Shown here in pieces: positions 1 through 64,000 of a stretch of DNA of 64,000 nt (within the stretch, counting starts at the first letter, position 1; each line of letters starts with the position of its first letter). The translations under genes and the position numbers were made by a program. The stretch is from Planctomycetota bacterium (GTDB taxonomy: Bacteria > Planctomycetota > MHYJ01 > JACQXL01 > JACQZI01). The notes below the pieces were generated by a model. The model was not told where the DNA came from. It was given only the letters and a program-made list of their open reading frames with translations, and did no database searches. The stretch spans positions 33,994 through 97,993 of the forward strand of contig JACQZI010000017.1 of assembly GCA_016207825.1 (NCBI GenBank), in the 5' to 3' direction.

Positions 1-248
1 TCTATATTATCATACCCGACAGAATAAGTAGCGATAATTTTAAGGTTACTACCGGCATTTATAATATCTTTATCAATATTATCCCCAAGGAGACATATTA
101 ACCCGTCTTTGTTTCTGACCCTTTCCAGTAATTCCCTTTTCGAGACCGGTTGCTTTTCAGATTTAATCTCAATATTAAAACGGTTCTTTTTAAGGATCGC
201 CAAACCGCATTCCGGGATTTTTTGTGTTATATAAACGCTTTTATTCAT
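1..248 (-). CDS. D-isomer-specific 2-hydroxyacid dehydrogenase (glyoxylate/hydroxypyruvate reductase type), N-terminal part
   Basis: Only the first 82 or so codons lie in the window; the gene runs off the left edge. The translated start has the pattern of the substrate-binding half of NAD-dependent 2-hydroxyacid dehydrogenases: a short beta strand (VYITQKIPECGLAIL), a middle stretch DGLICLLGDNIDKDII, and LKIIATYSVGYDNI, which matches the family's 'LK.I...GvGyDnID' block. The NAD-binding and catalytic Arg/Glu/His parts are outside. The start codon overlaps the stop of the DUF2344 gene (ATGA at 245-248), so the two are co-translated. Reduction of glyoxylate or hydroxypyruvate is inferred from the close likeness to that subgroup; the substrate is not certain. 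Confidence 0.8.
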   Translation of the reverse strand, partial: MNKSVYITQKIPECGLAILKKNRFNIEIKSEKQPVSKRELLERVRNKDGLICLLGDNIDKDIINAGSNLKIIATYSVGYDNI

Positions 249-880
249 ACACTGGCACTGTTAAGAATTGTTTTTATTTTACGCACATAAGCCGAGCTTA
301 ACTTCACACCGAAAGACTCAAGAACTTCTTCCGGAGAAACCGAACCTTCTGGCGTAAACTTAACGCCCAAGAACAGAGTCTGGTCGTTTAATTTACGAAC
401 ATTTGTAATAAATTTCTTAACATCCTTAAGCTGAACTTTTTCCTTGCGGGTGCGTTGAATCAACACCTGTTTCTGCTCCATAAACCTAGCGATTTGGTGT
501 TCATCAGGACTGTCTTTATACGAATTAAAAATGATATGATATTCAACCTCTTCAACCTTGGGTAAAACAGTAGATAAAACCGGTTCAACTTCAATAATCT
601 TTATGCCCGAGGGAAGTTGTGCCTGGAATTTTTTGATAACATCGTTTGGCGTAATCCATTCAGAAAGAATCATATAAATCACCTCATCGTTAGACTCAAT
701 ACCCAAGCTCAAAGCAGTCGGGAAAGAAATTCTGGGACGCGGGTTAAAGCCTTCTGACATTTTTACAGGTATGTTACCACGCCTGACTGCTCTTTGAATT
801 GCCGTCATTAACTCACGATGGGAAAGAAAACGAGACTGGCCGTGTTTGGTAAAACGGACTTGTATAACAAACCGATTCAT
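245..880 (-). CDS. DUF2344 family protein (TIGR03936 type)
   Basis: A 211-residue protein that opens with the family's usual block (VRFTKHGQSRFLSHREL, then RRGNIPVKMSEGFNPRPRI and FPTALSLGIES). In other genomes this domain is often next to, or fused with, a B12-binding radical SAM protein and RNase G. Neither is present here: it lies behind the pilus operon and overlaps a 2-hydroxyacid dehydrogenase by 4 bp. The function is unknown; the frequent radical SAM partner suggests RNA or protein modification, but nothing in this window tests that. The start is well placed, because a promoter -10 box ends six bases before the ATG, so the transcript is expected to be leaderless. Confidence 0.85.
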   Translation of the reverse strand: MNRFVIQVRFTKHGQSRFLSHRELMTAIQRAVRRGNIPVKMSEGFNPRPRISFPTALSLGIESNDEVIYMILSEWITPNDVIKKFQAQLPSGIKIIEVEPVLSTVLPKVEEVEYHIIFNSYKDSPDEHQIARFMEQKQVLIQRTRKEKVQLKDVKKFITNVRKLNDQTLFLGVKFTPEGSVSPEEVLESFGVKLSSAYVRKIKTILNSASV

Positions 881-886
881 TAAGAT

Positions 887-915
887 ATTTTACGATGATA
901 AAAAAGGATTGTCAA
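887..915 (-). promoter_or_regulatory. Sigma70-like promoter of the DUF2344 gene, leaderless
   Basis: On the minus strand TTGACA (915-910), 17 bases, then TAAAAT (892-887). Only six bases separate the -10 box from the ATG at 880, so transcription should begin at or next to the start codon, and there is no room for a ribosome binding site. Confidence 0.65.
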
Positions 916-998
916 GCAAAAGCTCAATCACTCTGCTAGAAAAGCATTAGGTAATACCTACAAGAGCAACAGTTGTTTAAACCGAATTCCTATCCCTA

Positions 999-2834
999 TT
1001 ATTCCTTATCCGGGTTCATTCCCTCCTCTGCTTTTTTTACTTCTTCAAGCTCGCTGGCTAACGCCTTCTGGCTTTCTTCGGCATTGCGAATAATACGGGG
1101 GGTTAAGAAAATAAGCAAATATGATTTGCGGATGGAATCATTCGTATACTTAAAGAGGAAATCACCCAATACAGGAATATCACCAAGCAAGGGGATTTTA
1201 GTTATGGTTTTACCCAAACGCTCCGTAGACAACCCACCGATTACTGCAGTTTGATTATCCTGCACAATTAAATGTGTCACCAAAGTTGACTCCTGTATCC
1301 TCGGTAAATCAATTGAGTTAGCAGTTCCGGCCGTAGTAACGGTGAAAGTGTCAAATCCCTGAGGAGTAGTCGCTTTAGCTCCGGTAAGAACCGTATTTTT
1401 GGGTATTATGGTCAGCATTATTTTCCCTGTCCCTCTAATTATATTGGGAACCACCAAAAGCTGGAACCCTTGCTCAGCAGGAGATTTACTTGCTTCTTTA
1501 ATAGTCACCTGTGAAGTAGCGCCACCTGCCGTTGCCTCAGTAACGGTAACTTCCGGATAATGAATTTTTTCGCCAACCCAAATCGTCGATTCTTTTCCAT
1601 CAAGCGTCATAATAAAAGGACGTTGCTCCAACTTTGAAAAAGCATCTTTTGAAAATATCCTCAAAGTGGATGTTAAATCAAAAGTGCTCAAAAAGCCCAT
1701 GGCAAATTCACCGGCCTTATAAGTACCAGTTGACCCAGCTTCTAGCTCACCACCAACCCCAAATGGAGCTCGCGTAAGGCGTGTTTTATCAACCGCTGAA
1801 CCGGAGCTTGTTGATTTAGGAACGGATGTGATTTTCCATCCGTCTGTTTCACCGGTGGTTGTATAATCTATACCGAATTTAAGCAAATCCTCGTTTGAAG
1901 TATTGACAAAGTTAACCATAAACATTATTTGTAACGGTTCAATATCCAGCTGTTTTACCATTTTTTCCATTTCATCCAAAGCAGGTTTGGTATCCTTGGC
2001 GATAATACTATTAGTTTTTCCGTCATATTTAAGCATGCCATTCGGGGAAAGCATATTTTGAAGTATTTCGAGTACGGTAAATTCCTTAGCCGGGTCGGGT
2101 TTTTGCGCGCTGCCTAATGCGTATGTAACGCTTATAGTTGCACGGTAATCTGTAGGAGGCCGCAAATATTGCAACTGGAAGATGCGGGTTTCCAGTTGTG
2201 AAGTCAAGGCTTCCTGACGGATTATCCTGTAAACATTATGCGCCTCTTTAACCACCACGAAACCGGACGTTTTACAGACATATTCCAACGCTTCCATCCA
2301 CGGCACTTTAGAAAATTTGAATTTAGGCACGGTTACGCCTTCAACATCCCTCGCTATAATAATACTTACTCCGGCCATATCGGCAATACGGTTAATAATT
2401 TTATCCATTTGTCTTTTTTCCGGAGCATCACTGGTGATTTCCATGTCAACCCAAACGGCTCTCTTAATCTGAAAATAATTCAATTTGACTTCTTCGACAA
2501 TGCAATCGCTCAAACGAACCGCCTCATTTAAAACATCGCGCCAAGGCAATTTGTTAACAGCCAATTGCTGGTTTATAACCACAGAATTATCCACTGTGAT
2601 ATCAGCAATTATAGTTACGCCTATTTTTTCAGATATGAATGTAAGTATATCCCTTAAAGGAGTATCTTTATTCCATTCGTTGGTAATGACCATCTCCTGT
2701 ATGGAAACATCTTGTTTAACCTCATCGGCTTTCGGCGGTTGTGGCGTTACGACCGGTTCATCCGATACACCTATTCCGCAAAAGGACATGACCAATCCGA
2801 ACGAAAGTAAAACTATAAGATATCGCTTTGCCAT
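999..2834 (-). CDS. pilQ: PilQ-like type IV pilus secretin
   Basis: Outer-membrane channel of the pilus machine. From the chosen start it has a signal peptide (KRYLIVLLSFGLVMSFCGIG), two secretin/TonB N-terminal-like segments (around residues 50-110 and 125-200, each with the 'PWRDVLNEAV' / 'PWMEALEYVC' helix), an N0/N1-type stretch, and a C-terminal secretin core with LPRIQEST, VIGGLSTE and IPLLGDIPVLGDFLFK, the hallmark end of GspD/PilQ. An in-frame ATG lies 18 bases further out (2852), but AAGGAGG at 2841-2847 is placed ideally for the ATG at 2834, so that start was used. It is the last gene of the pilMNO-(P)-Q run. Confidence 0.92.
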   Translation of the reverse strand: MAKRYLIVLLSFGLVMSFCGIGVSDEPVVTPQPPKADEVKQDVSIQEMVITNEWNKDTPLRDILTFISEKIGVTIIADITVDNSVVINQQLAVNKLPWRDVLNEAVRLSDCIVEEVKLNYFQIKRAVWVDMEITSDAPEKRQMDKIINRIADMAGVSIIIARDVEGVTVPKFKFSKVPWMEALEYVCKTSGFVVVKEAHNVYRIIRQEALTSQLETRIFQLQYLRPPTDYRATISVTYALGSAQKPDPAKEFTVLEILQNMLSPNGMLKYDGKTNSIIAKDTKPALDEMEKMVKQLDIEPLQIMFMVNFVNTSNEDLLKFGIDYTTTGETDGWKITSVPKSTSSGSAVDKTRLTRAPFGVGGELEAGSTGTYKAGEFAMGFLSTFDLTSTLRIFSKDAFSKLEQRPFIMTLDGKESTIWVGEKIHYPEVTVTEATAGGATSQVTIKEASKSPAEQGFQLLVVPNIIRGTGKIMLTIIPKNTVLTGAKATTPQGFDTFTVTTAGTANSIDLPRIQESTLVTHLIVQDNQTAVIGGLSTERLGKTITKIPLLGDIPVLGDFLFKYTNDSIRKSYLLIFLTPRIIRNAEESQKALASELEEVKKAEEGMNPDKE

Positions 2835-2840
2835 TTTGAG

Positions 2841-2847
2841 CCTCCTT
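2841..2847 (-). promoter_or_regulatory. Ribosome binding site that fixes the pilQ start
   Basis: AAGGAGG on the minus strand, six bases before the ATG at 2834 and inside the longer alternative reading frame. It argues that the outer ATG at 2852 is not used. Confidence 0.75.
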
Positions 2848-2872
2848 TTCATATAAGTTAAAGTTAATTACC

Positions 2873-4585
2873 TTATTTTAAGACCAATTCTTCCCCTTTA
2901 TAAGAAAATATGACTTTTTTATCCTTAGTAATCTTCTTTACGATAAGGCCTTCCTCAACCTTTTCATTTTCACCGTAATAATTCCCGTTAATTAAAACAG
3001 AGGCGACCGGCGTTTCCTGCGTAAAAGCAAACACGTCGTTAAACCGTAGCCCGAAAATACTTATTTTAAATGGTGATTTTAAAGCAACGATATCTCGCTT
3101 CTCATAAAACAAGACGCCATCAATCTTTATTCCCTTTACCGTATAAAACTCGTTGATTATCTTTGCCCGATTATTAAAACCTTCAACTTCTATAGCCAAT
3201 TCCATTATTTTTTGCTCATATTCCGTGCCCTTGATTTCTTCCCGTGCACAATATTCTTTGAGGGTCTTTAATTTCTCTTCGAGTTTTCCGAAGAGGTTTT
3301 TTTCTATTGCAGCATTAAGGTCTTTTTTAATATCCGCCAAAATAGCGGCTGCGTTATCGCGCAAGTCTTTGGCGCGCTCGTAAAGCAATTGCTTAATCGG
3401 GAAAATCTCTTCAAGCCTTTTTACGACCTCATCCATTTGTTGTTTAAAATCTGTTTTATCTGTCTTATTAAGAGCCTCGTAAATGGCGCGGATTTCCAAA
3501 TACTTATCGGAGAGTTCTTTTTCTTTGGTTTCCGGCTTCATTGTTTCATCCGCTATCATTTTTTCCATTTTACTTAATGAGTCCTTAGCACTATCGACTT
3601 TTTTTAACCATTCTAAATCATCTCCCGGATTTCCGTCTGACCCTGCGGGGCCTTCTCCTTTATTATCCCCTAAAAAATCCAAGTAAGGAGCTTTCTTAGC
3701 ACCTTTAGGCGTATGGCGCGGGATAAACGGATCTATCCGTCCGTTTACGTCAAAAACCGTCCTCTTCTTTGAGCGCGCTTCTTCTTTCGAAACCATTGTC
3801 ATAACCATATAATCATTCGTGAATTTCACGATATAGCCTTCCCTGTCTATTATTATTTTAAAGGTGTTCGGTTTAATTGCGGCGTCCGTATATTGGCATT
3901 CCACAAGATGACCTTCGGTCTCCTTCCCCATGACAATCTCGGTAATCTTACCGACTAATTTAACCTTTAATTCAGCCAGAGGAGAAGCGATACGCCCTTC
4001 GAAAATTATAGAGACCCCTTCGGTCAAATTTCTTGTCGGGTCAGGTGGCTGTTTAATAAGCCTACCGATGCATTCAAAATCATAAATCCCCCCTGCGGGA
4101 ATCGGTTTTTCTGTTACATAAGTCTTATTGCTTGTCAGCAAATATTTAAAAACAATTTTATCTTCCTCGGCGTTTATAACAAGGTCTTTTTCCATATCCC
4201 TGCCAACCTGTCTGGTGGCCTCTATAAAAGAAAGATTATCCTGCCTGATATATATGGTTTTAATCTTGCGCTGTATTGGTAGATTAATCCCTGTTCTGGT
4301 CGGCGCCACTTCAGCCACTATTTTCCATGCAGGAGCTTCTTTAACAGTTACACTGGTCCATGTGGTATGGCCAAACCCAATCTGCAACCCCTTAGAATCT
4401 GTTATCATATACCAAATCTCTTTTGTAACCGGCTCCTGTTCCGGCTTAGCAGTTTCCTCTTTTCCTGATTGCCCCCAAACATTAACATTTTGAACAAACA
4501 ATATTCCCGTAATCATGACGATTAAAACAATCATCATTAAGGAACGATGCATAAAAACATATATTAAATCAATTTTAGTTCTCAT
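2873..4585 (-). CDS. Large PilP-like pilus assembly protein
   Basis: A 570-residue protein in the place where pilP normally sits, between pilO and pilQ. It has an N-terminal membrane/signal segment (about residues 14-38), a beta-rich region of about 250 residues, a charged helical/coiled-coil region (about 330-470) and a C-terminal module of about 90 residues. That module (IKIDGVLFYEKRDIVALKSP..., PVASVLINGNYYGENEKVEEG, LIVKKITKDKKVIF) follows the plan of the PilP/GspC homology-region fold, in which PilP contacts the secretin. PilP itself is usually under 200 residues. The rest is not recognised. The start lies one base after the pilO stop. Confidence 0.6.
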   Translation of the reverse strand: MRTKIDLIYVFMHRSLMMIVLIVMITGILFVQNVNVWGQSGKEETAKPEQEPVTKEIWYMITDSKGLQIGFGHTTWTSVTVKEAPAWKIVAEVAPTRTGINLPIQRKIKTIYIRQDNLSFIEATRQVGRDMEKDLVINAEEDKIVFKYLLTSNKTYVTEKPIPAGGIYDFECIGRLIKQPPDPTRNLTEGVSIIFEGRIASPLAELKVKLVGKITEIVMGKETEGHLVECQYTDAAIKPNTFKIIIDREGYIVKFTNDYMVMTMVSKEEARSKKRTVFDVNGRIDPFIPRHTPKGAKKAPYLDFLGDNKGEGPAGSDGNPGDDLEWLKKVDSAKDSLSKMEKMIADETMKPETKEKELSDKYLEIRAIYEALNKTDKTDFKQQMDEVVKRLEEIFPIKQLLYERAKDLRDNAAAILADIKKDLNAAIEKNLFGKLEEKLKTLKEYCAREEIKGTEYEQKIMELAIEVEGFNNRAKIINEFYTVKGIKIDGVLFYEKRDIVALKSPFKISIFGLRFNDVFAFTQETPVASVLINGNYYGENEKVEEGLIVKKITKDKKVIFSYKGEELVLK

Positions 4586-4586
4586 A

Positions 4587-5174
4587 CTATTTAGCTGAAT
4601 TTACGTAAGTGGTTATTTTAATAGTCAGCTCATGAATAATTTCGCCTGTTTTCAAAGCATCCCCCATTTTTATCGGCCTGAAAGAAAAACTGCTTACTTT
4701 AATAAAACGAGGATATTCTTCCAGTAGAGAAATAAATTTAATCAAATCAAATAATTTACCTTCAAGCTGTAAATCATAAGAAATCTGCTCGAAATCCGCG
4801 GTTACCGGAGCAGCTGATCCACGCCCGCCGCTGCTTTGAGTAATAGATGCTGTTTTTAAAACAACATTCACGCTATCGCTTAACCCGGTCAATGTCTCGA
4901 CAAACACTTCGTAAGCAACCTCGTTTTTAGTCGGCAGTTGTTTTTGAAGCTCCTTGTTTTCTTCTTCAAGCTTTACTATGTCGTTTTCCAGTTCTTGTTT
5001 TTTCGGAAGTTGTTCTGACGCCGTCTTTAGCTTTGTTTCTATGCCTGCCAGTTCGGTACGCGCCTGGCTGAGATTCTTCCGAAAAACGAATATCCCCAAT
5101 ACCGCCAGGGTAACAGCAACAACCCCGGCCACGCCGAGCGTAACAAACAACAACTGTTTTTCTGACAATCTCAT
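4587..5174 (-). CDS. pilO: PilO-like inner-membrane pilus alignment protein
   Basis: A 195-residue bitopic membrane protein: one transmembrane helix near residues 10-31, a coiled coil to about residue 80 (LEEENKELQKQLPTKNEV), then a ferredoxin-like periplasmic domain (VVLKTASITQSS, ISYDLQLEGKLFDLIKFISLLEEYPRFIKVSSF). The layout matches PilO, which pairs with PilN to link the cytoplasmic PilM ring to PilP and the secretin. One base separates it from pilN and one from the PilP-like gene, so translation is probably coupled. Confidence 0.88.
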   Translation of the reverse strand: MRLSEKQLLFVTLGVAGVVAVTLAVLGIFVFRKNLSQARTELAGIETKLKTASEQLPKKQELENDIVKLEEENKELQKQLPTKNEVAYEVFVETLTGLSDSVNVVLKTASITQSSGGRGSAAPVTADFEQISYDLQLEGKLFDLIKFISLLEEYPRFIKVSSFSFRPIKMGDALKTGEIIHELTIKITTYVNSAK

Positions 5175-5175
5175 C

Positions 5176-5820
5176 TTACTTGGTTCCTGTAACGGGTAAA
5201 CGATACAGCTCTATCTGGAAATCAGCTATCCAGTCTTCTTTCGCATCCGTTGCGTTAAGTTTAAACGTCAACTCTTCATTTATACCGCCATTAAAAATAT
5301 CTATTAATTCCGGGGTGTTTTTCAGCCTGCGGCGGAAATCTGTCATAATTATGATAGGATTTTTACTTTCGTCCGGGGCCACTGCCTGGCAATTCATTTT
5401 TATCATGGCTTCAATAGCTTTTTTTGTCCTGGTTCCACCGATTGCTTTATCGGCGCATTCAAAACTCGTCACCCAAACAGTCTGATTTTCGTGCAACACA
5501 TCAAAAAGCGTATCAATTGCATGCCACCATTTGAAAACGCGTGATTTTGTAATCTTTTCCGCAGCTTCTTTCCACTTCTTTAAGTCATTTTTTTTCTGCT
5601 CTAAAGCTGGAATCTGATTTAAAATTGCTTCTACTTTAGCCAATTCTACGTTCTTCTCTGTAATATCCTGTTTTACTTTCTTGGTATCCATCATGGTTTT
5701 GACATCCCAACCTAAAACGCCTAGACATACTACCACGGCTATAATAATACCAACGAACCGTGGTAATGGTGTTCGTTCTTTACGCCTTCGTTCAAACGGA
5801 ATCAGGTTTATTTTTAACAT
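5176..5820 (-). CDS. pilN: PilN-like pilus assembly protein
   Basis: Begins with INLIPFERRRKER, the short cytoplasmic motif with which PilN docks into PilM. A transmembrane helix (FVGIIIAVVVCLGVLGWDV), a coiled coil (about residues 45-95) and a periplasmic domain follow. The length of 214 residues is normal. It lies between pilM (4-base gap) and pilO (1-base gap) in the conserved M-N-O order, which supports the call as much as the sequence does. Confidence 0.88.
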   Translation of the reverse strand: MLKINLIPFERRRKERTPLPRFVGIIIAVVVCLGVLGWDVKTMMDTKKVKQDITEKNVELAKVEAILNQIPALEQKKNDLKKWKEAAEKITKSRVFKWWHAIDTLFDVLHENQTVWVTSFECADKAIGGTRTKKAIEAMIKMNCQAVAPDESKNPIIIMTDFRRRLKNTPELIDIFNGGINEELTFKLNATDAKEDWIADFQIELYRLPVTGTK

Positions 5821-5824
5821 ATGC

Positions 5825-6889
5825 TTATTTCGGTTTTACGCGGGAAGCCAACCCTATTGCTATAGCCAAACGGGAAGCATGCCGCCCGATATCTTCTTTC
5901 GTAAGCTTTTCTTCATCAACCGCCAAATACTCCAATGGATTCCACCAAATCGGACGTTTCTCCAGGTTCTTTTCAAAAGCATCTTCCAACCCAACCAAAC
6001 GGCCGCTTCCTCCGGAAAGATAAACCATGTCTATTGGTTTTTCAAACTGGTGCTCAAAGTAATCAAAAGATAAATGCACTTCGTGAATCAAATCATCCAC
6101 CAAAGAAGCTGTTGCATCTTTAATATCTTCTATTTTATCAGCCGGGTTGCATTTAAGTTCGTCGGCCTGAGCAGACTGCAATCCGGTTCTTTTGCTTATT
6201 GCCTCCGTGAAATCATTCCCGGCAATGGTTATCTCACGTGTAAAACAGGAAACAGGACCTGACATAATATTCAACGACGACTTAATGGTCCCGATATCAA
6301 TCAAAGCTATTGTCTTATTATCCTCGACCTTACCTTGATTAGCCGCCAGCATCTGGTGAAGCTCGTAAGCGTTGCCAAGAGCAAAAGTATCTATATCAAT
6401 AATATACGGCCATAGCCCAGCTCCTTCCAAAATAGCCAGGTGGTCTTCAATCAAAGTCCGTTTGGAAGCCACCAAAACCACCTTCATCTCTTTGTTTGCA
6501 GAATCCGCCGGCGGCGCTTCTGCGCTTGCCGGAGCAGGCAAATCCATGCGCTGGCAATCGAGCACAACTTCATTTGCTTCAAAAGGAATATACTTGCTGG
6601 CTTCATATTTTATGGCATTAGGCAATTCTTCATCAGACATTTCCGGCATTGTGATATAACGAACGATAACCGGCCTTCCGGAAACTGCCGTTACCACTTT
6701 CTTTGAACTAAACCCCGCTTTTTGGAACAGGCTTTTCAGGAATTCCTTCAAATCGGCTCCGGCCGGTATATCTTCAACGGCATAACCGGTAATGGTATAA
6801 ACGCCTTCTCCGCTGACAAGCTCAACGGCCTTAACGCATTTACTCCCGATATCCAAGCCGATTAACGATTTTCCTTTTATTTTCGCCAT
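5825..6889 (-). CDS. pilM: PilM-like actin-fold ATPase of the pilus platform
   Basis: A cytoplasmic 354-residue actin/FtsA-fold protein. It shows the phosphate-1 motif (SLIGLDIGSKCVKAVEL), the SHS2-type region (VRYITMPEMSDEELPNAIKYEASKYIPF), the second phosphate motif (IALIDIGTIKSSLNIM) and the adenosine motif (VYLSGGSGRLVGLEDAF), all typical of PilM. It binds the N-terminal tail of PilN, which is encoded next. It follows the nucleotidyltransferase by 13 bases, so the run from 7676 down to 999 is probably one operon. Confidence 0.92.
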   Translation of the reverse strand: MAKIKGKSLIGLDIGSKCVKAVELVSGEGVYTITGYAVEDIPAGADLKEFLKSLFQKAGFSSKKVVTAVSGRPVIVRYITMPEMSDEELPNAIKYEASKYIPFEANEVVLDCQRMDLPAPASAEAPPADSANKEMKVVLVASKRTLIEDHLAILEGAGLWPYIIDIDTFALGNAYELHQMLAANQGKVEDNKTIALIDIGTIKSSLNIMSGPVSCFTREITIAGNDFTEAISKRTGLQSAQADELKCNPADKIEDIKDATASLVDDLIHEVHLSFDYFEHQFEKPIDMVYLSGGSGRLVGLEDAFEKNLEKRPIWWNPLEYLAVDEEKLTKEDIGRHASRLAIAIGLASRVKPK

Positions 6890-6902
6890 AAAATTTATAT
6901 TT

Positions 6903-7676
6903 TCACGCTAACGTTAAAGACGTATGATGACGTTTGACTTTTTTAGCGAAATACTCATTCGCCTTATTATAGGAATCAATATCGCCTATGTCAAACCATT
7001 TACCCTTCATTTCACAACCAAAAAGAGCAGTTTGCTTATAAAGCCATTGGATATAATAACCGGGCGCATCCGGGTTATAACAGCAATCCAAATAATCGTT
7101 TATTAACCCTAACCTATCCCTGGAAAAAATATACAAACAAACAGCCGCTAATGTGCTTTTGGGAACAGGCGGCTTTTCTTCAAATTCAACTATTTGTTTG
7201 GCTTTATTTAAAGTAGCAATACCATACTGGGAAAGAAGCTTTTCGTCAAGTTTTTTAAGATTAATTAACGCAATACAAGGCCCTTTCTTTTTATAAAAAT
7301 CCACGAGCGGTTTCAGCGCGAAATCAAAAAGATTATCTCCTGCCACAATCAAAAGGTCATCGTTTATCTTCTCCTGTTCAATCACAAAACGGATATCCTT
7401 GATTGCACCTAACCTGTCATCAGGAGAAGTCGTACCGTCGTTAACCACCGTAATTTTCTTTGGACCTTTAAATTCTTTTACCCACCTCTCGTAATTCGGA
7501 TAAAACCGCTGGTTAACCACGATAAACAATTCCTTAATCTCTTTGATTTTATTCAGGCGTTCAATCGTCCAGTTAATCACCGGTTTGCCGGCAATTGCCA
7601 GTAATGGCTTGGGCATATTTTGGGTTAGCGGGTATAATCTAACGCCGTATCCGGCTCCTAATATCAATGCCTTCAT
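6903..7676 (-). CDS. Sugar-phosphate nucleotidyltransferase
   Basis: A 257-residue protein of the glucose-1-phosphate thymidylyltransferase/UTP-glucose uridylyltransferase class. It has the N-terminal signature KALILGAGYGVRLYPLT with the Lys-Pro-Leu motif (NMPKPLLAIAGKPVI), the VAGDNLFD metal-binding loop, the VEFEEKPPVPKS block and the late WFDIGDIDSYNKANEY motif. The usual GxGTRL is GYGVRL here. It lacks the C-terminal extension of bifunctional forms. It probably makes an activated sugar for glycan synthesis. Its place at the head of the pilM-Q operon is unusual and could relate to pilin or surface glycosylation, but that is only suggested by position. Confidence 0.82.
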   Translation of the reverse strand: MKALILGAGYGVRLYPLTQNMPKPLLAIAGKPVINWTIERLNKIKEIKELFIVVNQRFYPNYERWVKEFKGPKKITVVNDGTTSPDDRLGAIKDIRFVIEQEKINDDLLIVAGDNLFDFALKPLVDFYKKKGPCIALINLKKLDEKLLSQYGIATLNKAKQIVEFEEKPPVPKSTLAAVCLYIFSRDRLGLINDYLDCCYNPDAPGYYIQWLYKQTALFGCEMKGKWFDIGDIDSYNKANEYFAKKVKRHHTSLTLA

Positions 7677-7686
7677 AATTTTCTTT

Positions 7687-7714
7687 ATTATAAATTAATA
7701 CGGCGTGCGGTCAA
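7687..7714 (-). promoter_or_regulatory. Promoter of the nucleotidyltransferase-pilMNO-pilQ operon
   Basis: On the minus strand TTGACC (7714-7709), 16 bases, TATAAT (7692-7687). Ten bases lie between the -10 box and the ATG at 7676, leaving a leader of only a few bases and no ribosome site. Confidence 0.7.
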
Positions 7715-7809
7715 GAAAATATACATACATAACTATAAAGATAATACGCCTCCCCTCTTAAAACAACAAATTCCCCCGCTTTTCAGGCTTTTCAATCCCT
7801 TTATTATCC

Positions 7810-7837
7810 TTGACAAACTTATACGGGCTGATATATT
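7810..7837 (+). promoter_or_regulatory. Promoter of argS
   Basis: TTGACA (7810-7815), 16 bases, TATATT (7832-7837). The ATG follows 19 bases after the -10 box, giving a leader of about a dozen bases with no Shine-Dalgarno sequence visible. Confidence 0.65.
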
Positions 7838-7856
7838 TAGTTCTCAAATAGCTTTT

Positions 7857-9581
7857 ATGAATATACTCAAGAATGAAATAACCAACCTGCTTAAAGGGCA
7901 TGACACCCTGTCAGGAATAAATATCGACTCTGTCCTGGAAAGGCCGCCGGACCGGGCTAAAGGCGATTATGCTTTAGCCTGCTTTTCACTGGCTAAATCG
8001 CTGAAACAAGTTCCTAATAAACTCGCCTCGGATATTGCCTTGCAATTAAAACCTTCGGGCCTCATTGCCTCCATCCAAGCAGAGGGCGGTTATATAAATT
8101 TCAGGGCGGACCCGGTAAAGCTGACGCCCCTTGTCATAAAACAAATTCTTACGGATAAAGAAAAATACGGGACATCCTCTATAGGCGAAGGAAAAACCAT
8201 CGTCATAGATTACTCCTCGCCAAATATCGCCAAGCCCATGGGTATCGGCCACTTGCGCTCAACGGTCATCGGCAACTCTCTCTATAAAATATTCTCCGAG
8301 CTTGGGTATAAATGCATCGGCATAAATTACCTGGGCGACTGGGGCACACAGTTCGGAATGCTTATTGCGGATTACAAGGAAAACAAAAACCTCTATTCCG
8401 AATTTAATTCCGCGTTCCTGTCCGAACGCTATGTCGCTTTTAACGAACGGGCTAAAACCCAGCCGGAGCTCCTGGAAAAAGCGCGTGAGGAATTCAAGAA
8501 ACTGGAATCAATGAATTCGGAAAACATGGAAATCTGGAATAAATTCCGCGCGCTCAGCATTAAGGAATTCCAGCGCATTTATAAATTAATAGGGGTGAGC
8601 TTCGACGATTACTCCGGCGAATCAGCCGTAACCAATATCAACGAAGTGATTGCCCTGATAGAAAACAAGGGTTTGTGCGAAATCAGCGAAGGCGCTTTAA
8701 TCGTCAACATGGAAAAACAAAACTTACAGCCGTGCCTCTTAAAGAAAAGCGACGGCGCCACCCTTTATGCCGCGCGAGACATCGCCGCCGCCATCGGCCG
8801 CCACGATAAATATAAATTCCATAAATTAATCTACGTGGTCGGCGCGGACCAGAAACTCCACTTCCGCCAGTTCTTTAAAGTCCTGGAACTGATGGGCTAC
8901 GAATGGGCAAAGGAATGTGTCCACGTTGAGTTCGGGCTGGTCCGTTTATCCGGTGAAAAAATGTCCACCCGCCAGGGAAAGACCATCATGCTGGAAGAAG
9001 TCCTGAACGAGGCGATTGAAAAATCCAAACAGGTGATTAAATCAAGGCCGCGGGAATTATCCGATAAAATCGCTTCCGCCGACCCCGATGAAATCGCCAA
9101 AGCGGTCGGCATCGGAGCGATTATCTTTAATGACCTTAAAAACAGACGCACGCGGGATGTGGATTTCAACTGGGAACACATTCTCTCATTTGACGGCGAA
9201 ACCGGGCCATACCTGCAATATACCCATACAAGACTGGCAAGCCTCCTGGAAAAAGCCAAACACACCGGTTATAATACGGAAAGCGTTTCGCCGGCAAAAG
9301 CGGAACTCTTGACCGCGGATGAAGAAATATTACTTGCTAAACTCCTGAATGAATTCCCGGAAACCATAGAAAAAGCGGCGAAAAATTTCGAGCCGTCTAT
9401 TCTCAGTAATTATCTTTTGGAACTCTCCTCGGTTTTCAACCGCTTTTACCGTTTCCACAAAGTGATTAACGATTTGGATAAAGATTTGAGTAATGCCAGA
9501 ATATCTCTGGTCCGTTCCTTAAAATATGTTCTGGCAAAAGGGTTAAGTCTTCTCGGAATTAATCCTATCGAAAAAATGTAA
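7857..9581 (+). CDS. argS: Arginyl-tRNA synthetase
   Basis: Charges tRNA-Arg with arginine in the cytoplasm. The 574-residue protein has the N-terminal additional domain (about 1-95), the class I HIGH-type motif in IAKPMGIGHLRSTVIGN, the catalytic core with INYLGDWGTQFGML, the KMSKS-type loop LSGEKMSTRQGKTIML, and a C-terminal anticodon-binding helical domain (YLQYTHTRLASLLEKA..., ending ALGLLGI-like LLGINPIEKM). Length and motif order are standard. No ribosome site precedes the ATG, but a near-consensus promoter lies just upstream. It is followed after 27 bases by the HEAT-repeat lipoprotein. Confidence 0.97.
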   Translation: MNILKNEITNLLKGHDTLSGINIDSVLERPPDRAKGDYALACFSLAKSLKQVPNKLASDIALQLKPSGLIASIQAEGGYINFRADPVKLTPLVIKQILTDKEKYGTSSIGEGKTIVIDYSSPNIAKPMGIGHLRSTVIGNSLYKIFSELGYKCIGINYLGDWGTQFGMLIADYKENKNLYSEFNSAFLSERYVAFNERAKTQPELLEKAREEFKKLESMNSENMEIWNKFRALSIKEFQRIYKLIGVSFDDYSGESAVTNINEVIALIENKGLCEISEGALIVNMEKQNLQPCLLKKSDGATLYAARDIAAAIGRHDKYKFHKLIYVVGADQKLHFRQFFKVLELMGYEWAKECVHVEFGLVRLSGEKMSTRQGKTIMLEEVLNEAIEKSKQVIKSRPRELSDKIASADPDEIAKAVGIGAIIFNDLKNRRTRDVDFNWEHILSFDGETGPYLQYTHTRLASLLEKAKHTGYNTESVSPAKAELLTADEEILLAKLLNEFPETIEKAAKNFEPSILSNYLLELSSVFNRFYRFHKVINDLDKDLSNARISLVRSLKYVLAKGLSLLGINPIEKM

Positions 9582-9608
9582 CTGCATCAAGAAAAGGAGT
9601 TCGACTAA

Positions 9609-11477
9609 ATGAGGAAATTATTATTAACCCTGCTGGGAACGGGATTGTCAATTATCTATTTGGGTTGCGGGTCAACGGCAAGCGAAGTAAAAAAACCGGT
9701 AACGGCAAAAGAACCGCCGCCGGCAACCAAGCAAGCCCAACCGTCGGAGCTCGTTAAAGAAAAACTCTCCTTGATAGAAGAACTCGGCTCTGACGACTGG
9801 GAAACCAGGGAAAAAGCACAGAAAGAACTGGAAAAAATGGGGGAAAAAGCGGAAGGCCAGCTTAAAGAAGCGGCCAAAAGCGCAAACCCAGAAATAAGGA
9901 GCCGGGCCACCCGTATCCTGAAACTTATTGAAACTCAAAAGCGGTGCAAACTTTCCGATGGCTTCTTAAGAGAATTCCCAAATATTTATTATAATATCCT
10001 GGGGCTTTCCCCGGCGGGCAAATATGAACTCTTGGAAGAAGTTGTTTCCAAAGATAAAAACGGGCAGTTGAAATTCATCGGGAAAATCTCGCCCGCCGAT
10101 ATCGCCGTATTGACTGGCGAAATCTTGCGCGAGGACGGCAAAGGGCTAACCGATGACCAGAAAATAAAACTTATCCACACAAACTTATCAAGCGGTTTCG
10201 GGCAGATAAACCAATCCGGCATACATTTGATAAAACTCCTGAAGGATCAGAACACGGAAATAAAACGCCTGGCCATCGAAACAGCAGGCTACATGGGTGT
10301 AAAAGAAGCAATTCCGGAAATCCGGGCTTTCCTAAAAGATCCTGCCGGGATACTGCGCGGCTATGCCGCCAAGACGCTCGGAACGCTGGGCGATAAAGAA
10401 AGCATGAAAGACATCGCCGCGCTCTTAAACGACTCAGAAGCACTCCCTTACGAAGTAATCAACGCGCTGGTCATGCTCGGCGCTAAAGAATATGTAAATG
10501 AAATAAGACCTTTATTAAAAAGTGGTGATTCCTCTGCGCGGGTGGCCGCTGCCGTGGCCATGGGAAATTTTGGAGACAAGGAATCGATTCCTCAGCTTAT
10601 GGAACTGCTTGGTGATTCGTCGGATTCCAGCGTGCCTGCTATGGCGGCCGAGGCACTCGGCAGGCTCGGCCACAAGGAAGCCATCCCGAAAATAATACCT
10701 CTCCTGGGCGCGGAGACATCTGATTGCCGAGAATATTCACTTAGGGCGCTGACCACCCTCAGAGCGTCCGATGCCGTCCCGGAAATAATGAAAAGACTGA
10801 GTGATGAAGACCCCTATATCACCCAGCTTTCCATCCAATCCCTTAAAATTCTCGGTTCTAAAGAGCTTATCCCGAAAATGATTCAAGAGCTACAAAGCAA
10901 CAGCGAGCCTTCCCATCAGGAACCCTACCTAAAAATCGACCTCTTAAACACGTCCGCCCACATGATGGCAAAGGAACTCTTTCCGGAAATAGCCAGTCTC
11001 TTGAAAGATTCAGACAAAACAACCGTCGCCGTAGCGGCTTTTTCGCTTATCAACGCAAATATCGGGATGACCGGCGAGGAAGTCCCGGAAATAACGGAAC
11101 TTCTGAAAAAAGAAAATGTCTCCAGCGCCCAGCTTAACGAAATCTCCGAGCCGGTTTATGGATTCTTCCCGGAATACACCGCGGAAAAAACAGCCGGGTT
11201 ACTATCGGATAAAAGAAAGGCTGTCCGGGCATCGGCCCTCTTAACATTGGGCAACTTAGTCCTAAAAGAATCCACGCCGGAAATAATAAAAATGCTCGGT
11301 GACAAAGAACCACCCGTCCGCGCCACGGCAATTTCCGCCTTATGCAACCTCGAAGCGGTTAACGCCTCGGACTATATCAAAAAGCTTTATTCGGATAGCG
11401 ACCCGGCAATCCGAGCCATGGCAGAACTCGCCATCCAATACTTAAAAACAATCGAGGAACCGCCGCCACAGGAATAA
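9609..11477 (+). CDS. HEAT-repeat lipoprotein
   Basis: A 622-residue exported protein. The signal sequence ends in YLGCG, a usable though not ideal lipobox, followed by a Lys/Pro-rich linker. From about residue 50 the protein consists of repeated helix pairs of the HEAT/PBS-lyase kind (for example EIKRLAIETAGYMGVKEAI, ARVAAAVAMGNFGDKESI, VPAMAAEALGRLGHKEAI), more than ten units through to the C-terminus. Such solenoids are protein-binding scaffolds; no catalytic motif is seen. AAGGAG at 9594-9599 sets the start. It may be cotranscribed with argS, without an obvious functional link. Confidence 0.85.
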   Translation: MRKLLLTLLGTGLSIIYLGCGSTASEVKKPVTAKEPPPATKQAQPSELVKEKLSLIEELGSDDWETREKAQKELEKMGEKAEGQLKEAAKSANPEIRSRATRILKLIETQKRCKLSDGFLREFPNIYYNILGLSPAGKYELLEEVVSKDKNGQLKFIGKISPADIAVLTGEILREDGKGLTDDQKIKLIHTNLSSGFGQINQSGIHLIKLLKDQNTEIKRLAIETAGYMGVKEAIPEIRAFLKDPAGILRGYAAKTLGTLGDKESMKDIAALLNDSEALPYEVINALVMLGAKEYVNEIRPLLKSGDSSARVAAAVAMGNFGDKESIPQLMELLGDSSDSSVPAMAAEALGRLGHKEAIPKIIPLLGAETSDCREYSLRALTTLRASDAVPEIMKRLSDEDPYITQLSIQSLKILGSKELIPKMIQELQSNSEPSHQEPYLKIDLLNTSAHMMAKELFPEIASLLKDSDKTTVAVAAFSLINANIGMTGEEVPEITELLKKENVSSAQLNEISEPVYGFFPEYTAEKTAGLLSDKRKAVRASALLTLGNLVLKESTPEIIKMLGDKEPPVRATAISALCNLEAVNASDYIKKLYSDSDPAIRAMAELAIQYLKTIEEPPPQE

Positions 11478-11508
11478 AACGAAAATAATATAAAACCCTG
11501 AAGTTTTC

Positions 11509-11537
11509 TTGACCTTAAAAAGGTATTCTGTTATAAA
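11509..11537 (+). promoter_or_regulatory. Promoter of pilT
   Basis: TTGACC (11509-11514), 17 bases, TATAAA (11532-11537), followed by a leader with the ribosome site AAGGAG before the ATG at 11582. Confidence 0.65.
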
Positions 11538-11581
11538 CCCTTTTATCAAACAGTGTTAACTATTTAACAAGGAGATAAAAA

Positions 11582-12643
11582 ATGGCGTCATTTGAAGACC
11601 TGCTGGTCCAATTGGTAAAAAGAGGCGGTTCTGATTTGCATATCACGAAAGATTCTCCACCGCGCATCAGGGTGGACGGCAAGTTGGCTCCGCTTGAAGG
11701 CGACAAACTGACTGCCGCAGACTCCCAAAAATTAATCTACGGTCTTCTGGACCCATCCCAGGTTGCCCGTTTTGAAAAGAATAAAGAGCTCGATTTCTCT
11801 TTCGGTATCGAAGGCTTAGGCAGGTTCAGGACGAACGTTTTCATGCAGCGCGGCGCGGTCGGCGCAGTCCTGCGTATCATCCCGACCAAAATAAAAACAT
11901 TCGAGGATTTGGGGCTTTCCCGGCAGGTCTGCGAATCGCTGTGCAACCTGCCCAAAGGCTTGATTCTGGTCACCGGCGCGACCGGCAGCGGCAAATCCAC
12001 CACCCTCGCCGCGATGATTGATTTCATCAACACCACGGATTACGGGCATATAATCACCGTGGAAGACCCGATAGAATTCGTCCACTCGAACAAAAACTGC
12101 CTGGTCAACCAGCGCGAAGTCGGCTCGGATACCAACGAATTCAAAAACGCCTTGAGAACGGTCTTAAGGCAGGACCCGGACGTGGTGCTAATCGGAGAAA
12201 TGCGCGATACGGAAACGACCGAAGCAGCATTGACCATTTCCGAAACCGGCCACCTGACATTCGGGACACTGCATACCAGCGATTGCGTCCAGACCATGAA
12301 CCGTATCATAGATATCTTCCCGGCTTACCAACAATCGCAGATACGGACTCAATTATCCTTTACATTATCAGCCGTATTCTGCCAGCAGTTGTTACCGCGT
12401 GCAACCGGCAAAGGGCGCGTGCTGGCGGCGGAAATCATGCTTGCCAACTCTGCCATCCGCTCGCTCATCCGGGATAATAAGGTACACCAAATTTACTCGG
12501 TCATCCAGACCGCCGGGAAGTCCGGAATGAAGACGATGAACCAGTCGTTATACGAACTCTATAAATCAGGCACGATAAAATATGATACGGCATTGGAATA
12601 CTCAAGCGACCCGGACGATCTGAAACGCCTGATGCAGAAATAA
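11582..12643 (+). CDS. pilT: PilT twitching-motility retraction ATPase
   Basis: Hexameric cytoplasmic ATPase that disassembles the pilus. The 353-residue protein has the N-terminal PAS-like domain (GGSDLHITKDSPPRIRVDG), Walker A GATGSGKST (K138), the Asp box, Walker B in DPDVVLIGEMRD (198-209) and the His box (TGHLTFGTLHTSD). The PilT-type signature near the end, expected as AIRNLIRE, reads AIRSLIRDNKVHQIYS. It has its own promoter, a good AGGAG site and a strong terminator, so it is a single-gene unit apart from pilB (20537) and the pilMNOQ operon. Confidence 0.95.
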   Translation: MASFEDLLVQLVKRGGSDLHITKDSPPRIRVDGKLAPLEGDKLTAADSQKLIYGLLDPSQVARFEKNKELDFSFGIEGLGRFRTNVFMQRGAVGAVLRIIPTKIKTFEDLGLSRQVCESLCNLPKGLILVTGATGSGKSTTLAAMIDFINTTDYGHIITVEDPIEFVHSNKNCLVNQREVGSDTNEFKNALRTVLRQDPDVVLIGEMRDTETTEAALTISETGHLTFGTLHTSDCVQTMNRIIDIFPAYQQSQIRTQLSFTLSAVFCQQLLPRATGKGRVLAAEIMLANSAIRSLIRDNKVHQIYSVIQTAGKSGMKTMNQSLYELYKSGTIKYDTALEYSSDPDDLKRLMQK

Positions 12644-12664
12644 GACAATAAAAAATTAACCCAA

Positions 12665-12695
12665 AACCCCGTTCTCTCGCGGAGCGGGGTTTTTT
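12665..12695 (+). terminator. Rho-independent terminator of pilT
   Basis: Stem AACCCCG (12665-12671) with CGGGGTT (12685-12691), followed by a run of six T, 22 bases after the pilT stop. Confidence 0.85.
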
Positions 12696-12790
12696 CATAT
12701 CTTTAATGAACAACCATACTTATTCCACGCAGATAATATCTTCCAAGCGCCACATCTCCGCCCTCTCCATACAAAACACCAAGGGAGGTG

Positions 12791-13354
12791 TCAGACGACC
12801 TCTGTTCCCGGCATACTTAAACGATGAATCTCGTAACTAGTCCAATGTTTGTATTCTTCAGAATTTGATTGTACCTTCTCGAATTCCGCGGGCGCAACCA
12901 CCACCAACAATTCCCAATGAACCGGCTCATAGGGCGAGGCGGTATTCAAACGCACCTTCTTGTATTCCACTTCCACAAATTCCTCTTTCCAGTTGCGGCC
13001 TGAACCGGAATTGGCCTTCCATTCGACATAAAGGGCTGTCAAGCCCAATTTGCCGGAAAAAGCCTCGTCAAATATATAATACTTGTGCCCGCTCATATCA
13101 GATTTCGGCCTGGATTCTTGCAGGTATTTCTTCAGGACCTCGGCGCGGAAAAAATAAGGCCTTGCCCCGGTATGCCCGAAGGTGTAATATTTGTAAGTGA
13201 CATAACGCTCCACATCCGCACGGTGGAACCGCCAGGCGCGGCCTGCTTTGAATGCCGGTAATTTCCCTGCCTTGGCTAAGCGGTAAACTGTGTGGTTATT
13301 TACCCGCAGGTATTTTGCCACTTCGTCAAGGGTCAATATTTCAGGAAGTTCCAT
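12791..13354 (-). CDS. Excisionase-type HTH DNA-binding protein
   Basis: A 187-residue protein. Residues 1-55 are a MerR-like/excisionase winged HTH (LTLDEVAKYLRVNNHTVYRL, AGKLPAFKAGRAWRF, HRADVERYV). A second part of about 130 residues, rich in aromatic and charged residues, is not recognised. This HTH type is common in phage and element regulators but also in chromosomal regulators. The gene has a promoter six bases before its ATG and a 20-bp direct repeat overlapping the -35 box, which fits autoregulation. It borders two 22-bp repeat arrays and a decayed nuclease/toxin locus. Confidence 0.75.
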   Translation of the reverse strand: MELPEILTLDEVAKYLRVNNHTVYRLAKAGKLPAFKAGRAWRFHRADVERYVTYKYYTFGHTGARPYFFRAEVLKKYLQESRPKSDMSGHKYYIFDEAFSGKLGLTALYVEWKANSGSGRNWKEEFVEVEYKKVRLNTASPYEPVHWELLVVVAPAEFEKVQSNSEEYKHWTSYEIHRLSMPGTEVV

Positions 13355-13360
13355 AATAAT

Positions 13361-13389
13361 ATTATACCAAACCGGACACTATTTAGCAA
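13361..13389 (-). promoter_or_regulatory. Leaderless promoter of the HTH gene
   Basis: On the minus strand TTGCTA (13389-13384), 17 bases, TATAAT (13366-13361). Six bases separate the -10 box from the ATG at 13354. The -35 box lies inside one copy of the direct repeat at 13379-13413. Confidence 0.65.
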
Positions 13390-13413
13390 TATTTTACTCT
13401 ATTTAGCAATATT
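13379..13413 (-). promoter_or_regulatory. Candidate operator: two direct copies of a 15-bp site
   Basis: AATATTGCTAAATAG (minus-strand reading) occurs twice, at 13379-13393 and 13399-13413, exactly 20 bp apart. The gene-proximal copy covers the -35 box of the HTH gene. Autorepression by the HTH protein is an inference from position. Confidence 0.5.
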
Positions 13414-13446
13414 GTACATTAACCCCTACCCTACCTACCCACCCTC

Positions 13447-13754
13447 TGTACGGTAGGGAAGGGCGTTCTGTACGGTGGGGAGAGGTACTCCGTACGGTAT
13501 GGAAGCATACTCTGTACGGTCAGGAGCGGTATTCCGTACGGTATGGAGACACGCTCTATACGGTCAGGAGTGGTATTCCGTACGGTATGGAGGCACACTC
13601 TGTACGGTCGGGAGTGGTATTCCGTACGGTATGGAGGCATACTCTGTACGGTCGGTATGAGTATTCTGTACGGTCAGGAGAATGCACCTGATGGGTATGG
13701 AGAAGTATTCGCTTGGGTATCCGGGCACCTTCGCTATGGAATACTGGGATTCTC
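13447..13754. repeat. 22-bp repeat array 1a (about 14 units)
   Basis: Contiguous 22-bp units without spacers. Eleven clear units (13447-13688) share the core TGTACGGT at their start, and three decayed units follow to 13754. Two unit types alternate, one containing GTACGGTCAGGAGTGGTATTC-like sequence and the other GTACGGTATGGAGGCATACTC-like sequence, so there is also a 44-bp period. A C-rich stretch precedes the array and a short CTCCC-TTG-GGGAG palindrome (13752-13764) follows it. Not coding in any convincing sense. Confidence 0.85.
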
Positions 13755-13790
13755 CCTTGGGGAGGATAGTTTTTTTAACCTGAACCGACC

Positions 13791-13944
13791 CTAGTATAGA
13801 TTAATCCCACCTCTTGTATAGATTACTACCCGTCCTAGTATAGATTACAGCACCCTCTTATAAGGATTATATCCCCCTCTCGTATAGATTATATCTACTA
13901 CCCGCATAGATTGTACTATCCTATTACAGAATATACTCCACCTC
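13791..13944. repeat. 22-bp repeat array 1b (7 units)
   Basis: Seven contiguous units of exactly 22 bp that share a core GTATAGATTA and a C-rich second half. The consensus differs from array 1a, which ends 36 bp upstream; the two arrays are not in phase. Confidence 0.75.
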
Positions 13945-13970
13945 ATCATGGGATATCCATCCGGTATTTG

Positions 13971-14507
13971 TCATACTTTAGAAGAAGTTCTTTCCATGCT
14001 CCGTTCTGTACACCCTTGTAATGGACACGTCGGACAGTAAAACCAGGATTTATAAACCTCACCTAACCGCCCGGTGAGTTTAGCCTCACGCATTATTTTA
14101 ATGGCGTTTTTTAGTTTCTGGATAGCCTTATTTTGCACCTTAACTTTAAAGGTTTTGCCCGGATATTGGACCAATCCATATTTAGGCAATTTATTATAGG
14201 TGGCTTCCACTAAAAGCGCCTAGGCAATTAATTGCATCCGAACCGAACTATAAAGTTTTTTAGGCGGTGCGGCGGATTTAATTTCAACCGGTATGTAATT
14301 TTCGTCTTGTTTGATAACATAATCAGGATAGCCTCTGATAAAGTAACGAGGAGCCGAAAGCATTTTAGCATCTTTTACACTAATTCCTTTATAAACGATT
14401 TCCCCTGCGGGCATATTTGTTTCATTTTGCAAGGCTTTTGCTGAATGCCTTAAAACATACCATATGATAAAAAATAAAAGCGCAATAAATAAGAACCAAT
14501 AAATCAT
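13971..14507 (-). pseudogene. Membrane-anchored Cas4-like PD-(D/E)XK nuclease, catalytic half, interrupted by an amber codon
   Basis: The frame is open from the ATG at 14507 to 13971 except for one TAG at 14222-14220. It encodes an N-terminal transmembrane helix (YWFLFIALLFFIIWYVL), then the nuclease motifs of the Cas4/RecB class: GYPDYVI (Asp), IPVEIKSA (Glu-x-Lys), the Gln-motif QLIA-stop-ALLVEA, where the family normally has Tyr at the stop position, a KYGLVQYPGKTFKV strand, and a C-terminal YCPTCPLQGC with three cysteines. With the N-terminal Cys encoded by the gene just upstream this would complete a Cas4-type iron-sulfur site. Readthrough or a recent nonsense mutation are both possible. 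Confidence 0.7.
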
Positions 14508-14512
14508 CTTGT

Positions 14513-14773
14513 TTATTTAAGCATTAAGAGGATGATAAAAGCTAATAAAGACGAGAGTCCTATAATTAAGAATGCAACCGACCACCGGCTATAGCTCTGT
14601 TCTTTTTTAACGTTATCCTGCTGATGGGCATGGAAGACTTCGCCTTTATGTAATAATTCAAGGTCTGCGGAAATGACACCGGTTCTCCTGAGCCACCAGG
14701 CATGAGGGCAATAAAAGAATTCATTGATTTCTGATGCGCTAACCCATATTTCTTCGCGTTTATCCGGTTCCAT
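14513..14773 (-). CDS. Cas4-like nuclease, N-terminal half with a transmembrane helix
   Basis: An 86-residue protein carrying the opening motifs of the Cas4/Dna2-type nucleases: ISASEINEFFYCPHAWWLRR-like sequence with the first cluster cysteine, and LLHKGEVFHAHQQ with the conserved GxxxH. It then ends in a transmembrane helix (WSVAFLIIGLSSLLAFIILLML). The catalytic half is encoded by the next ORF, five bases downstream in another frame, and that ORF begins with a transmembrane helix. Together they would make a hairpin membrane anchor inserted between motif I and the catalytic Asp. No cas genes or CRISPR array are in the window. Confidence 0.6.
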   Translation of the reverse strand: MEPDKREEIWVSASEINEFFYCPHAWWLRRTGVISADLELLHKGEVFHAHQQDNVKKEQSYSRWSVAFLIIGLSSLLAFIILLMLK

Positions 14774-14815
14774 GATTTTACGATTTATAGTTCGCCCTGT
14801 CGTCCCCAGCTTTAG

Positions 14816-15171
14816 TTATAACCTCATTAATGTTTTGATATGTTTTTGCAATAGAACGAAATGATCTGATTCAAGCATGCCTATTTTAGTTGTCAACTGC
14901 CTTCTATCGATTGCCATTATTTGAAACGGCAATAATACCGACTTCATTTTAAGGCCATTTACAGGTGAGGGCTCAACAGGGAAAGCAAATGGAAAACGAA
15001 GAGCCCCACTTGTTTAGTAAAAGGAATAATTACAATAGTCGGGAGAGTGGAATAATCATCTTCATCCTGAACTATAACAACCGGCCTGGGTCCGCTTTGC
15101 ACATGCGTGTGTTGGTCTTTTGGAGAGGGTAAATTCGCGTAGACAATATCACCATTTTTAAATATCGCCAT
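14816..15171 (-). pseudogene. mazF: MazF/PemK-type toxin gene broken by a frameshift
   Basis: The first frame (from 15171) reads as a MazF-family mRNA endoribonuclease: FKNGDIVYANLPSPK, SGPRPVVIVQDED, LPTIVIIPFTK. It then runs out of frame near 15013-15020, around a run of A. The -1 frame resumes the family's second half (SGALRFPFAFPVEPS, NGLKMKSVLLPFQ, IMAIDRRQLTTKIGML) to a TAA at 14816. One missing base explains it. The result is a toxin truncated before its conserved C-terminal strands, so it is probably inactive. No recognisable MazE antitoxin precedes it; the upstream 85-residue protein occupies that position. Confidence 0.8.
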
Positions 15172-15181
15172 TTGTTATTTC

Positions 15182-15439
15182 TCATCTGGCTTCTTCATAA
15201 AGGCCTAATCCTTCTATTCCAGCCTGTTCTAACCCATGAAATTCTCTTTCGATTTCTTCGTTAATAAAAGGAGGATTTTCACTTATATTATCCGAGCCTG
15301 AATAAACGTAGTTGCTAAGGGGGATTCCAATAAGGTTCTTATCTTTCGTCACTTCAACCACATAAAAGACAATAGAAGGCTGTCCCCACTGGTCAGACCT
15401 TTCTCTCAATGCCGAACTGTTAATTTCTTTGGTTATCAT
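15182..15439 (-). CDS. Small protein of unknown function upstream of mazF
   Basis: About 85 residues from the ATG at 15439. An in-frame ATG at 15454 exists, but GGAGG eight bases before 15439 favours the inner start. The sequence (SALRERSDQWGQPSIVFYVVEV, NLIGIPLSNYVYSG, EEIEREFHGLEQAGIEGLGLYEEA) matches no family I can name. Its position 10 bases before the mazF remnant is that of an antitoxin, but no AbrB/MazE or RHH motif is visible. It abuts the end of the 238-residue upstream gene, so the three form one transcription unit. Confidence 0.55.
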   Translation of the reverse strand: MITKEINSSALRERSDQWGQPSIVFYVVEVTKDKNLIGIPLSNYVYSGSDNISENPPFINEEIEREFHGLEQAGIEGLGLYEEAR

Positions 15440-15440
15440 A

Positions 15441-16157
15441 TTAATTTCCTCCATTTGGCGTTGCGGTAATAAATTTTATTACTTCAGTTTTAGCGTAACT
15501 ATCCACTAAGTTTAGCAATTTCCCCGGCTCAAAATTCTTAGTGGGTTGCAATGGCTGCGGCCAAACAAATTGAGTTTCCACAAAGATTTTCTTGGTATAT
15601 CTTAAAAACGATTCTATTTTAACTTCTATTTCACAAGGAATCTTCTCATCTTTCTTCGGCGGCATAACAAGCCTGAGGCCACCTCCAAGAACTGGCCGGC
15701 CTAATGCCGACAAACCCGTCTCATCTTGCCCCAATCTTTTTTCCCAAAGATACTGAAACGCATGCTGTTCTTTTGATTGATACAGATATCTCAAGCAAAC
15801 ATCTCTTTTAATGATTTGAAACGGCTGTTTCCAAATATTATTAAACGACAAACAAATCGCCTCCGCCTGTTTAATAAAAAACGTGCTGTCCTCTTTTGGC
15901 TGAGATTCTATAATCAATAATTGCCCTATTCCTATGGGCGTTTGTGCTCCTGCTATGATTTTAAGCTGTAAGTTAGGGCTCTGTACTTCTTTAACAAAGT
16001 TAAAGCTGGTTTCTTCTCGTTGCGCCGTAACAAAATTAACGCCCTGCCCTCCCAGCTCTTTCTGTAAATCCAAAAACGCCTCTTTAGTCAATACTGGCAT
16101 TGGGGCAAAGATATAATTTACGCCAAAGTGAAATGGTATTCTTGATTCTGTTAACAT
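15441..16157 (-). CDS. Hypothetical protein, first gene of the accessory operon
   Basis: A 238-residue soluble protein with no signal peptide or membrane segment. It has alternating beta strands (FHFGVNYIFAPMPVL, NLQLKIIAGAQTPIGIGQLL, GGGLRLVMPP, EIEVKIESFLRYTKKIFVETQF) and a central helix. No catalytic motif is recognised. AGAGGA lies before the ATG, and a promoter is visible at 16171-16199. It leads an operon with the small 15182 gene, the mazF remnant and probably the Cas4-like genes. The association suggests an accessory or defence-related role, but only by neighbourhood. Confidence 0.7.
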   Translation of the reverse strand: MLTESRIPFHFGVNYIFAPMPVLTKEAFLDLQKELGGQGVNFVTAQREETSFNFVKEVQSPNLQLKIIAGAQTPIGIGQLLIIESQPKEDSTFFIKQAEAICLSFNNIWKQPFQIIKRDVCLRYLYQSKEQHAFQYLWEKRLGQDETGLSALGRPVLGGGLRLVMPPKKDEKIPCEIEVKIESFLRYTKKIFVETQFVWPQPLQPTKNFEPGKLLNLVDSYAKTEVIKFITATPNGGN

Positions 16158-16170
16158 ATATCCTCTTTAT

Positions 16171-16199
16171 ATAATACGAGTTCTTACATTCAAATGCAA
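16171..16199 (-). promoter_or_regulatory. Promoter of the 15441-13971 operon
   Basis: On the minus strand TTGCAT (16199-16194), 17 bases, TATTAT (16176-16171), then the ribosome site AGAGGA and the ATG at 16157. Confidence 0.6.
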
Positions 16200-16278
16200 G
16201 TAATTTTTACCGATTTTGTATAACCGCTATAATATCGGGAAACGCTTTATTAAAGTACACCTTTTCCCGCGTTGCCAT

Positions 16279-16461
16279 TCAACCTTTTTCCCCGCTAAGC
16301 CCTAAAAATGACACCCTCACTTCGGCGACCGGATTATCAGTTTCCTGTTTACCCACGCACCAGAAAGCCACAGGTGTAAAGCCGTGGAGCTTCATCGTAT
16401 CGCGCAGATTTAAGACACCCCGCACCTCTTGATTATTAACTTCACTTTGGTAATTTCTCAT
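16279..16461 (-). CDS. Small hypothetical protein behind the GH5-like gene
   Basis: About 60 residues; its ATG overlaps the stop of the upstream glycosidase (TGATG), so coupled translation is likely if it is real. The sequence (RGVLNLRDTMKLHGFTPVAFW, NPVAEVRVSFLGLSG) is not recognised. It could be a true small gene or the detached end of a longer ancestral glycosidase. Confidence 0.35.
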   Translation of the reverse strand: MRNYQSEVNNQEVRGVLNLRDTMKLHGFTPVAFWCVGKQETDNPVAEVRVSFLGLSGEKG

Positions 16462-17957
16462 CACGGCACGGCCAATATATAATCAGCCACTGCCGGAGTT
16501 ACGTTAATCGTGCCGAGAAAAGTTTCCCCAATCCAAATATCCACCGCATTATTTGCCTGATAAGAAAACACATTCACTTTAATTGAAGCCGTGTTTGCCG
16601 GAATATCCACATACAGCGTATTCACCTTATCAAGGTTTCCGGTCCACTGCCCCCAAGGCTCATTCGGATACCAGCCCTGCCCCTGGAGTTTATTGGCTTC
16701 AATCGTTCCGAAATCTACGCGTTTTAATACCGAAGTATCCGCCGCCAGAAACTCCAGATACGTAAAAGCCAGCGCCAGATACCTGCCGTCGCCCGGGACA
16801 GGGGTTGTTTCCACCTGCGAATATTGGAATTTTATCCTTTTGGCGGATGTATTCTGACCGGTAAAGTATTTATTTATTACTTCAACCGAAGGCTTGGCTT
16901 CCAGTGTGGAGCTGAAGGCGCCGTATTTCAAATCGAGATCCTCCGCCCCGGCGCGGCATAAAGCAGTCGCCGGCGGATTATTCAAATCCATAAGCATCCA
17001 AAAAATCCCACCGGCAAGGTTTTCGTTATTGAAAATAATATCGGAATGGCTTGCCAGGCGGGTGACATTGCCTGATGCGCTTGCCCAGGCGTTGCCGGCG
17101 GAGGCATAGCCGTATTCCTGGTCGACTATGGGCATAGCTTTGCCGAGGCTCGCTTTTAACGTTCGGATTTTCGGCCCTAAATCAGCCGGGTCTTCGTAAC
17201 GGTGGAAAGAGATAAAATCCACGAAATCCTTGGAATCCGCGGCTTTATCAATCTTCCCGAATCCAGCGGTGATAAGGTGGTTCCTGTCCAAAACACTGAT
17301 ATGCGCCGACATATCGCGGTAGAAGCTGAGGAGTTTGTCGTAATCCGTTCCGTATTTATCCACCAGCATATCGCCTTCGTTCATGATATCCCAGGCGGCG
17401 ATGGTCGGGCTATTGCGGAAATGCGGGATTAATTCCGTGAGGTATTTTTTGGGGGTTTCGTGGTCGCCATTATCGATAAAAGCCCAGCCGGGCATATAGT
17501 CAAAAAAGCCCAGTATTACCTTTAAGTTGTATTTCGCCGCGATATTGAGAAACCGCTGGATAGAGTTTATATAAGCCATGGTCGGGTGGTAATTGGTGTA
17601 GATATCTTTGCTTTCATCCGGATTATCGGTAGAATAACCGTAATCAATAAATGTCCTGACCGTATTCGCTCCGAGCGAGGAAGCCAGGGCAAGCTCTTCA
17701 TCCACTTCAACCCAATCCCATTCGGCCATGGACGCCCAGGCATAGTTCCTGGGGAAGTAATTAAAACCTTTCATGGTAAAGGCGGAATTTCCATGCATGA
17801 ATTTATCGCCGCTTGTGGTTAGGAAATAATTGCCGCTGCTGCCCGTATTGATATCATGGTTTTGGCTTCCGAAGCATCCTCTAAACGCAACGGTAAAAGA
17901 AACGATTAAGAAAGCTAACAGCAGGATAATAAGCTTTAACGCGCGCTTTTTCCCCAT
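16461..17957 (-). CDS. Exported GH5-like (clan GH-A) glycoside hydrolase
   Basis: About 500 residues with a signal sequence (LKLIILLLAFLIVSFTVAF) and a possible lipobox FRGC. A clan-A TIM barrel follows: FTMKGFNYFP, LGANTVRTFIDYG, the acid/base Glu in AAWDIMNEGD, SFHRYEDP, and the nucleophile Glu in PIVDQEYGYA. FWMLMDLN closes the barrel. After about residue 370 comes a beta-rich C-terminal domain resembling a carbohydrate-binding or FnIII-like module. The substrate is probably a beta-1,4-linked glucan or mannan, but this is not resolved. GTG at 17966 is an alternative start; the ATG at 17957 was preferred. Confidence 0.8.
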   Translation of the reverse strand: MGKKRALKLIILLLAFLIVSFTVAFRGCFGSQNHDINTGSSGNYFLTTSGDKFMHGNSAFTMKGFNYFPRNYAWASMAEWDWVEVDEELALASSLGANTVRTFIDYGYSTDNPDESKDIYTNYHPTMAYINSIQRFLNIAAKYNLKVILGFFDYMPGWAFIDNGDHETPKKYLTELIPHFRNSPTIAAWDIMNEGDMLVDKYGTDYDKLLSFYRDMSAHISVLDRNHLITAGFGKIDKAADSKDFVDFISFHRYEDPADLGPKIRTLKASLGKAMPIVDQEYGYASAGNAWASASGNVTRLASHSDIIFNNENLAGGIFWMLMDLNNPPATALCRAGAEDLDLKYGAFSSTLEAKPSVEVINKYFTGQNTSAKRIKFQYSQVETTPVPGDGRYLALAFTYLEFLAADTSVLKRVDFGTIEANKLQGQGWYPNEPWGQWTGNLDKVNTLYVDIPANTASIKVNVFSYQANNAVDIWIGETFLGTINVTPAVADYILAVP

Positions 17958-18056
17958 ATTAATCACTGACGATATTCCTAATAAACAGCTTTACTATATT
18001 ATTTATTACAGAGAACAGCCTGCTTAATTCCGTAATTTCGAGGAACCGTCATCCCA

Positions 18057-19865
18057 TTACTTCGGCGACCAGATGACTTGCTCCCCGATATCGCCTCCGT
18101 TGGTTGCCTGGTATATCTTGCCGCTTTCCACTTCTATCACGTAAATATTATAAGTCTTCCTGAAGGCAATCCATTTGCCGTCCGGACTCCAAGAGGGAGA
18201 TAATTCCTCATCCTTGCTATCGGTCAGATTCTTAAATTCGCTCCCATCCGCTTTCATAATACAGATATCATTGGTAAAATGTCCGTGGGGCGAACACTGG
18301 ACAATCACCAGGGAGCCGTCCGGAGACCAGATGAGCGGCTTTCGGTCCAAAATCTTTACATCCAATTGGGTTTTGTTGGTGCCTTCCGAATCCATGCTAA
18401 AAACCTTTACCCCTTCGCCTATCTTACTGCTGAGAAAGAGTATGCTGTCGTCTTTCGGAGAGCAAACAGGAAAATCGTCCCAGCCATCACTGTCAGTGAG
18501 CTGTTTTTCATCGCCGCCGTCTATGTCTATGCTAAAAATCCGGAAACTATTATCCCGTGAACTGCGGTAAACAAGGCGGTCACTGCCGGAAGACCAGCTG
18601 ATATTTTCCGCGCCGCCTTTGCCTGAAGTCAGCTGTTTAAGGCCGGAGCCATCGGGTCGGACAACCCATATATCCGGTGGATTATAGCTTCTGGAATTTT
18701 CAGTTTTGCTTTCCACGGAAGAAGAACTGAAGGCAATCCATCTGCCGTCCGGCGACCAGACCGGTGCGCGGTCTTCGGCATCGTTTTTGGTCAGGCGGGA
18801 CAGACCACGCCCGTCTATGTTTACGGTGTAGAGTTCTGTAGCCTCGCTTATGGGATGGGAATCAAAGACGAGCTTCATGCCGTCCGGCGACCAGGCGACG
18901 AAATCCTTGAAGCCGCCGGTCTTGGTGACCGGCTTGCACTTTGAGCCGTCCGGATTCATTACGTAAACCTCATACTGTCCCTCGCGGTTGGAAATGAAAG
19001 CAATCTTTCCCGGGAGCCCGGCGAGTTCGGCAACGGGCTTTTGCCTGGACTTCGCGCCGACATTGAAGCTATGCTTTTTTATTTTCCAAGCGCCCCCTTC
19101 TCTGACAAAATCCACAGAGCCTTCTCCTTCCTGGTCTCCCATCTTGCCTTCAAAGGAAAGTGTTCCTTCATCTCCGGAGATAGCCACATCCGTCACGGTC
19201 GTTTCGGTCGGCATAAAACCAATGGCCATGGACATAAGCTCCTGCGGGTCGCCCAGTTGCTCCATTTCCTTGATGGCATCCGCGGAAAGATATTTCTTTA
19301 GCTCTTTAAAGTCGCCGGATTTCATGGCTTTGCGGAAATTATCATAAAGTATTTTTAACGCGTCTTCATCGCTTGAGGGCTTTGATTCCGGTTTTGTATC
19401 TTTTTTATCCGGCTGGGGAACGGGCGGCTGGACGGGTTTGGGAGGGGCCGGAGGAGGGGTAAAATCGAACTCTTCATCAAACTTCTGCCCGGAAAACTTC
19501 CACTCACCGTCTTCCAGAACCATATAGACCGTGCCGGAAACGCTGCGTCCATTAAAGGTGCCATCCACCATCAGGCTCGCCTTTGACTGGAAGACAGAAA
19601 TACCGAAGATATCAACTTGAGAGGGCGTCTTCTTTTTAAGCTCCAGAAGTTTCTGTTTTGAATCGTCTGTTTCAAGCTCGTGGCGCAGTCCGGCGGTAAC
19701 ACATTTCTTAACCGTTTCCAGGTTTTCTTCGGCAACGGCAGTAATGTAATCGGTATACGCTTTTTTTGCCTCGCTCTTGTCGTCACCGACGGCTTTATAG
19801 ATAAAAGCACCGTTTAAAGAAATAACCGCCAAAGCGATAACCAGTGTTCTAAAAAAAGATTTCAT
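18057..19865 (-). CDS. Exported TolB-like beta-propeller protein
   Basis: 602 residues with a signal peptide (LVIALAVISLNGAFIYKAVG). Residues about 30-135 and 165-270 are two NTF2/DUF4878-like alpha+beta units (KAYTDYITAVAEENLETVKK, NFRKAMKSGDFKELKKYLSA), joined by a Pro/Lys-rich linker. The C-terminal half is a six-blade PD40/WD40-type propeller with the repeated signature 'sPDG..i.f' (GKIAFISNREGQYEVYVMNPDG, WSPDGMKLVFDS, WSPDGRWIAFSS, WSPDGKWIAF). TolB-type propellers bind proteins or peptides in the periplasm; no catalytic residues are seen. AAGGAGCG precedes the ATG. Confidence 0.85.
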   Translation of the reverse strand: MKSFFRTLVIALAVISLNGAFIYKAVGDDKSEAKKAYTDYITAVAEENLETVKKCVTAGLRHELETDDSKQKLLELKKKTPSQVDIFGISVFQSKASLMVDGTFNGRSVSGTVYMVLEDGEWKFSGQKFDEEFDFTPPPAPPKPVQPPVPQPDKKDTKPESKPSSDEDALKILYDNFRKAMKSGDFKELKKYLSADAIKEMEQLGDPQELMSMAIGFMPTETTVTDVAISGDEGTLSFEGKMGDQEGEGSVDFVREGGAWKIKKHSFNVGAKSRQKPVAELAGLPGKIAFISNREGQYEVYVMNPDGSKCKPVTKTGGFKDFVAWSPDGMKLVFDSHPISEATELYTVNIDGRGLSRLTKNDAEDRAPVWSPDGRWIAFSSSSVESKTENSRSYNPPDIWVVRPDGSGLKQLTSGKGGAENISWSSGSDRLVYRSSRDNSFRIFSIDIDGGDEKQLTDSDGWDDFPVCSPKDDSILFLSSKIGEGVKVFSMDSEGTNKTQLDVKILDRKPLIWSPDGSLVIVQCSPHGHFTNDICIMKADGSEFKNLTDSKDEELSPSWSPDGKWIAFRKTYNIYVIEVESGKIYQATNGGDIGEQVIWSPK

Positions 19866-19995
19866 AAAACGCTCCTTGTTTTTATTATAGCGCCTCTAAC
19901 ATTATTCAATAAAAGGCGTTTAGTCAAGAAAATACCGCGCGGGCGCTCTGCTCCACCGGTCGGAATAAAATCTTCAGATAAATATTATTTTTCTC

Positions 19996-20024
19996 TTGAT
20001 AAATCTATTTTTTGAGGATATAAT
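19996..20024 (+). promoter_or_regulatory. Promoter of the MshEN-pilB unit
   Basis: TTGATA (19996-20001), 17 bases, TATAAT (20019-20024). Fourteen bases separate it from the ATG at 20039, leaving a leader of about seven bases and no ribosome site. Confidence 0.7.
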
Positions 20025-20038
20025 ATATAGCAGTATTT

Positions 20039-20497
20039 ATGGTTAATATTTCAAAGATAACCAAGAAGCGCCTGGGCGAGCTTTTGGTCTCCGAAGGCTT
20101 AGTCACCAACGACCAGGTTACCGAGGCGTTAACCGAGCAGAAAAAAGTCGGCTCGCTCCTGGGCGAGACGTTGATTAAGCTGGGTTACGTAACCGAATCC
20201 GATATCGCCGCGGCAATAGCGGCGCAATTCGGGCTGCCTTATATTGATACCTCCCGTTACACCATAGAAAAAGAGATTTTCGAACTGATTCCGGTGGATT
20301 TCATGAAGAAAAACGAGCTGATTCCGCTGGACAGAATCGGCAATATCATTACCATTGCCGTATGCGGCCCTTTGAGCGAGAAAGTCTTTGAGGAACTGGA
20401 AAAGCTTATGGGATGCGAAGCATATCTTTTTGTTTCAACTTCGTCACAAGTTCATAAAATAATAGAAGATTTTACATCAGGCGAGAAAAAGAAATAG
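20039..20497 (+). CDS. Stand-alone MshEN domain protein (GspE/PilB N-terminal domain)
   Basis: 152 residues that consist only of the N-terminal domain of the secretion ATPases. The sequence RLGELLVSEGLVTNDQV, EALTEQ, LLGETLIKLGYVTESDIAAA carries the two motifs by which MshE-type domains bind cyclic di-GMP, and continues through FGLPYIDTSRY and the NIITIAVCGP strand to a C-terminal helix. There is no ATPase core. PilB follows 39 bases downstream. The obvious hypothesis is a c-di-GMP sensor acting in trans on PilB. Confidence 0.82.
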   Translation: MVNISKITKKRLGELLVSEGLVTNDQVTEALTEQKKVGSLLGETLIKLGYVTESDIAAAIAAQFGLPYIDTSRYTIEKEIFELIPVDFMKKNELIPLDRIGNIITIAVCGPLSEKVFEELEKLMGCEAYLFVSTSSQVHKIIEDFTSGEKKK

Positions 20498-20498
20498 C

Positions 20499-20516
20499 CC
20501 CGACACCCTTGTCGGG
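20499..20516. repeat. Mini-palindrome between the MshEN gene and pilB
   Basis: CCCGACA and TGTCGGG around a 4-base loop, immediately after the stop codon. There is no T-run on the plus strand. A sister element with the same plan lies at 44087-44104. Confidence 0.5.
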
Positions 20517-20536
20517 ACTTGCAAGAGACTAATTAT

Positions 20537-22246
20537 ATGGCGAGTAATTTCAGCGGCTGGTTAAAGATGTTTCTAGTTAAGAAGAACCTGCTTACCGAGG
20601 AGCAAAAAAAAACGGCTGACGATATAACATCCAAGGATAAAAGATTATTAAGCGAAGTCCTGATAACCAATAAGTTTATTGAAGAAGAAACCTTATTAGC
20701 CTTGATTGCCAGGGAAGCGCGCATCCCACCCATAAACGTGGAAAAAGTCTTGCCGGATGAAGCGGCCCTTAAGATGATTCTGGAAAGCCAGGCGCATTCT
20801 TACGGGGTTCTTCCCGTTTCCAAAATAGGCGATATCCTTACCATTGCGGTAAGTAATCCTTTCGACATACTTAAAATAGACGACCTGAAAATAATCACCG
20901 GATGCGATATCAGGTATGTAGTGGCACTGGATTTCCGGATAGCAGAGCGAATCCGCCCGTTTTATAACCCGGAAGAACTGGCCATGGAAAAGATGCTGGA
21001 GGAAAACGAAGAGACCGACGAGGTGGAGCTTACCAAGCACCAGATGGAAGACGTGGACGTGGCATCGTTGACTGCGGCGGGAGAAGACGCACCGATTGTG
21101 AAATTCGTCAACCTGATTATTTATAAAGCACTCGAGGAAGGGGCAAGCGATATTCATATCGAGCCCTATGAAAACATGGTGGCGGTCCGTTATCGCAAAG
21201 ACGGCGTGCTTCATGAAGCAATGCAGCCGCCCAAGAAGATTTTCAACGCCATCATTTCACGCGTAAAAGTAATGACTTCGCTCGATATCGCCGAACGCAG
21301 GGTTCCCCAGGACGGCAAATTCCAGATAAAGTATGAGAACCGTCAGATAGATTTCCGCGTTTCCACCCTGCCGACCATTTACGGGGAAAAGGTCGTTATG
21401 CGCGTCCTGGATTCTTCCAGCATTAATTTAGGACTGGATGTTTTAGGGTTTGAACCGCAGGCAATGAATGCATTTAAAACGGCAATTATGGCTCCTTATG
21501 GAATGATTCTGGTAACAGGCCCGACCGGAAGCGGAAAATCAACCACTTTGTATTCAGCGTTAAAAGCAATCATGTCGAATGAAGATAATATCATGACCGT
21601 GGAAGACCCGGTGGAATACCAGCTGGAAGGCGTCGGGCAGGTACCGATAAACCAAAAAAGGGGAATGACCTTTGCTTTGGCATTAAGGTCTCTTTTACGC
21701 CAGGACCCGGATAAGATAATGGTCGGAGAAATCCGCGACGGAGAAACGGCCGATATCGCGGTAAAAGCGGCGATGACCGGGCACCTGGTTTTAAGCACGC
21801 TCCATACGAACGATGCGGCTTCGGCTATCACACGCCTGGCTGATATGGGAGTTGACCCATTCCTGATTGCCTCATCAACTATCCTTCTTTCAGCGCAAAG
21901 GCTTGCCAGAAAACTATGCGAAAGATGCAAACAGCCCTTTGACCCCCTTCCGCCTCCGGAAAGATTAATCAATATCGGTTTTAAAGAAGCGGAGTGTAAA
22001 AACATTATTTATAAACCGGTCGGCTGCGCACATTGCCGTGACGGCTACAAAGGACGTTTTGCCTTCCTGGAAGCGCTTGAAATTGATGATGAAGTACGCA
22101 GGATGATTATTAAAAGCAAGTCTGTTTTTGAGATAAAGAAATATGCCGTAGATAAAGGAATGATTACCCTGCGCCGTTGCGGGGTGCTTAATATCCTAAA
22201 AGGAAAGACCTCTATTGAAGAAGTGCTGAGAATGACCGAGGCATAA
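20537..22246 (+). CDS. pilB: PilB/GspE-type pilus extension ATPase
   Basis: About 570 residues. The N-terminal region (to about 150) is a divergent MshEN domain that lacks the clear LGE motif kept by the preceding gene. Then come the N2 domain (EGASDIHIEPYENMVAVRYRKDG), Walker A GPTGSGKSTTLY, the Asp box (MTVEDPVEYQLEGVGQ), Walker B (DPDKIMVGEIRD), the His box (TGHLVLSTLHTND) and the tetracysteine zinc site (CERCKQPFDP, later CAHCRDGYKG) typical of PilB/GspE rather than PilT. A TTG at 20519 is an alternative start; the ATG at 20537 was chosen. It powers pilus polymerisation opposite PilT. Confidence 0.93.
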   Translation: MASNFSGWLKMFLVKKNLLTEEQKKTADDITSKDKRLLSEVLITNKFIEEETLLALIAREARIPPINVEKVLPDEAALKMILESQAHSYGVLPVSKIGDILTIAVSNPFDILKIDDLKIITGCDIRYVVALDFRIAERIRPFYNPEELAMEKMLEENEETDEVELTKHQMEDVDVASLTAAGEDAPIVKFVNLIIYKALEEGASDIHIEPYENMVAVRYRKDGVLHEAMQPPKKIFNAIISRVKVMTSLDIAERRVPQDGKFQIKYENRQIDFRVSTLPTIYGEKVVMRVLDSSSINLGLDVLGFEPQAMNAFKTAIMAPYGMILVTGPTGSGKSTTLYSALKAIMSNEDNIMTVEDPVEYQLEGVGQVPINQKRGMTFALALRSLLRQDPDKIMVGEIRDGETADIAVKAAMTGHLVLSTLHTNDAASAITRLADMGVDPFLIASSTILLSAQRLARKLCERCKQPFDPLPPPERLINIGFKEAECKNIIYKPVGCAHCRDGYKGRFAFLEALEIDDEVRRMIIKSKSVFEIKKYAVDKGMITLRRCGVLNILKGKTSIEEVLRMTEA

Positions 22247-22334
22247 CCGGCCAATTACCACAGAGAAGACAAGAAAATCAAGTTTTACCGACTAACATCC
22301 AAGAAAAACCCTGTAATAACACCAGAAAACCAAT

Positions 22335-22361
22335 AAAAAACCCCCAGCATATCGCCGGGGG
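22335..22361 (-). terminator. Terminator of the candidate small RNA
   Basis: On the minus strand CCCCCGGC (22361-22354), 5-base loop, GCTGGGGG (22348-22341), then six T (22340-22335). Confidence 0.8.
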
Positions 22362-22439
22362 ATGATTGCAGAGCCTTAAGCTATGTCCGTCGCCGGAACT
22401 ATATAGCCTAAGGACTCCGGAGAGGGGTTTTAATTATTC
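22335..22439 (-). ncRNA. Candidate small structured RNA, about 105 nt
   Basis: A self-contained transcription unit in a gene-free 388-bp gap: a near-consensus promoter upstream, a long imperfect hairpin (about 22374-22414; CCTTAGGCTAT pairs with ATAGCTTAAGG, and inside it CCGG/CCGG-like pairs), and a terminator hairpin with a T run at the end. No open reading frame of note is inside. It does not match tRNA, SRP RNA, 6S or a riboswitch class I can recall. It lies between pilB and the PIN-TRAM gene, both of which end toward it, so it is not a leader of either. Confidence 0.5.
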
Positions 22440-22445
22440 CTATAT

Positions 22446-22473
22446 ATTATATATAAGGCAAAATTCGTGCCAA
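22446..22473 (-). promoter_or_regulatory. Promoter of the candidate small RNA
   Basis: On the minus strand TTGGCA (22473-22468), 16 bases, TATAAT (22451-22446). Expected transcription start near 22439. Confidence 0.6.
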
Positions 22474-22588
22474 CCAGATAATAATTAGAGTGATATGGCG
22501 TATTTTCCGAAAGACATCCGTTCCAACACCCTGAAATATAAAGAGATACAAAATTACGCTTTTTACAAGGAAAATCGGCTGGTTATCC

Positions 22589-22615
22589 TACAGGCGGAAG
22601 TTTTTTCCGCCTGTA
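22589..22615. terminator. Strong hairpin after the PIN-TRAM gene
   Basis: ACAGGCGGAA (22590-22599) pairs with TTCCGCCTGT (22605-22614), with one further T-A pair outside. It lies 19 bases after the stop of the minus-strand gene. There is no T-run in that direction, so it may be an mRNA-stabilising hairpin rather than a classic terminator. Confidence 0.5.
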
Positions 22616-22633
22616 CGGTAATTTCTGCCTATT

Positions 22634-23668
22634 TTAAGAACCTCTTTGGCTACCGCCGACATTGGCGAATATCATTTTACCGGCACTTGTCTGCAATACA
22701 CTGGTCGTGGTTACGGTAAGGCGCTGGCCAATCTTATTCCCAGCACCTTCAACAACTATCATGGTGCCGTCATTTAGATAAGCAACCCCCTGCTGGTATT
22801 CTTCCCCCTGGCGGACAATCCTGACTTCCATGGTTTCACCCGGTAAAACGACGGTTTTTAGGGCATTGGTCATATCGTTCATGTTGATAACGGTAATACC
22901 CTGTACCTGCGCCACTTTATTCAGGTTAAAATCGGTAGTCATCAAACGCCCTTTGAGGTGTTTGGCAAGTTCTATAAGCTTATCGTCCGTATTTTTTATA
23001 TTGGGCATTTCCACTTCGCTTATTTGCACGTCAATATTCTTGCTATCCTGCATCTTTTTAAGGATATCCAACCCATGCCTACCGCGGGTTCTTTTCAGGC
23101 GGTCGGCTGAATCGGCAATGCGTTGTAGTTCCATCAGGACAAAACGCGGGATTATCAAAGGGGCTTCGATAATTCCGGTCTCACCGATATCCGCAATACG
23201 GCCATCAATAATCACGCTGGTATCAACGATGATCGGACTCATGCCTTTTCCTTCCTTGGAAAGTTCGATAAAGGGTATCACGAACTTGAAATCATCCTTG
23301 CTGCGTATGATTGCCAGGATAGAAAGAAACGAAACCGCAAAGGTAATGGCAAAAGATAGCCATTCTTTGAAATTAGGCGTATCGGTTACCAGTTTTTGCA
23401 TCCAAGGAAGCAAAAACAACGCCTGGATGAAAAGGAAAGACACGATAAACCCGAAAACCAACCCGAACATTACCACGGAAATCGTGCCGATATAACGCCT
23501 GGTGAAGAAGACCTCCCCCGTCACGAATAGCACGGCTAAAACCATGCCGATAATCAATCCGTAATAGCCGGTGGCATGGTCTGCCGGACCGGTTGAAAAC
23601 AAAGAACCTATATACCAGCCGATGATTCCGCTGATAATCAAAAATATCGCTCTTAAAATATATAACAT
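22634..23668 (-). CDS. PIN-TRAM membrane protein, YacL type
   Basis: 344 residues. Four transmembrane helices occupy about residues 1-115. A PIN nuclease-fold domain follows (PIIVDTSVIIDGRIADI, IPRFVLMELQRIADS, RTRGRHGLDILKKM, LMTTDFNLNKVAQVQGI) with the acidic residues Asp, Glu, Asp, Asp expected for metal binding. The C-terminal TRAM domain (ETMEVRIVRQGEEYQQGVAYL, GTMIVVEGA) is a putative RNA-binding barrel. This order is that of the YacL family, often found near ispD/clpC in other bacteria but not here. A putative membrane-bound RNase, biochemically unproven. AAGGAGGTG gives a perfect ribosome site. Confidence 0.9.
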   Translation of the reverse strand: MLYILRAIFLIISGIIGWYIGSLFSTGPADHATGYYGLIIGMVLAVLFVTGEVFFTRRYIGTISVVMFGLVFGFIVSFLFIQALFLLPWMQKLVTDTPNFKEWLSFAITFAVSFLSILAIIRSKDDFKFVIPFIELSKEGKGMSPIIVDTSVIIDGRIADIGETGIIEAPLIIPRFVLMELQRIADSADRLKRTRGRHGLDILKKMQDSKNIDVQISEVEMPNIKNTDDKLIELAKHLKGRLMTTDFNLNKVAQVQGITVINMNDMTNALKTVVLPGETMEVRIVRQGEEYQQGVAYLNDGTMIVVEGAGNKIGQRLTVTTTSVLQTSAGKMIFANVGGSQRGS

Positions 23669-23740
23669 TAAACACCTCCTTGCCCTGAATCCGCCTCTGA
23701 ACCGTTAATGGTTCAGGAATAGTGGTACGGGGCTTTCTAA

Positions 23741-24892
23741 TTACATTTTCTCAAAGGGATAAAATAATTTTTGGTACTCCTCCTGCAAGTACCGATCAGT
23801 CATCCCCGCGATATAATCGCAGGTGATACGGTACTTTAACTCATCCTTTTCCAATCTTTTCTGATAACGCAAAGGCAGTTGCTTGGTATCATTTACATAC
23901 GTATTGAATATCCGTTCGATAAAAAGCCTGCCTTTCCTGGTCATCCTTATCAATTGCGGATGAATATAGAAATTATCGTAAAGGAATTTCTGCAATTCCT
24001 TTTTCTGCCTTGACATCGGCTCGGAAAAACAAACCAACCTGACCGGTAATTGGCGAACCTCATCTATCGTTTTTATTTTGTGCTCTTCAAGCAGGCGTTT
24101 TGAGTTCTCTATTATATCAGTAATCTCCAGGTTAATGATATAAATAATTTTCTGGGAACGGGATATACTGGGATTATCCGTATCCAAATTTGCTTTATTT
24201 TCGGTAGAAGCCCGTTTCCAGAGTTCGAGATTTAATAAATCTTTTTCGTTAATTACTCCCGCCCTGATACCGTCATCAAGGTCATGGTTATCATAGGCGA
24301 TGCTATCCGCCATATCAACGACCTGCGCTTCAAGTAAAGGCTGCCATTCCGGATGATACATAGGATTAATCTGCGGTTGGTCATAAGCCGTTTTGTGTTT
24401 AATCATGGATTCCCTGATTTCCCAGGAAAGATTCAATCCGGGGAAATGCGGGTAGCGCTGTTCGAGCAGTTCCACGACGCGAAGCCCATTGGAATTATGC
24501 TCGAAACCACCGTGGTTTTTCATCAGGTCATGAAGTGCTTCTTCTCCGGCGTGTCCGAAAGGGGTGTGTCCGATATCGTGTGACAAAGCGATGCATTCGG
24601 TGAGATCTTCGTTAAGGCCCAATGCTCTGGCAATGGTGCGGGCAAGCTGGGTGACTTCAATGGTATGAGTTAGGCGGGTGCGGTAATGGTCGCCTTCGTG
24701 GTTTACAAAGACCTGTGTTTTGTATTCGAGGCGGCGGAATGCGGTGGAATGGATAATGCGGTCACGGTCGCGCTGATATACGGTCCGGTATGAATGCTCC
24801 GGCTCAGGATACTGCCGTCCTTGGCTCAAACGGCTTTTCATTGCATAAGAAGCCAGTAATTTCTCCTCACGCTCTTCTAATAATTTACGCAT
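23741..24892 (-). CDS. dgt: dGTPase-like HD-domain dNTP triphosphohydrolase
   Basis: 383 residues of the Dgt/SAMHD1-like HD superfamily. YRTVYQRDRDRIIHSTAFRRLEYKTQVF is the family's nucleotide-sensing start, TRLTHTIEVTQLARTIA supplies the first His, LSHDIGHTPFGHAGEEAL the His-Asp pair, and VVDMADSIAYDNHDLDDGI the last Asp. It hydrolyses dNTPs to nucleosides and triphosphate, which lowers dNTP pools; some members limit phage replication. The gene is alone, with a terminator hairpin immediately upstream that ends the aminotransferase transcript. Confidence 0.9.
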   Translation of the reverse strand: MRKLLEEREEKLLASYAMKSRLSQGRQYPEPEHSYRTVYQRDRDRIIHSTAFRRLEYKTQVFVNHEGDHYRTRLTHTIEVTQLARTIARALGLNEDLTECIALSHDIGHTPFGHAGEEALHDLMKNHGGFEHNSNGLRVVELLEQRYPHFPGLNLSWEIRESMIKHKTAYDQPQINPMYHPEWQPLLEAQVVDMADSIAYDNHDLDDGIRAGVINEKDLLNLELWKRASTENKANLDTDNPSISRSQKIIYIINLEITDIIENSKRLLEEHKIKTIDEVRQLPVRLVCFSEPMSRQKKELQKFLYDNFYIHPQLIRMTRKGRLFIERIFNTYVNDTKQLPLRYQKRLEKDELKYRITCDYIAGMTDRYLQEEYQKLFYPFEKM

Positions 24893-24911
24893 ATTGAATA
24901 CAAAAACAGAA

Positions 24912-24954
24912 AAGGGGAAAATGATGGAACTTATTAGCGCACCATTTTCCCCTT
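24912..24954 (-). terminator. Terminator of the aminotransferase gene
   Basis: A 12-bp perfect stem: AAGGGGAAAATG (24954-24943 on the minus strand) with CATTTTCCCCTT (24923-24912), followed by a T-rich tail. It begins eight bases after the stop codon at 24962. Confidence 0.75.
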
Positions 24955-24961
24955 GAGAAAT

Positions 24962-26053
24962 TTATTTAGCTGCCACTAAGGCCGGATTGCTTTTCAGTGT
25001 AGCATCTATGACCGAAAGCAATTCTTTCAATTCGTCCTTTGTGGTATCGCCCATATGAGCGATACGGAAAGTGGTATCTTTGAACTTTCCGTAACCGGCG
25101 GAAATCATAAACCCTTTCTTGCCGAGTTCTTTATTAAGCTCGCCGATATTGATATTCCTGGTATTGGCAATTGTCGTCAGGGTGATTGATTCATAACCCG
25201 GTTCCGGGAACAAGCCGAATCCACCTTTTTTCGCCCATTCACGGCAGTGCATTGCCATATCTTTCACGCGGTTAAACTTATTGTCCAAGCCTTCCTTAAA
25301 GAACTTATCCAATTGGTAATTCAAGGCAAAAATATGCGGAAGCGAAGGCGTGGTCGGGGTCTGATTTTTCTCGTCAAACTTCTCGAATTCCGGGAAGCTG
25401 AAATAATAACCGCGGTTCTTGACGGTTTTGGATTTATCCAACGCTTTTTTACTGATGGAAAACACCGCGAATCCCGGCGGCAAGGCAAAGCCTTTCTGTG
25501 TACTTGAAAGGCAAACATCTATTCCCCATTTATCCACTTCTATTTTGACGCTTGCCATAGAACTTACCGCATCGACCAGGAATATCACTTCGGGATATTT
25601 TTTCATGACTTCGCCGATTTCAGGCATAGGATTCATTACGCCGGTAGAAGTTTCGTTGTGGGTTACCAATATTGCATCATATTTACCTGTTGCCAATGCC
25701 TTATCAATCATCTCCGGTTTTATCGCTTTGCCCGGGTCAACTTTCAACGAATCAGTCTCTTTGGCGTTGACTATGGCGATTTCATTCCACCTATCGCCAA
25801 ATTCGCCGCAACTACAGGAAAGAATCCGCTTATCGGAACAATTCCGTACGCAGCCTTCCATAACTCCGGTAGCGGAAGATGTTGACAAAAACACCTTGTT
25901 ATTAGTGTATAATAATTTCTGTAATTTAGTTTTAACCTGCCCGTGTAAATCCGTATAAGCCTTGGTGCGATGTCCAATCATGGGGGTGCTGAGACTGTTT
26001 AACACATCCGGATACACCTCGACCGGACCAGGGATAAACAACTTTATGTGCAT
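24962..26053 (-). CDS. Class V aminotransferase (serine-pyruvate/alanine-glyoxylate type)
   Basis: 363 residues of PLP-dependent fold type I. The start (FIPGPVEVYPDVLNSLS, MIGHRTKAYTDLH) and the middle (SATGVMEGCVRN, VTHNETSTGVMNP, LVDAVSSMASVKIEVDKWG) fit the alanine-glyoxylate aminotransferase subgroup. The PLP lysine is in LSSTQKGFALPPGFA. It transfers amino groups between serine or alanine and glyoxylate, pyruvate or hydroxypyruvate. The 2-hydroxyacid dehydrogenase at the left end of the window would act on such products, but it is 25 kb away. The ribosome site AAGGAG and a promoter precede the ATG. Confidence 0.88.
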   Translation of the reverse strand: MHIKLFIPGPVEVYPDVLNSLSTPMIGHRTKAYTDLHGQVKTKLQKLLYTNNKVFLSTSSATGVMEGCVRNCSDKRILSCSCGEFGDRWNEIAIVNAKETDSLKVDPGKAIKPEMIDKALATGKYDAILVTHNETSTGVMNPMPEIGEVMKKYPEVIFLVDAVSSMASVKIEVDKWGIDVCLSSTQKGFALPPGFAVFSISKKALDKSKTVKNRGYYFSFPEFEKFDEKNQTPTTPSLPHIFALNYQLDKFFKEGLDNKFNRVKDMAMHCREWAKKGGFGLFPEPGYESITLTTIANTRNINIGELNKELGKKGFMISAGYGKFKDTTFRIAHMGDTTKDELKELLSVIDATLKSNPALVAAK

Positions 26054-26097
26054 ACCAATCTCCTTTCTTAAATTATAATAGAATTTACAATATTATT

Positions 26098-26126
26098 ATT
26101 TTAATGGCGAATTGCTGCTGGGTCAA
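26098..26126 (-). promoter_or_regulatory. Promoter of the aminotransferase gene
   Basis: On the minus strand TTGACC (26126-26121), 17 bases, TAAAAT (26103-26098), with a second TATAAT-like box and AAGGAG nearer the ATG at 26053. Confidence 0.5.
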
Positions 26127-26187
26127 GTAAAATAACCTTTTGTGAATATGCCGTAATAAATAGAAATCTACTTTAACATAATGTTTT

Positions 26188-26886
26188 TTAGTTGCTTGGC
26201 TGGCTCCATGGTTTCCCTCCGGAAATAGGGGGCCAGGTTGTAGTGTTGGTAGGATCAGGGGAATTCCATCTTCTTTCTGTAGTGCCAGTTGTATACCATT
26301 TATTAGCGTCAAGCATCGGATCTGCTCCATAAACGACCCCTTTTTCGTTTATAATGAAAACCCTATCTCCGCTTGATCCATATTGAGCCGGAGCAGCCAT
26401 AAAACCAAAAACATAATTATTAGCAATTGCCACACCGGTTCCTGCGTAACAATTTTCGTTATAAACTACCGCCGCATCGTGATCTATCATTGTTTGAAGA
26501 TAATATCCTGCTTTTGCTCCCAGAGTGGTGCTGATAGAATTCCAATCCTGTGTTATGCTGGCCGTTATACTATCATCCGCATGCCATGAAAAATCAGCCT
26601 TAGCCACATCCAGAGAAATATATGCCGCAGGCTGTCCTTCTTTTAACATCCTATAAAGGCCGGAAACATCATAAGTCCAAAAATCCTGTCTCCCCGTCCC
26701 GGACATGCCTGTCTGTCGCCAGGTCGCTTCGCCGGCAAAGATGGCTTTTAAGCTGCCGATAGCGGCAACTTCATTAGTTCCTTTCCTGGAAGCCAATAAA
26801 TTCGGGATTGAAATCGCCGCAATAATGGCGATAATCGCCACTACAATCATCAATTCTATAAGAGTAAATCCTTCTTTACGTAACAT
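26188..26886 (-). CDS. Type IV prepilin-like protein with DUF2950-like C-terminal domain
   Basis: 232 residues. The class III leader MLRKEG is followed by FTLIELMIVVAIIAIIAAISIPNLL, with cleavage before Phe and Glu at position +5, so it is processed by prepilin peptidase and assembled by the PilB machinery. The globular part (EATWRQTG, RQDFWTYDVSGLYRM, PAQYGSSGDRVFIINEKGVVYGADP) resembles DUF2950-type pseudopilins. The C-terminal part of the 828-residue protein at 48981 has a clearly related domain. The start lies 12 bases after a -10 box, without a ribosome site. Confidence 0.88.
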   Translation of the reverse strand: MLRKEGFTLIELMIVVAIIAIIAAISIPNLLASRKGTNEVAAIGSLKAIFAGEATWRQTGMSGTGRQDFWTYDVSGLYRMLKEGQPAAYISLDVAKADFSWHADDSITASITQDWNSISTTLGAKAGYYLQTMIDHDAAVVYNENCYAGTGVAIANNYVFGFMAAPAQYGSSGDRVFIINEKGVVYGADPMLDANKWYTTGTTERRWNSPDPTNTTTWPPISGGKPWSQPSN

Positions 26887-26898
26887 ACTAATATTACT

Positions 26899-26925
26899 TT
26901 TATATTAATCACTCATAACTGTCAA
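26899..26925 (-). promoter_or_regulatory. Promoter of the prepilin gene
   Basis: On the minus strand TTGACA (26925-26920), 15 bases, TATAAA (26904-26899). It lies very close to the ATG at 26886, so the leader is at most a few bases. The spacer is short for this promoter class. Confidence 0.5.
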
Positions 26926-27089
26926 CTAAAAAGTAAAGCCTCTTTGTATTTAAAAAGCTCTTTATTGTTTTTCATTTATTCTAACAAATGGAACTAACTT
27001 ACGTATCTATTTCACCCGAAGGAGGTCAGAAAAACAGGCTTACGTGCGAGAAAGCCTATAAAAACTCTATCTTTTAGTCAATTTTATCC

Positions 27090-27118
27090 TTGACTTTTAG
27101 TTAATAGATGAGTATATT
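27090..27118 (+). promoter_or_regulatory. Promoter of the HtrA operon
   Basis: TTGACT (27090-27095), 17 bases, TATATT (27113-27118), then a 50-base leader with GGAG before the ATG at 27169. Confidence 0.7.
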
Positions 27119-27168
27119 TAACAATATAATAGCAGATGATAAACTGCCAATAAATTAAAGGAGAAAAA

Positions 27169-28314
27169 ATGAACCAACACAACTTAAAGCATAAAATATT
27201 ATGGGAAATCTCTTTTGTTATTGCCATTTTGTTAACTATTCCGATTTTGATAAAATTAGATGTTTTTGCACAAGTTAAACCACCCCCAAACAAAGGTTCT
27301 TCACCTTTGAAACCAGCCGATACTCCTAACTTTACCAAGAAATCAATAAGCGATGTGGCCAAATTTGTTATTCCATCAACCGTGCAGATTATTAATTTAG
27401 TGGAACAAAAATCACAGTTCCAGGGAGAAAAAGGCCAATTAATACCGAGGGGCACCGGGACTGGCAGTATTATCAATAAAGAAGGTATTATTCTTACAAA
27501 CTCACACGTGGTAAACGGTGCATCGGCACTTTTGGTAATGCTCTCAGACGAAAGGCAATTACCGGCAACTCTAATCGGAGAAGACGTAAAAGCAGACGTC
27601 GCTGTTATTAAAATAGATAATCCCCCAGCGGATATTATTCCGATTAAATTAGGAGATTCGGATAAACTGGAAATCGGCGATTGGGCGGTAGCTATAGGTA
27701 ACCCATTCCGAATGCGTAACACCGTAACCACCGGCATTATCAGCGCCTTAAACCAGCCCCAATCCGCTGAAGTTGCCCAGGAAGACCTTCTTTATATCCA
27801 AACCGATGCCCCGATTAACCCGGGCAACAGCGGAGGCCCGCTTGTAAATATGCAGGGAGAAGTCATTGGGATAAACTCATGGATATACAACGCCGGCGCG
27901 GGCGGTTCCATCGGACTAGGATTTGCCATCCCTATTAATGCCGCAAAGGAAATCATGCAATCATTGATTACCGATAAAAAGAGTTTCCAGCGATATGTCG
28001 GGGTAGAACTCTGGCAAATAAACACCTTCTTAGCATATAGCTACAACCACAAAACACTGGATGATTTCCTGCGTGACATGAAACTTAAGGAAACCACGGG
28101 AGGCTTTGTTAAAAATGTTGAACCGGGATCTCCCGCAGCCGAAACAGGGTTAAAAGAAGGAGATGTTATCATTGAATTCGATAAGGCAAAAATAAATTCA
28201 CCGCGTGAATATTCTATCGCCATATCCAAGCATAAACCGGGCGACACTGTTGATATTAAAGTTATTCAGAGCGGAGAAATCAAAACATTAAAACTAACCA
28301 TCGGCAAAAAATAA
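27169..28314 (+). CDS. HtrA/DegP-like periplasmic serine protease with one PDZ domain
   Basis: 381 residues. An N-terminal signal/anchor (about 12-30) and a short linker lead into a trypsin-like domain with the full triad: His113 in TNSHVVNG, Asp143 in KADVAVIKID, Ser221 in PGNSGGPLV. One PDZ domain follows (GGFVKNVEPGSPAAETGLKEGDVIIEF). It acts on misfolded or surface proteins in the periplasm. The zinc-ribbon protein follows after 21 bases and the FG-GAP protein after that, so the three form one operon. Confidence 0.9.
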   Translation: MNQHNLKHKILWEISFVIAILLTIPILIKLDVFAQVKPPPNKGSSPLKPADTPNFTKKSISDVAKFVIPSTVQIINLVEQKSQFQGEKGQLIPRGTGTGSIINKEGIILTNSHVVNGASALLVMLSDERQLPATLIGEDVKADVAVIKIDNPPADIIPIKLGDSDKLEIGDWAVAIGNPFRMRNTVTTGIISALNQPQSAEVAQEDLLYIQTDAPINPGNSGGPLVNMQGEVIGINSWIYNAGAGGSIGLGFAIPINAAKEIMQSLITDKKSFQRYVGVELWQINTFLAYSYNHKTLDDFLRDMKLKETTGGFVKNVEPGSPAAETGLKEGDVIIEFDKAKINSPREYSIAISKHKPGDTVDIKVIQSGEIKTLKLTIGKK

Positions 28315-28335
28315 TTATTATAAAGGGAGCTAATT

Positions 28336-30036
28336 ATGGGAACGCCTATAATCTATTGTTCTAAATGTCGCGAAATGATACCTCCGGCTGATATAAGCGC
28401 CGGAAAAATCATTGAAATTGACGGCAGAAATTTCTGCTATAAATGTTCCCTGGCCTTAAGCCAGGGACAAGCTTCTCCCCCATCTAAACCGGCCGTAAGG
28501 CCTCCAGCGCCGAAACAAACCCCTGCGGCAAGACCAATCTCTGCGACACAACCGGCCAAACCATCGGGTATTCGTCCCGCCGGAGTAAAGCCAACTGTTA
28601 CCAGACCATTAGGCTCACCCCCAGCACTCCATAAACCAGGCGTTTTCCCGTCTACCGTAAAAGGAACATCTCGCCAAAAACCGGTAAGCGGGTTAAGAAA
28701 GCCGCAACCTTCACGAGTTGCTTCATCTGAAGAAAATGACGATTTTGAAGTCGTTGATAAAAAGCCATCTTCCAAAAAGTATCTTGTCGGCGGTATAGTT
28801 GCGGTAGTCGTAATCGCCCTGGTAGCTATTATATTTGTTTTTTCAGGAAACGATGACAAAGACAAACAAGAGAAAACCAGCAAGAAAAACCCTAAAAAAA
28901 CATCCCTAACCGATGCCACGAAAAGCCCAAGCTCAAAATCTCCTGATAAATCAACAACAACCACTCCTCCTGTTAGCAAAGAAGAAGCCCTGGCTAACGC
29001 GAAAAAAGCCTTCGAGGAAATTGAAGCTTACGAATCTAAAAACCCGCTCGAAAGCAAAGAAATCCTTAAACGCATAAAAAATTCGATTGGGCTTATGGCA
29101 AATACACCTTATGAAGAACCAATAAAGAAAAAACAAACAGAACACGATGAAAAAGAGTTTATTATACGTGAAGTCAGGGACTATTACGACTCTTTCGAGG
29201 GGGCAAAAAATAAAGGGGAAACCATTGATTATGACTATTACATGAAGAATCTAACTGAGCTTAAAGAGAAAGCCGAAAAGACGACCAACAATACCGAATT
29301 GCTCAAATTTACAGACGACCAAATCGCCAAGGTTCAGGAAGGACAAAAAGGCGAAGGACTGCAAAAACTAAGCGATTTAAAAAAGAATGTAGATGAGTTT
29401 TTAGGGAAAGAATCTTTCGAAATGGCAAAATCAGAATGCAATAATTTCCCTGAAGGCTATAAAAGCGACCCTGCTATTGCCCAAGAAATAGACAAGCTCG
29501 TAGAAAAAATAAACCAGGCTGAACAAGCTTATATCAAAAAGAAAAAAGAAGAAGGCGAAGTCCTATATGACGGTGGCCAACCCGATACCTCCAAATGGAT
29601 TCCATTTGGCCTGCCCCCGAAAATGGAAGTTCTCGATGACAACACTCTTTCTTTAGAAAATATAAGCGGGCAGGAAAGTTATATTTTTATGGGCGAAACT
29701 TCTTGGGTTAATTATACCGTTGAAGTAGAATATAAAGTTGTCCAGGGAGCGCTTAATATGCTGATGCGTTTTGATTACGAACCCCTTAAACAACAGCCTC
29801 CTTCCAATCCTAAACCCCCCGTTGAATACCCCTTGAAACGAACACCCGGAGATGAAAGCTGGAAAAAAATAACCTTGGGAATAAACGATAAAACGCTCAC
29901 CGTTAAACAGGACGACAAACCGGAGGAAAAAAAGACGCTCAACCAAGACTCTGCCACAAACGGGGCATTTGGCTTTGCGTTACGAGCCGGTGATAAAATA
30001 ATAATCAAGCGCATTAAGGTAAAAGGGATAGAATAA
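28336..30036 (+). CDS. Membrane protein with N-terminal zinc ribbon and C-terminal DUF1080-like domain
   Basis: 566 residues. Residues 5-45 hold two CxxC pairs (YCSKCREMIPP, NFCYKCSLA) of a zinc-ribbon or LIM-like module. A Pro/Lys/Arg-rich linker to about 150 follows, then one transmembrane helix (YLVGGIVAVVVIALVAIIFVF), a charged helical region (about 210-405) and a C-terminal beta-sandwich (TSKWIPFGLPPKMEV, YIFMGETSWVNYTVEVEYKV, FGFALRAGDKIIIKRIKVKG) that resembles DUF1080/LamG-like folds which bind or cleave glycans. The ribbon would be cytoplasmic and the sandwich periplasmic. The function is not known. Confidence 0.7.
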   Translation: MGTPIIYCSKCREMIPPADISAGKIIEIDGRNFCYKCSLALSQGQASPPSKPAVRPPAPKQTPAARPISATQPAKPSGIRPAGVKPTVTRPLGSPPALHKPGVFPSTVKGTSRQKPVSGLRKPQPSRVASSEENDDFEVVDKKPSSKKYLVGGIVAVVVIALVAIIFVFSGNDDKDKQEKTSKKNPKKTSLTDATKSPSSKSPDKSTTTTPPVSKEEALANAKKAFEEIEAYESKNPLESKEILKRIKNSIGLMANTPYEEPIKKKQTEHDEKEFIIREVRDYYDSFEGAKNKGETIDYDYYMKNLTELKEKAEKTTNNTELLKFTDDQIAKVQEGQKGEGLQKLSDLKKNVDEFLGKESFEMAKSECNNFPEGYKSDPAIAQEIDKLVEKINQAEQAYIKKKKEEGEVLYDGGQPDTSKWIPFGLPPKMEVLDDNTLSLENISGQESYIFMGETSWVNYTVEVEYKVVQGALNMLMRFDYEPLKQQPPSNPKPPVEYPLKRTPGDESWKKITLGINDKTLTVKQDDKPEEKKTLNQDSATNGAFGFALRAGDKIIIKRIKVKGIE

Positions 30037-30062
30037 AAACCTCCTGCTTCGGATGTTGTATC

Positions 30063-31643
30063 ATGCCGTATATTATGCTTAGGCGTTTCGTTTTCATAAC
30101 ATTAACTGCCTGTTTTGCCGGATTGCTTTTCTCTTTCGCGGCAAAGGCGGATGGCAACAATCTTTCGTTTGAACATCTTGTATTAGAAACCACTAATAAA
30201 GAAATTGACGGATGGGATGTCACGCCTGATTTAGATAACGACGGGTTCAATGAATTTATCATCCAAACCGGACGGGAACTTACCGTATACCAAATGGATA
30301 AACAAACCAATGCCGGTATTAAAACGGTTTCAACGTTTCAGATACCAAAAGATGTTTTTATTTACTATTGCACTAAATTTCCAGGAGAAAAAACAGGTGG
30401 CTTAATAGGAATAACCCCTGAAAAAATCGTTGCATTCCCTTTTTCTAATGGCCGTTTTGATAAAACTTCCAAAATTATCGCTACTATTTCAACCGCTCTT
30501 TTTAAAGGGGAAAGCCGGGTTCCCCTGATGAAAAAGTTCATTTACCCTTGTGACAACTCTCAAGAAAGTCCCTCTCTAATAATCATCCCGGATACGGAAA
30601 AGATTATCGTTGTCAAATTAGATGGCGTTAATACTGCCGGTAATAACGTTTCTACGCTTCCTGTTTCACAGGAAATCACGATATCATCAAAATCCCTTGT
30701 TAATATAGATAAAGATTTAACAAGCCCGGTCTCTTCCGTATTATATCTGCCTTTCTTTTATTTAAATGATGTAAACGGGGACCAAAAGAATGATTTAATC
30801 ATTTATGCTGATAACTATATCTTCATAAACACCCAAGACGAAAACGGAAAGTTCAATCGAAATTCCTCTCACCCGCCGGAAGGAATCGATATTTCTTTGC
30901 ACAGACGCAGAAAAAATGATCAACAGCGTGAATATGAAATAATTCCCGTTATAAAAGACGTTAACAATGATGGACTATCCGATATGCTAGCCTCCAACGG
31001 AAGCGAAGGAATAAGCGCAGTCTATTTGAACCGGGGGACTAACATCTTCTTTCAAAGCCAAAAGCCGGATTTCCTTAAACGAATTGATGGCTGGCTTATT
31101 TCACATGATTTAACCGATGTAAACAATGACGGAATTCCCGACCTCGTTTTAATCCTGATGCGAAAAGTCGGAGTAACCAGCGGCCTTAAAATACTTTTGG
31201 CGCACAGTGTTAACTGGGAAATGGAGGTGTATCTCGGGCGAAACACTAAAGACCCCTCTCAAATCTATACGAATGTTCCTGATTACAACCGGACTATAAA
31301 TGTTCCTTTTACTCTTTCTCTAGACCCCGATGCGCTTAACTTACAAACACCGTTCCTGTTAAATTTCGATGATGATTTAAACAAAGATAAATTAAATGAG
31401 TTAATAATAAAAGAAAGTGATAGTAATATAGTATCCATCTATAACGGGAACAGCGGTGTTTTTGAAAGGGGATCAACTATCAACCTGAATTTAAAAGCGC
31501 CAATAGCGTTCACCTCCCCGCGCATTCCTTACGGTAAACCTTTTATTAATGACCTGAATCACGATGGGGAATTAGACTTTATAATTCATCAGCAGGATTT
31601 TAAAGGACAACACCACTTCTTTGAATTCTTTATAAACAAATAA
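30063..31643 (+). CDS. Exported FG-GAP/VCBS-repeat protein
   Basis: 526 residues with a signal peptide (RRFVFITLTACFAGLLFSFA). It carries repeated calcium-binding FG-GAP-like loops: DLDNDGFNEFI, DVNGDQKNDLI, DVNNDGLSDML, DVNNDGIPDLV and DLNHDGELDFI, spread over an integrin-like beta propeller. Such proteins are usually surface or periplasmic binding proteins. ATG at 30063 or the in-frame ATG at 30075 are both possible; the inner one gives the more typical signal peptide. It ends the HtrA operon and converges with the polysaccharide cluster 8 bases downstream. Confidence 0.82.
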   Translation: MPYIMLRRFVFITLTACFAGLLFSFAAKADGNNLSFEHLVLETTNKEIDGWDVTPDLDNDGFNEFIIQTGRELTVYQMDKQTNAGIKTVSTFQIPKDVFIYYCTKFPGEKTGGLIGITPEKIVAFPFSNGRFDKTSKIIATISTALFKGESRVPLMKKFIYPCDNSQESPSLIIIPDTEKIIVVKLDGVNTAGNNVSTLPVSQEITISSKSLVNIDKDLTSPVSSVLYLPFFYLNDVNGDQKNDLIIYADNYIFINTQDENGKFNRNSSHPPEGIDISLHRRRKNDQQREYEIIPVIKDVNNDGLSDMLASNGSEGISAVYLNRGTNIFFQSQKPDFLKRIDGWLISHDLTDVNNDGIPDLVLILMRKVGVTSGLKILLAHSVNWEMEVYLGRNTKDPSQIYTNVPDYNRTINVPFTLSLDPDALNLQTPFLLNFDDDLNKDKLNELIIKESDSNIVSIYNGNSGVFERGSTINLNLKAPIAFTSPRIPYGKPFINDLNHDGELDFIIHQQDFKGQHHFFEFFINK

Positions 31644-31650
31644 AACCTTA

Positions 31651-33435
31651 CTACTTTCCGAAAACGGTTTCTATAACATACCCCGTATCATAACTGATTC
31701 TTACAGACAGAAATATAAGACGTCCATTAAGCGTGGCTTGAAAACTCTGAGCAATGGATCTAAAAACCCTATAAACAAAACTGCGTTGCGGCTTAAAATC
31801 AGAGACAAAACCATATGCCAATTCGTAAACAAGATGGGGATAGTGGCGCTGCGACCAGGCAGCCTCTTTGCCTTTAGCATAACTCATCTTAAGGATTTTA
31901 GTCATCGTTTCAGGCAAAGGATGATAAGCCCAGGTATGAGGAACAACAACCACCTTATAACCGGCCTTACGAACCCGGTAACGCAAGTCCGGGTCAGTTC
32001 CGCTTTTTAATTCATCGCTTTCCCACCCGATATCTTTGTATAGCTGGGTCGAAATCGCCAGGCACATATGGGAAACCATATCGCTTTCGGTAATCTTATC
32101 CACTATCGGGAAATATGTCCGCGGCAACTGCCTGGCGGCTATTTTTTGAAGATAACTGGAATTAGAAGGAATGAGTTGTGAAGCTCCGGTTAAACCTATT
32201 GGATTTTGTAATTTGGGATTTGGAGTTTGGCGACCGAAGGGAGCGATTAGATTTTCTATAACCTTATTATTACCAAGCGTCACATCATCATCAATACAAA
32301 CCAAATATTTCCCTTTTGCCTCCCGAACGCCTAAATTACGGGCATGCCCATTGGGCGAAACGCCTTTGATGATAATCACCTCAATATCTCCGAAAATGGT
32401 TTGATTCTTGATGTCATCCAATAATTTTGGGACATTCCCTTTGCGGTAACCATCCAGCGACGGGATAATCACGGAAACCAGAGGCTTTTCTCTACTAACA
32501 ATCACTTTCACTTGTTTGTCGCAATATTTAATTAAATCATCTTTAATCCTACTACAACCAAACCATTGTTTCAATCCAGAAACAATTACTTCGTTCAAAA
32601 GGTTAATCACATATCCGATGCCATAAGAAATACGGACTGACAGGAAAACAAAATCACCCTTTATTATGGCTCTTAAATTATGCGTGATAAAACGCAATCC
32701 CCTATAGGCAAAACTTCTTTTATCCCTAAAAGAAGCGGCTGTTGCCGGAGGTGTCTCATAGATTAAATCCGGATAATACCAGAAATCATGGGCCGCACCT
32801 TTCCCCCGCTGAAAAGACGTTCGTAAAAAAGCTATTAAGCTCAAAGGAGGCGGGTGATAAACCAAAGTATTAGGAACAATCACTATTTTATAACCGGCTC
32901 GACGGACCCGATACCGTAAATCTGGGTCATCTCCATACATTAGATATTCATTTTCCTGCCCGACTTTTAAAAAAACATCTTTTCTTATCGCCATAGCCGC
33001 ATGGGTAGCCATATCAGATTCTATTGGGGTCGAAATCTCCGGAAATTGTATGCGGGAAAATTCTTTTGCGCATTTCCTCTGAAACCAATTAGCATCGGGT
33101 GGAATAAGCTGAGAAGTGCCTGTTATCCCAATAGATTTATCTTTAAAGATCGGATTAACAAGATTTTCTACTACCCTATTATTTCCCAAAACAATATCAT
33201 CATCAAAGAACACTATTATTTCCCCTTTGGCCTTTTGGACGCCTGCATTATGGGCTCGTGAGCAAGGGGAAACTCCCTTAACAAGAATCAATTCGAAATC
33301 CTGGAATGTCTGCTTTCTGATATCCTCTATAAGCTTAGGGACATTCCCTCCCCGGTAGCCGTCAAAAGAAGGAATAACGACGGAAACTGACGGGTTTTCT
33401 TTGCTGATAATTACTTGGACAGTTTCTTTAAACAT
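31651..33435 (-). CDS. Tandem double GT2 glycosyltransferase
   Basis: 594 residues made of two related halves, about 1-300 and 310-594. Each half has a GT-A fold start (SVSVVIPSFDGYRGGNVPKL and SVIIPSLDGYRKGNVPKL), the metal-binding acidic motif (FFDDDIVLGNN and CIDDDVTLGNN), ESDMATH/ESDMVSH, GDDPDLRYRVRRAGYKI/GTDPDLRYRVRKAGYKV and an HPPP/HPLP motif. This is an internal gene duplication in which both copies keep the motifs of activity. The second half carries a short extra segment (QTPNPKLQNP) encoded by a low-complexity DNA repeat. Its ATG overlaps the stop of the methyltransferase (TAATG). Confidence 0.88.
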   Translation of the reverse strand: MFKETVQVIISKENPSVSVVIPSFDGYRGGNVPKLIEDIRKQTFQDFELILVKGVSPCSRAHNAGVQKAKGEIIVFFDDDIVLGNNRVVENLVNPIFKDKSIGITGTSQLIPPDANWFQRKCAKEFSRIQFPEISTPIESDMATHAAMAIRKDVFLKVGQENEYLMYGDDPDLRYRVRRAGYKIVIVPNTLVYHPPPLSLIAFLRTSFQRGKGAAHDFWYYPDLIYETPPATAASFRDKRSFAYRGLRFITHNLRAIIKGDFVFLSVRISYGIGYVINLLNEVIVSGLKQWFGCSRIKDDLIKYCDKQVKVIVSREKPLVSVIIPSLDGYRKGNVPKLLDDIKNQTIFGDIEVIIIKGVSPNGHARNLGVREAKGKYLVCIDDDVTLGNNKVIENLIAPFGRQTPNPKLQNPIGLTGASQLIPSNSSYLQKIAARQLPRTYFPIVDKITESDMVSHMCLAISTQLYKDIGWESDELKSGTDPDLRYRVRKAGYKVVVVPHTWAYHPLPETMTKILKMSYAKGKEAAWSQRHYPHLVYELAYGFVSDFKPQRSFVYRVFRSIAQSFQATLNGRLIFLSVRISYDTGYVIETVFGK

Positions 33436-34400
33436 TATTGCTTTTTAGCATGAATCACATAATGCAACCCCGCCCAACTAACCAACGGGGCAAAGTGCGC
33501 TTCCATAAATGACGCTGTTTTTATAATCAACCGGACTAAAATATCCGGGAAAAACTGCAAATAGCTTTCATGGGGCATAATTACGTTTTGCCGAAAGTTT
33601 TCTATGGAAAAACCGGCTTCTTTTAAATACCGTTTTAACTGCTTTTTGGTCGCCGGTTTGTCAAAGACCGCTTTTTCATTAGGGTTTGATTTTGGCGGAA
33701 TAAACAATCTTTTTATCTTTTGGGGCAGCCAGAAAAAACCTTCCCAGAATCTGACCATAAAGCGGGACGGGGTGCTCATAAATAAGCGCCCGCCTTGCTT
33801 CAATACCCGATACATCTCTCTTATCGCCTTAGGCTTGTCAAATATATGCTCGATAACTTCAGAGGTAACGATTGCATTGAATATTCCGTCTTTAAAAGGC
33901 AATGACTCCGCATCCCCTAAAATGCCGATTATGTTGGTTTTATTTTCTTCTTTAACGCGGTAATTAAGCCAATAAATATTGGGCAGGGCTGGGTCTATCC
34001 CTATCATATTTATATTAATATTACTATATTTATTCATGATATCAAAAAGGAAATAGCCGACCCCGCATCCGACATCAAGAATCATATCATCATTTTGAGG
34101 CTTTAGCCAATCAATAATTTTACCTTTGACCCGTGAATACCGGTAATCGGCAACGTAACGCGGGTATCCGCCTGATTCCGCCCAACCGTATTCATCTTTA
34201 TAATACCCCATTTTCTCGTAGCCTTTTTCAAAGACGCTTAAATCCCATTCGCCTTTTTGGGTCACTCCGGTCCTCAGGTCAATAATGCCATGGGAAATGG
34301 GATAAGAACGATGGCACAACAAACAAACCAGGGTTGGGCCTGATTTTAATTTCCCACGGCAGTTAGGGCAAACTAATATTTCTTCCGGATTCATAGCCAT
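33435..34400 (-). CDS. SAM-dependent methyltransferase with Trm112-like zinc motif
   Basis: 321 residues. Residues 9-45 form a zinc ribbon (VCPNCRGKLK, VCLLCHRSYPISHGIIDLR) of the Trm112/YcaR kind. A class I methyltransferase follows with motif I ILDVGCGVGYFLFDI, the acidic motif II around IGIDPALPN, LPFKDGIFNAIVTSEVIEH and VLKQGGRLFMSTP. Ribbon plus methyltransferase is common in surface-polysaccharide clusters, where the likely substrate is a sugar or lipid-linked glycan. Four bases separate it from the GT4 gene upstream. Confidence 0.85.
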   Translation of the reverse strand: MAMNPEEILVCPNCRGKLKSGPTLVCLLCHRSYPISHGIIDLRTGVTQKGEWDLSVFEKGYEKMGYYKDEYGWAESGGYPRYVADYRYSRVKGKIIDWLKPQNDDMILDVGCGVGYFLFDIMNKYSNININMIGIDPALPNIYWLNYRVKEENKTNIIGILGDAESLPFKDGIFNAIVTSEVIEHIFDKPKAIREMYRVLKQGGRLFMSTPSRFMVRFWEGFFWLPQKIKRLFIPPKSNPNEKAVFDKPATKKQLKRYLKEAGFSIENFRQNVIMPHESYLQFFPDILVRLIIKTASFMEAHFAPLVSWAGLHYVIHAKKQ

Positions 34401-34404
34401 ATAT

Positions 34405-35508
34405 TTATTTCTTTATAAGTCCATCATACATTGCTTCCAATTCTTTAATCATCCTGGGATAGTTAAAAGATTCCTTTACCCGTTCATAGCCTTTTTGCCC
34501 CATTTTGTCCCTTAGTTCCTTGTTTTTAAGCAGTTTAATAATTGCTTGTGCTAAAGAACCGGAATCAGCCGGCGGCACTAAAATTCCCGTAATACCGTTC
34601 GATACTACTTCAGGAATACCTCCAGCTTGAGTGGCAACGATAGCTTTTTTCATTGCCATGGCTTCCAAAAGAACTACCCCCAGCCCTTCGCTTAAAGAAG
34701 GTAATACGACTAAATCAAACAATGAAGTTAATTCAGAAATGTCGTTTCTCACGCCTAAAAACAAAATAGAATTAAACACGCCTGTTCCTTTAGCTTGTTT
34801 TTCCAATATATCTCTTAAATGACCTCTGCCAACAAATATGAATTTTACACTTGAGTACTCTTTTAAAACCAAAGGAATTGCTCTTATTAAATATCGATGC
34901 CCTTTAATGGAGGAAAGATTAGCTACCGTGCCAATCACAACTGAATCATCAGTAATTCCTAATGCCTGTTTCTTTTTTATCAAAGCTGCATTATTGACAA
35001 CAAAATTATCTAAATCGATATTATTATATATTACATCTATTTTAGATGGGTTAATATTTGCTTTATCTGCAAAAGATGATTTTACATATTTAGAAACAGC
35101 GATAGTTTTAGCGGTAAAACAGGAAATCATTTTTTCTGTAACTAACTCTGCTCTTGAACGTTTTTCAGTCGTATGATGCAATGTGGTAATTATTTCCGGG
35201 ATACGCGCCAAAACAGCGGAAAGCCCGCCTATAACATTTGATGCCCAAAGATGAGTATGGACAATCTGAGTATGCTGTTTTCTCATCAGCCAGGCCAATT
35301 TAAAGACTAGCCAAGGTTTCCATTTCCGCAGCCCTAAAACAACTACTTTTATTCCGGCATTTTCCACATCCGGAACTAATTCCCCTCCGCCAAACAGACA
35401 GCAAACCGTGATGTTATATTTAGTTTTATCCAGATGTTTAAGGGTATTAACAAAAATAGTTGGACCACCCATTCCTAAATCATCCACAACATACATTAAA
35501 TTAATCAT
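34405..35508 (-). CDS. GT4 family glycosyltransferase
   Basis: 367 residues with two Rossmann-like domains (GT-B). The N-terminal part has MYVVDDLGMGGPTIFVNTL and HTHLWASNVIGGL. The C-terminal part has VVIGTVANLSSIKGHRYLI, FVGRGHLRDILEKQA and the donor-binding ExxxxxxxE region in LPSLSEGLGVVLLEAMAMKK followed by GGIPEVV. It transfers a sugar from an NDP-sugar in the cytoplasm. It sits in the middle of the minus-strand polysaccharide cluster. Confidence 0.92.
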   Translation of the reverse strand: MINLMYVVDDLGMGGPTIFVNTLKHLDKTKYNITVCCLFGGGELVPDVENAGIKVVVLGLRKWKPWLVFKLAWLMRKQHTQIVHTHLWASNVIGGLSAVLARIPEIITTLHHTTEKRSRAELVTEKMISCFTAKTIAVSKYVKSSFADKANINPSKIDVIYNNIDLDNFVVNNAALIKKKQALGITDDSVVIGTVANLSSIKGHRYLIRAIPLVLKEYSSVKFIFVGRGHLRDILEKQAKGTGVFNSILFLGVRNDISELTSLFDLVVLPSLSEGLGVVLLEAMAMKKAIVATQAGGIPEVVSNGITGILVPPADSGSLAQAIIKLLKNKELRDKMGQKGYERVKESFNYPRMIKELEAMYDGLIKK

Positions 35509-35541
35509 TAGACATCTTACACAACAAGGCTTATAGTAATA

Positions 35542-35752
35542 TTATCTCCTTTTCAGAAGGTTAGGTTCTATTGTAATCTTAATCGATTGCTCATTCTCAA
35601 ATTTACTATCCCTGTAATTTGCTTGAATATCCGCTAATATTTCATTAACTCATTCCTGAATATCTCTTCAGGCAAATAATCTTTTCTATTTCTATCTAGA
35701 CAGAGCCTTTACAATAAGGACAAATTAATCTCTTATTTAAATCTGATTTCAT
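35542..35752 (-). pseudogene. Decayed remnant of a small gene in the polysaccharide cluster
   Basis: The minus strand begins with ATG and a CxxC motif (KRLICPYCKGSV), then stops after 18 codons. The same region resumes in another frame (YLPEEIFRNELM) and then in a third (NEILADIQANYRDSKF, IKITIEPNLLKRR) up to a TAA at 35542. Each piece looks like real protein, while no single frame is open. The CxxC start resembles the zinc motif at the start of the neighbouring methyltransferase. Sequencing error is an alternative explanation. Confidence 0.45.
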
Positions 35753-35765
35753 GATGTAATAATAT

Positions 35766-36575
35766 TTATACTCTATTAATTATCATATTTTTCACATATT
35801 CCGTAAGCCCTTTATAAATAGTCCGGCGCCGTGAGCAGGGAGGAAACAACCGTCTATCAATATAGTGGCGAATCACGAATAATTTATCTACTAAGAATAA
35901 TTCCAATGGATTATATAAAGAACGGTGTTTTTGCAATATCTGCCTAGCCGTTATCAAAACTTTTCCTCGCAACTTCGTCCTGGGTTTTTGTTTATGCACC
36001 CTAAAAAAAAGCAAGGGTTCGGGAAGTAATTTACCATAATACTTTTTTTCAGCAAAAGCAAGCCATAAATTCCATTCTTCAATAACCGCGATAGATGGGT
36101 CACATCCGCCTGATTCAAGATAAGCCGATTTCTTTATCAAACCGCTTCCGTTAATAGATTGCCCTAATTTAAGATGCTTCAAATTATATTCATCGTGTTT
36201 TACCAGCCCATTTATTGTGCCAAATAACGTCATATAAGTATATACAAACGTAACATTATGTTTCAACAAGACAGAAAGTGTTTTTTCTACATAAGATGGG
36301 TGGATTTTATCATCGGCATTTAAAATGACACAGTATTCACCTGTTGACGCCAAAACCCCATTATTAAAAGTCGTTCCTGCTCCCTTGTGAACCTGATTAA
36401 TTAATCTCACCGGATATTTCTGCGCAACTTCTATGGTATTATCCGTTGACCCATCGCTTATCACAATAATCTCAATTGGCTTATAAGTCTGATTAAGGGC
36501 GCTTTCAATCGCCTCACTTAAATAACACCCGTAATTATAGCACGGGATAATAATACTTACTAACGGGATATTCAT
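35766..36575 (-). CDS. GT2 family glycosyltransferase
   Basis: 269 residues with the GT-A fold start VSIIIPCYNYGCYLSEAIESAL, NQTYKPIEIIVISDGSTDNT, the DxD-type motif in VILNADDKIHPSY, and the acceptor-side GGCDPSIAVIEEWNLWLAFA. A C-terminal helical tail with many Arg residues may contact the membrane. It probably adds one sugar during repeat-unit assembly on the cytoplasmic face. It lies 9 bases after the methyltransferase 36584-37294. Confidence 0.9.
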   Translation of the reverse strand: MNIPLVSIIIPCYNYGCYLSEAIESALNQTYKPIEIIVISDGSTDNTIEVAQKYPVRLINQVHKGAGTTFNNGVLASTGEYCVILNADDKIHPSYVEKTLSVLLKHNVTFVYTYMTLFGTINGLVKHDEYNLKHLKLGQSINGSGLIKKSAYLESGGCDPSIAVIEEWNLWLAFAEKKYYGKLLPEPLLFFRVHKQKPRTKLRGKVLITARQILQKHRSLYNPLELFLVDKLFVIRHYIDRRLFPPCSRRRTIYKGLTEYVKNMIINRV

Positions 36576-36583
36576 TCTTTTAT

Positions 36584-37294
36584 CTAATTTGATTTACCCA
36601 TTAAATACAACTGCGCGCAATATTCCGGTATTTCTTTGCCTATTTCATAAAAGGCATCAAGCGTTTCTTTATCCCATCCCATCATTTGTTGGTTAGACAA
36701 TGGTTTCAAGAAAACGCCTTCGATTATTCCCGTCTTTAACCCTGCTTTTTTAATATCCGTTTGTAAGGCCATTAAGGAATAATATCGGCGATGCCCGATA
36801 AGGTAATCCTGCTTCTGAAGTTGGTCTAATCTTTTTATTAATCCCATTGCCTTACCAATTCTCCTGTGCAATGAATGGGCATTCGGGACGATGAGATGAA
36901 TCCGCCCATGGGGCGCAAGCCACCTTTTCACACGCTTGAGCAATTTAACAGGGTTAGCAACATGTTCCAGAATACTTGACATTATGATATCATTAAACTT
37001 TTCTTTAGGCGTAAAATCTTCAAAGAGCGCGCAGATAAATTCCGCCTTTTTTGGGTTCACGAATTTCATGGTTTCTCTTATATATAACGGCGAACCTTCT
37101 ACAACAGTGAGACCGGGAAATCGTTTAACTAATTCCTCCGTCATTACACCGCTCCCGCAACTCATCTCCAAAACAGCCGGCCCGCCTATATGCTTAAGAA
37201 TAGTTTTAGCCCCGTATTTAATAAGATGATAATCAAAACTTTTCCTGCTTTTATACCAGCGGGCGTTCGCCTTCAACTTTTTATGTTCATTCAT
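36584..37294 (-). CDS. Class I SAM-dependent methyltransferase
   Basis: About 236 residues from the ATG at 37294, which overlaps the stop of the HAD gene (ATGAATGA). A longer reading frame to 37384 would overlap that gene by 98 bp and is less likely. Motif I is slightly unusual (AVLEMSCGSGVMTEEL instead of LD.GCG.G). FNDIIMSSILEHVANPVKLL and WLAPHGRIHLIVPNAHSLHRR follow. It probably modifies a sugar or glycan of the cluster. Confidence 0.8.
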   Translation of the reverse strand: MNEHKKLKANARWYKSRKSFDYHLIKYGAKTILKHIGGPAVLEMSCGSGVMTEELVKRFPGLTVVEGSPLYIRETMKFVNPKKAEFICALFEDFTPKEKFNDIIMSSILEHVANPVKLLKRVKRWLAPHGRIHLIVPNAHSLHRRIGKAMGLIKRLDQLQKQDYLIGHRRYYSLMALQTDIKKAGLKTGIIEGVFLKPLSNQQMMGWDKETLDAFYEIGKEIPEYCAQLYLMGKSN

Positions 37295-37835
37295 AAATAT
37301 AAGTGGTAACACCGGCATTTTTGCCAGCTTCTTTATCAGCATTAGTATTCCCGATAAATAAAATATCTTTATTAGATACCCCATAAAAAGATATTATTTT
37401 CTTCAGCCCTTCGGAAGACGGTTTTGGGTTGGTTACATCTTCCTTGCTTATAATACAACTAAAGAATGAGGATAACCCAAGCCGTTTCAAACTATATTCA
37501 ATCGCTCTTTTAGTATTGGAAGAAAATATCGCCATATTCGGCACATACCGTTTCTTGATAAATCCAATCATTTCCTGTTTTAGATTGCCTGTTTTCACCC
37601 CGTTTATCTCTTCATCCGCAATCATATTAATCAGTTTAGAATAAGCATCTTGCCCGAATTTATTCTTTATTAATATCAGGCTTTCATCTAATCGGTTGAA
37701 ATCGCAATCATAATTATATTCTTTCAGGGTGCGCCGATGAAGTCTTTCTTTAAGGCAAGCCCAGTCTACATCCAAATCAATAATGGTTCCGTCAAGGTCA
37801 AATACGATAAGTTTTATATTTTCCGGGATTTCCAT
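37287..37835 (-). CDS. HAD-superfamily phosphatase
   Basis: 182 residues with all four HAD motifs: I IVFDLDGTIIDLDVDW, II FSSNTKRAIEYSL, III the Lys in TNPKPSSEGLKK, IV FIGNTNADKEAG. The cap is a small helical insertion (about 30-90). It resembles phosphoglycolate/beta-phosphoglucomutase-type members; in this cluster a sugar phosphate is a likely substrate. It overlaps the ATP-grasp gene by 22 bp upstream and the methyltransferase by 8 bp downstream, so the three are translationally coupled. Confidence 0.82.
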   Translation of the reverse strand: MEIPENIKLIVFDLDGTIIDLDVDWACLKERLHRRTLKEYNYDCDFNRLDESLILIKNKFGQDAYSKLINMIADEEINGVKTGNLKQEMIGFIKKRYVPNMAIFSSNTKRAIEYSLKRLGLSSFFSCIISKEDVTNPKPSSEGLKKIISFYGVSNKDILFIGNTNADKEAGKNAGVTTYIYE

Positions 37836-38875
37836 CTCTCGCCTTTCACTAATATCGGGCCTTTATCCGGGAGACGAATCCAGTATAGATTTTCCGGCAA
37901 GGCGTTATATTGCTTTAATTGGGGCAGTTTCTCTCCATAGGCAAGTTTAACATAATAATAAGGCATATTAACGCCTGCCAGGGAAAAGAAATTACTGGTG
38001 GTGAAAAACCTGCCGGCATTAACTTCTGTTACGCAGGGCATTCCCTTCTCGTTTTCCTTCATATCCACGCAAAAAACACCGGTCGCCTTCTTATCTATGC
38101 CCAGGATAGCCCTCGCCGCAATCCGGTTAACATCGCGCCGATGGACAGTCGCCGCTACGGATGGGCTGGAAGATTGCCCGCTGGGAAAGAGATTTCCCAT
38201 ATAATACTCTAATCTTGACCGTGCCTGGGAAGTAACCAGTTTTCCATCCTTCCATAAGCTCTGAAAGGCAAATTCCCGTCCCGGCAGGTATTCCGCCAGC
38301 ATAAAATCCTTTGATTCCAGCCGTTTCGTAGCACGCCAGTAATGTATCCACTCCTTAGCTTGCCTGAAAGACCGGACGGGCAAAGCCGCCTTGGAACCGG
38401 CTCCCTTTATTGCCCTTAACCAAACCACTTCATTTCTCTTCTGCAGCTTTTTCATTATATCGGGAATATCTTCAATCCTGCCTATTTGATAAGAAAGGGG
38501 AATCGGTATTTTATTACGGCTTAAAATTACATTGGTTGCTAATTTACTGCGGCAAACCCGAAGCGTCTCCTTTGCCGGTAAAAACACCCGTGCGGAAACT
38601 TTCTCCCTGTTTTCGGAAATAATATCCAATTCTATATCCGGCTGGGTATGAACCATCTCTATCTTTTCTTTTTCAATCAGCCCGTTAAGTTTATCCATAT
38701 AATCGGGTTCGTTATAGTAAGGCAGGATATAACCTTTATCAATCCGGGGCAGCTCCAGATGCCACCGGTTAATATCGCCCCCCACGATATAAAACGATTC
38801 TTTAGACATTCTTAGAGACTCTATAAAATTAATTCCAGCCGACCCGCCTGCGCCGGTAACTAAAATACGTTTCAT
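37814..38875 (-). CDS. ATP-grasp domain protein
   Basis: 353 residues. An N-terminal Rossmann-like preATP-grasp part (ILVTGAGGSAGINFIESL, YIVGGDINRWHLELP, VHTQPDIELDII) is followed by the ATP-grasp fold (SKLATNVILSRNKIPIPLSY, VVWLRAIKGAGSKAALPV, FMLAEYLPGREFAFQ) and the metal-binding end (FCVDMKENEKG, CVTEVNAGRFFTTS). It resembles carbamoyl-phosphate-synthase-like ATP-grasp enzymes found in polysaccharide clusters, which may attach an amino acid or carbamoyl group to a sugar. The substrate is unknown. Confidence 0.8.
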   Translation of the reverse strand: MKRILVTGAGGSAGINFIESLRMSKESFYIVGGDINRWHLELPRIDKGYILPYYNEPDYMDKLNGLIEKEKIEMVHTQPDIELDIISENREKVSARVFLPAKETLRVCRSKLATNVILSRNKIPIPLSYQIGRIEDIPDIMKKLQKRNEVVWLRAIKGAGSKAALPVRSFRQAKEWIHYWRATKRLESKDFMLAEYLPGREFAFQSLWKDGKLVTSQARSRLEYYMGNLFPSGQSSSPSVAATVHRRDVNRIAARAILGIDKKATGVFCVDMKENEKGMPCVTEVNAGRFFTTSNFFSLAGVNMPYYYVKLAYGEKLPQLKQYNALPENLYWIRLPDKGPILVKGERWKSRKI

Positions 38876-38890
38876 AAGCTTTTCTCCTGT

Positions 38891-40462
38891 TTACGAAACA
38901 CTAAATTTTGCCATTACCTTTTCCAGCCATGGCAAACGGTTTTGGAATAACAGCAAAACATCCATTTTATCCAACGGCTTAATGTAACAAAGCGCGATAA
39001 AGTATCCGCCCCAGAATAATACCGCCTGGATTATCAAAACGACTCCGGCAGTAATACGGGCAGATTCAATGGATAATTGATTGGATAAAGCGGGCAAAAA
39101 CCACAACGGCATCCCTAAAACAAGGCACAACATTGTTGTTTTCAGAAAGGTGGTTTTGATAAAATAACCCATCGGCAAATGGATTATCTGATGCATTCTT
39201 CTAAAGTAATAAAAGGAAGCAATAAACCAGGATGCCATTGTTCCTAAAGCCGCTCCTAACAAGCCGAATTTAATAATGAAGAAAACGCTTAAAGGAAGGT
39301 TAATCAGGACATTGATTAAACCCGCATGCATCTCTACTTCCGGATGCCCGATTCCACGCAAAAGCTGGTTGCCGATTCCTCCGGCTAAGACGGAAGCAAG
39401 ATGCCCGATAGCAAGCAGTTGGGCAATGCGAACGGAATCCTCATACCCTTCCCCCATCCAGACCATCATTATCTGCGAGGCGGACACAATCACGAAGGTA
39501 AAAAACGGCAGGGCGATTAATGAAAGATATTTACTGGTCCGTTTATAGCCTTCGATTAATTTTTCCCGCTCACCCCGCCCATCCACCTCTGAAAAAGCAG
39601 GCAGTAAAACAGAAGCAGGCAACGTAACGATTCCCTTTACCGTTCCGGTTAGGCAGTTTCCCAATTGGTAAAAAGTCACCAAGCCTATCGGCAAAAAATA
39701 TCCTATTAATAATTTATCTACGCTAAGGGTTATCATTGAATATATGGAGGCGAGCTGGATTTTATAGCCGAATGTAATCAGGCGTTTAAACATATCTCCT
39801 TTTGACATTAAAAAACCGAAGCGGAAAGAAGGCAAAACCCTAAACGAGATTATGAAATTTACCAAGCCGCCCAACAAAACAATTATTATCCTGTTAAGCA
39901 TTAATCCCGCCAATCCGTATCCCATCTCTAAAAACAATATCGTTCCGATAATATTGGGGAAAGAAACCGCGACGCTTACTTTGCTTGAAATATCCATTCT
40001 CTGTAACCCCATCGGGACGCTCTCAAAAACCGCTGAAACATTTACTAAAGCCATTGAAATCATTCCAAGCATTAACACCAACCGGGCTTCACCGGCTAAT
40101 TCCTGAGGGATTTTGAAAATGCCCAGTAACGGGCCGATAAGCAAAAAAGCCGCGCCGGTTATCACTATTCCGAATATGAGGTAAAAAACAAATCCGGTAT
40201 TAACAACCTGGTTGATTTTATCATCTTCTTTCCGGGCATAATATTCAGAAATATACTTTATGAATGAAGACCGGATTCCAAAATCCAATAATCCGAAATA
40301 ACCGGTCAAGACTCCGACAATCGCCCAGACTCCGAAACGCTCTACCCCGATACGATTAATGATATACGGGGTCAACCCAAGCATGACCAGCATACCCCAA
40401 AACTGTCCGATTAAGTTATAAACGGTATTGCGAAACACCTTTCGTGATAGGCTCTGTTCCAT
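38891..40462 (-). CDS. Polysaccharide flippase (Wzx/MOP superfamily)
   Basis: 523 residues with about 14 predicted hydrophobic helices and the MOP-type start SRKVFRNTVYNLIGQFWGMLVMLGLTPYIINRIG, then GLLDFGIRSSFIKYISEYYARKE and VLLPAFSEVDGRGEREKL, typical of Wzx/RfbX transporters. It would carry undecaprenyl-linked repeat units across the inner membrane. Together with the O-antigen-ligase-like protein at 45727 it suggests Wzx/Wzy-type or O-antigen-type export. Confidence 0.88.
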   Translation of the reverse strand: MEQSLSRKVFRNTVYNLIGQFWGMLVMLGLTPYIINRIGVERFGVWAIVGVLTGYFGLLDFGIRSSFIKYISEYYARKEDDKINQVVNTGFVFYLIFGIVITGAAFLLIGPLLGIFKIPQELAGEARLVLMLGMISMALVNVSAVFESVPMGLQRMDISSKVSVAVSFPNIIGTILFLEMGYGLAGLMLNRIIIVLLGGLVNFIISFRVLPSFRFGFLMSKGDMFKRLITFGYKIQLASIYSMITLSVDKLLIGYFLPIGLVTFYQLGNCLTGTVKGIVTLPASVLLPAFSEVDGRGEREKLIEGYKRTSKYLSLIALPFFTFVIVSASQIMMVWMGEGYEDSVRIAQLLAIGHLASVLAGGIGNQLLRGIGHPEVEMHAGLINVLINLPLSVFFIIKFGLLGAALGTMASWFIASFYYFRRMHQIIHLPMGYFIKTTFLKTTMLCLVLGMPLWFLPALSNQLSIESARITAGVVLIIQAVLFWGGYFIALCYIKPLDKMDVLLLFQNRLPWLEKVMAKFSVS

Positions 40463-40530
40463 GATTTTTATATTATCTAATTATTCTTTAAAATACAACC
40501 ATTTTATACAACAGTGTAACCTTAAAAAGA

Positions 40531-41412
40531 TTATAGCGCCTGTCTTTTACGGGCATAGACGGTGATAAAATCCCACCTTTTTAACAGCTTTATCGCCAAG
40601 CCATGCACAATCGGGCGCGCCCAATTCAGGTATTTTATTGCCTTGAGCAACGGATTCGGGCGTGTTTTGCCCTCCGCGCCCTTATTTAATAATCCCGTCC
40701 CGCCTTCTCTGACAGACTTAATGATTCCGAATCCGTTTTCGGAAAGCAGTTTGGTTAAGGTTTCTTTGGAGAAGTGATATAGATGAATCTTGGGAACTAA
40801 ATTCACCCAGCGTTCCTTCATCCGGCGGGCATTGCCGGAATTGATATCCGGAACGGTTATCACCAAAAGCCCGTCCGCTTTTAAAAGGCGCGCCGCTTTT
40901 TGGATAGCCTGCTTGGGCAAAGGCAGATGCTCCAGGACATGATACATCGCGATAACATCAAAAAAGCTATCAGGGAAAGAAGCATCTTCAAGATTGCCGG
41001 TAACGACGTTTAATCCCAATTTATTCCGTGCATAATCAGATGCCCAGGGAGATATTTCCACCCCATAAGGCTCCCAGCCGTATTCCCGGGCGACATCGAG
41101 GAATCCGCCTGTGGCACAGCCGATTTCCAGTATTTTCCCGGAACGCTTGAATTTCATTATGCCTCTTAACCGCCTTTGGGCATCGGCGTAGAAAAGCTCT
41201 TTGTTTTGGATGTAATCGAAGCTGGGAACATCCGGCGAGGACTGGTTCCTGAAATAATCCTCCGAATAAAGACGGGCGCGCTCGTCATCAGACAGGCGCG
41301 GATTGGTGTAGACCAGGCCGCATTTAAGGCAACGGACGACCTTTAAATCGGATATGGTATAGACCGCTTCCGCCTTATCCGCTCCACAGAGCGCACAGGA
41401 AACATATTCCAT
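40531..41412 (-). CDS. SAM-dependent methyltransferase with N-terminal zinc motif
   Basis: 293 residues. Residues 6-45 carry CALCGADKAEAVY and VRCLKCGLVYTNPRLSDDE, the zinc motif of the methyltransferases that act on sugars or glycan tails. Motif I is ILEIGCATGGFLDVA, then EISPWASDYARNKLG, FFDVIAMYHVLEHL and LLKADGLLVITVPD. It is the first gene of the minus-strand cluster; 637 bp without a gene lie upstream of it. Confidence 0.87.
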   Translation of the reverse strand: MEYVSCALCGADKAEAVYTISDLKVVRCLKCGLVYTNPRLSDDERARLYSEDYFRNQSSPDVPSFDYIQNKELFYADAQRRLRGIMKFKRSGKILEIGCATGGFLDVAREYGWEPYGVEISPWASDYARNKLGLNVVTGNLEDASFPDSFFDVIAMYHVLEHLPLPKQAIQKAARLLKADGLLVITVPDINSGNARRMKERWVNLVPKIHLYHFSKETLTKLLSENGFGIIKSVREGGTGLLNKGAEGKTRPNPLLKAIKYLNWARPIVHGLAIKLLKRWDFITVYARKRQAL

Positions 41413-41638
41413 ATATGATTTTATCGGGTTATCCCATAAGGAGCGTTAGGGATACTTGGCATAGAAAAATATCCCGCCTTGCGACCAGAGGCTATAGTCC
41501 ACGAAGTGGGAAGTCCCCGTAGGTGGCGGGGACGGCTAAAACGCATATATTCGTTTGCATCTCAATTAAATGAGGTTTCAAAGGCAGGGGGGTGGTGCTA
41601 CTCCCCCCTCAACTTAGGGCTAACTACTCATAAATACG
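41413..41638. other. Gene-free stretch with two hairpins before the 22-bp array
   Basis: No open reading frame of note. GTCCCCG (41514-41520) pairs with CGGGGAC (41528-41534). A G6/C6 palindrome, AGGGGGG (41586-41592) with CCCCCCT (41603-41609), borders the array; a very similar palindrome borders the array at 63369-63676. Confidence 0.6.
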
Positions 41639-41902
41639 GTGAGACCCCATCTCAAATGCGGAGGGACTCCATGGCAAATGCGGAGGGACTCCATCTTAAA
41701 TGCGGTGATGCCCCATCTCAGATGCGGTGAGACCCCATCTCAAATGCAGAGAGACTCCATCTTAAATGCGGAGAGACCCCATCCCAAATGCGGAGGGACT
41801 CCATTCCAAATCCAGAGAGACCCCATCTTAAATGCGGAGAGGCTCCATGGCAAATGCGGTGGGACTCCATCTTAGATGCGGAGGGACTCCATGATAGTAA
41901 CG
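41639..41902. repeat. 22-bp repeat array 2 (12 units)
   Basis: Twelve contiguous units of exactly 22 bp with no spacers, core GACYCCATCTYAAATGCG. Variation is mostly at four or five positions per unit; several units read CCATGGCAAATGCG. Degenerate units can be made out on both sides. It lies between the polysaccharide cluster and the OLD-family nuclease gene. Confidence 0.9.
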
Positions 41903-42048
41903 GTGGTATAGCCCTATCCAAAAATGAATTCCAGAAAACGAGACTTGCTTGCAGTGAGGAACGAATCCAACCGAATATAGGCGATACACCACGGGAAAAT
42001 CAAGCATTAGAAGATGTGGGAGGCGGTACGCTTTCGGATACCATTATA

Positions 42049-43911
42049 TTAATTAAAACTTTTGTTTATCTCTACAAATAGAGGGATAAAACTCTCGGAA
42101 GCCTTAACAGAGCCATTTAACAACGAATTAGCATAATGAATTGCGACACCATTTTTATTAAAGTCTTTAGATAATTTCAGTTTAAAGTACTGCATTAGTT
42201 TTCTTCCTAATGTCCAATTGCTATCGATGCTTAATGAGCAATCATTAAATTTATCAGGTGTTATAGGAGTAAACCAATCAAATCCCTGATAAAAATCATT
42301 TACTGATTTTATATAGATGTCTATGCCGACAAGGTCTTCTATTGATTCGTTTTGATTAGAAGAACCCGTAATTTGATTAATTTCAATAGTTGGAGTGTGG
42401 CATTTTTCAGCTACTTTAATCATATCTTTATTTCCATCATCGCTATCACATAGAACAATTGACTTTTTGTTCTGACTACTAGCCGTTTTCAGGAATGGTT
42501 CTAAAGCCGCACCATCGTTACATGGAATAATGCTTATTTTAGTTAAATCAAGATGCGTTTTCCCATTAGACTTAAAATAATCCGAAATATTAGCTAAAAT
42601 TACCTGATCTGATATGCCCTCAACAAAAATATTCTGTTCTCCCAGAAAACCTAAATCGCCAAAGGAAACCCCAATAGACACTTTTAGAGGATCCCATATA
42701 TTAAGAAATTTATTTTCATCCCTTGGCGCATAGGGCTTATTATCAATCTTAGTCGCTTTGGTTTTAGGATTTCTGGTAAACAATCTAATCCGTTGCGGGA
42801 AATTCCAATCTATCATAAAAGGAGAATGGGTAGAATATGCAACTTGATGTTTCTGTGACAATTCATTTAGCATCTTTACAACAATGCGTTGTGCGTTAGG
42901 ATGCAAATTACAGGCTGGCTCATCAAATAAAACAATGGTCTGATTTTCTAATTTTTGGATAAACAAATATTCTATAACAAACGTTAAAAACCAATTGAGA
43001 CCTGTCCCGTAATAGCGCAGTTTATTCTCGTCTCGTATCTGTGCTGTTAGAAGAAAACTATTTCTCTTGTAACTGGATTCTTTACTGTGACTATTCCCCG
43101 CTAGCCTAATCTCGAAAGTAAGATCTGCAGGATCCCTCCACCACTTTTGCAAAACACCTGTTATTTTTTCAGATAATTCCTTTAATTTTTGTTCTATTTC
43201 CTCTTGAGTAAGATTTAATGGCCTTAGCCGTGGTGAATTATGCTTCGTAGTTTCAGCCCACGGCGCATCTACATTGTGGTTTGCTCTAATGTTAGCTTTT
43301 AAATCTACAATTGAAAGCAGTAATTTTTCCGTAGTAAAAGGCATAAATTCACTAGGTTGATCAGATAGAGGGGTTTCTGTAATGCATGGACCTGTTTCAT
43401 AAAATTGTGCTTCAAATAGTTCATTTAGTGCAACTTTTTCAGAAAGATTAATATATCTTATCTTTGGCAAAACAGATTGTTCAAAGTTTCTCATATCTTC
43501 TGTAATAGCCGGAAACTCTGTATTATCTTCATAGATATTGATATTTTCTGTATCGGCTAATAAAGAATATGATTGGTTTTTAGGTATATCCGAACGATGC
43601 TGATAACAAATTGTAATTAGTTTTGGTTTTTTATTCCCTAATAGTTGAGTGAACTTATCGTTTTTGATATCCTTATCTTCAACTACCCACAATGAATTAA
43701 ATCTTATACTGTTTGGATCTGCATTTTTTAACTGGCTTATATCCCAACCGGCCATGCCACCGTTTTTTATGTATTGGTCAAATAATCGGTGAAGTATGCT
43801 CGTTTTTCCTGTATCATTCTTGCCAATAAGAACTGTTACATAAGGATCAAAAGATAAAGACTGATTTATAAAATGTCTAAATTGATGTAGTTTTATTTCT
43901 TTTACTTTCAT
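42049..43911 (-). CDS. OLD-family ATPase/TOPRIM nuclease
   Basis: 620 residues. The N-terminal SMC/RecF-like ATPase has Walker A VLIGKNDTGKTSILH, the signature region RYYGTGLNWFLTFVIEYLF, Walker B QTIVLFDEPACNLHPNAQ and the His switch AYSTHSPFMID. The C-terminal TOPRIM domain has NIFVEGISDQVIL (Glu), IIPCNDGAALEPFL and SIVLCDSDDGNKDM (Asp-x-Asp). This is the layout of OLD nucleases, including GajA of the Gabija defence system and retron/PARIS-type relatives. No UvrD-like GajB partner follows, so it would be a single-gene (class 1-like) form. A role in phage defence or DNA repair is an inference from the family. Confidence 0.87.
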   Translation of the reverse strand: MKVKEIKLHQFRHFINQSLSFDPYVTVLIGKNDTGKTSILHRLFDQYIKNGGMAGWDISQLKNADPNSIRFNSLWVVEDKDIKNDKFTQLLGNKKPKLITICYQHRSDIPKNQSYSLLADTENINIYEDNTEFPAITEDMRNFEQSVLPKIRYINLSEKVALNELFEAQFYETGPCITETPLSDQPSEFMPFTTEKLLLSIVDLKANIRANHNVDAPWAETTKHNSPRLRPLNLTQEEIEQKLKELSEKITGVLQKWWRDPADLTFEIRLAGNSHSKESSYKRNSFLLTAQIRDENKLRYYGTGLNWFLTFVIEYLFIQKLENQTIVLFDEPACNLHPNAQRIVVKMLNELSQKHQVAYSTHSPFMIDWNFPQRIRLFTRNPKTKATKIDNKPYAPRDENKFLNIWDPLKVSIGVSFGDLGFLGEQNIFVEGISDQVILANISDYFKSNGKTHLDLTKISIIPCNDGAALEPFLKTASSQNKKSIVLCDSDDGNKDMIKVAEKCHTPTIEINQITGSSNQNESIEDLVGIDIYIKSVNDFYQGFDWFTPITPDKFNDCSLSIDSNWTLGRKLMQYFKLKLSKDFNKNGVAIHYANSLLNGSVKASESFIPLFVEINKSFN

Positions 43912-44086
43912 CTCAAGTTTTTCCTGTTAACAGTCACCGTCCTTTCAGTACTCAGTTTATTGTCATTAGAGCATATCACTTATCCCTAACGAGGTCAAGA
44001 GATAAAACCGAGACGACACAAACAAAGCTTAAAAGATTAATAGTTTCAGGATTAAAGGGAACAGGCAGTAAATGACCAGTTTCCAA

Positions 44087-44104
44087 CCCCGATATTCATC
44101 GGGG
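44087..44104. repeat. Mini-palindrome, second copy
   Basis: CCCCGAT and ATCGGGG around the 4-base loop ATTC; same arm length, loop length and base pattern as the element at 20499-20516. Confidence 0.5.
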
Positions 44105-44139
44105 CGGGTGAACAATGACCAATGAAAGAGGATGTAAAG

Positions 44140-44292
44140 ATGAATATAAACGAGCTGGAGGAGAAATATGAGAAATTTTCATGGAATTCCAAGATTTTAG
44201 GTCAGATTTCACCTCCTCGTGCAAATAACACTATAGCTGGGGGCGGCAAGAAAGCCCGCCTAACGGCGAGGCAGGTAGTGAGCAGCGAGTAG
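44140..44292 (+). CDS. Possible 50-residue peptide gene
   Basis: ATG at 44140 with GAGGATG nearby; the product begins MNINELEEKYEKFSWNSK and ends in a basic tail. It is not recognised. The later ORF at 44684 begins in a similar way (MNIKRLNKEL), so the two may be related fragments. It may not be translated. Confidence 0.25.
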   Translation: MNINELEEKYEKFSWNSKILGQISPPRANNTIAGGGKKARLTARQVVSSE

Positions 44293-44639
44293 CGGGCAGT
44301 GAGGATGACGGGTAATGAGGATGCCGGAAAAGACCGGATATTTTTAAGATTCTTTGTTACTTTAGCCGGTTTTTGGACTGTATAAGTGGAGGGAAGGGTT
44401 AGAAATAACCAATTCCCAAATAACAATGACCAATTAAATAGAAAGGAAATATGAAGAATTTTAAAGGGATTCCGATTTTCCATGTAACATTCGGCGTTCC
44501 TGACCTATATACCTTATGAAGGGAGGTAAGAGACAAAATGATTAGGAGATTAAGAAAAATGATATATTTTCATAGAATTCCAAGATTTTACCGCAAAAGG
44601 CAGGGGGGTCAAGCGAATAATAGTATGGAGGGACGGTGA
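44168..44639 (+). repeat. Three related short ORFs with a shared 32-bp start
   Basis: At 44168-44200, 44451-44519 and 44538-44639 are short ORFs (10, 22 and 33 codons) that share the peptide pattern M-x-x-F-x-x-I-P-x-F (RNFHGIPRF, KNFKGIPIF, IYFHRIPRF). The DNA of the first and third copies is identical at 28 of 32 positions. Each has a purine-rich ribosome-site-like sequence upstream. They look like repeated remnants of one gene start or a family of leader peptides. Confidence 0.45.
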
Positions 44640-44683
44640 ACCACGAAGGGTTCACCGCAAGTATCCCTTAAATGGAGGTAAAT

Positions 44684-44872
44684 ATGAATATAAAGCGATT
44701 AAATAAGGAATTGTCAGTCAGCCGACCGTATCAGCAAGACGGAGGTGTCTGTAAAAGCGTTGTGTGCCAGGTGTCCTGCGTTTGGCGCCAGACGCAAGCC
44801 CCAAGACGTATGACGCAACAGGACGTTTTACCGGTTAGCTGGCGTAACAAGAAAGTGGGGATAGTTTTATGA
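44684..44872 (+). CDS. Small hypothetical protein overlapping the orphan gene
   Basis: 62 residues from the ATG at 44684, chosen because GGAGG lies six bases before it (an outer ATG at 44672 is in frame). The product is Cys/Gln/Arg-rich (GGVCKSVVCQVSCVWRQTQ) and matches nothing I know. Its stop overlaps the start of the next gene (ATGA), the normal sign of coupled translation, which is the main reason to list it. Confidence 0.35.
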   Translation: MNIKRLNKELSVSRPYQQDGGVCKSVVCQVSCVWRQTQAPRRMTQQDVLPVSWRNKKVGIVL

Positions 44873-45666
44873 CAAACATACTGTTTGATGTAAAGCTGGA
44901 AATACCTGCTTTGTACAAGCCTGCCGGCGATGTCGCCCAAAAGTGGGCGCAGAACCTGGCGGAGCAGGCGGAACTGGTGGAAAACCGGCTTATGAAGGCA
45001 TTGCCCGACGAAGCCAGTTTTCAGGAGAAGCTTGCCACTCCGGCCGCGGAGCAATGGCCCGCCTTTATGTCCGATACCTATCGGACCAAAAGAGGCCGTG
45101 TTAAGCAGTCGGTAGTCAAGACCTTTGCCAAGAATATTCAGAACGCGTATGACAGCTGGGTGAAGCGTATCAGCCGCGTATTTGAAGTGACTGACGGGGT
45201 CAAGGCCAAAAGGTTCAAGGATGCAGTGCTTGATTCGCAGGAACGGGTTGCCGATGTCTTACGCAAGAAAGCCTTGCGTCTAACCGGCGACCGGGTTCAC
45301 GGAATCGGCGCGGCAGCCATTGCCTGTTTCTGGATGACCGGCGAGCCGACCATAGCGGGTAAACTGCGTCAGGGAGACCAATTGATTGATGGTAATCCTT
45401 ACCGGATTTGCCGGGAGGAGTTTATCCAGTCATTCAGGTCCGCCTTGATGAATCGCCTGATTCAAGCCGGGATGCTGATATCCAATACGGAATACGATAC
45501 CGCGGTTATCAGCGCTCAGAACTCTGTCACCAATAATTTGGTGCAGGGGATGATTGACCCGTCTTTGGGTTTGATGTCCTTCACTCCGGGGGGAGATTCA
45601 CGCGTGGATTTCCTCGTGGATGGTGATGGGATTTTCAAACTCCATCTCAAGGCGACGCAGGTATAG
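44869..45666 (+). CDS. Hypothetical protein of an accessory locus
   Basis: 265 residues, soluble, largely helical (NLAEQAELVENRLMKALPDEA, FKDAVLDSQERVADVLRKKAL) with a C-terminal part rich in Gly and Asp (SFTPGGDSRVDFLVDGDGIF). Its codons are visibly richer in G+C than those of the neighbouring genes. No family is recognised; the style recalls phage or plasmid structural proteins, but no motif supports this. It has its own strong terminator. It is the only full-size plus-strand gene between 31.6 and 55.9 kb. Confidence 0.6.
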   Translation: MTNILFDVKLEIPALYKPAGDVAQKWAQNLAEQAELVENRLMKALPDEASFQEKLATPAAEQWPAFMSDTYRTKRGRVKQSVVKTFAKNIQNAYDSWVKRISRVFEVTDGVKAKRFKDAVLDSQERVADVLRKKALRLTGDRVHGIGAAAIACFWMTGEPTIAGKLRQGDQLIDGNPYRICREEFIQSFRSALMNRLIQAGMLISNTEYDTAVISAQNSVTNNLVQGMIDPSLGLMSFTPGGDSRVDFLVDGDGIFKLHLKATQV

Positions 45667-45697
45667 CCCTGTAGCGGGGCTAAGCCAGTGGATTAGG

Positions 45698-45727
45698 GGG
45701 CGACCTTCGGGTCGCCCTCTTCTCTTT
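45698..45727 (+). terminator. Terminator of the orphan gene
   Basis: GGGCGACC (45698-45705), tetraloop TTCG, GGTCGCCC (45710-45717), then a pyrimidine/T-rich tail. Confidence 0.85.
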
Positions 45728-47121
45728 TAGGTTGACTCTATTCCTTCAACTTTAACCGGTTGTTCAGACTTGCCTATTTCCAGGTTTCTTGCCACCATTA
45801 CCAATCCAGTGACAAACCAAAACGGGACCATGGTTCGTATCGTATAAAAATTGGTCACGGCAATCCCTTGTATCATCAAACCTATCAATAAACACATAAA
45901 ACCCAATGATAAACCCTTGTTATAAGAATCCATTGTATCGCGATAAAACCCCGCGGCGCTTCCAAACAGCCTGAATAACAGCCAGATAAACAACCCCAAA
46001 CCGATTACCCCCATGTAAACGAGGTCAAGCACATATTGATTATCCACCCAGGCAAGGTCAACCGAGCCTAACCCATGCCCAATAACCGGATTTTTAGATA
46101 TTTTATTTTCCCATGCTTCCTTCCAGGCGTCCCACCGCGCATCCCATGACGGGTTTATCCCTCTTTCCTGAACGCCCCGGATACTGTGAATCGTTTCCAC
46201 TATTTGCGGAGGAAACAGGTATTGCATAAAACTTATAAGGAGAATCGGGATAATCAGGAGGTAATACCGGCGTGCCAAGAGGCTAAAAATAATAAACCCG
46301 GCGAATATGGCTGAGTATGATGAACGCGAGCGGGTCAACACAACCGCAATAAGCGAGAGGATAATCAAGCCGAGCAAACCCGTTTTAGATGAAAATTTCA
46401 TCGGCCGGTATTTAAAGAGAAAACCCAACGCAATGAATATGATGATGATAAAAAAACCGCCCAGGATGTTCGCCTGCGAACGCCTGAAAGGGCCCGATAT
46501 CCTTATGCGGGACAAATCCATTTCCGGCGAGAGAATTGTATATTCAACGATTCCCCAGAGCGCCACGATAATCGAGGCGACCATAAGAATGGCTATCCCG
46601 GTTTTAATTTCCTTTTCCGTCTTTATATTCGTGATGACCATGAAAAAGACCACGAAATATTCCAGCTTTTTCATGACGTAAAAGAAACCGGTTGCCAGTG
46701 GAACGCTTCCCACCAAAGCGCCGTGCAACGTGGTAAAAACCATGACAAAGGAAAGAATAATAACCAGCGTATTTACCGGCGTATGGGGAATAAGTATTTC
46801 CTGCCGTTTGGCGACCAAGCGGGCAAACCATCCAACCGAAATCAGGACAATCAGGATATCTTCCGGCCGGATGCCGATATCACGCTTGGCAGCAGTCATG
46901 CCGGTGCCCACCGCACCTATAGAAATTTCCGGAAAAAAGAGGGTGATGAGAACAAAATAAACCCCAATATTTGGATATAAAAAAGATACGGTTCCCAATA
47001 CAGCGCCACAGGCCAATGCCAAGCCGATTTCAGGTGAAATTAAAACGATGCTCTGGGCAACATATATTCCACCCATTGCCAGGAAAATAGCAGGCAGGAT
47101 ATATTTGACGAGATTTCGCAT
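45727..47121 (-). CDS. O-antigen ligase/polymerase-like membrane protein
   Basis: 464 residues with 11-12 hydrophobic helices and the Wzy_C/WaaL-type periplasmic loop (GVQERGINPSWDARWDAWKEA, KNPVIGHGLGSVDLAWVDNQYV) followed by DLVYMGVIGLGLFIWLLFRL. The Gly-His-Gly motif and the long loop are typical of the O-antigen ligase superfamily. It would polymerise or ligate the glycan built by the cluster at 31.6-41.4 kb, which also contains the flippase. It stands alone, 4 kb outside that cluster and separated by accessory DNA. Confidence 0.83.
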   Translation of the reverse strand: MRNLVKYILPAIFLAMGGIYVAQSIVLISPEIGLALACGAVLGTVSFLYPNIGVYFVLITLFFPEISIGAVGTGMTAAKRDIGIRPEDILIVLISVGWFARLVAKRQEILIPHTPVNTLVIILSFVMVFTTLHGALVGSVPLATGFFYVMKKLEYFVVFFMVITNIKTEKEIKTGIAILMVASIIVALWGIVEYTILSPEMDLSRIRISGPFRRSQANILGGFFIIIIFIALGFLFKYRPMKFSSKTGLLGLIILSLIAVVLTRSRSSYSAIFAGFIIFSLLARRYYLLIIPILLISFMQYLFPPQIVETIHSIRGVQERGINPSWDARWDAWKEAWENKISKNPVIGHGLGSVDLAWVDNQYVLDLVYMGVIGLGLFIWLLFRLFGSAAGFYRDTMDSYNKGLSLGFMCLLIGLMIQGIAVTNFYTIRTMVPFWFVTGLVMVARNLEIGKSEQPVKVEGIEST

Positions 47122-47194
47122 GTGATAAGTTGATAGGCTTATAAGTTGCTAAGTTGATAAGATAACATATCCACCCGTATTAACTTGGAGCGTT

Positions 47195-47309
47195 TAACAA
47201 AATGAATAATGTGATTGCTTCGTCCTCCGATATCCATCGGATTCCTCGCAATGACCGTCATTGCGAGCGGCCCCGCGCAGCGGAGAAGCGTGGCAATCTC
47301 ATTTTGTTA
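47195..47309. mobile_element. MITE/REP-like palindromic element, 115 bp
   Basis: Terminal inverted repeats TAACAAAATGA (47195-47205) and TCATTTTGTTA (47299-47309), inner arms GATTGC/GCAATC, and a central palindrome CGCAATGACCGTCATTGCG. The elements CGCAATGAC and GCGTGGCAATCTCA are typical of palindromic REP/MITE-like repeats seen across many bacterial genomes. No open reading frame. Confidence 0.7.
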
Positions 47310-47354
47310 CAAAATTATTATCAACTTACTTTCTTATTAACTTATAAGCTTTGC

Positions 47355-48944
47355 CTATTTAGAATCAAGCGCATCCGACGTCGCCAGCTTAAGCTCCCCG
47401 ACTTCCTTTTCAATCCGGTTCAAAATGGTGTTTTCCCTGATAAGCTTGGCAACGGATTCGATATCATGGTAAAGGACTTTGTCATCTTCCAGGAATTTCA
47501 CTAATTTCCTGATTTCTTCGTAAGCAATCCTGGTTCCTTTGCCGGGCTTCAGGCCTTTCCGGAAATCCATCGCCTGGGCGGCGGCCATCATCTCTATGGC
47601 GATGACACCGATTAAATTAGTAAGCATCTCACGGGCTTTATGGGCGGCAATCGGCCCCATGGAAACATAATCTTCCTGGTCGGCAGAAACCGAAATGGAA
47701 TCCACGCAAGCAGGATGCGCAAAGACTTTACACTCGGAAACCAAAGCGGCCGCCGTGTATTGGGCAACCATGAGCCCGGAGTTCAAGCCTTTGCCTTCAA
47801 CCAGGAAATCCGGTAATCCGGAAAGCACCGGGTTAAGCATGCGGTTGGTATGGCGTTCGCTCAATCCACCGACAAAAGTCAATACCATGCCGAGGAAATC
47901 CATAGCCGCGGCAACGGGCTGGCCGTGGAAGTTTCCGCCGGTTAAGGAAATCTTATCATCAACAAAGAACAACGGGTTATCAGCCCCGGCATTCATTTCT
48001 ATTTCAATCTGGTCCCTGACGTATTCCAAGGCATCCATTGCCGGACCGATTACCTGCGGAGTGCAACGCAAGCTATATCCATCCTGGACTTTAGCCGAAC
48101 GCTGTGCCAGGATTTCACTTTCCGCAACCAGGGTGCGGATATTGGCGGCAACCGAATTCTGCCCCAAAAACGGCCTGACCCGATGCAAACGAGAATCAAA
48201 GGCTTTCAAGACGCTTTGCAAAACATCTATGGTCATAGCGCTGGCAATCTGTGCATTCTTCAAAACCCGTTCGGCATCATAGATAATCAGCGCGCTCCAG
48301 CCGGTCATCATCTGCGAGCCGTTAATTAAACCCAATCCTTCTTTGTAAGTCAACTGCACCGGCTTTAATCCGGCGGCTTTCAGGGCATCGCCGCCTTTCA
48401 TCCTTTTACCGTTGTAAATAGCTTCGCCTTCGCCCATCACGACTTCAGCCATCTGGGACATGGGCGAGAGGTCTCCGCTTGTGCCGACCGAGCCTTTCTT
48501 ATTAATTAAAGGAATGACATTATGGTTAATCATCCCTATCAAAGTCATCAAGGTAGAATAACGCGTGGCAGAATACCCCTTGGAAATGACATTGGCACGC
48601 AACAGCATTGCCGCGCGGACTTCCGCTTCCGGCATCCATTCGCCGTAACCGGCGGCATGGCTGTAAACGATGCGCTTTTGGAGTTCTTCGGATTGTTCTT
48701 TGGATATCCTTATACGGGCAAATTCGCCAATACCGGTGGTTATTCCGTAAAGGGCTTCGCCTTTATTAACCAAATCTAACACCAATTGGGCGCTGGCATC
48801 CACCTTTTTCTTTGCCTCGGGGGTTACTTCCACCTTGGCATATTCACGGGCAACCTTGTGGACTTGCTCAACGGTCAAATGTTCTCCATCAATCCTTACA
48901 ATTTCCCCGCTATTTTTCGGCACATCACTTTGCTTTGCTGGCAT
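47355..48944 (-). CDS. MIO-type aromatic amino acid/histidine ammonia-lyase
   Basis: 529 residues of the HAL/PAL superfamily. YGITTGIGEF holds the catalytic Tyr (Y66). The cofactor-forming tripeptide is Thr-Ser-Gly (155-157, in GSVGTSGDLSP) where most members have Ala-Ser-Gly. YSHAAGYGEWMP and DQEDYVSMGP resemble the substrate loops of histidine ammonia-lyase (SHAAG; QEDHVSM). NGSQMMTG, LRCTPQVIGP and NADNPLF-like GADNPLFF also match. No other hut genes are near. It eliminates ammonia from histidine or an aromatic amino acid; the exact substrate and a possible aminomutase activity are open. Confidence 0.88.
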   Translation of the reverse strand: MPAKQSDVPKNSGEIVRIDGEHLTVEQVHKVAREYAKVEVTPEAKKKVDASAQLVLDLVNKGEALYGITTGIGEFARIRISKEQSEELQKRIVYSHAAGYGEWMPEAEVRAAMLLRANVISKGYSATRYSTLMTLIGMINHNVIPLINKKGSVGTSGDLSPMSQMAEVVMGEGEAIYNGKRMKGGDALKAAGLKPVQLTYKEGLGLINGSQMMTGWSALIIYDAERVLKNAQIASAMTIDVLQSVLKAFDSRLHRVRPFLGQNSVAANIRTLVAESEILAQRSAKVQDGYSLRCTPQVIGPAMDALEYVRDQIEIEMNAGADNPLFFVDDKISLTGGNFHGQPVAAAMDFLGMVLTFVGGLSERHTNRMLNPVLSGLPDFLVEGKGLNSGLMVAQYTAAALVSECKVFAHPACVDSISVSADQEDYVSMGPIAAHKAREMLTNLIGVIAIEMMAAAQAMDFRKGLKPGKGTRIAYEEIRKLVKFLEDDKVLYHDIESVAKLIRENTILNRIEKEVGELKLATSDALDSK

Positions 48945-48980
48945 ACTCTTTTGCCTCTCTTTCTAAGTTAAACTATTCAG

Positions 48981-51452
48981 TTAATTTCCAGCCACACTCC
49001 AATATCTCCCGCCCGGCCCGGTTATTGTTGTCGGGTCGTCTCCCGGCCAGCGCAGAATAATTTTATCAATATCACTGCCCGGATCTATCGCGTAAACTAT
49101 CCCAAGTTCATTAATAATAAACACCCTCGTTCCGGTTTTTCCGTATTCAGCCGGATAAGCCACGAAGGCAAATTTATACTGGTTAGAGTGTTTATATCCA
49201 TCCTCATCCGGGTCTTGCTGGTACAATTTGCCTTCTGTATCATATTTCATCGCTTCAAATAAGTACCCGGCTTTAGGCACAAATTGGGGGATTTCCACAA
49301 TCTTCCTGTTGCCAGCCTTGCCTCTTTTACCTTTCATATAAGGCGTCCCATCGGCTCTTGCCAAATCAATGCTGATAAAAGCGGAAGGGGATTCATCATC
49401 TTCCCGGCACATACGGTATAAACAGGAAACGTCCTTGGTCCAATAATCCTGAATATCATTCCCGTCAACATCCATCATCCGCCAGGTTACCTCAGCCGCC
49501 ATCATTGTTTTAAGAGACGCAATTGCCGTTGTTTCATTGGCTACCTGCCTTGAAGAAAGCAGGTTTGGAATAGCGATAGCGGCAATTATCGCCATTCCGG
49601 CAACAGAGACAGGTTCAATTCCTATACCGGAGCGGACCTCGATTTTGATTCCATCGTTATCGCTGGAGCAAGCCAATATTACCTGCCCCAGGTAACGGGC
49701 GATTGTCTCGCCGGTAGGGAATTTATTGAAGTCTACAAATTCGGGCCATTTCCCCCTCGCCAGTTTTTTAAAGATATCCTGAAAATTCTGGCCGACCGAA
49801 AATATACTGTCATAATACGGCCTAAAAAAACGAGCGGCATCTATATACATAAGCGCCCGGCTTGCCGGATTGATGTTTTTCGCCAAATACTCGAATGCCT
49901 CGTTCTTATCAATGGAGTTAAACCCCTGTTCCATCCGCATAATCAGCCTTTTTATCGGGTGCATTGAACCCGACGCAAAAACAATATTATCTTTAATAAA
50001 ATATATGACCGTTTTGTTAAATCCCTGTATCTCATCCAACTCATCCAACAAACCATGGTAGCGATTCGCCAGTGGCATTTTAACGGTTTCGAAACGCAGG
50101 TAATTTATTTTTGTCCCGTGGAAAGTAATTTCCTCCAAAGAACCATTCAAGTTATTTGCTAAAGACCTGGCGCATTGCTCAAACTTGCCTTTGTCTTTTA
50201 ATTCCGCAATGAAAACGCCATCGGGCAGCAATCCACCGCCTTCAGGGAATATCCCATAAGAAATCATTTCACTGCCGAAATTGGCAAGGAAATCATCCGC
50301 CATGGAAAAACCGACTTTTTTATTCAATTCTGCCAGGAAGCCATCTACCTTACCGGAAATCGGAGGGAGAACCTTGCAAATATTAACGAGTTCACTCCAA
50401 GTTTCTTTCAGGTCAATATTTACACGGGAATAGGAAACCGCATCGGCGGGGATATACTTGGATAATTTATCGGTCTTTGGACTTAACGACAAAATCTTAG
50501 GTAACCCCTTGAGAGTCCCGCTTGTTGCGATAAAGACATTTTCCTTTATCATCCCATCCGGTAAAAACTCCATTGAACCTCCAAGCGCATCCATATTATA
50601 AACGCCCAAACCGTCCATAGCCTTTCTAATACCTTCGGGGACAAGCACGTTATATCTTTTAATGATTTCTTTTATATTGCAATAAACGAATAAATCCTCA
50701 TTACCGCCGTTTACTTTGCCGTGAACCCTGGAAAAAAGCGCGTCTGCGCTCAAGCCATTTGCTTGTTTTTCCACGTAGCATGTAATAATTTTCTCCAATC
50801 TCTCTTTTTGCGAGGTTACCACCAAAAGAGTATCCAGAAAAGCATAATGCATCAGGCTCCATCTATCTCCGAAAGAAGTCACTTCAATCTCTTTAATCTT
50901 CGAGACTTCTTCTTTTATATCCGCATCGCCTTCTTTTGCTTTTTTCTGGATATGCTTGATCGCATCAATCATTTTATCCTTATACTGACCGGCATTAATC
51001 GAAAAAACGACATCCGGCATGCCGGGATTAATCGGGGATGGAATATCAATTATAGCAATCGCCGCCTGGGAATGGAAAAGATTTATAGCGTTTTCAATAG
51101 TTAATCCGGTTGCATCTTGAAATTTATTTTTAGCCTCATCCAATTTTTCCTTCACTGGACCCTTATTAAGCATATCCATAAACGGCTTAACGGCAAACTG
51201 CACTTCTTCATCTTTCCACAAAGCATAGAGATTGGTATTCTTGAACCGCTCCCGCATCAATGAAACATCAGGGAAAGAAATAATGAAAAGAGTGTTATTA
51301 GGCAGATATTTTTCAATGGCTAAGTCGGGATTATTTCTGGCAGGGGTTCCCGCCGAATAGCCGGAACGGACAGTATACATAACTGCCGCAAAACCAACAG
51401 CAATAAGCACAACGATGATGAGTATCAATAAAGCACTTCCTTGCCTTTTCAT
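48981..51452 (-). CDS. DUF3352-type protein fused to a pilin-like C-terminal domain
   Basis: About 823 residues. The start at 51452 was chosen because GGAGG lies eight bases before it (TTG at 51467 and ATG at 51458 are in frame). An N-terminal membrane helix (ALLILIIVVLIAVGFAAVMY) is followed by a large periplasmic region of the DUF3352 kind (LFIISFPDVSLMRERF and later repeats). The last ~210 residues begin with MAIIAAIAIPNLLSSRQ and continue in parallel with the prepilin at 26188 (TTAIASLKTMMAAEVTWR, IQDYWTKDVSCLYRM, PAEYGKTGTRVFIINELG). The pilin-like helix is internal and lacks a prepilin leader. Confidence 0.8.
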   Translation of the reverse strand: MKRQGSALLILIIVVLIAVGFAAVMYTVRSGYSAGTPARNNPDLAIEKYLPNNTLFIISFPDVSLMRERFKNTNLYALWKDEEVQFAVKPFMDMLNKGPVKEKLDEAKNKFQDATGLTIENAINLFHSQAAIAIIDIPSPINPGMPDVVFSINAGQYKDKMIDAIKHIQKKAKEGDADIKEEVSKIKEIEVTSFGDRWSLMHYAFLDTLLVVTSQKERLEKIITCYVEKQANGLSADALFSRVHGKVNGGNEDLFVYCNIKEIIKRYNVLVPEGIRKAMDGLGVYNMDALGGSMEFLPDGMIKENVFIATSGTLKGLPKILSLSPKTDKLSKYIPADAVSYSRVNIDLKETWSELVNICKVLPPISGKVDGFLAELNKKVGFSMADDFLANFGSEMISYGIFPEGGGLLPDGVFIAELKDKGKFEQCARSLANNLNGSLEEITFHGTKINYLRFETVKMPLANRYHGLLDELDEIQGFNKTVIYFIKDNIVFASGSMHPIKRLIMRMEQGFNSIDKNEAFEYLAKNINPASRALMYIDAARFFRPYYDSIFSVGQNFQDIFKKLARGKWPEFVDFNKFPTGETIARYLGQVILACSSDNDGIKIEVRSGIGIEPVSVAGMAIIAAIAIPNLLSSRQVANETTAIASLKTMMAAEVTWRMMDVDGNDIQDYWTKDVSCLYRMCREDDESPSAFISIDLARADGTPYMKGKRGKAGNRKIVEIPQFVPKAGYLFEAMKYDTEGKLYQQDPDEDGYKHSNQYKFAFVAYPAEYGKTGTRVFIINELGIVYAIDPGSDIDKIILRWPGDDPTTITGPGGRYWSVAGN

Positions 51453-51489
51453 AACCATATCCTCCAATATAAGCGACTAATTAAATTAT

Positions 51490-51519
51490 TATCTAACTAA
51501 ATAACCGTGCTTGTGTCAA
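51490..51519 (-). promoter_or_regulatory. Promoter of the DUF3352-pilin fusion gene
   Basis: On the minus strand TTGACA (51519-51514), 18 bases, TAGATA (51495-51490). Confidence 0.4.
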
Positions 51520-51544
51520 GAATTACCCACGCCTCCTATCTTGC

Positions 51545-52699
51545 TTAACCGCGTGGTTTTATAGTTTCATGATGAACTATATACTGCCGTAATTGTTTTA
51601 TATTTACCTCTGCGCCGAGTCCGGCATTGGTTGGTATCTTAATGGTCCCATCAGATTGAAGGGCAATTGGAGGGCTAATAATATCTTTTTCATAAAACCT
51701 GGCGCTGGCCGAAATATCCGGCGGTAATGTAAAACCGGGAAGGCTGGCTAACGCAATATTATGCAATCTGCCGATACCGCTCTCCAAAAGCCCGCCGCAC
51801 CAGACCGGGATTTTATTTTTACGACAGAAATCATGGATTTTAATCGCTTCTATCGGACCGCCGACTCTCGCCTGCTTGATATTGATAATTCTACAACTTT
51901 TTAATTTAATCGCCTGCTCGGCATCGTGATACGATTTAATACTTTCGTCCAGGCATATCGGGGTTTGAAGTTCCCTCTGCAATTCTGCATGATCAACTAT
52001 ATCGTTATAAAAAAGAGGCTGTTCTATCATCAAGAGATTATATTTATCCAGTTTCTTCAATAATTTCCGGTCAGATAATTTATAAGCTCCATTAGCGTCA
52101 ACAGCCAGTAGTATCTTAGGAAATCGTTTTCGGATGGCAGGAATGATATTCACATCCCAACCAGGTTTTATTTTAACTTTAATACGCTTATAACCTTGGG
52201 TTAAGGCGTTTTCAACCCGTTTAATTAATTCGTTAGCGCTATCCTGTATCCCTAAACTAATTCCGGATGGTATATATTTACGAATCCCGCCCTCCAATGT
52301 TCTGTTAGAGGAGCCAATGGCCGATTCGCCATATAATTTAGCCAGCGGCATTTTCCGTTTCCGGGCAATCAGGTCGTACAAAGCCATAATCACACCCGCC
52401 TTTGCCATATTATGCCCGCGGATATAGCTGAAAACAGATGTCAGATTTCCGATGTCAGAATAAACTTTGCCTAAAATTATCGGGGCAAGAAAATCCTTGA
52501 TAATATATTTAGCCGTAGTTACGGTTTCGGATGAATAATACGGCTGAGCCGATGCTGGACATTCTCCCCATCCGACTAAATCACCGCCGGTAACTTTAAT
52601 AATCAAAGTTTCCTGGTGATAGACCCTGCCAAAACTTGTTTCGAAATGGGAAGCCAAAGGCATTTTCAAGTGAGACATGTCTATTCTGTCTATTTGCAT
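51545..52699 (-). CDS. Enolase-superfamily enzyme, o-succinylbenzoate synthase/N-acylamino acid racemase type
   Basis: 384 residues of the muconate-lactonizing subgroup. After the capping domain (SFGRVYHQETLIIKV, GWGECPASAQPYYSSET) come the catalytic residues: KxK in RIKVKIKPGWD, metal ligands in LAVDANGAY, MIEQPL and CLDESIKS, and the second Lys in IINIKQARVGGP. This set is that of MenC/NSAR. No menaquinone genes are nearby, so N-succinyl-amino acid racemisation is as likely as OSB synthesis. It is the last gene of the tRNA-archease-rtcB run; the gap to yraN is 2 bases. Confidence 0.82.
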   Translation of the reverse strand: MQIDRIDMSHLKMPLASHFETSFGRVYHQETLIIKVTGGDLVGWGECPASAQPYYSSETVTTAKYIIKDFLAPIILGKVYSDIGNLTSVFSYIRGHNMAKAGVIMALYDLIARKRKMPLAKLYGESAIGSSNRTLEGGIRKYIPSGISLGIQDSANELIKRVENALTQGYKRIKVKIKPGWDVNIIPAIRKRFPKILLAVDANGAYKLSDRKLLKKLDKYNLLMIEQPLFYNDIVDHAELQRELQTPICLDESIKSYHDAEQAIKLKSCRIINIKQARVGGPIEAIKIHDFCRKNKIPVWCGGLLESGIGRLHNIALASLPGFTLPPDISASARFYEKDIISPPIALQSDGTIKIPTNAGLGAEVNIKQLRQYIVHHETIKPRG

Positions 52700-52701
52700 A
52701 T

Positions 52702-53082
52702 TTATCCCCTGCTAAAAGCGTTTTTAATCAGGTGTATTTCTATAGCACCGATTACCGGCTCTTTTAAAGTAATCGCCACGACATCAAAACGGCAAGGCGT
52801 TTCCGGTGAGATTTTCTTGCGCATAAGATAATAACGAGCCGTATTGATAATCTGCTTTTGTTTGTGTTTGATAACGGATTCTTCCGGAATGCCAAATTCA
52901 TCACTGCTTCTCGTTTTTACTTCCACAAAACAAATGGTTTTCTCGTTATAACCAATAATATCAATTTCACCCAATTTAGTGCGGAAATTCCGTTCGATAA
53001 TCCTATAGCCGTTTTTCTTCAGGTGTTTCAGCGCTAATTCTTCGCCTGTGGCGCCGAGTAATTGCTTATTGTTTTTTGTCAT
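52702..53082 (-). CDS. YraN/UPF0102 family nuclease-fold protein
   Basis: 126 residues with the family's complete pattern: GEELALKHLKKNGYRIIERN, FRTKLGEIDIIGYNEKTICFVEVKTRS. The GEIDII ... FVEVKTR pair is the PD-(D/E)XK nuclease core (Asp, Glu-x-Lys). Members are thought to act on DNA or Holliday-junction-like substrates, but the role is not well established. It overlaps the DUF502 gene upstream by 4 bp. Confidence 0.92.
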   Translation of the reverse strand: MTKNNKQLLGATGEELALKHLKKNGYRIIERNFRTKLGEIDIIGYNEKTICFVEVKTRSSDEFGIPEESVIKHKQKQIINTARYYLMRKKISPETPCRFDVVAITLKEPVIGAIEIHLIKNAFSRG

Positions 53083-53786
53083 AGTTTATTCTCAGTCACC
53101 GATTTTTCCGAGGGAGACTGCAACGGCTTTAACTGGTTCGGCGGGATAAGCAACCCGCCGGAAATAAGTATCCGTATCGCTTCATCTACAGAGATAGAAA
53201 GAGGAATAACCTGTTCTGACGGAATAAAAGCCGTCCATCCGGTAAATGGAGTAGGCGAAGTCGGCAAAAACACCGTTATTGTCTTTTTCCCCACGGTGTC
53301 ACTGATGTCTTTCAGGCCGTCAGAAGTAATAAAACCTATTTGGTAAATTCCCTGCCTGGGATATTCAACCGCCACTACTTTTTGGAATTTTACTTTCTTG
53401 TCATCAGAAACAAATATATCAGCTATCTGTTTGGCATATGGATATATGGAATTTATTACCGGAAACCGTGACAGGATGAATTTCTCGACACCCCTCAAAA
53501 TAGTTCTCCCTAAAAAGGTTGCCATCATATATCCAACGAAAAAAATGACTATTATTGCCAGAGGAAAACCGACCAAGGCAATCATTACCGCATTATTCAT
53601 CACATTATCCATCGGAATCCCAAAAATAAAACAAACCAATAACAAAACGCCGCGGCCTAAAGGTTGCGCGATATAATAATACATAAACCTAAAAGCCAAT
53701 ACTATGACAAAAATAGTAATCATGGTCGGCAAAAGCGCCCCAAGACCGGTTATAAACATGTTTTTCTTTTCCTTGATATCTGCCAT
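53079..53786 (-). CDS. DUF502 family membrane protein
   Basis: 235 residues with two or three N-terminal transmembrane helices (FITGLGALLPTMITIFVIVLAF, NAVMIALVGFPLAIIVIFFVGYMMATFLG), then the conserved soluble block FPVINSIYPYAKQIADIF, VVAVEYPRQGIYQIGFITSDG and VFLPTSPTPFTGWTAFIPSEQ. These blocks define DUF502. The function is unknown. It lies 12 bases after rtcB. Confidence 0.9.
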   Translation of the reverse strand: MADIKEKKNMFITGLGALLPTMITIFVIVLAFRFMYYYIAQPLGRGVLLLVCFIFGIPMDNVMNNAVMIALVGFPLAIIVIFFVGYMMATFLGRTILRGVEKFILSRFPVINSIYPYAKQIADIFVSDDKKVKFQKVVAVEYPRQGIYQIGFITSDGLKDISDTVGKKTITVFLPTSPTPFTGWTAFIPSEQVIPLSISVDEAIRILISGGLLIPPNQLKPLQSPSEKSVTENKL

Positions 53787-53798
53787 TTTATTCCCTTC

Positions 53799-55238
53799 CT
53801 ATCCTTTTATTACTCCTAATGGTTTAAACTTTGCTACTTTTTTGCTTATTCCGGTTTCATCCATCACGCGAACCACATCAGTCACATTTTTATACGCCTG
53901 GGGCATTTCTTCTGCCAGCCCTCCGCGGCTTTTACTCATCACAAACACACCCAAAGATTCCAACTCCTTAAAAAGATCATGGTTTTTCATCTGCTTAATC
54001 ATCTGGGAACGGCTGGCGACCCTGCCTGCCCCATGACAGGCGCTGCCGAAAGTCTGCTTCATAGCTTCTTCCGTTCCGACACATAAATATGAACTACGCC
54101 CCATGTCACCGGGGACTAAAACCGGCTGGCCTACAGAGCGATAAACTTCAGGTACGGAAAGATGCCCCGGAGGAAACGCCCTTGTTGCTCCTTTACGGTG
54201 CACACATACTTCCTGCTTCTTTCCATCTATTTCATGCTTTTCTATCTTGGCAATATTATGAGCCACGTCGTATATTAATTCCATTCCCAATTCCCGCGGA
54301 GAAATACTGAGCGATTTAAGCAACGCCTCCTCAGCCAGCGCCATAATCACCTGGCGGTTTACCCAGGCGTAATTAGCCGCGCAAGCCATGGCAGACAAAT
54401 ATTCCCTGCCCTCTTCGGATTTTAACGGGGCGCAAGCCAACTGGCGGTCAGGCAAACTTATTCCATATTTCTGGGCAGCTTTAAGAAGCTTCTTCACATA
54501 ATCATCACAAATCTGGTAGCCGAATCCGCGAGAACCGCTGTGAATTGCAATCACTATCTGGCTTAAATCCAAACCTAATATCTTTGCAATATCCGGGCGA
54601 TAAACCTCCTCCACCCTTGCAATTTCAAGGAAATGGTTACCGGAACCTAATGTTCCCACCTGAACCAAGCCGCGCTTTATGGCATCACTGCTGACTATTG
54701 AAGGTTCGGCAAATTCTATTCTGCCTTCGTCTTCCGTATGCTCCAAATCTTCAGCTTCACCATAACCTTTTTCCACAGCCCAACGAGAGCCCTTAATCAA
54801 TAACTGTTTTTCATCCTGCGGTGATAATTTAGGAATGGCACCTTCTGAACCAACGCCGGAAGGAATGGCATTATACAAATCTCTGACTATCTCCTTGATT
54901 TTGGATTGCACATCATCTACGGTAAGATTAGTCCGCATTAAGCGAACTCCGCAGTTTATATCATAACCCACTCCGCCCGGAGAGATAATGCCTTTTTCCA
55001 TATCAAAAGCCGCCACGCCGCCAATGGGAAACCCGTAACCCCAATGGATATCAGGCATAGCCAATGAATATTTAATAATACCAGGCAGGCAGGCAACATT
55101 AACAACCTGTTCAAGGCTTTTATCCTCCTTGATTTTCTCCATCAATTTCGCGCTGGCGTAAACTCTGCCCGGGACATTCATCCGGCCTTCAGGCGGAATT
55201 TCCCAAAGGTTATCGTTTATTCTATTTACCGTTATCAT
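53799..55238 (-). CDS. rtcB: RtcB RNA ligase
   Basis: 479 residues. RtcB joins RNA 2',3'-cyclic phosphate ends to 5'-OH ends with GTP and Mn2+. Seen are the Asp/Cys metal site (GGVGYDINCGVRLMRTNL), the His ligands (LGSGNHFLEIARVEEV, IAIHSGSRGFGYQ, YDVAHNIAKIE), and the nucleophile His in GSACHGAGRVASRS. Length and order fit the archaeal/bacterial long form. Archease is encoded six bases upstream, a common pairing, and a tRNA gene precedes that. Confidence 0.95.
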   Translation of the reverse strand: MITVNRINDNLWEIPPEGRMNVPGRVYASAKLMEKIKEDKSLEQVVNVACLPGIIKYSLAMPDIHWGYGFPIGGVAAFDMEKGIISPGGVGYDINCGVRLMRTNLTVDDVQSKIKEIVRDLYNAIPSGVGSEGAIPKLSPQDEKQLLIKGSRWAVEKGYGEAEDLEHTEDEGRIEFAEPSIVSSDAIKRGLVQVGTLGSGNHFLEIARVEEVYRPDIAKILGLDLSQIVIAIHSGSRGFGYQICDDYVKKLLKAAQKYGISLPDRQLACAPLKSEEGREYLSAMACAANYAWVNRQVIMALAEEALLKSLSISPRELGMELIYDVAHNIAKIEKHEIDGKKQEVCVHRKGATRAFPPGHLSVPEVYRSVGQPVLVPGDMGRSSYLCVGTEEAMKQTFGSACHGAGRVASRSQMIKQMKNHDLFKELESLGVFVMSKSRGGLAEEMPQAYKNVTDVVRVMDETGISKKVAKFKPLGVIKG

Positions 55239-55244
55239 TATTCG

Positions 55245-55664
55245 CTAAACATCAAATATTATTTCGGCCTGCCATCCGCCATTTGTTTCTTTTACAGAAA
55301 GATTATGAAAAGTTACCGCCTTAATTTCCTTTTGGATAACATGCTTACCAGGATTAAAATCCTCACCTTTTATTATAGCCTTAAGCTGCCGGTTATCTAT
55401 GGATTCTATCGCAAAAGCACTTAATAATCGTTTATTAACGGTATACTCTTTTAATAAGCGGCTTAACCAATAATTCATTAACTCCTCTATATTATCCGCA
55501 GTTATTGTTATTTCTTCCTGGATTAACGGTTTTATTTGCTTAATAGACGTCATGACATCAAACAATGCAAAACCGGCATTATCAAAAAGTTCGGCAAGAG
55601 TTTTCCCTCTAACCCGAATGCCTATATCCGCAGTGTGAGGAATAAATTCATAGAAAGACTTCAT
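55245..55664 (-). CDS. Archease
   Basis: 139 residues with the family pattern HTADIGIRVRGKTLAELFDNAGFALFDVMT, MNYWLSRLLKEY and VTFHNLSVKET, including the metal-binding Asp at the start. Archease speeds the guanylylation of RtcB and allows many turnovers. It sits between a tRNA-Leu gene and rtcB on the same strand. Confidence 0.93.
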   Translation of the reverse strand: MKSFYEFIPHTADIGIRVRGKTLAELFDNAGFALFDVMTSIKQIKPLIQEEITITADNIEELMNYWLSRLLKEYTVNKRLLSAFAIESIDNRQLKAIIKGEDFNPGKHVIQKEIKAVTFHNLSVKETNGGWQAEIIFDV

Positions 55665-55674
55665 ATAAATGGAT

Positions 55675-55720
55675 CGCCCAGCTCCGCATCCTGAACGCGT
55701 TCGGGGTGCGGGGCTGGGCG
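55675..55720. repeat. Long inverted repeat reaching into the tRNA-Leu 3' end
   Basis: Two 21-base arms (CGCCCAGCTCCGCATCCTGA... and its partner) around the 4-base loop CGCG. All 21 positions pair on the plus strand if G-U is allowed. On the tRNA strand three positions mismatch. The right arm contains the 3' acceptor strand of the tRNA (55716-55720), so the trailer carries a copy that can pair with the tRNA end. Confidence 0.7.
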
Positions 55721-55797
55721 AGGAGGGAGTTGAACCCTCACCCCCTTGCGAGGAGAGGATTTTAAGTCCTCAGCGTCTGCCATTCCGCCACTCGCCC
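55715..55797 (-). tRNA. tRNA-Leu (anticodon UAA)
   Basis: 83 nt. Acceptor stem GGGCGAG/CTCGCCC, D arm with GCGG...CGC, anticodon stem GAGGA/TCCTC around CTTAAAA (anticodon TAA), a long variable arm as in class II tRNAs, T arm GAGGG-TTCAACT-CCCTC, discriminator A. CCA is not encoded. Confidence 0.92.
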
Positions 55798-55814
55798 CGT
55801 TAGAGAAAAATGAT

Positions 55815-55842
55815 ATTATAGATTATTTGACTTCAAAAGCAA
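55815..55842 (-). promoter_or_regulatory. Promoter of tRNA-Leu and probably of the archease-rtcB run
   Basis: On the minus strand TTGCTT (55842-55837), 16 bases, TATAAT (55820-55815). It is divergent from the promoter at 55853-55882. Confidence 0.6.
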
Positions 55843-55852
55843 GAATTTTTGC

Positions 55853-55882
55853 TTGACTCAAATAGATTGTTTTTAGTATATT
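55853..55882 (+). promoter_or_regulatory. Leaderless promoter of the AmmeMemoRadiSam unit
   Basis: TTGACT (55853-55858), 18 bases, TATATT (55877-55882). The ATG follows six bases later at 55889. Confidence 0.6.
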
Positions 55883-55888
55883 AAATAT

Positions 55889-57436
55889 ATGAGAGTTTTA
55901 AAACCAGGATTTATGGTTTTGGCATCCTTTTTGGCGTTAATCGGCTTAGCTTGCCCCAAGAATGAACAAATACTTACCGAACAACCAGAATTAACACCTG
56001 ACAGTTTTACAAAAAATAAGGAGGTAACAGGAAACATGATACATCATTTTACTTTAAGCGAAGGATGGGTACCGTCAAATAAAACAACTCTGCAAAAAAC
56101 CATCAAGGAGCTCTTGGAAAAGACTGAAATTAAAAACGAGGATATCTTCAAACAAGAAAAAACACGCGGATTGATAGCTCCCCACGCCGGCTATCGCTTT
56201 TCCGCCCAGTGCGCGGCATACGCTTATAAAACACTGGAAGGAAAATCCTACAAAAGAGTATTCGTGCTTGGACCTAATCACCATGTCCGCGGATTAAAAG
56301 GAGTTTCAGTATCCAAATCAACTCATTACGAAACACCTCTCGGAGAAGTTCCTGTTGACACACAAGCTTGCAAAGAGCTGTTGCAAAACAAGCATTTTAG
56401 CCACGTGGCGGAAACAGAAGAAGGCGAGCATTCAGTGGAAATCCAAATACCGTTTTTGCAGACACTTCTTAATGAATTTAAACTTATACCGATTGTGGTA
56501 GGCGAGCTAAGTTTAAAAGAAATGCAGCAAGTAGCGGAAACCATCCAAGCTTATGTTGATGATGAAACACTGGTCGTTGCCAGTTCTGATTTCATGCATT
56601 ACGGCGAAGGTTTTGGTTACAGCCCTTTTACCGATAACCTCCGGGAAAATATCTACAAAACGGACCTTGAAGCAATCCAGCACATTACCACATTAGATAT
56701 ATCATCCTTCCAACAATACCTGAATAAAACGGAAAATACTATTTGCGGAAGAAACCCCATCACTTTATTAATGGCTATATTACCGGATACAACCGGAATG
56801 TTGCTCCATTATTATACGTCAGGAGATCTCACGAATGATTTCGAAACATCTGTCAGTTATGCCGCAATAACCTTTACCGATTATAAATTGACGGATGACG
56901 AACAGGAAACTCTTTTGCGATTAGCGCGTAAAACGATCCAAACATACCTAAAAAATGGAGAGAAACCGGCGATAGCCCCGGAAAAACTTACTCCTGCATT
57001 AAGCAGGCCAAAAGGGGTTTTTGTCACATTAAAGAAAAAAGATCAGCTGCGGGGCTGCATCGGATGCATCCCGCCAACTAACCAGCTCTACCAAGCGGTC
57101 ATTGATTATGCCATAAATTCAGCTATTAATGATCCCAGGTTCAGGCCGCTGGATTTATCAGAAGAACCGGTGGTTGATATTGAAATCTCCGTATTGAGCT
57201 CGCTCAAAAGAATAAAAGGACCTGATGATATTGTGATTGGAAAACATGGGGTATATTTAATAAAAGGACGAAACGCCGCTATATTTCTCCCTCAAGTCGC
57301 TCCGGAGCAAGGCTGGAACAGGGATACTATGCTGTCAGAATTATCCTTGAAAGCCGGTTTAGATGAAAACGCCTGGCGTGAAAAAGACACTCTTTTTTAT
57401 GTGTTTACCGCACAGGTTTTCGGGGAAAAAGAATAA
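55889..57436 (+). CDS. AmmeMemoRadiSam fusion: Memo domain (system B) + AMMECR1 domain (system A), lipoprotein
   Basis: 515 residues. A signal sequence with the lipobox IGLAC (Cys22) marks it as a lipoprotein. Residues about 85-330 are a Memo-like dioxygenase-fold domain (RGLIAPHAGYRFSA, VFVLGPNHHVRG, HSVEIQIPFLQTLL, VVASSDFMHYGEG), with the His residues of the metal site. Residues about 350-515 are AMMECR1 (GVFVTLKKKDQLRGCIGCI, AINDPRFRPLDLSEEP, VDIEISVLSSLKRI, EQGWNRDTMLSELSLKAG). In other genomes the A and B parts occur with a radical SAM protein, as here 11 bases downstream. The function of the system is not known. Confidence 0.9.
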   Translation: MRVLKPGFMVLASFLALIGLACPKNEQILTEQPELTPDSFTKNKEVTGNMIHHFTLSEGWVPSNKTTLQKTIKELLEKTEIKNEDIFKQEKTRGLIAPHAGYRFSAQCAAYAYKTLEGKSYKRVFVLGPNHHVRGLKGVSVSKSTHYETPLGEVPVDTQACKELLQNKHFSHVAETEEGEHSVEIQIPFLQTLLNEFKLIPIVVGELSLKEMQQVAETIQAYVDDETLVVASSDFMHYGEGFGYSPFTDNLRENIYKTDLEAIQHITTLDISSFQQYLNKTENTICGRNPITLLMAILPDTTGMLLHYYTSGDLTNDFETSVSYAAITFTDYKLTDDEQETLLRLARKTIQTYLKNGEKPAIAPEKLTPALSRPKGVFVTLKKKDQLRGCIGCIPPTNQLYQAVIDYAINSAINDPRFRPLDLSEEPVVDIEISVLSSLKRIKGPDDIVIGKHGVYLIKGRNAAIFLPQVAPEQGWNRDTMLSELSLKAGLDENAWREKDTLFYVFTAQVFGEKE

Positions 57437-57447
57437 GGGTTTTTATT

Positions 57448-58617
57448 ATGGGAATCTCCCGACGCAAGTTCCTTAAAATAGCAGGCGTAACTTCAGCCGG
57501 CATCATCGCAGGAGCAGGAATAACAAAATTATTGTTCATACATGATAAACCTATAAAAACACCTCCGATGATAAATGCCGAATCATCTGATGACAAACCC
57601 GGCCTCCATGAAGCCATGTTTTACGAAAAACTCCCTGATAAAAAGATCAAATGCACTATCTGCCCAAGGTATTGTGTGGTATCGCCCGGCAATCGCGGCT
57701 ATTGCAGAAATAAAGAAAACCGTGAGGGGATTTATTACACGCTGGCGCACTCAAAAGCATGTTCAACTGCAATCGACCCTGTTGAAAAAAAACCGCTTTT
57801 CCATTTTTTGCCGGGAAGGAGGGCTTTTTCCCTGGCAACCGCTGGATGTAATTTCCAATGCCAAAACTGCCAGAACTGGCAGATTTCCCAATCAGACCCC
57901 GATAAATTAAAAAGCCAGGATTTATTTCCCCAAACAATAGTTACTATATGCCGGGAAAAAGAAATTCCGGTTATCGCCTTTACCTATTCCGAACCGACGG
58001 TTTTTTATGAATACATGCACGATACGGCAAAAATCGCCCGGGGAAACGGAATCGCCAGCGTAATGATTTCCAACGGCTATATAAACGAAAAACCGCTCAA
58101 GCGATTATGCCAAGAACTTAGTGCGGTAAAAATAGACCTGAAATCTTTCAGCGACGAGTTTTATCGGAAAATCTGCGGCGGCCAGCTACAACCGGTTTTA
58201 GATACTCTTTTAACACTGAAGAAAATCGGCATCTGGTTTGAAATCGTAACCCTGATTATCCCCTCATTAAACGACAGCGAAGGGGAAATAGAAAAAATGT
58301 GCCTCTGGATCAAAGAAAACCTTGGGACAAATATTCCTTTGCATTTTTCCCGATTTACCCCAACTTATAAACTTACGAATTTACCGCAGACACCGGTGAG
58401 CACTTTGGTAAAAGCATATAATATCGCACGCACAACGGGCTTGAACTTTGTCTATTTAGGCAATGTTTCTCCTCACGATTATGAATCCACTTACTGCCCG
58501 AATTGCAAAACCACTTTAATAAAAAGAACCGCATTTGATGTAAAAACAATTAGCCTGAAAAATGGAAAGTGTTCATCCTGCCAGACATCTATTCCTGGCG
58601 TTTGGCAAGTGAAATAA
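57448..58617 (+). CDS. AmmeMemoRadiSam system radical SAM enzyme with Tat signal
   Basis: 389 residues. The N-terminus is a twin-arginine signal (SRRKFLKIAGVTSAGIIAGAG). A Cys-rich block follows (CTICPRYCVVSPGNRGYCRNKEN), then the radical SAM [4Fe-4S] motif CNFQCQNC (C-x3-C-x2-C) and the barrel (IAFTYSEPTVFYEYM, ASVMISNGYINEKPL, AVKIDLKSFSDEFY). A C-terminal zinc ribbon has CPNCKTTLIKR and GKCSSCQTSIPG. A Tat signal fits export of a folded, cofactor-loaded protein and matches the lipoprotein partner upstream. Confidence 0.9.
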   Translation: MGISRRKFLKIAGVTSAGIIAGAGITKLLFIHDKPIKTPPMINAESSDDKPGLHEAMFYEKLPDKKIKCTICPRYCVVSPGNRGYCRNKENREGIYYTLAHSKACSTAIDPVEKKPLFHFLPGRRAFSLATAGCNFQCQNCQNWQISQSDPDKLKSQDLFPQTIVTICREKEIPVIAFTYSEPTVFYEYMHDTAKIARGNGIASVMISNGYINEKPLKRLCQELSAVKIDLKSFSDEFYRKICGGQLQPVLDTLLTLKKIGIWFEIVTLIIPSLNDSEGEIEKMCLWIKENLGTNIPLHFSRFTPTYKLTNLPQTPVSTLVKAYNIARTTGLNFVYLGNVSPHDYESTYCPNCKTTLIKRTAFDVKTISLKNGKCSSCQTSIPGVWQVK

Positions 58618-58640
58618 TTCTGTTTATTATTATTTTTTTC

Positions 58641-58669
58641 TTGCATTTAATCAATCGATGTAGTATTAT
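58641..58669 (+). promoter_or_regulatory. Promoter of the coiled-coil gene
   Basis: TTGCAT (58641-58646), 17 bases, TATTAT (58664-58669); the ribosome site AAGAGGGG lies before the ATG at 58710. The same box pair occurs at 16171-16199. Confidence 0.55.
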
Positions 58670-58709
58670 GATTTGGTAACATATTATATTAACAAGAGGG
58701 GTGTATCAT

Positions 58710-59807
58710 ATGAGAAACCTACTTTTAATCATTATGATATTAGGCATGCTGGCCGGGATAGGCGCAGCTTATTTCGGCATAACCGAACGTCAAAAAGCGC
58801 TTGAGGCAAAAGACACCGCTGCCACCAAAGAAAAAAATGCTGTCGATGAACAAAAAGCTGCCGAGAACGAACGGGACGAAGCGGTTACCAAAAAAAATGA
58901 TGCTGAAAGCAAGATGAAAGAGGCGATGATAGAAACAGAACGCTACAAAGGCATTGCGGACCAAGCCACTAAAAAAGCCCAGGAAGAAACGAATAAAGCA
59001 GACGAAGCTATAAGCAAAGAAGCCCAGGCCAATAAAAGACATGATGACATGAAAATAAAGATGGAAAACGCCATACTTGATGCGGAACAGGCCAGAAAAG
59101 AACGTGACGAGGCTTTAGGGAATTCCGCAGGCGCAGAACAAATAAAAGAGGAAGCAGAAAAAAACCTCGCCCAGATGACCGATGATATGGATAAAATCAG
59201 GGAAGAATTCAACAAAATGAAGGAACTCACCGATAATGTCGCAAAACTCACCGGTTTTATAGGCAAATTTACAACTATCCTTATAAATGATATTCAAAGC
59301 GGAGACGACACCTTTGTTGAAGGACTCGATTTATTCCAATCCGCCGAAACGGTAAAAAACAAGGCTAAAGCCATAAAATTAATCTCTGAAGCGGGTAAAA
59401 AATATGAAAGGGCTAAAGGACAAATTGACAAATTAGAACCTACCGGCCGTGCAACCGAAGATATCATAAAAACAATGTCTTCTAGCGTCATGGAAAACAT
59501 CCAATGCATCAGGGAAACAAGCGAATTCCTAACCACTTTATCGCAAGACAACAACCCGAATAATCAGGCCCTAAAAAAAGAACGTTACACTAAATATATT
59601 AATATACGCCGGCGTAAGGAAAAAGCCGACAGCCTGATGAGCGATATTTGCGGAAACATCTTAAAACTAATGGAAGAAAATAAAGGCAATTTCCTGCCGT
59701 CACATCAGGCAATAATAAACCGTGCCCAGGATAATTTTTACAAGAGATGGCGGTCGGCTCCGGAGGGTTCCGAGGAAAACACATCTACCAATCCTCCGAA
59801 AGAATAA
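58710..59807 (+). CDS. Membrane-anchored coiled-coil protein
   Basis: 365 residues from the ATG at 58710. A GTG at 58701 is in frame but overlaps the ribosome site GAGGGG. A single transmembrane helix (NLLLIIMILGMLAGIGAAYFG) is followed by a long Lys/Glu/Ala-rich coiled coil (about 25-175; KAAENERDEAVTKKNDAESKM, AEKNLAQMTDDMDKIREEF) and a helical C-terminal domain. There is no sign of an enzyme. It may be a scaffold in the cell envelope. The next gene begins two bases after its stop. Confidence 0.7.
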   Translation: MRNLLLIIMILGMLAGIGAAYFGITERQKALEAKDTAATKEKNAVDEQKAAENERDEAVTKKNDAESKMKEAMIETERYKGIADQATKKAQEETNKADEAISKEAQANKRHDDMKIKMENAILDAEQARKERDEALGNSAGAEQIKEEAEKNLAQMTDDMDKIREEFNKMKELTDNVAKLTGFIGKFTTILINDIQSGDDTFVEGLDLFQSAETVKNKAKAIKLISEAGKKYERAKGQIDKLEPTGRATEDIIKTMSSSVMENIQCIRETSEFLTTLSQDNNPNNQALKKERYTKYINIRRRKEKADSLMSDICGNILKLMEENKGNFLPSHQAIINRAQDNFYKRWRSAPEGSEENTSTNPPKE

Positions 59808-59809
59808 CA

Positions 59810-60775
59810 ATGTTGCGGATGAATGTGATTTTCAAAGCCACTTGCATTGTAATTATTCTGTTTGGTTTAAACTGCCAATTTAATCCGCCTTCTGACACTG
59901 AAAACGAAAAAGCAGCTGTTCCGAAAATCGCAACCGACCCAAAACTAATCCCTCCCCCTCCAAGAACACCCCTAGAGATAGTACGGGACAGCCCGGCAGA
60001 TGTAATCCACCGAGATGTCATCCAAAAAATATCCGAGGGGAAATACCTGACGGCGCTTGAAGAAATAAATATGATGGCTAATGCCCACACTTCTTCAGAA
60101 GCTTATGTTATCGAAGCACAGATTTTAAGGTTAATCCTGCTTACTTCTCTCCGTATTTCCTATCTACACCTTGCGAACGGCTATCAGAAAGGATGGGAAA
60201 CCGTCCTGAAAATGCCTGATGAGTATTTAGCCGTTAAAGAACGTACCGATCGGCTTACTAATCTATCCAGGATTTCTGGAAATTACTATGAACTCCACAA
60301 AAAAATCTCAGTTCAATTAATAAAAGCCTATGACACTTTCAGCGAGATTCAGCCTGATTTTATAAAAGGCCGCTTGCGTATAATCGCATTGGGATTCAAA
60401 TATTCGAAAATCATACCAAACACTACTCTGGAAAAAATAAAAGAAGGCGTTTTACCCGCAACCGCTACACGGGAAGAAGCCGAAAAGGCAGAAATTCATA
60501 ATTGCATCCTGCTTTTCTGGACGGCGTTAACCGGATTATATTCTTGGTTAGCCGGCTCTTTCCGGTGGCAAACTGAAGAATGCCCCGATGAAGCATTCGG
60601 TGATAAACCCGACCTTCGGAAAATCCTCCTTAACAGAGCAAAAGATTTCTTGATAGTTACCGAACAATTAACGGCTAAAGAACCTTCTCCTGCGCCTAAC
60701 GAAAAAAAGCCGCTTTTTCTTCCTGAGCAATATTATCCGGAAACGCTCTTTCCGAAACCGGCCCCAAAAAAATAG
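59810..60775 (+). CDS. Hypothetical lipoprotein
   Basis: About 320 residues from the ATG at 59810; the reading frame is open further upstream but only inside the preceding gene. The signal sequence ends in the lipobox FGLNC. A Pro-rich linker (PKLIPPPPRTPLEIV) and a helical domain (KYLTALEEINMMANAHTSSEAY..., ILLFWTALTGLYSWLAGSFRW) follow. No family is recognised; the helical part could be TPR-like. It is coupled to the coiled-coil gene and converges with murD. Confidence 0.65.
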   Translation: MLRMNVIFKATCIVIILFGLNCQFNPPSDTENEKAAVPKIATDPKLIPPPPRTPLEIVRDSPADVIHRDVIQKISEGKYLTALEEINMMANAHTSSEAYVIEAQILRLILLTSLRISYLHLANGYQKGWETVLKMPDEYLAVKERTDRLTNLSRISGNYYELHKKISVQLIKAYDTFSEIQPDFIKGRLRIIALGFKYSKIIPNTTLEKIKEGVLPATATREEAEKAEIHNCILLFWTALTGLYSWLAGSFRWQTEECPDEAFGDKPDLRKILLNRAKDFLIVTEQLTAKEPSPAPNEKKPLFLPEQYYPETLFPKPAPKK

Positions 60776-60778
60776 CCA

Positions 60779-62185
60779 TTAGGAAAACCTCATGACAAGT
60801 TTCTTAAAAAGGTTCCCTCGCTCGGCAAAGTTGTTGAACATGTCATAGCTGGCGCAGGACGGCGAAAGAAGGACGGTTTCTCCCCGTTTTGCAACTCGGC
60901 AGGCAATATGAACAGCTTCATCAAACGACCTGGGCATTATAATATCTTTTTCTTTCACCCCTTTTTTAATAAACGCATCTCTGATTTTACCGGCGGTTGC
61001 ACCTACTAAAACAGCAATCCGAACATATTTCGCCACCGCTACGGCCATATCATCAAAAGGCAATTTTTTATCGTACCCGCCTGCAATCAGGATAATTTTT
61101 GGCTTAGCGTTTTTTGATATGGCACGTAATGCTCCTATGGTAGATTCCGGATTTGTTGCAATAGAATCATTATAATACCTGACTCCTTTAAATTCCCGCA
61201 CGAATTCCAAGCGGTGCTCTACCCCTTTAAACTTTTTGACGACTTTTGCTATAAATGGTGCTGGGACGCCTAAAATATTCGCGGCTGTAATCGCAGCCAG
61301 GATATTATCCTGATTAAAATCGCCTAACAATTTTATCTCCGAAGTTCGGCAAACAAAAACAGGCATAGCGGAGCCGGATTTTAAATAAAAACCATCGTCT
61401 TTAATAAACCCGCCTTTTTTAACATTTCCCTTCCGACTGAAAGCAAAAACCTCACCCAGACAATCCTTTGACCAAGCAAAAACGGTTTTATCGTCCTTAT
61501 TCAAAACCGCGTAAGAGTTTTTATCCTGATATCGGATAATATTCTTCTTTGCATTGCTATAGTTTTCCATTGTCCCATGGCGATCCAGATGATTCGGCTG
61601 TATATTCAAAATAACTGATAAAAAAGGACTCTTTCTTAGCTTGCCTAAATCATCCAACTGAAAACTGGAAAGTTCTAAAACAACGATATCATCCGATGAA
61701 ATTTTATTAAGCTGAGCAAGGAGAGACCCCCGTCCGATATTGCCTCCCACCCAAACTTTTTGGTTAAGCCCTGTCCGTAATATTTCCCCAAGTAAAGCTG
61801 TGGTTGTGGTCTTGCCGTTACTGCCGGTAATGCCTATAATACGTGCCGGGCACAAACGGAAAAACAGGTTCATTTCCGTTTCCAAAAGTATTTTATGCTT
61901 ACGCGCTATTTTCAGGTAAGGAGAACCTGTCGGTACAGAAGGATTAACAACGATTAAATCAGATTTCTCGAAATCAGGCGCATGGTGTCTTCCCAAATGA
62001 TAAATAACACCTTTCAGTTTAGAAAGCTTTCTAATGGTTTTTTTCAGTTCCTTTTCCGGTTTCAAATCGGTTACCGTCACCTTAGCTCCGTTCGTCGCAA
62101 AGAACTTCACAGCCCCGGCGCCTCCGCCGAATAAGCCTAGCCCCATTATTAAAACTTTCTTGCCGAAAAACTGGTTATAAATCAT
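60779..62185 (-). CDS. murD: UDP-N-acetylmuramoylalanine-D-glutamate ligase
   Basis: 468 residues. It adds D-Glu to UDP-MurNAc-L-Ala in the cytoplasm. The N-terminal Rossmann-like domain (KVLIMGLGLFGGGAGAVKFFATNGA) is followed by the ATP site GITGSNGKTTTTALLGEIL, VLELSSFQLDDL, ILNIQPNHLDRHGTMENY, and the C-terminal VEHRLEFVREFKGVRYYNDSIATNPES and LLSPSCASYDMFNNFAERG. All are standard for Mur ligases of the MurD type. Its presence argues for peptidoglycan. It is not in a mur operon here; it lies 8 bases after an outer-membrane protein gene. Confidence 0.93.
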   Translation of the reverse strand: MIYNQFFGKKVLIMGLGLFGGGAGAVKFFATNGAKVTVTDLKPEKELKKTIRKLSKLKGVIYHLGRHHAPDFEKSDLIVVNPSVPTGSPYLKIARKHKILLETEMNLFFRLCPARIIGITGSNGKTTTTALLGEILRTGLNQKVWVGGNIGRGSLLAQLNKISSDDIVVLELSSFQLDDLGKLRKSPFLSVILNIQPNHLDRHGTMENYSNAKKNIIRYQDKNSYAVLNKDDKTVFAWSKDCLGEVFAFSRKGNVKKGGFIKDDGFYLKSGSAMPVFVCRTSEIKLLGDFNQDNILAAITAANILGVPAPFIAKVVKKFKGVEHRLEFVREFKGVRYYNDSIATNPESTIGALRAISKNAKPKIILIAGGYDKKLPFDDMAVAVAKYVRIAVLVGATAGKIRDAFIKKGVKEKDIIMPRSFDEAVHIACRVAKRGETVLLSPSCASYDMFNNFAERGNLFKKLVMRFS

Positions 62186-62193
62186 TTTTATCC

Positions 62194-63276
62194 CTAAAAA
62201 CTAAACCTGACACCTATCATCACCGATTGCTGCATACTTCTTATCCGGGAATCTATCCCGCTTATAGAAGCCCCCGTTTCATCACCGGCTCCAGCAGGGT
62301 CATCCCCATACCAGTATTGAACCTGTGTTCCTATCGTATCAATTTTCATCATAAAACCGTTTATATGAAACAGGCAACTTGGGCGAAATGTCCACTCTGC
62401 ATTTATCCTAAATAAAACAGCATTGCCTTGGCAATTATTCTCGGAAATTTTATTGCGCAATAAATGGTCGTCCGTATCATTTGCATGGACGATATTGGAA
62501 TAACCCATTTGCAACTTTATATCCAATTGCTCACCGGCAACGATATCTGAATTTATCCCCAGATATGGAATCCGGTATTCCACCTGATAATCCAACACAT
62601 CTCCGTTTACGATTCCCGTATAAAGCGGAGCGTAGGCGCCGTATCCGACTTGTTCAACATCAGAAACGTCGTATTCAAATGATTGAAAAATATATCCTGC
62701 CAAAATCCCTGCGGCTATTTTTTCATTGCGGAAAACGTTATATACGCCGTTTATTTCCATGGATTGGGCAAACATTTTTGCAGTAGATTCAGAATAAATA
62801 TCCAGCCCGTTATTCACTTGCCCAACCACGGCAATATCCGTTGCATTGGTCAACCAATCAGAATCTTTTAAAGCACCGGAAGCCCCTGCCAGGGATATTA
62901 AAGATTTTATTCCTACTTCCCACTGATGCCATTCGTTTTCAAGGCCTTTTTGCCTAACGCAAAAATCTACTCCAAACAGGAGGCTCTCTAAAGGAAACTC
63001 CAGTTGGCTAACCCCATCTTTAAAATCTATTTTATAAGTCGTATGTCCCGACATACTGCCGGTCATAAAATTCGCGGAAACTTCTTTATCATCCGAAGCC
63101 GCATTTTTAACAGCCGTTCGATCTGAACCGGATAATTTGGTGTCTGCTATATATTTATCTGATTTAAGATTCTGCGGATTTATAGACCCGATTGATACAC
63201 CCTGCCTCGCCGCCAAACAGGTTTGGCATGACGTAAGGATTAAAGTAAGAATAACGGAACAAACAGCAATTTTCAT
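62194..63276 (-). CDS. Outer-membrane beta-barrel protein, omptin-like
   Basis: 360 residues with a signal peptide (VCSVILTLILTSCQTCLA) and alternating strands to a C-terminal Phe (QSVMIGVRFSF), the usual end of outer-membrane barrels. SGHTTYKIDF, LKDSDWLTN and the stretch ANDTDDHLLRNK recall the Asp and Asp-His positions of omptin proteases, so a surface protease is possible. Strand-by-strand identity cannot be judged by eye. The ~50 residues after the signal are unlike omptins and are probably an extension. Confidence 0.5.
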   Translation of the reverse strand: MKIAVCSVILTLILTSCQTCLAARQGVSIGSINPQNLKSDKYIADTKLSGSDRTAVKNAASDDKEVSANFMTGSMSGHTTYKIDFKDGVSQLEFPLESLLFGVDFCVRQKGLENEWHQWEVGIKSLISLAGASGALKDSDWLTNATDIAVVGQVNNGLDIYSESTAKMFAQSMEINGVYNVFRNEKIAAGILAGYIFQSFEYDVSDVEQVGYGAYAPLYTGIVNGDVLDYQVEYRIPYLGINSDIVAGEQLDIKLQMGYSNIVHANDTDDHLLRNKISENNCQGNAVLFRINAEWTFRPSCLFHINGFMMKIDTIGTQVQYWYGDDPAGAGDETGASISGIDSRIRSMQQSVMIGVRFSF

Positions 63277-63291
63277 GATTTAATATTATGC

Positions 63292-63321
63292 ATAATATCA
63301 TTTAGATAGACAGATTGTCAA
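63292..63321 (-). promoter_or_regulatory. Promoter of the omptin-like gene
   Basis: On the minus strand TTGACA (63321-63316), 18 bases, TATTAT (63297-63292), 15 bases before the ATG at 63276. Confidence 0.5.
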
Positions 63322-63368
63322 TGATTGATATGAATGTTTTCGTAACCTTATGTCTTTCAATCATATTT

Positions 63369-63676
63369 TTTTAGCAGGGGTAGAGCGTATATTGCAGATG
63401 GGGAGTATAACTATTGTAAGGGAGAGGCGTAACCGTTAGAAGCGGGGAGTATCACCGTTAGAGGCGGGGGATTCTTCCACTTAAGATAGGGAGTATATCC
63501 GTTGGAGGGATGGACTACAACCGTTAGAGGATGGGGGAATAACCGTTATAGGCGGGGAGTATTACCGTTAGAAACGGGGGATTCTTCCATTTAAGATAGG
63601 GAGTATATCCGTTAGAGACGGGGAGAGGTAAGGTTAGAGGCGGGGGGTAAGCCTGGAGAGGGTGGGGGGAGGTAGT
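63369..63676. repeat. 22-bp repeat array 3 (14 units)
   Basis: Fourteen contiguous units of exactly 22 bp, purine-rich on the plus strand, core GTTAGAGGCGGGGAGTAT. Units 63435-63500 and 63545-63610 repeat the same three-unit series (the last of them AAGATAGGGAGTATATCC), so a 110-bp higher period is superimposed. The right edge is a palindrome GGGGGG-AGGTAGT-CCCCCC (63664-63682). Confidence 0.9.
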
Positions 63677-63757
63677 CCCCCCTCTTTCTTACCCCTTGAA
63701 TTTATTAGGGTTATGATTTCAGTAAAAACTGCTTTCCGTTAATTTTGTTGGTGTTTA

Positions 63758-64000
63758 TTACCGGCTAAATGTTCCAACAAACCGTATGAATGGGCCTTTG
63801 ATGGTGTAATCATTGTCATTTATCAGGTCATCGGTAAAGTCCGTGAAATTATACCCTACCCCGATATAGGCATATTCGTTAAATTTATACATACCTTCAA
63901 TCAACATGCCTGCTTTCTGATCATCCGCCAGCTCCTGTTTAAGCATACGGTATTCCACACCTGCGTCTATCTTCTTGATGATATGATAGTTAATGCGACC
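63758..64000 (-). CDS. C-terminal end of an outer-membrane beta-barrel protein (partial)
   Basis: 80 codons to the window edge; the frame is open and the gene continues outside. The strands (INYHIIKKIDAGVEYRML, AGMLIEGMYKFNEYAYIGVGYN, TDFTDDLINDNDYTIKGPF, IRFVGTFSR) are the last strands of a membrane barrel; YIGVGYNFTDFTDDL is a pattern I know from the C-termini of large repeat-bearing surface proteins. The likely 5' part, with any repeats and signal peptide, is not visible. Confidence 0.75.
   Translation of the reverse strand, partial: GRINYHIIKKIDAGVEYRMLKQELADDQKAGMLIEGMYKFNEYAYIGVGYNFTDFTDDLINDNDYTIKGPFIRFVGTFSR

What the first reader, a model, noticed from the sequence alone, without database searches (positions are those of the whole stretch)
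13447..63676. A family of 22-bp-period repeat arrays with different consensus sequences at each locus
Four intergenic arrays (13447-13754, 13791-13944, 41639-41902, 63369-63676) consist of contiguous units of exactly 22 bp, 7 to 14 units each, with no spacers. The period is strictly conserved but the unit sequence is not: each array has its own consensus. Random minisatellites would not be expected to share one length. Twenty-two bp is close to two helical turns, so equal bases fall on the same DNA face, which suggests a repetitive DNA-binding protein or a bend. Alternatively, one replication or recombination mechanism may create 22-bp units from whatever sequence is present. Two arrays lie beside nuclease-type accessory genes. 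I know of no named element of this kind.
Basis: partly seen in the sequence, partly recalled or inferred. Interest (0 to 1): 0.88.

Follow-up and report, generated by a model that had tools for sequence, protein, structure and literature searches.

The report
Capped 22-bp arrays without shared sequence
An uncultivated bacterium and its relatives carry, about every 30,000 bases, a non-coding block of roughly 13 back-to-back 22-letter units whose length is fixed but whose spelling differs from block to block, usually next to a recognisable G/C-rich 'cap'; this matters because I found no described element that keeps a repeat length without keeping a sequence.

Summary
All four window arrays exist. 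In the 32% of the genome I could read there are 30 arrays of period 22, 6 of period 21 and 9 of all other lengths together; resampled sequence gives none. Extrapolated: about 90 per genome. The same arrays occur in a congener (8 in 263 kb), in another family of the order (9 in 280 kb) and in a fourth genome of the order, but not in the unrelated bacterial or viral DNA scanned. Units share no consensus between genomes, have no 11-bp harmonic, no common RNA fold and no decay of similarity with distance. What is conserved is architecture: about 13 units, usually a G-run/C-run cap (GGGGGTA...TACCCC) at one end, and a site between genes, never between divergent promoters. Arrays disperse as units; their ends stay alike while interior units change together. 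At one syntenic locus two congeners each carry an array with unrelated units. Best reading: a bacterial satellite-like element, marked by its cap, whose units are made and homogenised by a process with a two-helical-turn ruler. Enzyme and function are unknown. A reverse-transcriptase origin is not supported; a DNA bend is unlikely; the nuclease neighbours look incidental.

The parts
13425..13446 (.). C-rich, TACCC-type sequence at the left end of array 1 (atypical cap variant)
   Evidence: CCTACCC/CCCTACC k-mers are enriched at array ends genome-wide; sequence; the loose cap test did not score it as a cap
13431..13760 (.). Array 1: about 15 x 22 bp, with a 44-bp A/B alternation of units
13672..13778 (.). 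Right end of array 1, repeated on contig C19 (L049:59-165) at 86% identity
13787..13962 (.). Array 2: about 8 x 22 bp, degenerate
41587..41608 (.). Cap of array 3: GGGGGGTGGTGCTACTCCCCCC hairpin
41584..41891. Array 3: 22-bp units (14; units clearly repeating from 41632), unit close to AAATGCGGAGAGACTCCATCTC
63398..63661 (.). Array 4: about 12 x 22 bp; paralogues on C38 (87% identity over 317 bp) and C18 (67%)
63664..63682 (.). Cap of array 4: GGGGGGAGGTAGTCCCCCC hairpin, also present in the C38 copy

Best explanation
These are copies of one class of non-coding chromosomal element: a tandem array of about 13 units of 22 bp, usually bounded on one side by a short G-run/C-run inverted repeat (the cap). 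I propose that the cap is the conserved, recognised part, and that the units are generated and re-homogenised in place by a DNA-processing event of fixed reach (22 bp, sometimes 21: two helical turns), for example repeated staggered nicking or slippage plus gap filling, or short-tract conversion. The unit is therefore defined by length, not by sequence. Whole arrays are also copied now and then to new intergenic sites. SHOWN: the period, its dominance, the lack of a shared unit consensus, the conserved cap, the lineage restriction, dispersal of whole arrays, joint change of interior units with conserved ends, and a syntenic array with unrelated units. INFERRED: the ruler, the role of the cap, and the in-place regeneration. 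UNKNOWN: the enzyme, and whether the host uses the element or merely tolerates it.
For: 22 dominates in three genomes: 30 of 45 arrays in 0.92 Mb of own genome, 9 of 18 in G003, 8 of 17 in G001; zero in resampled sequence. Autocorrelation is sharp at 22, 44 and 66 (+0.36, +0.36, +0.34), flat at 21 and 23, and does not fall with distance. Cross-genome unit similarity equals a column-permuted null (mean z 0.27). Cap: the k-mer GGGGGTA occurs 23 times at array ends against 0.64 expected in own and 18 against 0.17 in G003. The exact pattern GGGGGTAN{0,12}TACCCC gives 19, 19 and 9 hits in G000, G003 and G007 and at most 2 in any other of 59 genomes. Of cap sites in order genomes 16 of 17 adjoin a lag-22/44 array, against 0 of 16 elsewhere. 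Paralogous arrays keep first and last units and cap while inner units differ; in the congener, arrays L392 and L398 share both ends but their units agree in about 11 of 22 positions (by eye). Columns conserved in the other units differ less between paralogues: 28/499 against 206/1173, Fisher p 6e-12. Upstream of one orthologous gene (83% identity) both congeners have an array with unrelated units.
Against: No enzyme was found. The Y1/RAYT-type transposase family does not track the arrays. Some arrays lack an obvious cap (3 of 36 on a loose test; many lack the exact pattern), and 21-bp arrays mostly lack one. The column-conservation result could equally mean purifying selection on a binding site. 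Only one syntenic locus is clean; a second (L396/L422) has the arrays about 70 and 560 bp from the shared segment; at another locus the congener has no array.
Confidence: 0.45

Rival explanations
1. Multi-site binding platform: each array is a row of sites on one DNA face, spaced by two helical turns, for a repeating or filament-forming protein; selection keeps spacing and a per-array consensus.
For: Exact spacing over up to 19 units, no decay with distance; position-specific conservation within units in many arrays (dispersion up to 3.3); conserved columns change least between paralogues.
Against: No common motif across arrays or genomes; unrelated units at a syntenic locus. A binder would have to ignore sequence, or each array would need its own binder.
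Confidence: 0.2
2. Selfish miniature mobile element of the REP/MITE sort, moved in trans by a transposase that recognises the cap; the array is passenger DNA prone to slippage.
For: Dispersed copies whose homology stops near the array edges; position between tandem or convergent genes and never between divergent ones (0 of 34 against 72 of 281 gaps, p 1.3e-4; convergent 9 of 34 against 22 of 281, p 2.5e-3), as reported for REPs (PMC3733652).
Against: No target-site duplication was demonstrated; Y1 transposases are few (one fragment in own genome) and also present in relatives with no cap hits. Does not by itself explain one fixed unit length with free sequence.
Confidence: 0.2
3. Transcribed repeat RNA (guide-like or sponge RNA) cut into 22-nt pieces.
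For: Some arrays are preceded by a sigma70-like promoter (L024: TTGACA-N17-TATAGT), and the cap could act as a terminator-like hairpin.
Against: Promoter-like sequence is not general by eye; no shared or unusual fold (mean z -0.4 and -0.5 on the two strands); no Rfam family in the window besides a tRNA.
Confidence: 0.08
4. Ordinary minisatellites made by replication slippage, with 22 favoured by chance or by assembly.
For: Tandem arrays are common in bacteria; these genomes are probably metagenome assemblies.
Against: Period distribution, several assemblies of different families, conserved cap, and units only 50-80% identical.
Confidence: 0.04
5. Reverse-transcriptase-templated repeats, telomerase- or DRT-like, copying a 22-nt template.
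For: Units look like independent imperfect copies of one template (no decay with distance).
Against: No RVT_1 match in own (98% complete), G003 (96%) or G007.
Confidence: 0.03

Closest known systems
Borg tandem-repeat regions (PMC9879509)
   Same: Many dispersed tandem arrays per genome, often intergenic, sequence differing by locus, fast evolving; about 0.6% of the genome.
   Different: Borg units are perfect, of several lengths (18, 20 and 21 nt in the example read), about half lie in ORFs, and they are reported as virtually absent from host chromosomes. Here units are 50-80% identical, of one length, non-coding, chromosomal and capped.
REP/BIME/REPIN elements with RAYT transposases (PMC3733652, PMC3116915, PMC8266576)
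   Same: Dispersed, extragenic, palindromic part, between co-directional or convergent genes.
   Different: REPs are conserved in sequence, 20-40 bp, tagged GTAG or CGTC at the foot of the stem; no 22-bp array.
Iteron arrays, for example four 22-bp repeats at the chlamydial plasmid origin (PMC4748734)
   Same: Direct repeats of 22 bp.
   Different: One locus, one sequence, a replication origin on a plasmid; here about 90 chromosomal loci with free sequence.
Intrastrand triplex motifs (PMC4666352)
   Same: Some caps have the G-run/G-run/C-run layout; such motifs are linked to genome instability.
   Different: Only 10 of 36 arrays show it (about ten-fold enriched); no tandem array is part of that motif.
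VNTR minisatellites
   Same: Tandem non-coding units.
   Different: Here one period in unrelated sequences, and no decay of similarity with distance.

Membership tests
VNTR minisatellites | Unit length varies from locus to locus | tested here: not met
   30 arrays of 22 and 6 of 21 against 9 of all other lengths
VNTR minisatellites | Neighbouring units most alike (stepwise slippage) | tested here: not met
   +0.36, +0.36, +0.34 at lags 22, 44, 66
REP/BIME | 20-40 bp palindrome conserved in sequence, tagged GTAG or CGTC at its foot | tested here: inconclusive
   Cap is palindromic and some caps hold GTAG, but in the loop, and loops vary
REP/BIME | Located between co-directional or convergent genes | tested here: met
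   0 of 34 divergent, 9 of 34 convergent
REP/BIME | RAYT (Y1) transposase partner | tested here: inconclusive
   PF01797: one fragment in own, two in G003, but five in G004 and five in G002 with no cap hits
CRISPR array | Near-identical repeats separated by unique spacers | tested here: not met
   Contiguous diverged units, no spacers
TIGR guide arrays | Tas gene with Nop5-like domain nearby | not tested
Iteron origin | Single locus beside a rep gene | tested here: not met
   30 loci in 0.92 Mb
Borg tandem repeats | Perfect units of mixed length, half in ORFs | tested here: not met
   Imperfect units, one length, intergenic
Intrastrand triplex elements | C-run/G-run/G-run layout | tested here: not met
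   10 of 36 arrays
Retro-element / DRT product | Reverse transcriptase in the genome | tested here: not met
   No RVT_1 in G000, G003, G007

The most novel reading that the evidence does not exclude
A length-measuring DNA-synthesis or repair activity in this order writes arrays of two-helical-turn units from any local sequence next to a G/C cap and keeps rewriting them, so that the host carries about 90 small satellites defined by architecture and not by sequence.
Probability: 0.35. Interest if true: 0.9.

Novelty: categorically new. Interest (0 to 1): 0.8.

Why it matters
Families of repeats are normally defined by sequence. Here period, length, cap and position are conserved while the sequence is free, in genomes of at least two families. 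That points to an unknown process that measures DNA length, or to a function that reads spacing only. Either could be tested directly: the cap gives a simple pattern to search for, and congeners about 84% identical in DNA give replaced arrays in place. It would also give bacteria something close to satellite DNA with concerted evolution.

Tried and rejected
RNA folding of array cores against a column-permuted null: not special. DNA bend or helical sub-period of 10-11 bp: absent. One shared unit motif after rotation and strand choice: only a few paralogous subfamilies. G-quadruplex as the general cap: only 8 of 36 arrays. Intrastrand triplex as the general cap: 10 of 36. Reverse transcriptase: absent. 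RAYT transposase: does not track the arrays. Viral origin: 80 viral loci with cap-like matches, 0.65 Mb, hold no period-22 array. Naming the host: an ArgRS tree placed own and relatives in a clade of their own, so the phylum is not named. Literature searches for arrays of fixed period with free sequence found none. A first resampling control was spoiled by masked Ns in L009 and was redone.

Full report
1. The observation. The window is part of a 2.89-Mb genome in 42 contigs, 97.6% complete. I could read 0.92 Mb of it. Counting windows of 88 positions that match at one lag in at least 52 places, there are 30 arrays of period 22 (including multiples), 6 of period 21, and 9 of all other lengths together. 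Three Markov-1 resamples give none. The density, one per 31 kb, extrapolates to about 94 per genome. A typical array has 13 units, range 7 to 19.

2. Period without sequence. Averaged over the period-22 arrays of two genomes, excess identity is +0.36, +0.36 and +0.34 at lags 22, 44 and 66, and about zero at 21, 23 and at 10-11, in four-letter, W/S, R/Y and K/M alphabets. Similarity does not decay with distance between units, which is not what stepwise slippage would leave. With the best rotation and strand, units of different arrays resemble each other more than column-permuted units only within a few subfamilies; between the two genomes the mean z is 0.27.

3. The cap. At array ends the 7-mer GGGGGTA occurs 23 times against 0.64 expected in the own genome, and 18 against 0.17 in G003, a genome of another family. 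The pattern GGGGGTAN{0,12}TACCCC hits G000 19 times, G003 19, G007 9 and G001 once; the other genomes of 59 have at most 2, about as many as the backward control (class-wide). Of 17 cap loci in those four genomes 16 have 22 or 44 as the top lag within 420 bp, against 0 of 16 cap loci elsewhere. Some cap sites with no array above threshold have weak period-22 next to them. Some caps also fit a triplex layout, but not most.

4. Distribution. Arrays are in the congener G001 (8 of period 22 and 3 of period 21 in 263 kb), in G003 (9 and 6 in 280 kb) and in G007. Other order and class members have no cap hits above background, but they are fragmented and were sampled thinly, so absence there is weak. 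Eighty loci of named, unrelated bacteria (1.39 Mb) gave one isolated lag-44 hit and no lag-22 array. Eighty viral loci with cap-like matches gave none.

5. Behaviour. Whole arrays are dispersed: array 4 and C38; C10, C27 and C38; C10 and C38 again; homology mostly stops near the array edges, though two pairs continue into a downstream gene. In the C10/C27/C38 set the first unit is near-identical in all three and the last units match in two, while inner units differ and are often closer to non-colinear units. In the congener, arrays L392 and L398 share both ends while their unit consensus agrees in about half of positions (by eye). So units change together while ends stay. Between paralogues, columns conserved in the other units differ in 28 of 499 cells and variable columns in 206 of 1173 (p 6e-12): this fits short-tract conversion and also fits selection on a site; I cannot separate the two. 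At own C7 near 32 kb and in G001 contig C12, both genomes have an array upstream of the same gene (83% identity), with unrelated units. A second locus (own C5 near 108 kb; G001 C13) is similar but looser. At a third, the congener has only 300 bp where the own genome has 5 kb with an array.

6. Context. Arrays lie between genes: 0 of 34 are between divergent genes (background 72 of 281 gaps, p 1.3e-4), 9 of 34 are between convergent genes (22 of 281, p 2.5e-3). Gene calls were made with a home-made hexamer finder, so these counts are approximate. Flanking genes are diverse. In the window, array 3 adjoins an OLD-like AAA/TOPRIM gene and array 4 an omptin-family gene.

7. Mechanism. Ordinary slippage does not give one length in unrelated sequences. 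A sequence-specific binder does not fit the absence of a motif. A ruler of two helical turns (22, sometimes 21) does. What applies it is unknown; reverse transcription is not supported and the Y1 transposase family does not track the arrays. I hold the ruler-plus-homogenisation reading at 0.45, a binding platform at 0.2 and a REP-like mobile element at 0.2. The last two can be true together with the first.

8. Known or new. It fails at least one tested feature of minisatellites, CRISPR arrays, iterons, Borg repeats and triplex elements, and is inconclusive for REPs (membership table). Nothing in the literature I could search describes a fixed period with free sequence and a cap. Limits: one third of the genome was read, the assemblies are probably metagenomic, and the host phylum was not named.

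Noticed in passing
L398:1077-1132; L022:15050-15097 and 4838-4910: A separate dispersed repeat of about 50-60 bp (CGGGGACACCCGATAATAGGGAGTCCC type, inverted-repeat-like), with 30 or so copies in the own genome and many in the congener.
   Followed up: no
L021:4542-4879, L033:1046-1325, L052:18156-18470, L150:587-868, L162:12853-13138, L164:1571-1868, L392:7469-7708, L423:3265-3573: Arrays of 21-bp units, apparently mostly non-coding and mostly without a cap, sometimes right beside a 22-bp array (L162, L164). A few other 21-bp hits lie inside ORFs.
   Followed up: partly
window 13971-14773, minus strand: What looks like a Cas4-like PD-(D/E)XK nuclease gene broken into three ORFs, next to array 2 (reading of the translations, not profile-tested).
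   Followed up: no
window 42049-43911, minus strand: OLD-like AAA ATPase with TOPRIM domain, a possible defence nuclease.
   Followed up: partly
window 62194-63276, minus strand: Omptin-family outer-membrane protease homologue (Pfam E 4e-16).
   Followed up: no
L173:9282-10265, L169:1471, L168:11795 (G003): Several copies of a CCCCTCT..AGAGGGG..GGGG hairpin with a third G-run, like published intrastrand triplex motifs, away from the arrays.
   Followed up: no
L185:1076-1419 (G010, same class): A 43-bp-period array (84 of 88 matches) just upstream of a Y1 transposase gene.
   Followed up: no
L146:888-2333 (G001): Long repeats of period 78.
   Followed up: no
L009 (own contig C1): 7758 of 20000 bases are masked as N in the held copy.
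   Followed up: no

Follow-up and report, generated by a model that had tools for sequence, protein, structure and literature searches.

Because SAM and low-potential electrons occur inside the cell, radical SAM enzymes are considered to be intracellular. The closest described relatives of the genes analysed here form the AmmeMemoRadiSam three-gene system (TIGR04335, TIGR04336 and TIGR04337). Cytoplasmic location is not a stated criterion of these models, and the sequence signals described below point to the envelope. The conservation of Memo and AMMECR1 extends to humans, and both have been associated with disease; the human proteins are separate and intracellular. Residues H49, H81 and C244 of human MEMO1 are iron/copper ligands (PMC11081632). 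The passages of PMC7159879 in which radical SAM relatives associated with Memo-AMMECR1 are mentioned in passing contain nothing on export, and no exported radical SAM enzyme of this kind was found in PMC10924467 or PMC2964644. In the literature collection that was searched, no radical SAM enzyme is termed periplasmic, exported, extracytoplasmic, secreted, membrane-anchored or a lipoprotein, an absence which is not proof.

Family assignment of the locus and retained catalytic residues

The window, i.e. the whole stretch of 64,000 nucleotides that was analysed, contains two tandem open reading frames on the forward strand which are separated by 11 bases (Table 1). Comparison with NCBIfam and Pfam profiles identified a Memo part in residues 56–329 of the upstream product (TIGR04336, 223 bits, cut-off 26) and an AMMECR1 part in residues 341–511 (TIGR04335, 170.6 bits, cut-off 99). 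The downstream product, hereafter rSAM, scored 373 bits with TIGR04337, which is above the cut-off of 220. Since all three components exceed their cut-offs, are adjacent and have an intact cluster motif and Memo metal site, the locus belongs to the AmmeMemoRadiSam system. It differs from the described three-gene system in that both products carry export signals, whereas the canonical high-scoring rSAMs of our phylum sample (L008–L037) carry none. A further difference of the exported type is a linked or co-occurring membrane protein, MFS-SpeE.

Table 1 Features of the locus, with positions in the window
Feature	Position	Strand	Basis
Promoter-like TTGACT-18 nt-TATATT	55853..55882	+	Sequence, by eye
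Memo-AMMECR1 fusion (AmmeMemoRadiSam proteins B and A), predicted lipoprotein, 515 aa	55889..57436	+	TIGR04336, TIGR04335, PF01875, PF01871
Predicted lipoprotein signal MRVLKPGFMVLASFLALIGLA/C, lipobox IGLAC	55889..55954	+	Pattern match
Internal Shine-Dalgarno AAGGAGGT (56018-56025) and in-frame ATG (56036-56038)	56018..56038	+	Sequence
Stretch with Memo metal-site residues H99, H131, C286	56183..56749	+	Alignment to 3bcz
AMMECR1 RGCIG motif, R388-G392	57050..57064	+	R388, G389, C390 and G392 invariant in 34 fusions
AmmeMemoRadiSam radical SAM enzyme (rSAM), 389 aa, predicted Tat-exported	57448..58617	+	TIGR04337
Predicted Tat signal MGISRRKFLKIAGVTSAGIIAGAGITKLLF	57448..57537	+	Motif, conservation; modelled helix 5-30, then low-confidence linker
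N-terminal Cys-rich motif C69-x2-C72-x3-C76 ... C86	57652..57705	+	Alignment of exported rSAMs
Radical SAM cluster motif C134-x3-C138-x2-C141	57847..57870	+	Invariant in the exported rSAMs of the phylum set (42) and of the window-plus-named set (54)
C-terminal Cys4 ribbon-like motif C350, C353, C375, C378	58495..58581	+	Kept in exported rSAM alignments
Coiled-coil-like protein, one N-terminal TM segment	58710..59807	+	Homologues beside the system in L045, L062, L065/L185, L177, L183
Downstream protein, N-terminal hydrophobic segment	59810..60775	+	Homologues in L065/L185, L183

The residues expected for catalysis are retained in both proteins. In the same sets of 42 and 54 exported rSAMs, the TYxEP SAM motif is nearly invariant, and K232, E265 and H299 are fully or almost fully conserved. 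In the Cys-rich N-terminal motif, C69, C72 and C86 are invariant in the 42 sequences of the phylum set, and C69, C72 and C76 in the 54 of the window-plus-named set. The AF2 model of the rSAM (pLDDT 94) has the pyruvate formate-lyase (PFL) activase in complex with SAM (3cb8) as its nearest solved fold (Z 23.3, rmsd 2.1, 225 residues). The two share the radical SAM core fold (3cb8/3c8f), but the window rSAM has an additional Cys-rich N-terminus and the C-terminal Cys4 motif. Memo residues H99, H131 and C286 are equivalent to H49, H81 and C244 of human MEMO1 and are invariant in 34 fusions. The window protein thus has both the Memo metal ligands and the AMMECR1 RGCIG motif in common with the human proteins, from which it differs in being a fusion and in its predicted lipoprotein anchor.

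The genome that harbours the window is 97.6% complete, encodes TatC (E 5.9e-61) and features one Memo gene, one AMMECR1 gene and three TIGR04337 proteins, namely the window rSAM, L002 and L003. No signal of any kind was found in L002 (N-terminus MFEASYYEVIKPDD...), while L003 has its own Tat signal (ISRREFFK) and adjoins a secreted Spy-like protein. Hence, both versions of the rSAM coexist as paralogues in one genome.

Two genes downstream of the rSAM were considered as sources of a substrate for the system. The product of neither gene matched a family among the NCBIfam and Pfam profiles. The first encodes the coiled-coil-like protein, which is a conserved downstream partner within the order of the window. 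Homologues of the second have lipoprotein-type signals (FFLPGC and FFLAAC in L065/L185 and L183). As both genes are kept only within this order, they cannot account for the wider system and were rejected as its substrate.

Export signals and their conservation

The earlier note had described Memo-AMMECR1 as a lipoprotein with the lipobox IGLAC and the rSAM as bearing the Tat signal SRRKFLK, and both descriptions are borne out. The N-terminus of Memo-AMMECR1 (MRVLKPGFMVLASFLALIGLAC) matches the PROSITE-type pattern, with R2 and K5 in the n-region and the lipobox at residues 18–22, and its orthologues agree. Lipidation is predicted at Cys22; the Gly at position −3 is unusual. In the rSAM (MGISRRKFLKIAGVTSAGIIAGAG), residues 4–10 correspond to the Tat consensus SRRxFLK and precede an uncharged hydrophobic stretch. 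An AxA cleavage site is not evident in the window rSAM, so the signal is possibly a retained anchor; AxA-like sites occur in relatives such as L051. Signals were called by simple rules, and the crude Tat rule was also positive for about 8% of unrelated neighbours. A single call therefore proves little, and the weight lies on conservation.

Conservation was analysed in a phylum-wide sample of 294 genomes, from which the rSAM loci were taken and their N-termini classified as Tat, HYD (non-RR hydrophobic) or signal-less. The phylum is Planctomycetota, to which the window also belongs, as the named locus L185 corresponds to G075, a genome of the window's order. In a 120-row tree of these rSAMs, the 44 Tat rows require 4 label changes, compared to a mean of 35.9 for shuffled labels. 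Three rows of the Tat group (L043, L096 and L176) have no signal, and all of them are truncated at contig ends. In the clade that includes the window, the Tat signal is kept by all intact members, and only contig-truncated or fused ones lack a signal. R5 and R6 are invariant in the 42 aligned Tat-called rSAMs, and the rest of the signal is divergent. Five HYD rows form a separate (starred) clade. The hydrophobic segments of the HYD clade are of the Sec type, which is hard to square with the export of a pre-folded Fe-S protein.

A scan of named genomes yielded 80 loci from many phyla, 27 with RR and 16 with KR by rule; the rSAMs of Bacteroidota are mostly of the KR type (e.g. SKREFLK). In a joint 199-row FastTree across phyla, the separation of 103 exported from 91 other rSAMs requires 5 changes (shuffled mean 64.3). 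One clade (L041, L049, L055, L066 and L067) has signal-less rSAMs, which in four of the five loci lie beside an exported Memo-AMMECR1. In some genomes, such as G082, an exported Memo-AMMECR1 was present and no Tat rSAM was found.

The earlier note had named the absence of signals in most orthologues with the same gene order as a refutation; the orthologues examined did not refute the prediction. All four intact two-gene orthologues combine an envelope-targeted Memo-AMMECR1 with a Tat rSAM. In a fifth (G183), Memo, AMMECR1 and rSAM form a single open reading frame of 768 aa behind one N-terminal membrane segment, and the C-terminal third of the AMMECR1 part is missing. The lipoboxes of orthologues within the order are VVGC (L062), LISGC (L177) and VSFAC (L065), and Memo-AMMECR1 of L183 and L045 starts with another hydrophobic signal or segment. 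Across phyla, the survey of homologues for co-occurring signals proposed in the earlier note gave a consistent result, as all intact fusions beside Tat rSAMs (19/19) and HYD rSAMs (4/4) are signalled. For the named set, this corresponds to 23 of 23 intact fusions beside Tat or HYD rSAMs versus 2 of 6 beside signal-less ones (p=6e-4). Nearly all fusions of the phylum sample carry signals, and the stand-alone Memo proteins do not.

A co-occurring membrane protein and candidate electron carriers

A search for co-conserved envelope proteins, likewise proposed earlier, revealed one that co-occurs with exported rSAMs. Clustering of the neighbours of exported rSAMs yielded a polytopic protein of 700–850 aa, here termed MFS-SpeE, whose central part is a Spermine_synth domain (PF01564). 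In the named set, it is present at 24 of 41 Tat loci, 5 of 10 HYD loci and 2 of 27 signal-less loci. Of these last two, L202 has a Tat-like N-terminus (TRKEFLK) missed by the rule and L254 adjoins a lipoprotein Memo. Among the 294 genomes of the phylum, 50 encode MFS-SpeE (E up to 1e-60), namely 43 of the 48 with the exported type versus 7 of the 246 others, of whose low-scoring rSAMs a part was inspected. When relatedness is allowed for by counting families, the ratio is 28 of 32 exported versus 1 of the rest. The window's genome encodes a full-length MFS-SpeE on contig 5, away from the window genes (E 1.4e-210). In Bacteroidota, MFS-SpeE is found at 7 of 9 loci with an exported rSAM versus 0 of 5 with a signal-less one (p=0.02).

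The AF2 model of MFS-SpeE (pLDDT 88, pTM 0.89) consists of seven helices, a SpeE fold and about seven more helices. TM7 and TM8 flank the SpeE-like domain (Z 30.9 to 1uir, 287 residues), and the helical part is similar to MFS transporters (SV2A, POT). The K+R counts of the loops alternate cleanly in 21 of 21 sequences, a pattern that predicts a cytoplasmic N-terminus and an external SpeE-like domain; the C-terminal half agrees. In canonical MFS proteins, the TM7–TM8 loop likewise lies outside. Hence, both the AlphaFold model and the positive-inside rule predict a SpeE-like domain outside the cell.

MFS-SpeE shares the SpeE fold and the MFS-like membrane part with the fused MFS-spermidine synthases (PF01564, PRK03612, NF037959). 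However, it differs from spermidine synthases and these fusions in that its domain is a TM7–TM8 insert of predicted periplasmic location, and it scores below the cut-offs of the aminopropyltransferase equivalog models (best 202 vs 472 bits). In addition, the region of the catalytic Asp seems, by eye, to be changed from DxTDP to xxPEP. Because of this change, we read the protein as a transporter that carries a nucleoside-type binding domain and not as a spermidine synthase, and SAM binding is deduced from its fold. Together with topology and co-occurrence, the fold suggests that MFS-SpeE might handle SAM, decarboxylated SAM or 5'-deoxyadenosine; for SAM itself, this role is put forward tentatively.

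Candidate routes for reductant to the outer face may be provided by proteins at other exported loci. A DsbD_2-type membrane protein is encoded at 9 of 15 HYD loci, and the two fused examples that were scanned combine DsbD_2 with FMN_bind and Fer4_5 (NosR/RnfG/NapH-like) domains. Three Tat rSAMs (L206, L237 and L247) have a CxxCH motif between signal and domain. This motif adds to the candidate routes, but it is suggestive only and was rejected as proof of haem c attachment because the C-terminal ribbon can contain CxxCH as well.

Proposed function and alternative explanations

Taken together, the conserved signals, the co-variation between partners and the co-occurrence of MFS-SpeE support the earlier prediction that the system works outside the cytoplasm. 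From these features, the retained catalytic residues and the predicted topology of MFS-SpeE, we infer the following location, SAM and electron routes and type of substrate. The rSAM would fold and acquire its Fe-S cluster(s) while still in the cytoplasm. The Tat translocase would then carry it across the inner membrane, on whose outer face it perhaps stays anchored through its signal helix. Memo-AMMECR1 would be exported by Sec and tethered beside it as a lipoprotein. The two proteins may then perform a radical/metal-dependent step on some envelope substrate, with MFS-SpeE supplying the S-adenosyl cosubstrate or removing products. Electrons would come from envelope carriers; one exported clade adjoins a DsbD/FMN/4Fe-4S membrane protein. 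On sequence grounds, we regard the extracytoplasmic location alone as very probable, and the explanation in its main lines as fairly likely. The entire scheme, with SAM being handled by MFS-SpeE, is a hypothesis that we rate as less likely than not.

Alternatively, the rSAM could do its work prior to export, while still in the cytoplasm, with Memo-AMMECR1 or a co-exported substrate as a possible target, or leave with one pre-bound SAM, so that the exported protein is spent or has another role. The presence of SAM and reductant in the cytoplasm favours this explanation, as do the related clade that pairs signal-less rSAMs with exported Memo-AMMECR1 and the strong internal start, which could give a cytoplasmic Memo-AMMECR1 from the window gene. 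However, all other exported lineages, from many phyla, keep a Tat or hydrophobic N-terminus on the rSAM, which would be puzzling in an enzyme whose task is over before it leaves the cytoplasm. Furthermore, the Bacteroidota loci with a signal-less rSAM are also those without MFS-SpeE, and we consider cytoplasmic action unlikely. It is even less plausible that the Tat-like sequence and the lipobox arose by chance or only anchor catalytic domains which face the cytoplasm. Such a view could draw on the false-positive rate of the Tat rule, the missing AxA site and the atypical Gly in the lipobox, but it conflicts with the invariant RR in a long-diverged clade, the matching signals of two independent partners and the signal-less paralogue in the same genome. 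A chance origin of the signals was rejected on the basis of the trees and of signal co-variation between the partners.

To our knowledge, SAM has never been demonstrated in the periplasm, which counts against extracytoplasmic catalysis. The exported rSAM might therefore have given up SAM radical chemistry and serve, with the Memo metal site, as an Fe-S protein for electron transfer or sensing in the periplasm, in agreement with the electron carriers among the neighbours and CxxCH ahead of the domain in three Tat rSAMs. Nevertheless, the cluster triad, TYxEP, K232, E265 and H299 are invariant or nearly so and the modelled fold matches the SAM-bound PFL activase, which makes a loss of this chemistry improbable. 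That fold is also the one argument for a PFL-type activase of a glycyl radical enzyme. The score of 51 bits with the PFLA model is far below the cut-off of 231.75, and a Gly_radical domain was found in none of the nine genomes of the order, among them the window's own, so this assignment was already disfavoured and is scarcely credible.

By sequence, the exported pair is a variant of a known family, whereas a demonstration of radical SAM catalysis outside the cytoplasm would bring something new in kind. The occurrence of the signals in bacteria of many phyla, together with the outward-facing domain predicted for MFS-SpeE, suggests that radical SAM chemistry may also occur there. If true, SAM-type cofactors and a strong reductant exist at the envelope, with MFS-SpeE as a concrete candidate for SAM handling, and a new class of envelope modification is to be expected. 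The function of Memo and AMMECR1 would be constrained as well, since their substrate in these bacteria would have to be accessible to proteins outside the cytoplasm. A complete pathway outside the cytoplasm in many phyla is conceivable, yet we would not call it probable. It would have its own SAM supply (MFS transporter with periplasmic SpeE-like domain), its own trans-membrane electron supply and, in some lineages, one Memo-AMMECR1 gene serving both compartments via two start codons.

The second start codon lies within the Memo-AMMECR1 gene. The transcription start predicted by eye from the promoter-like sequence is the ATG of the lipoprotein itself (55889), and no Shine-Dalgarno sequence precedes this codon. 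The in-frame ATG at 56036 follows a perfect Shine-Dalgarno sequence 10 bases before it and lies 13 codons ahead of the Memo domain. As a background, Shine-Dalgarno sequences of at least 7 bases precede none of 351 internal ATGs of the window, and the frequency of such strong sites in related loci is 0.7%. Initiation at this codon could yield a signal-less, cytoplasmic Memo-AMMECR1. The aligned ATG with Shine-Dalgarno sequence recurs in L062 and L177 and weakly in L045, and in all four cases, including the window, the genome has one Memo gene; G075 and G223, the two genomes of the order in which a cytoplasmic Memo is encoded separately, have no internal ATG. This pattern, from four related genomes only, points either to two locations of the protein or to a remnant from the time when the signal was acquired. 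Together with the clade of signal-less rSAMs, the internal start indicates that some components may act in the cytoplasm too.

Paralogues, fusion and internal start

The genome of the window encodes a second paralogue of the radical SAM enzyme with a Tat signal (L003/L117), which adjoins a gene for a secreted Spy-like protein. This pairing was found at 13 loci in the phylum and marks a further exported subclade.

In L045, a relative in the same order, Memo, AMMECR1 and the radical SAM enzyme are encoded in one ORF with a single membrane segment in front. The AMMECR1 part lacks its final third, and the ORF may be either a genuine fusion or an assembly deletion.

A perfect Shine-Dalgarno sequence with an in-frame ATG lies within the lipoprotein ORF of the window; its position is kept in the relatives L062 and L177, and weakly in L045. 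This internal start is confined to genomes with one Memo gene, and the two starts might enable dual localisation.

Possible electron carriers

The radical SAM enzymes of L206, L237 and L247 carry CxxCH motifs in the N-terminal part, between Tat signal and catalytic domain, which are possibly haem c sites. At L039, L212, L217 and L232, DsbD_2-type membrane proteins adjoin enzymes whose N-terminus is hydrophobic but not of the Tat type. Scans of the membrane proteins of L039 and L232 showed both to be fused to FMN_bind and Fer4_5 domains. The non-Tat N-terminus at these four loci would imply Sec export of an Fe-S protein, which is difficult to account for.

Other neighbouring genes

DUF362-type proteins are encoded upstream of Tat-signal enzymes in L186, L188, L196 and L061 (PF04015 confirmed for L188, the others assigned by similarity), with an RR motif at the start in L186, L188 and L061. 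RtcB and archease in the window are an ordinary RNA-repair pair.

Coordinates of the features described
Feature	Position	Strand	Remark
RtcB RNA ligase and archease genes	window 53799-55797	opposite to system	directly upstream; adjoin tRNA-Leu gene
Internal Shine-Dalgarno/ATG	window 56018-56038		
Second Tat-signal radical SAM gene	genome of the window, contig 7, ~156985-157983		
Triple fusion	L045:2669-4972		
ApbE-like flavin transferase gene (called by eye)	L276:573-1559		G075 (genome with separate cytoplasmic Memo); two genes upstream of the gene for the transporter-like MFS-SpeE protein
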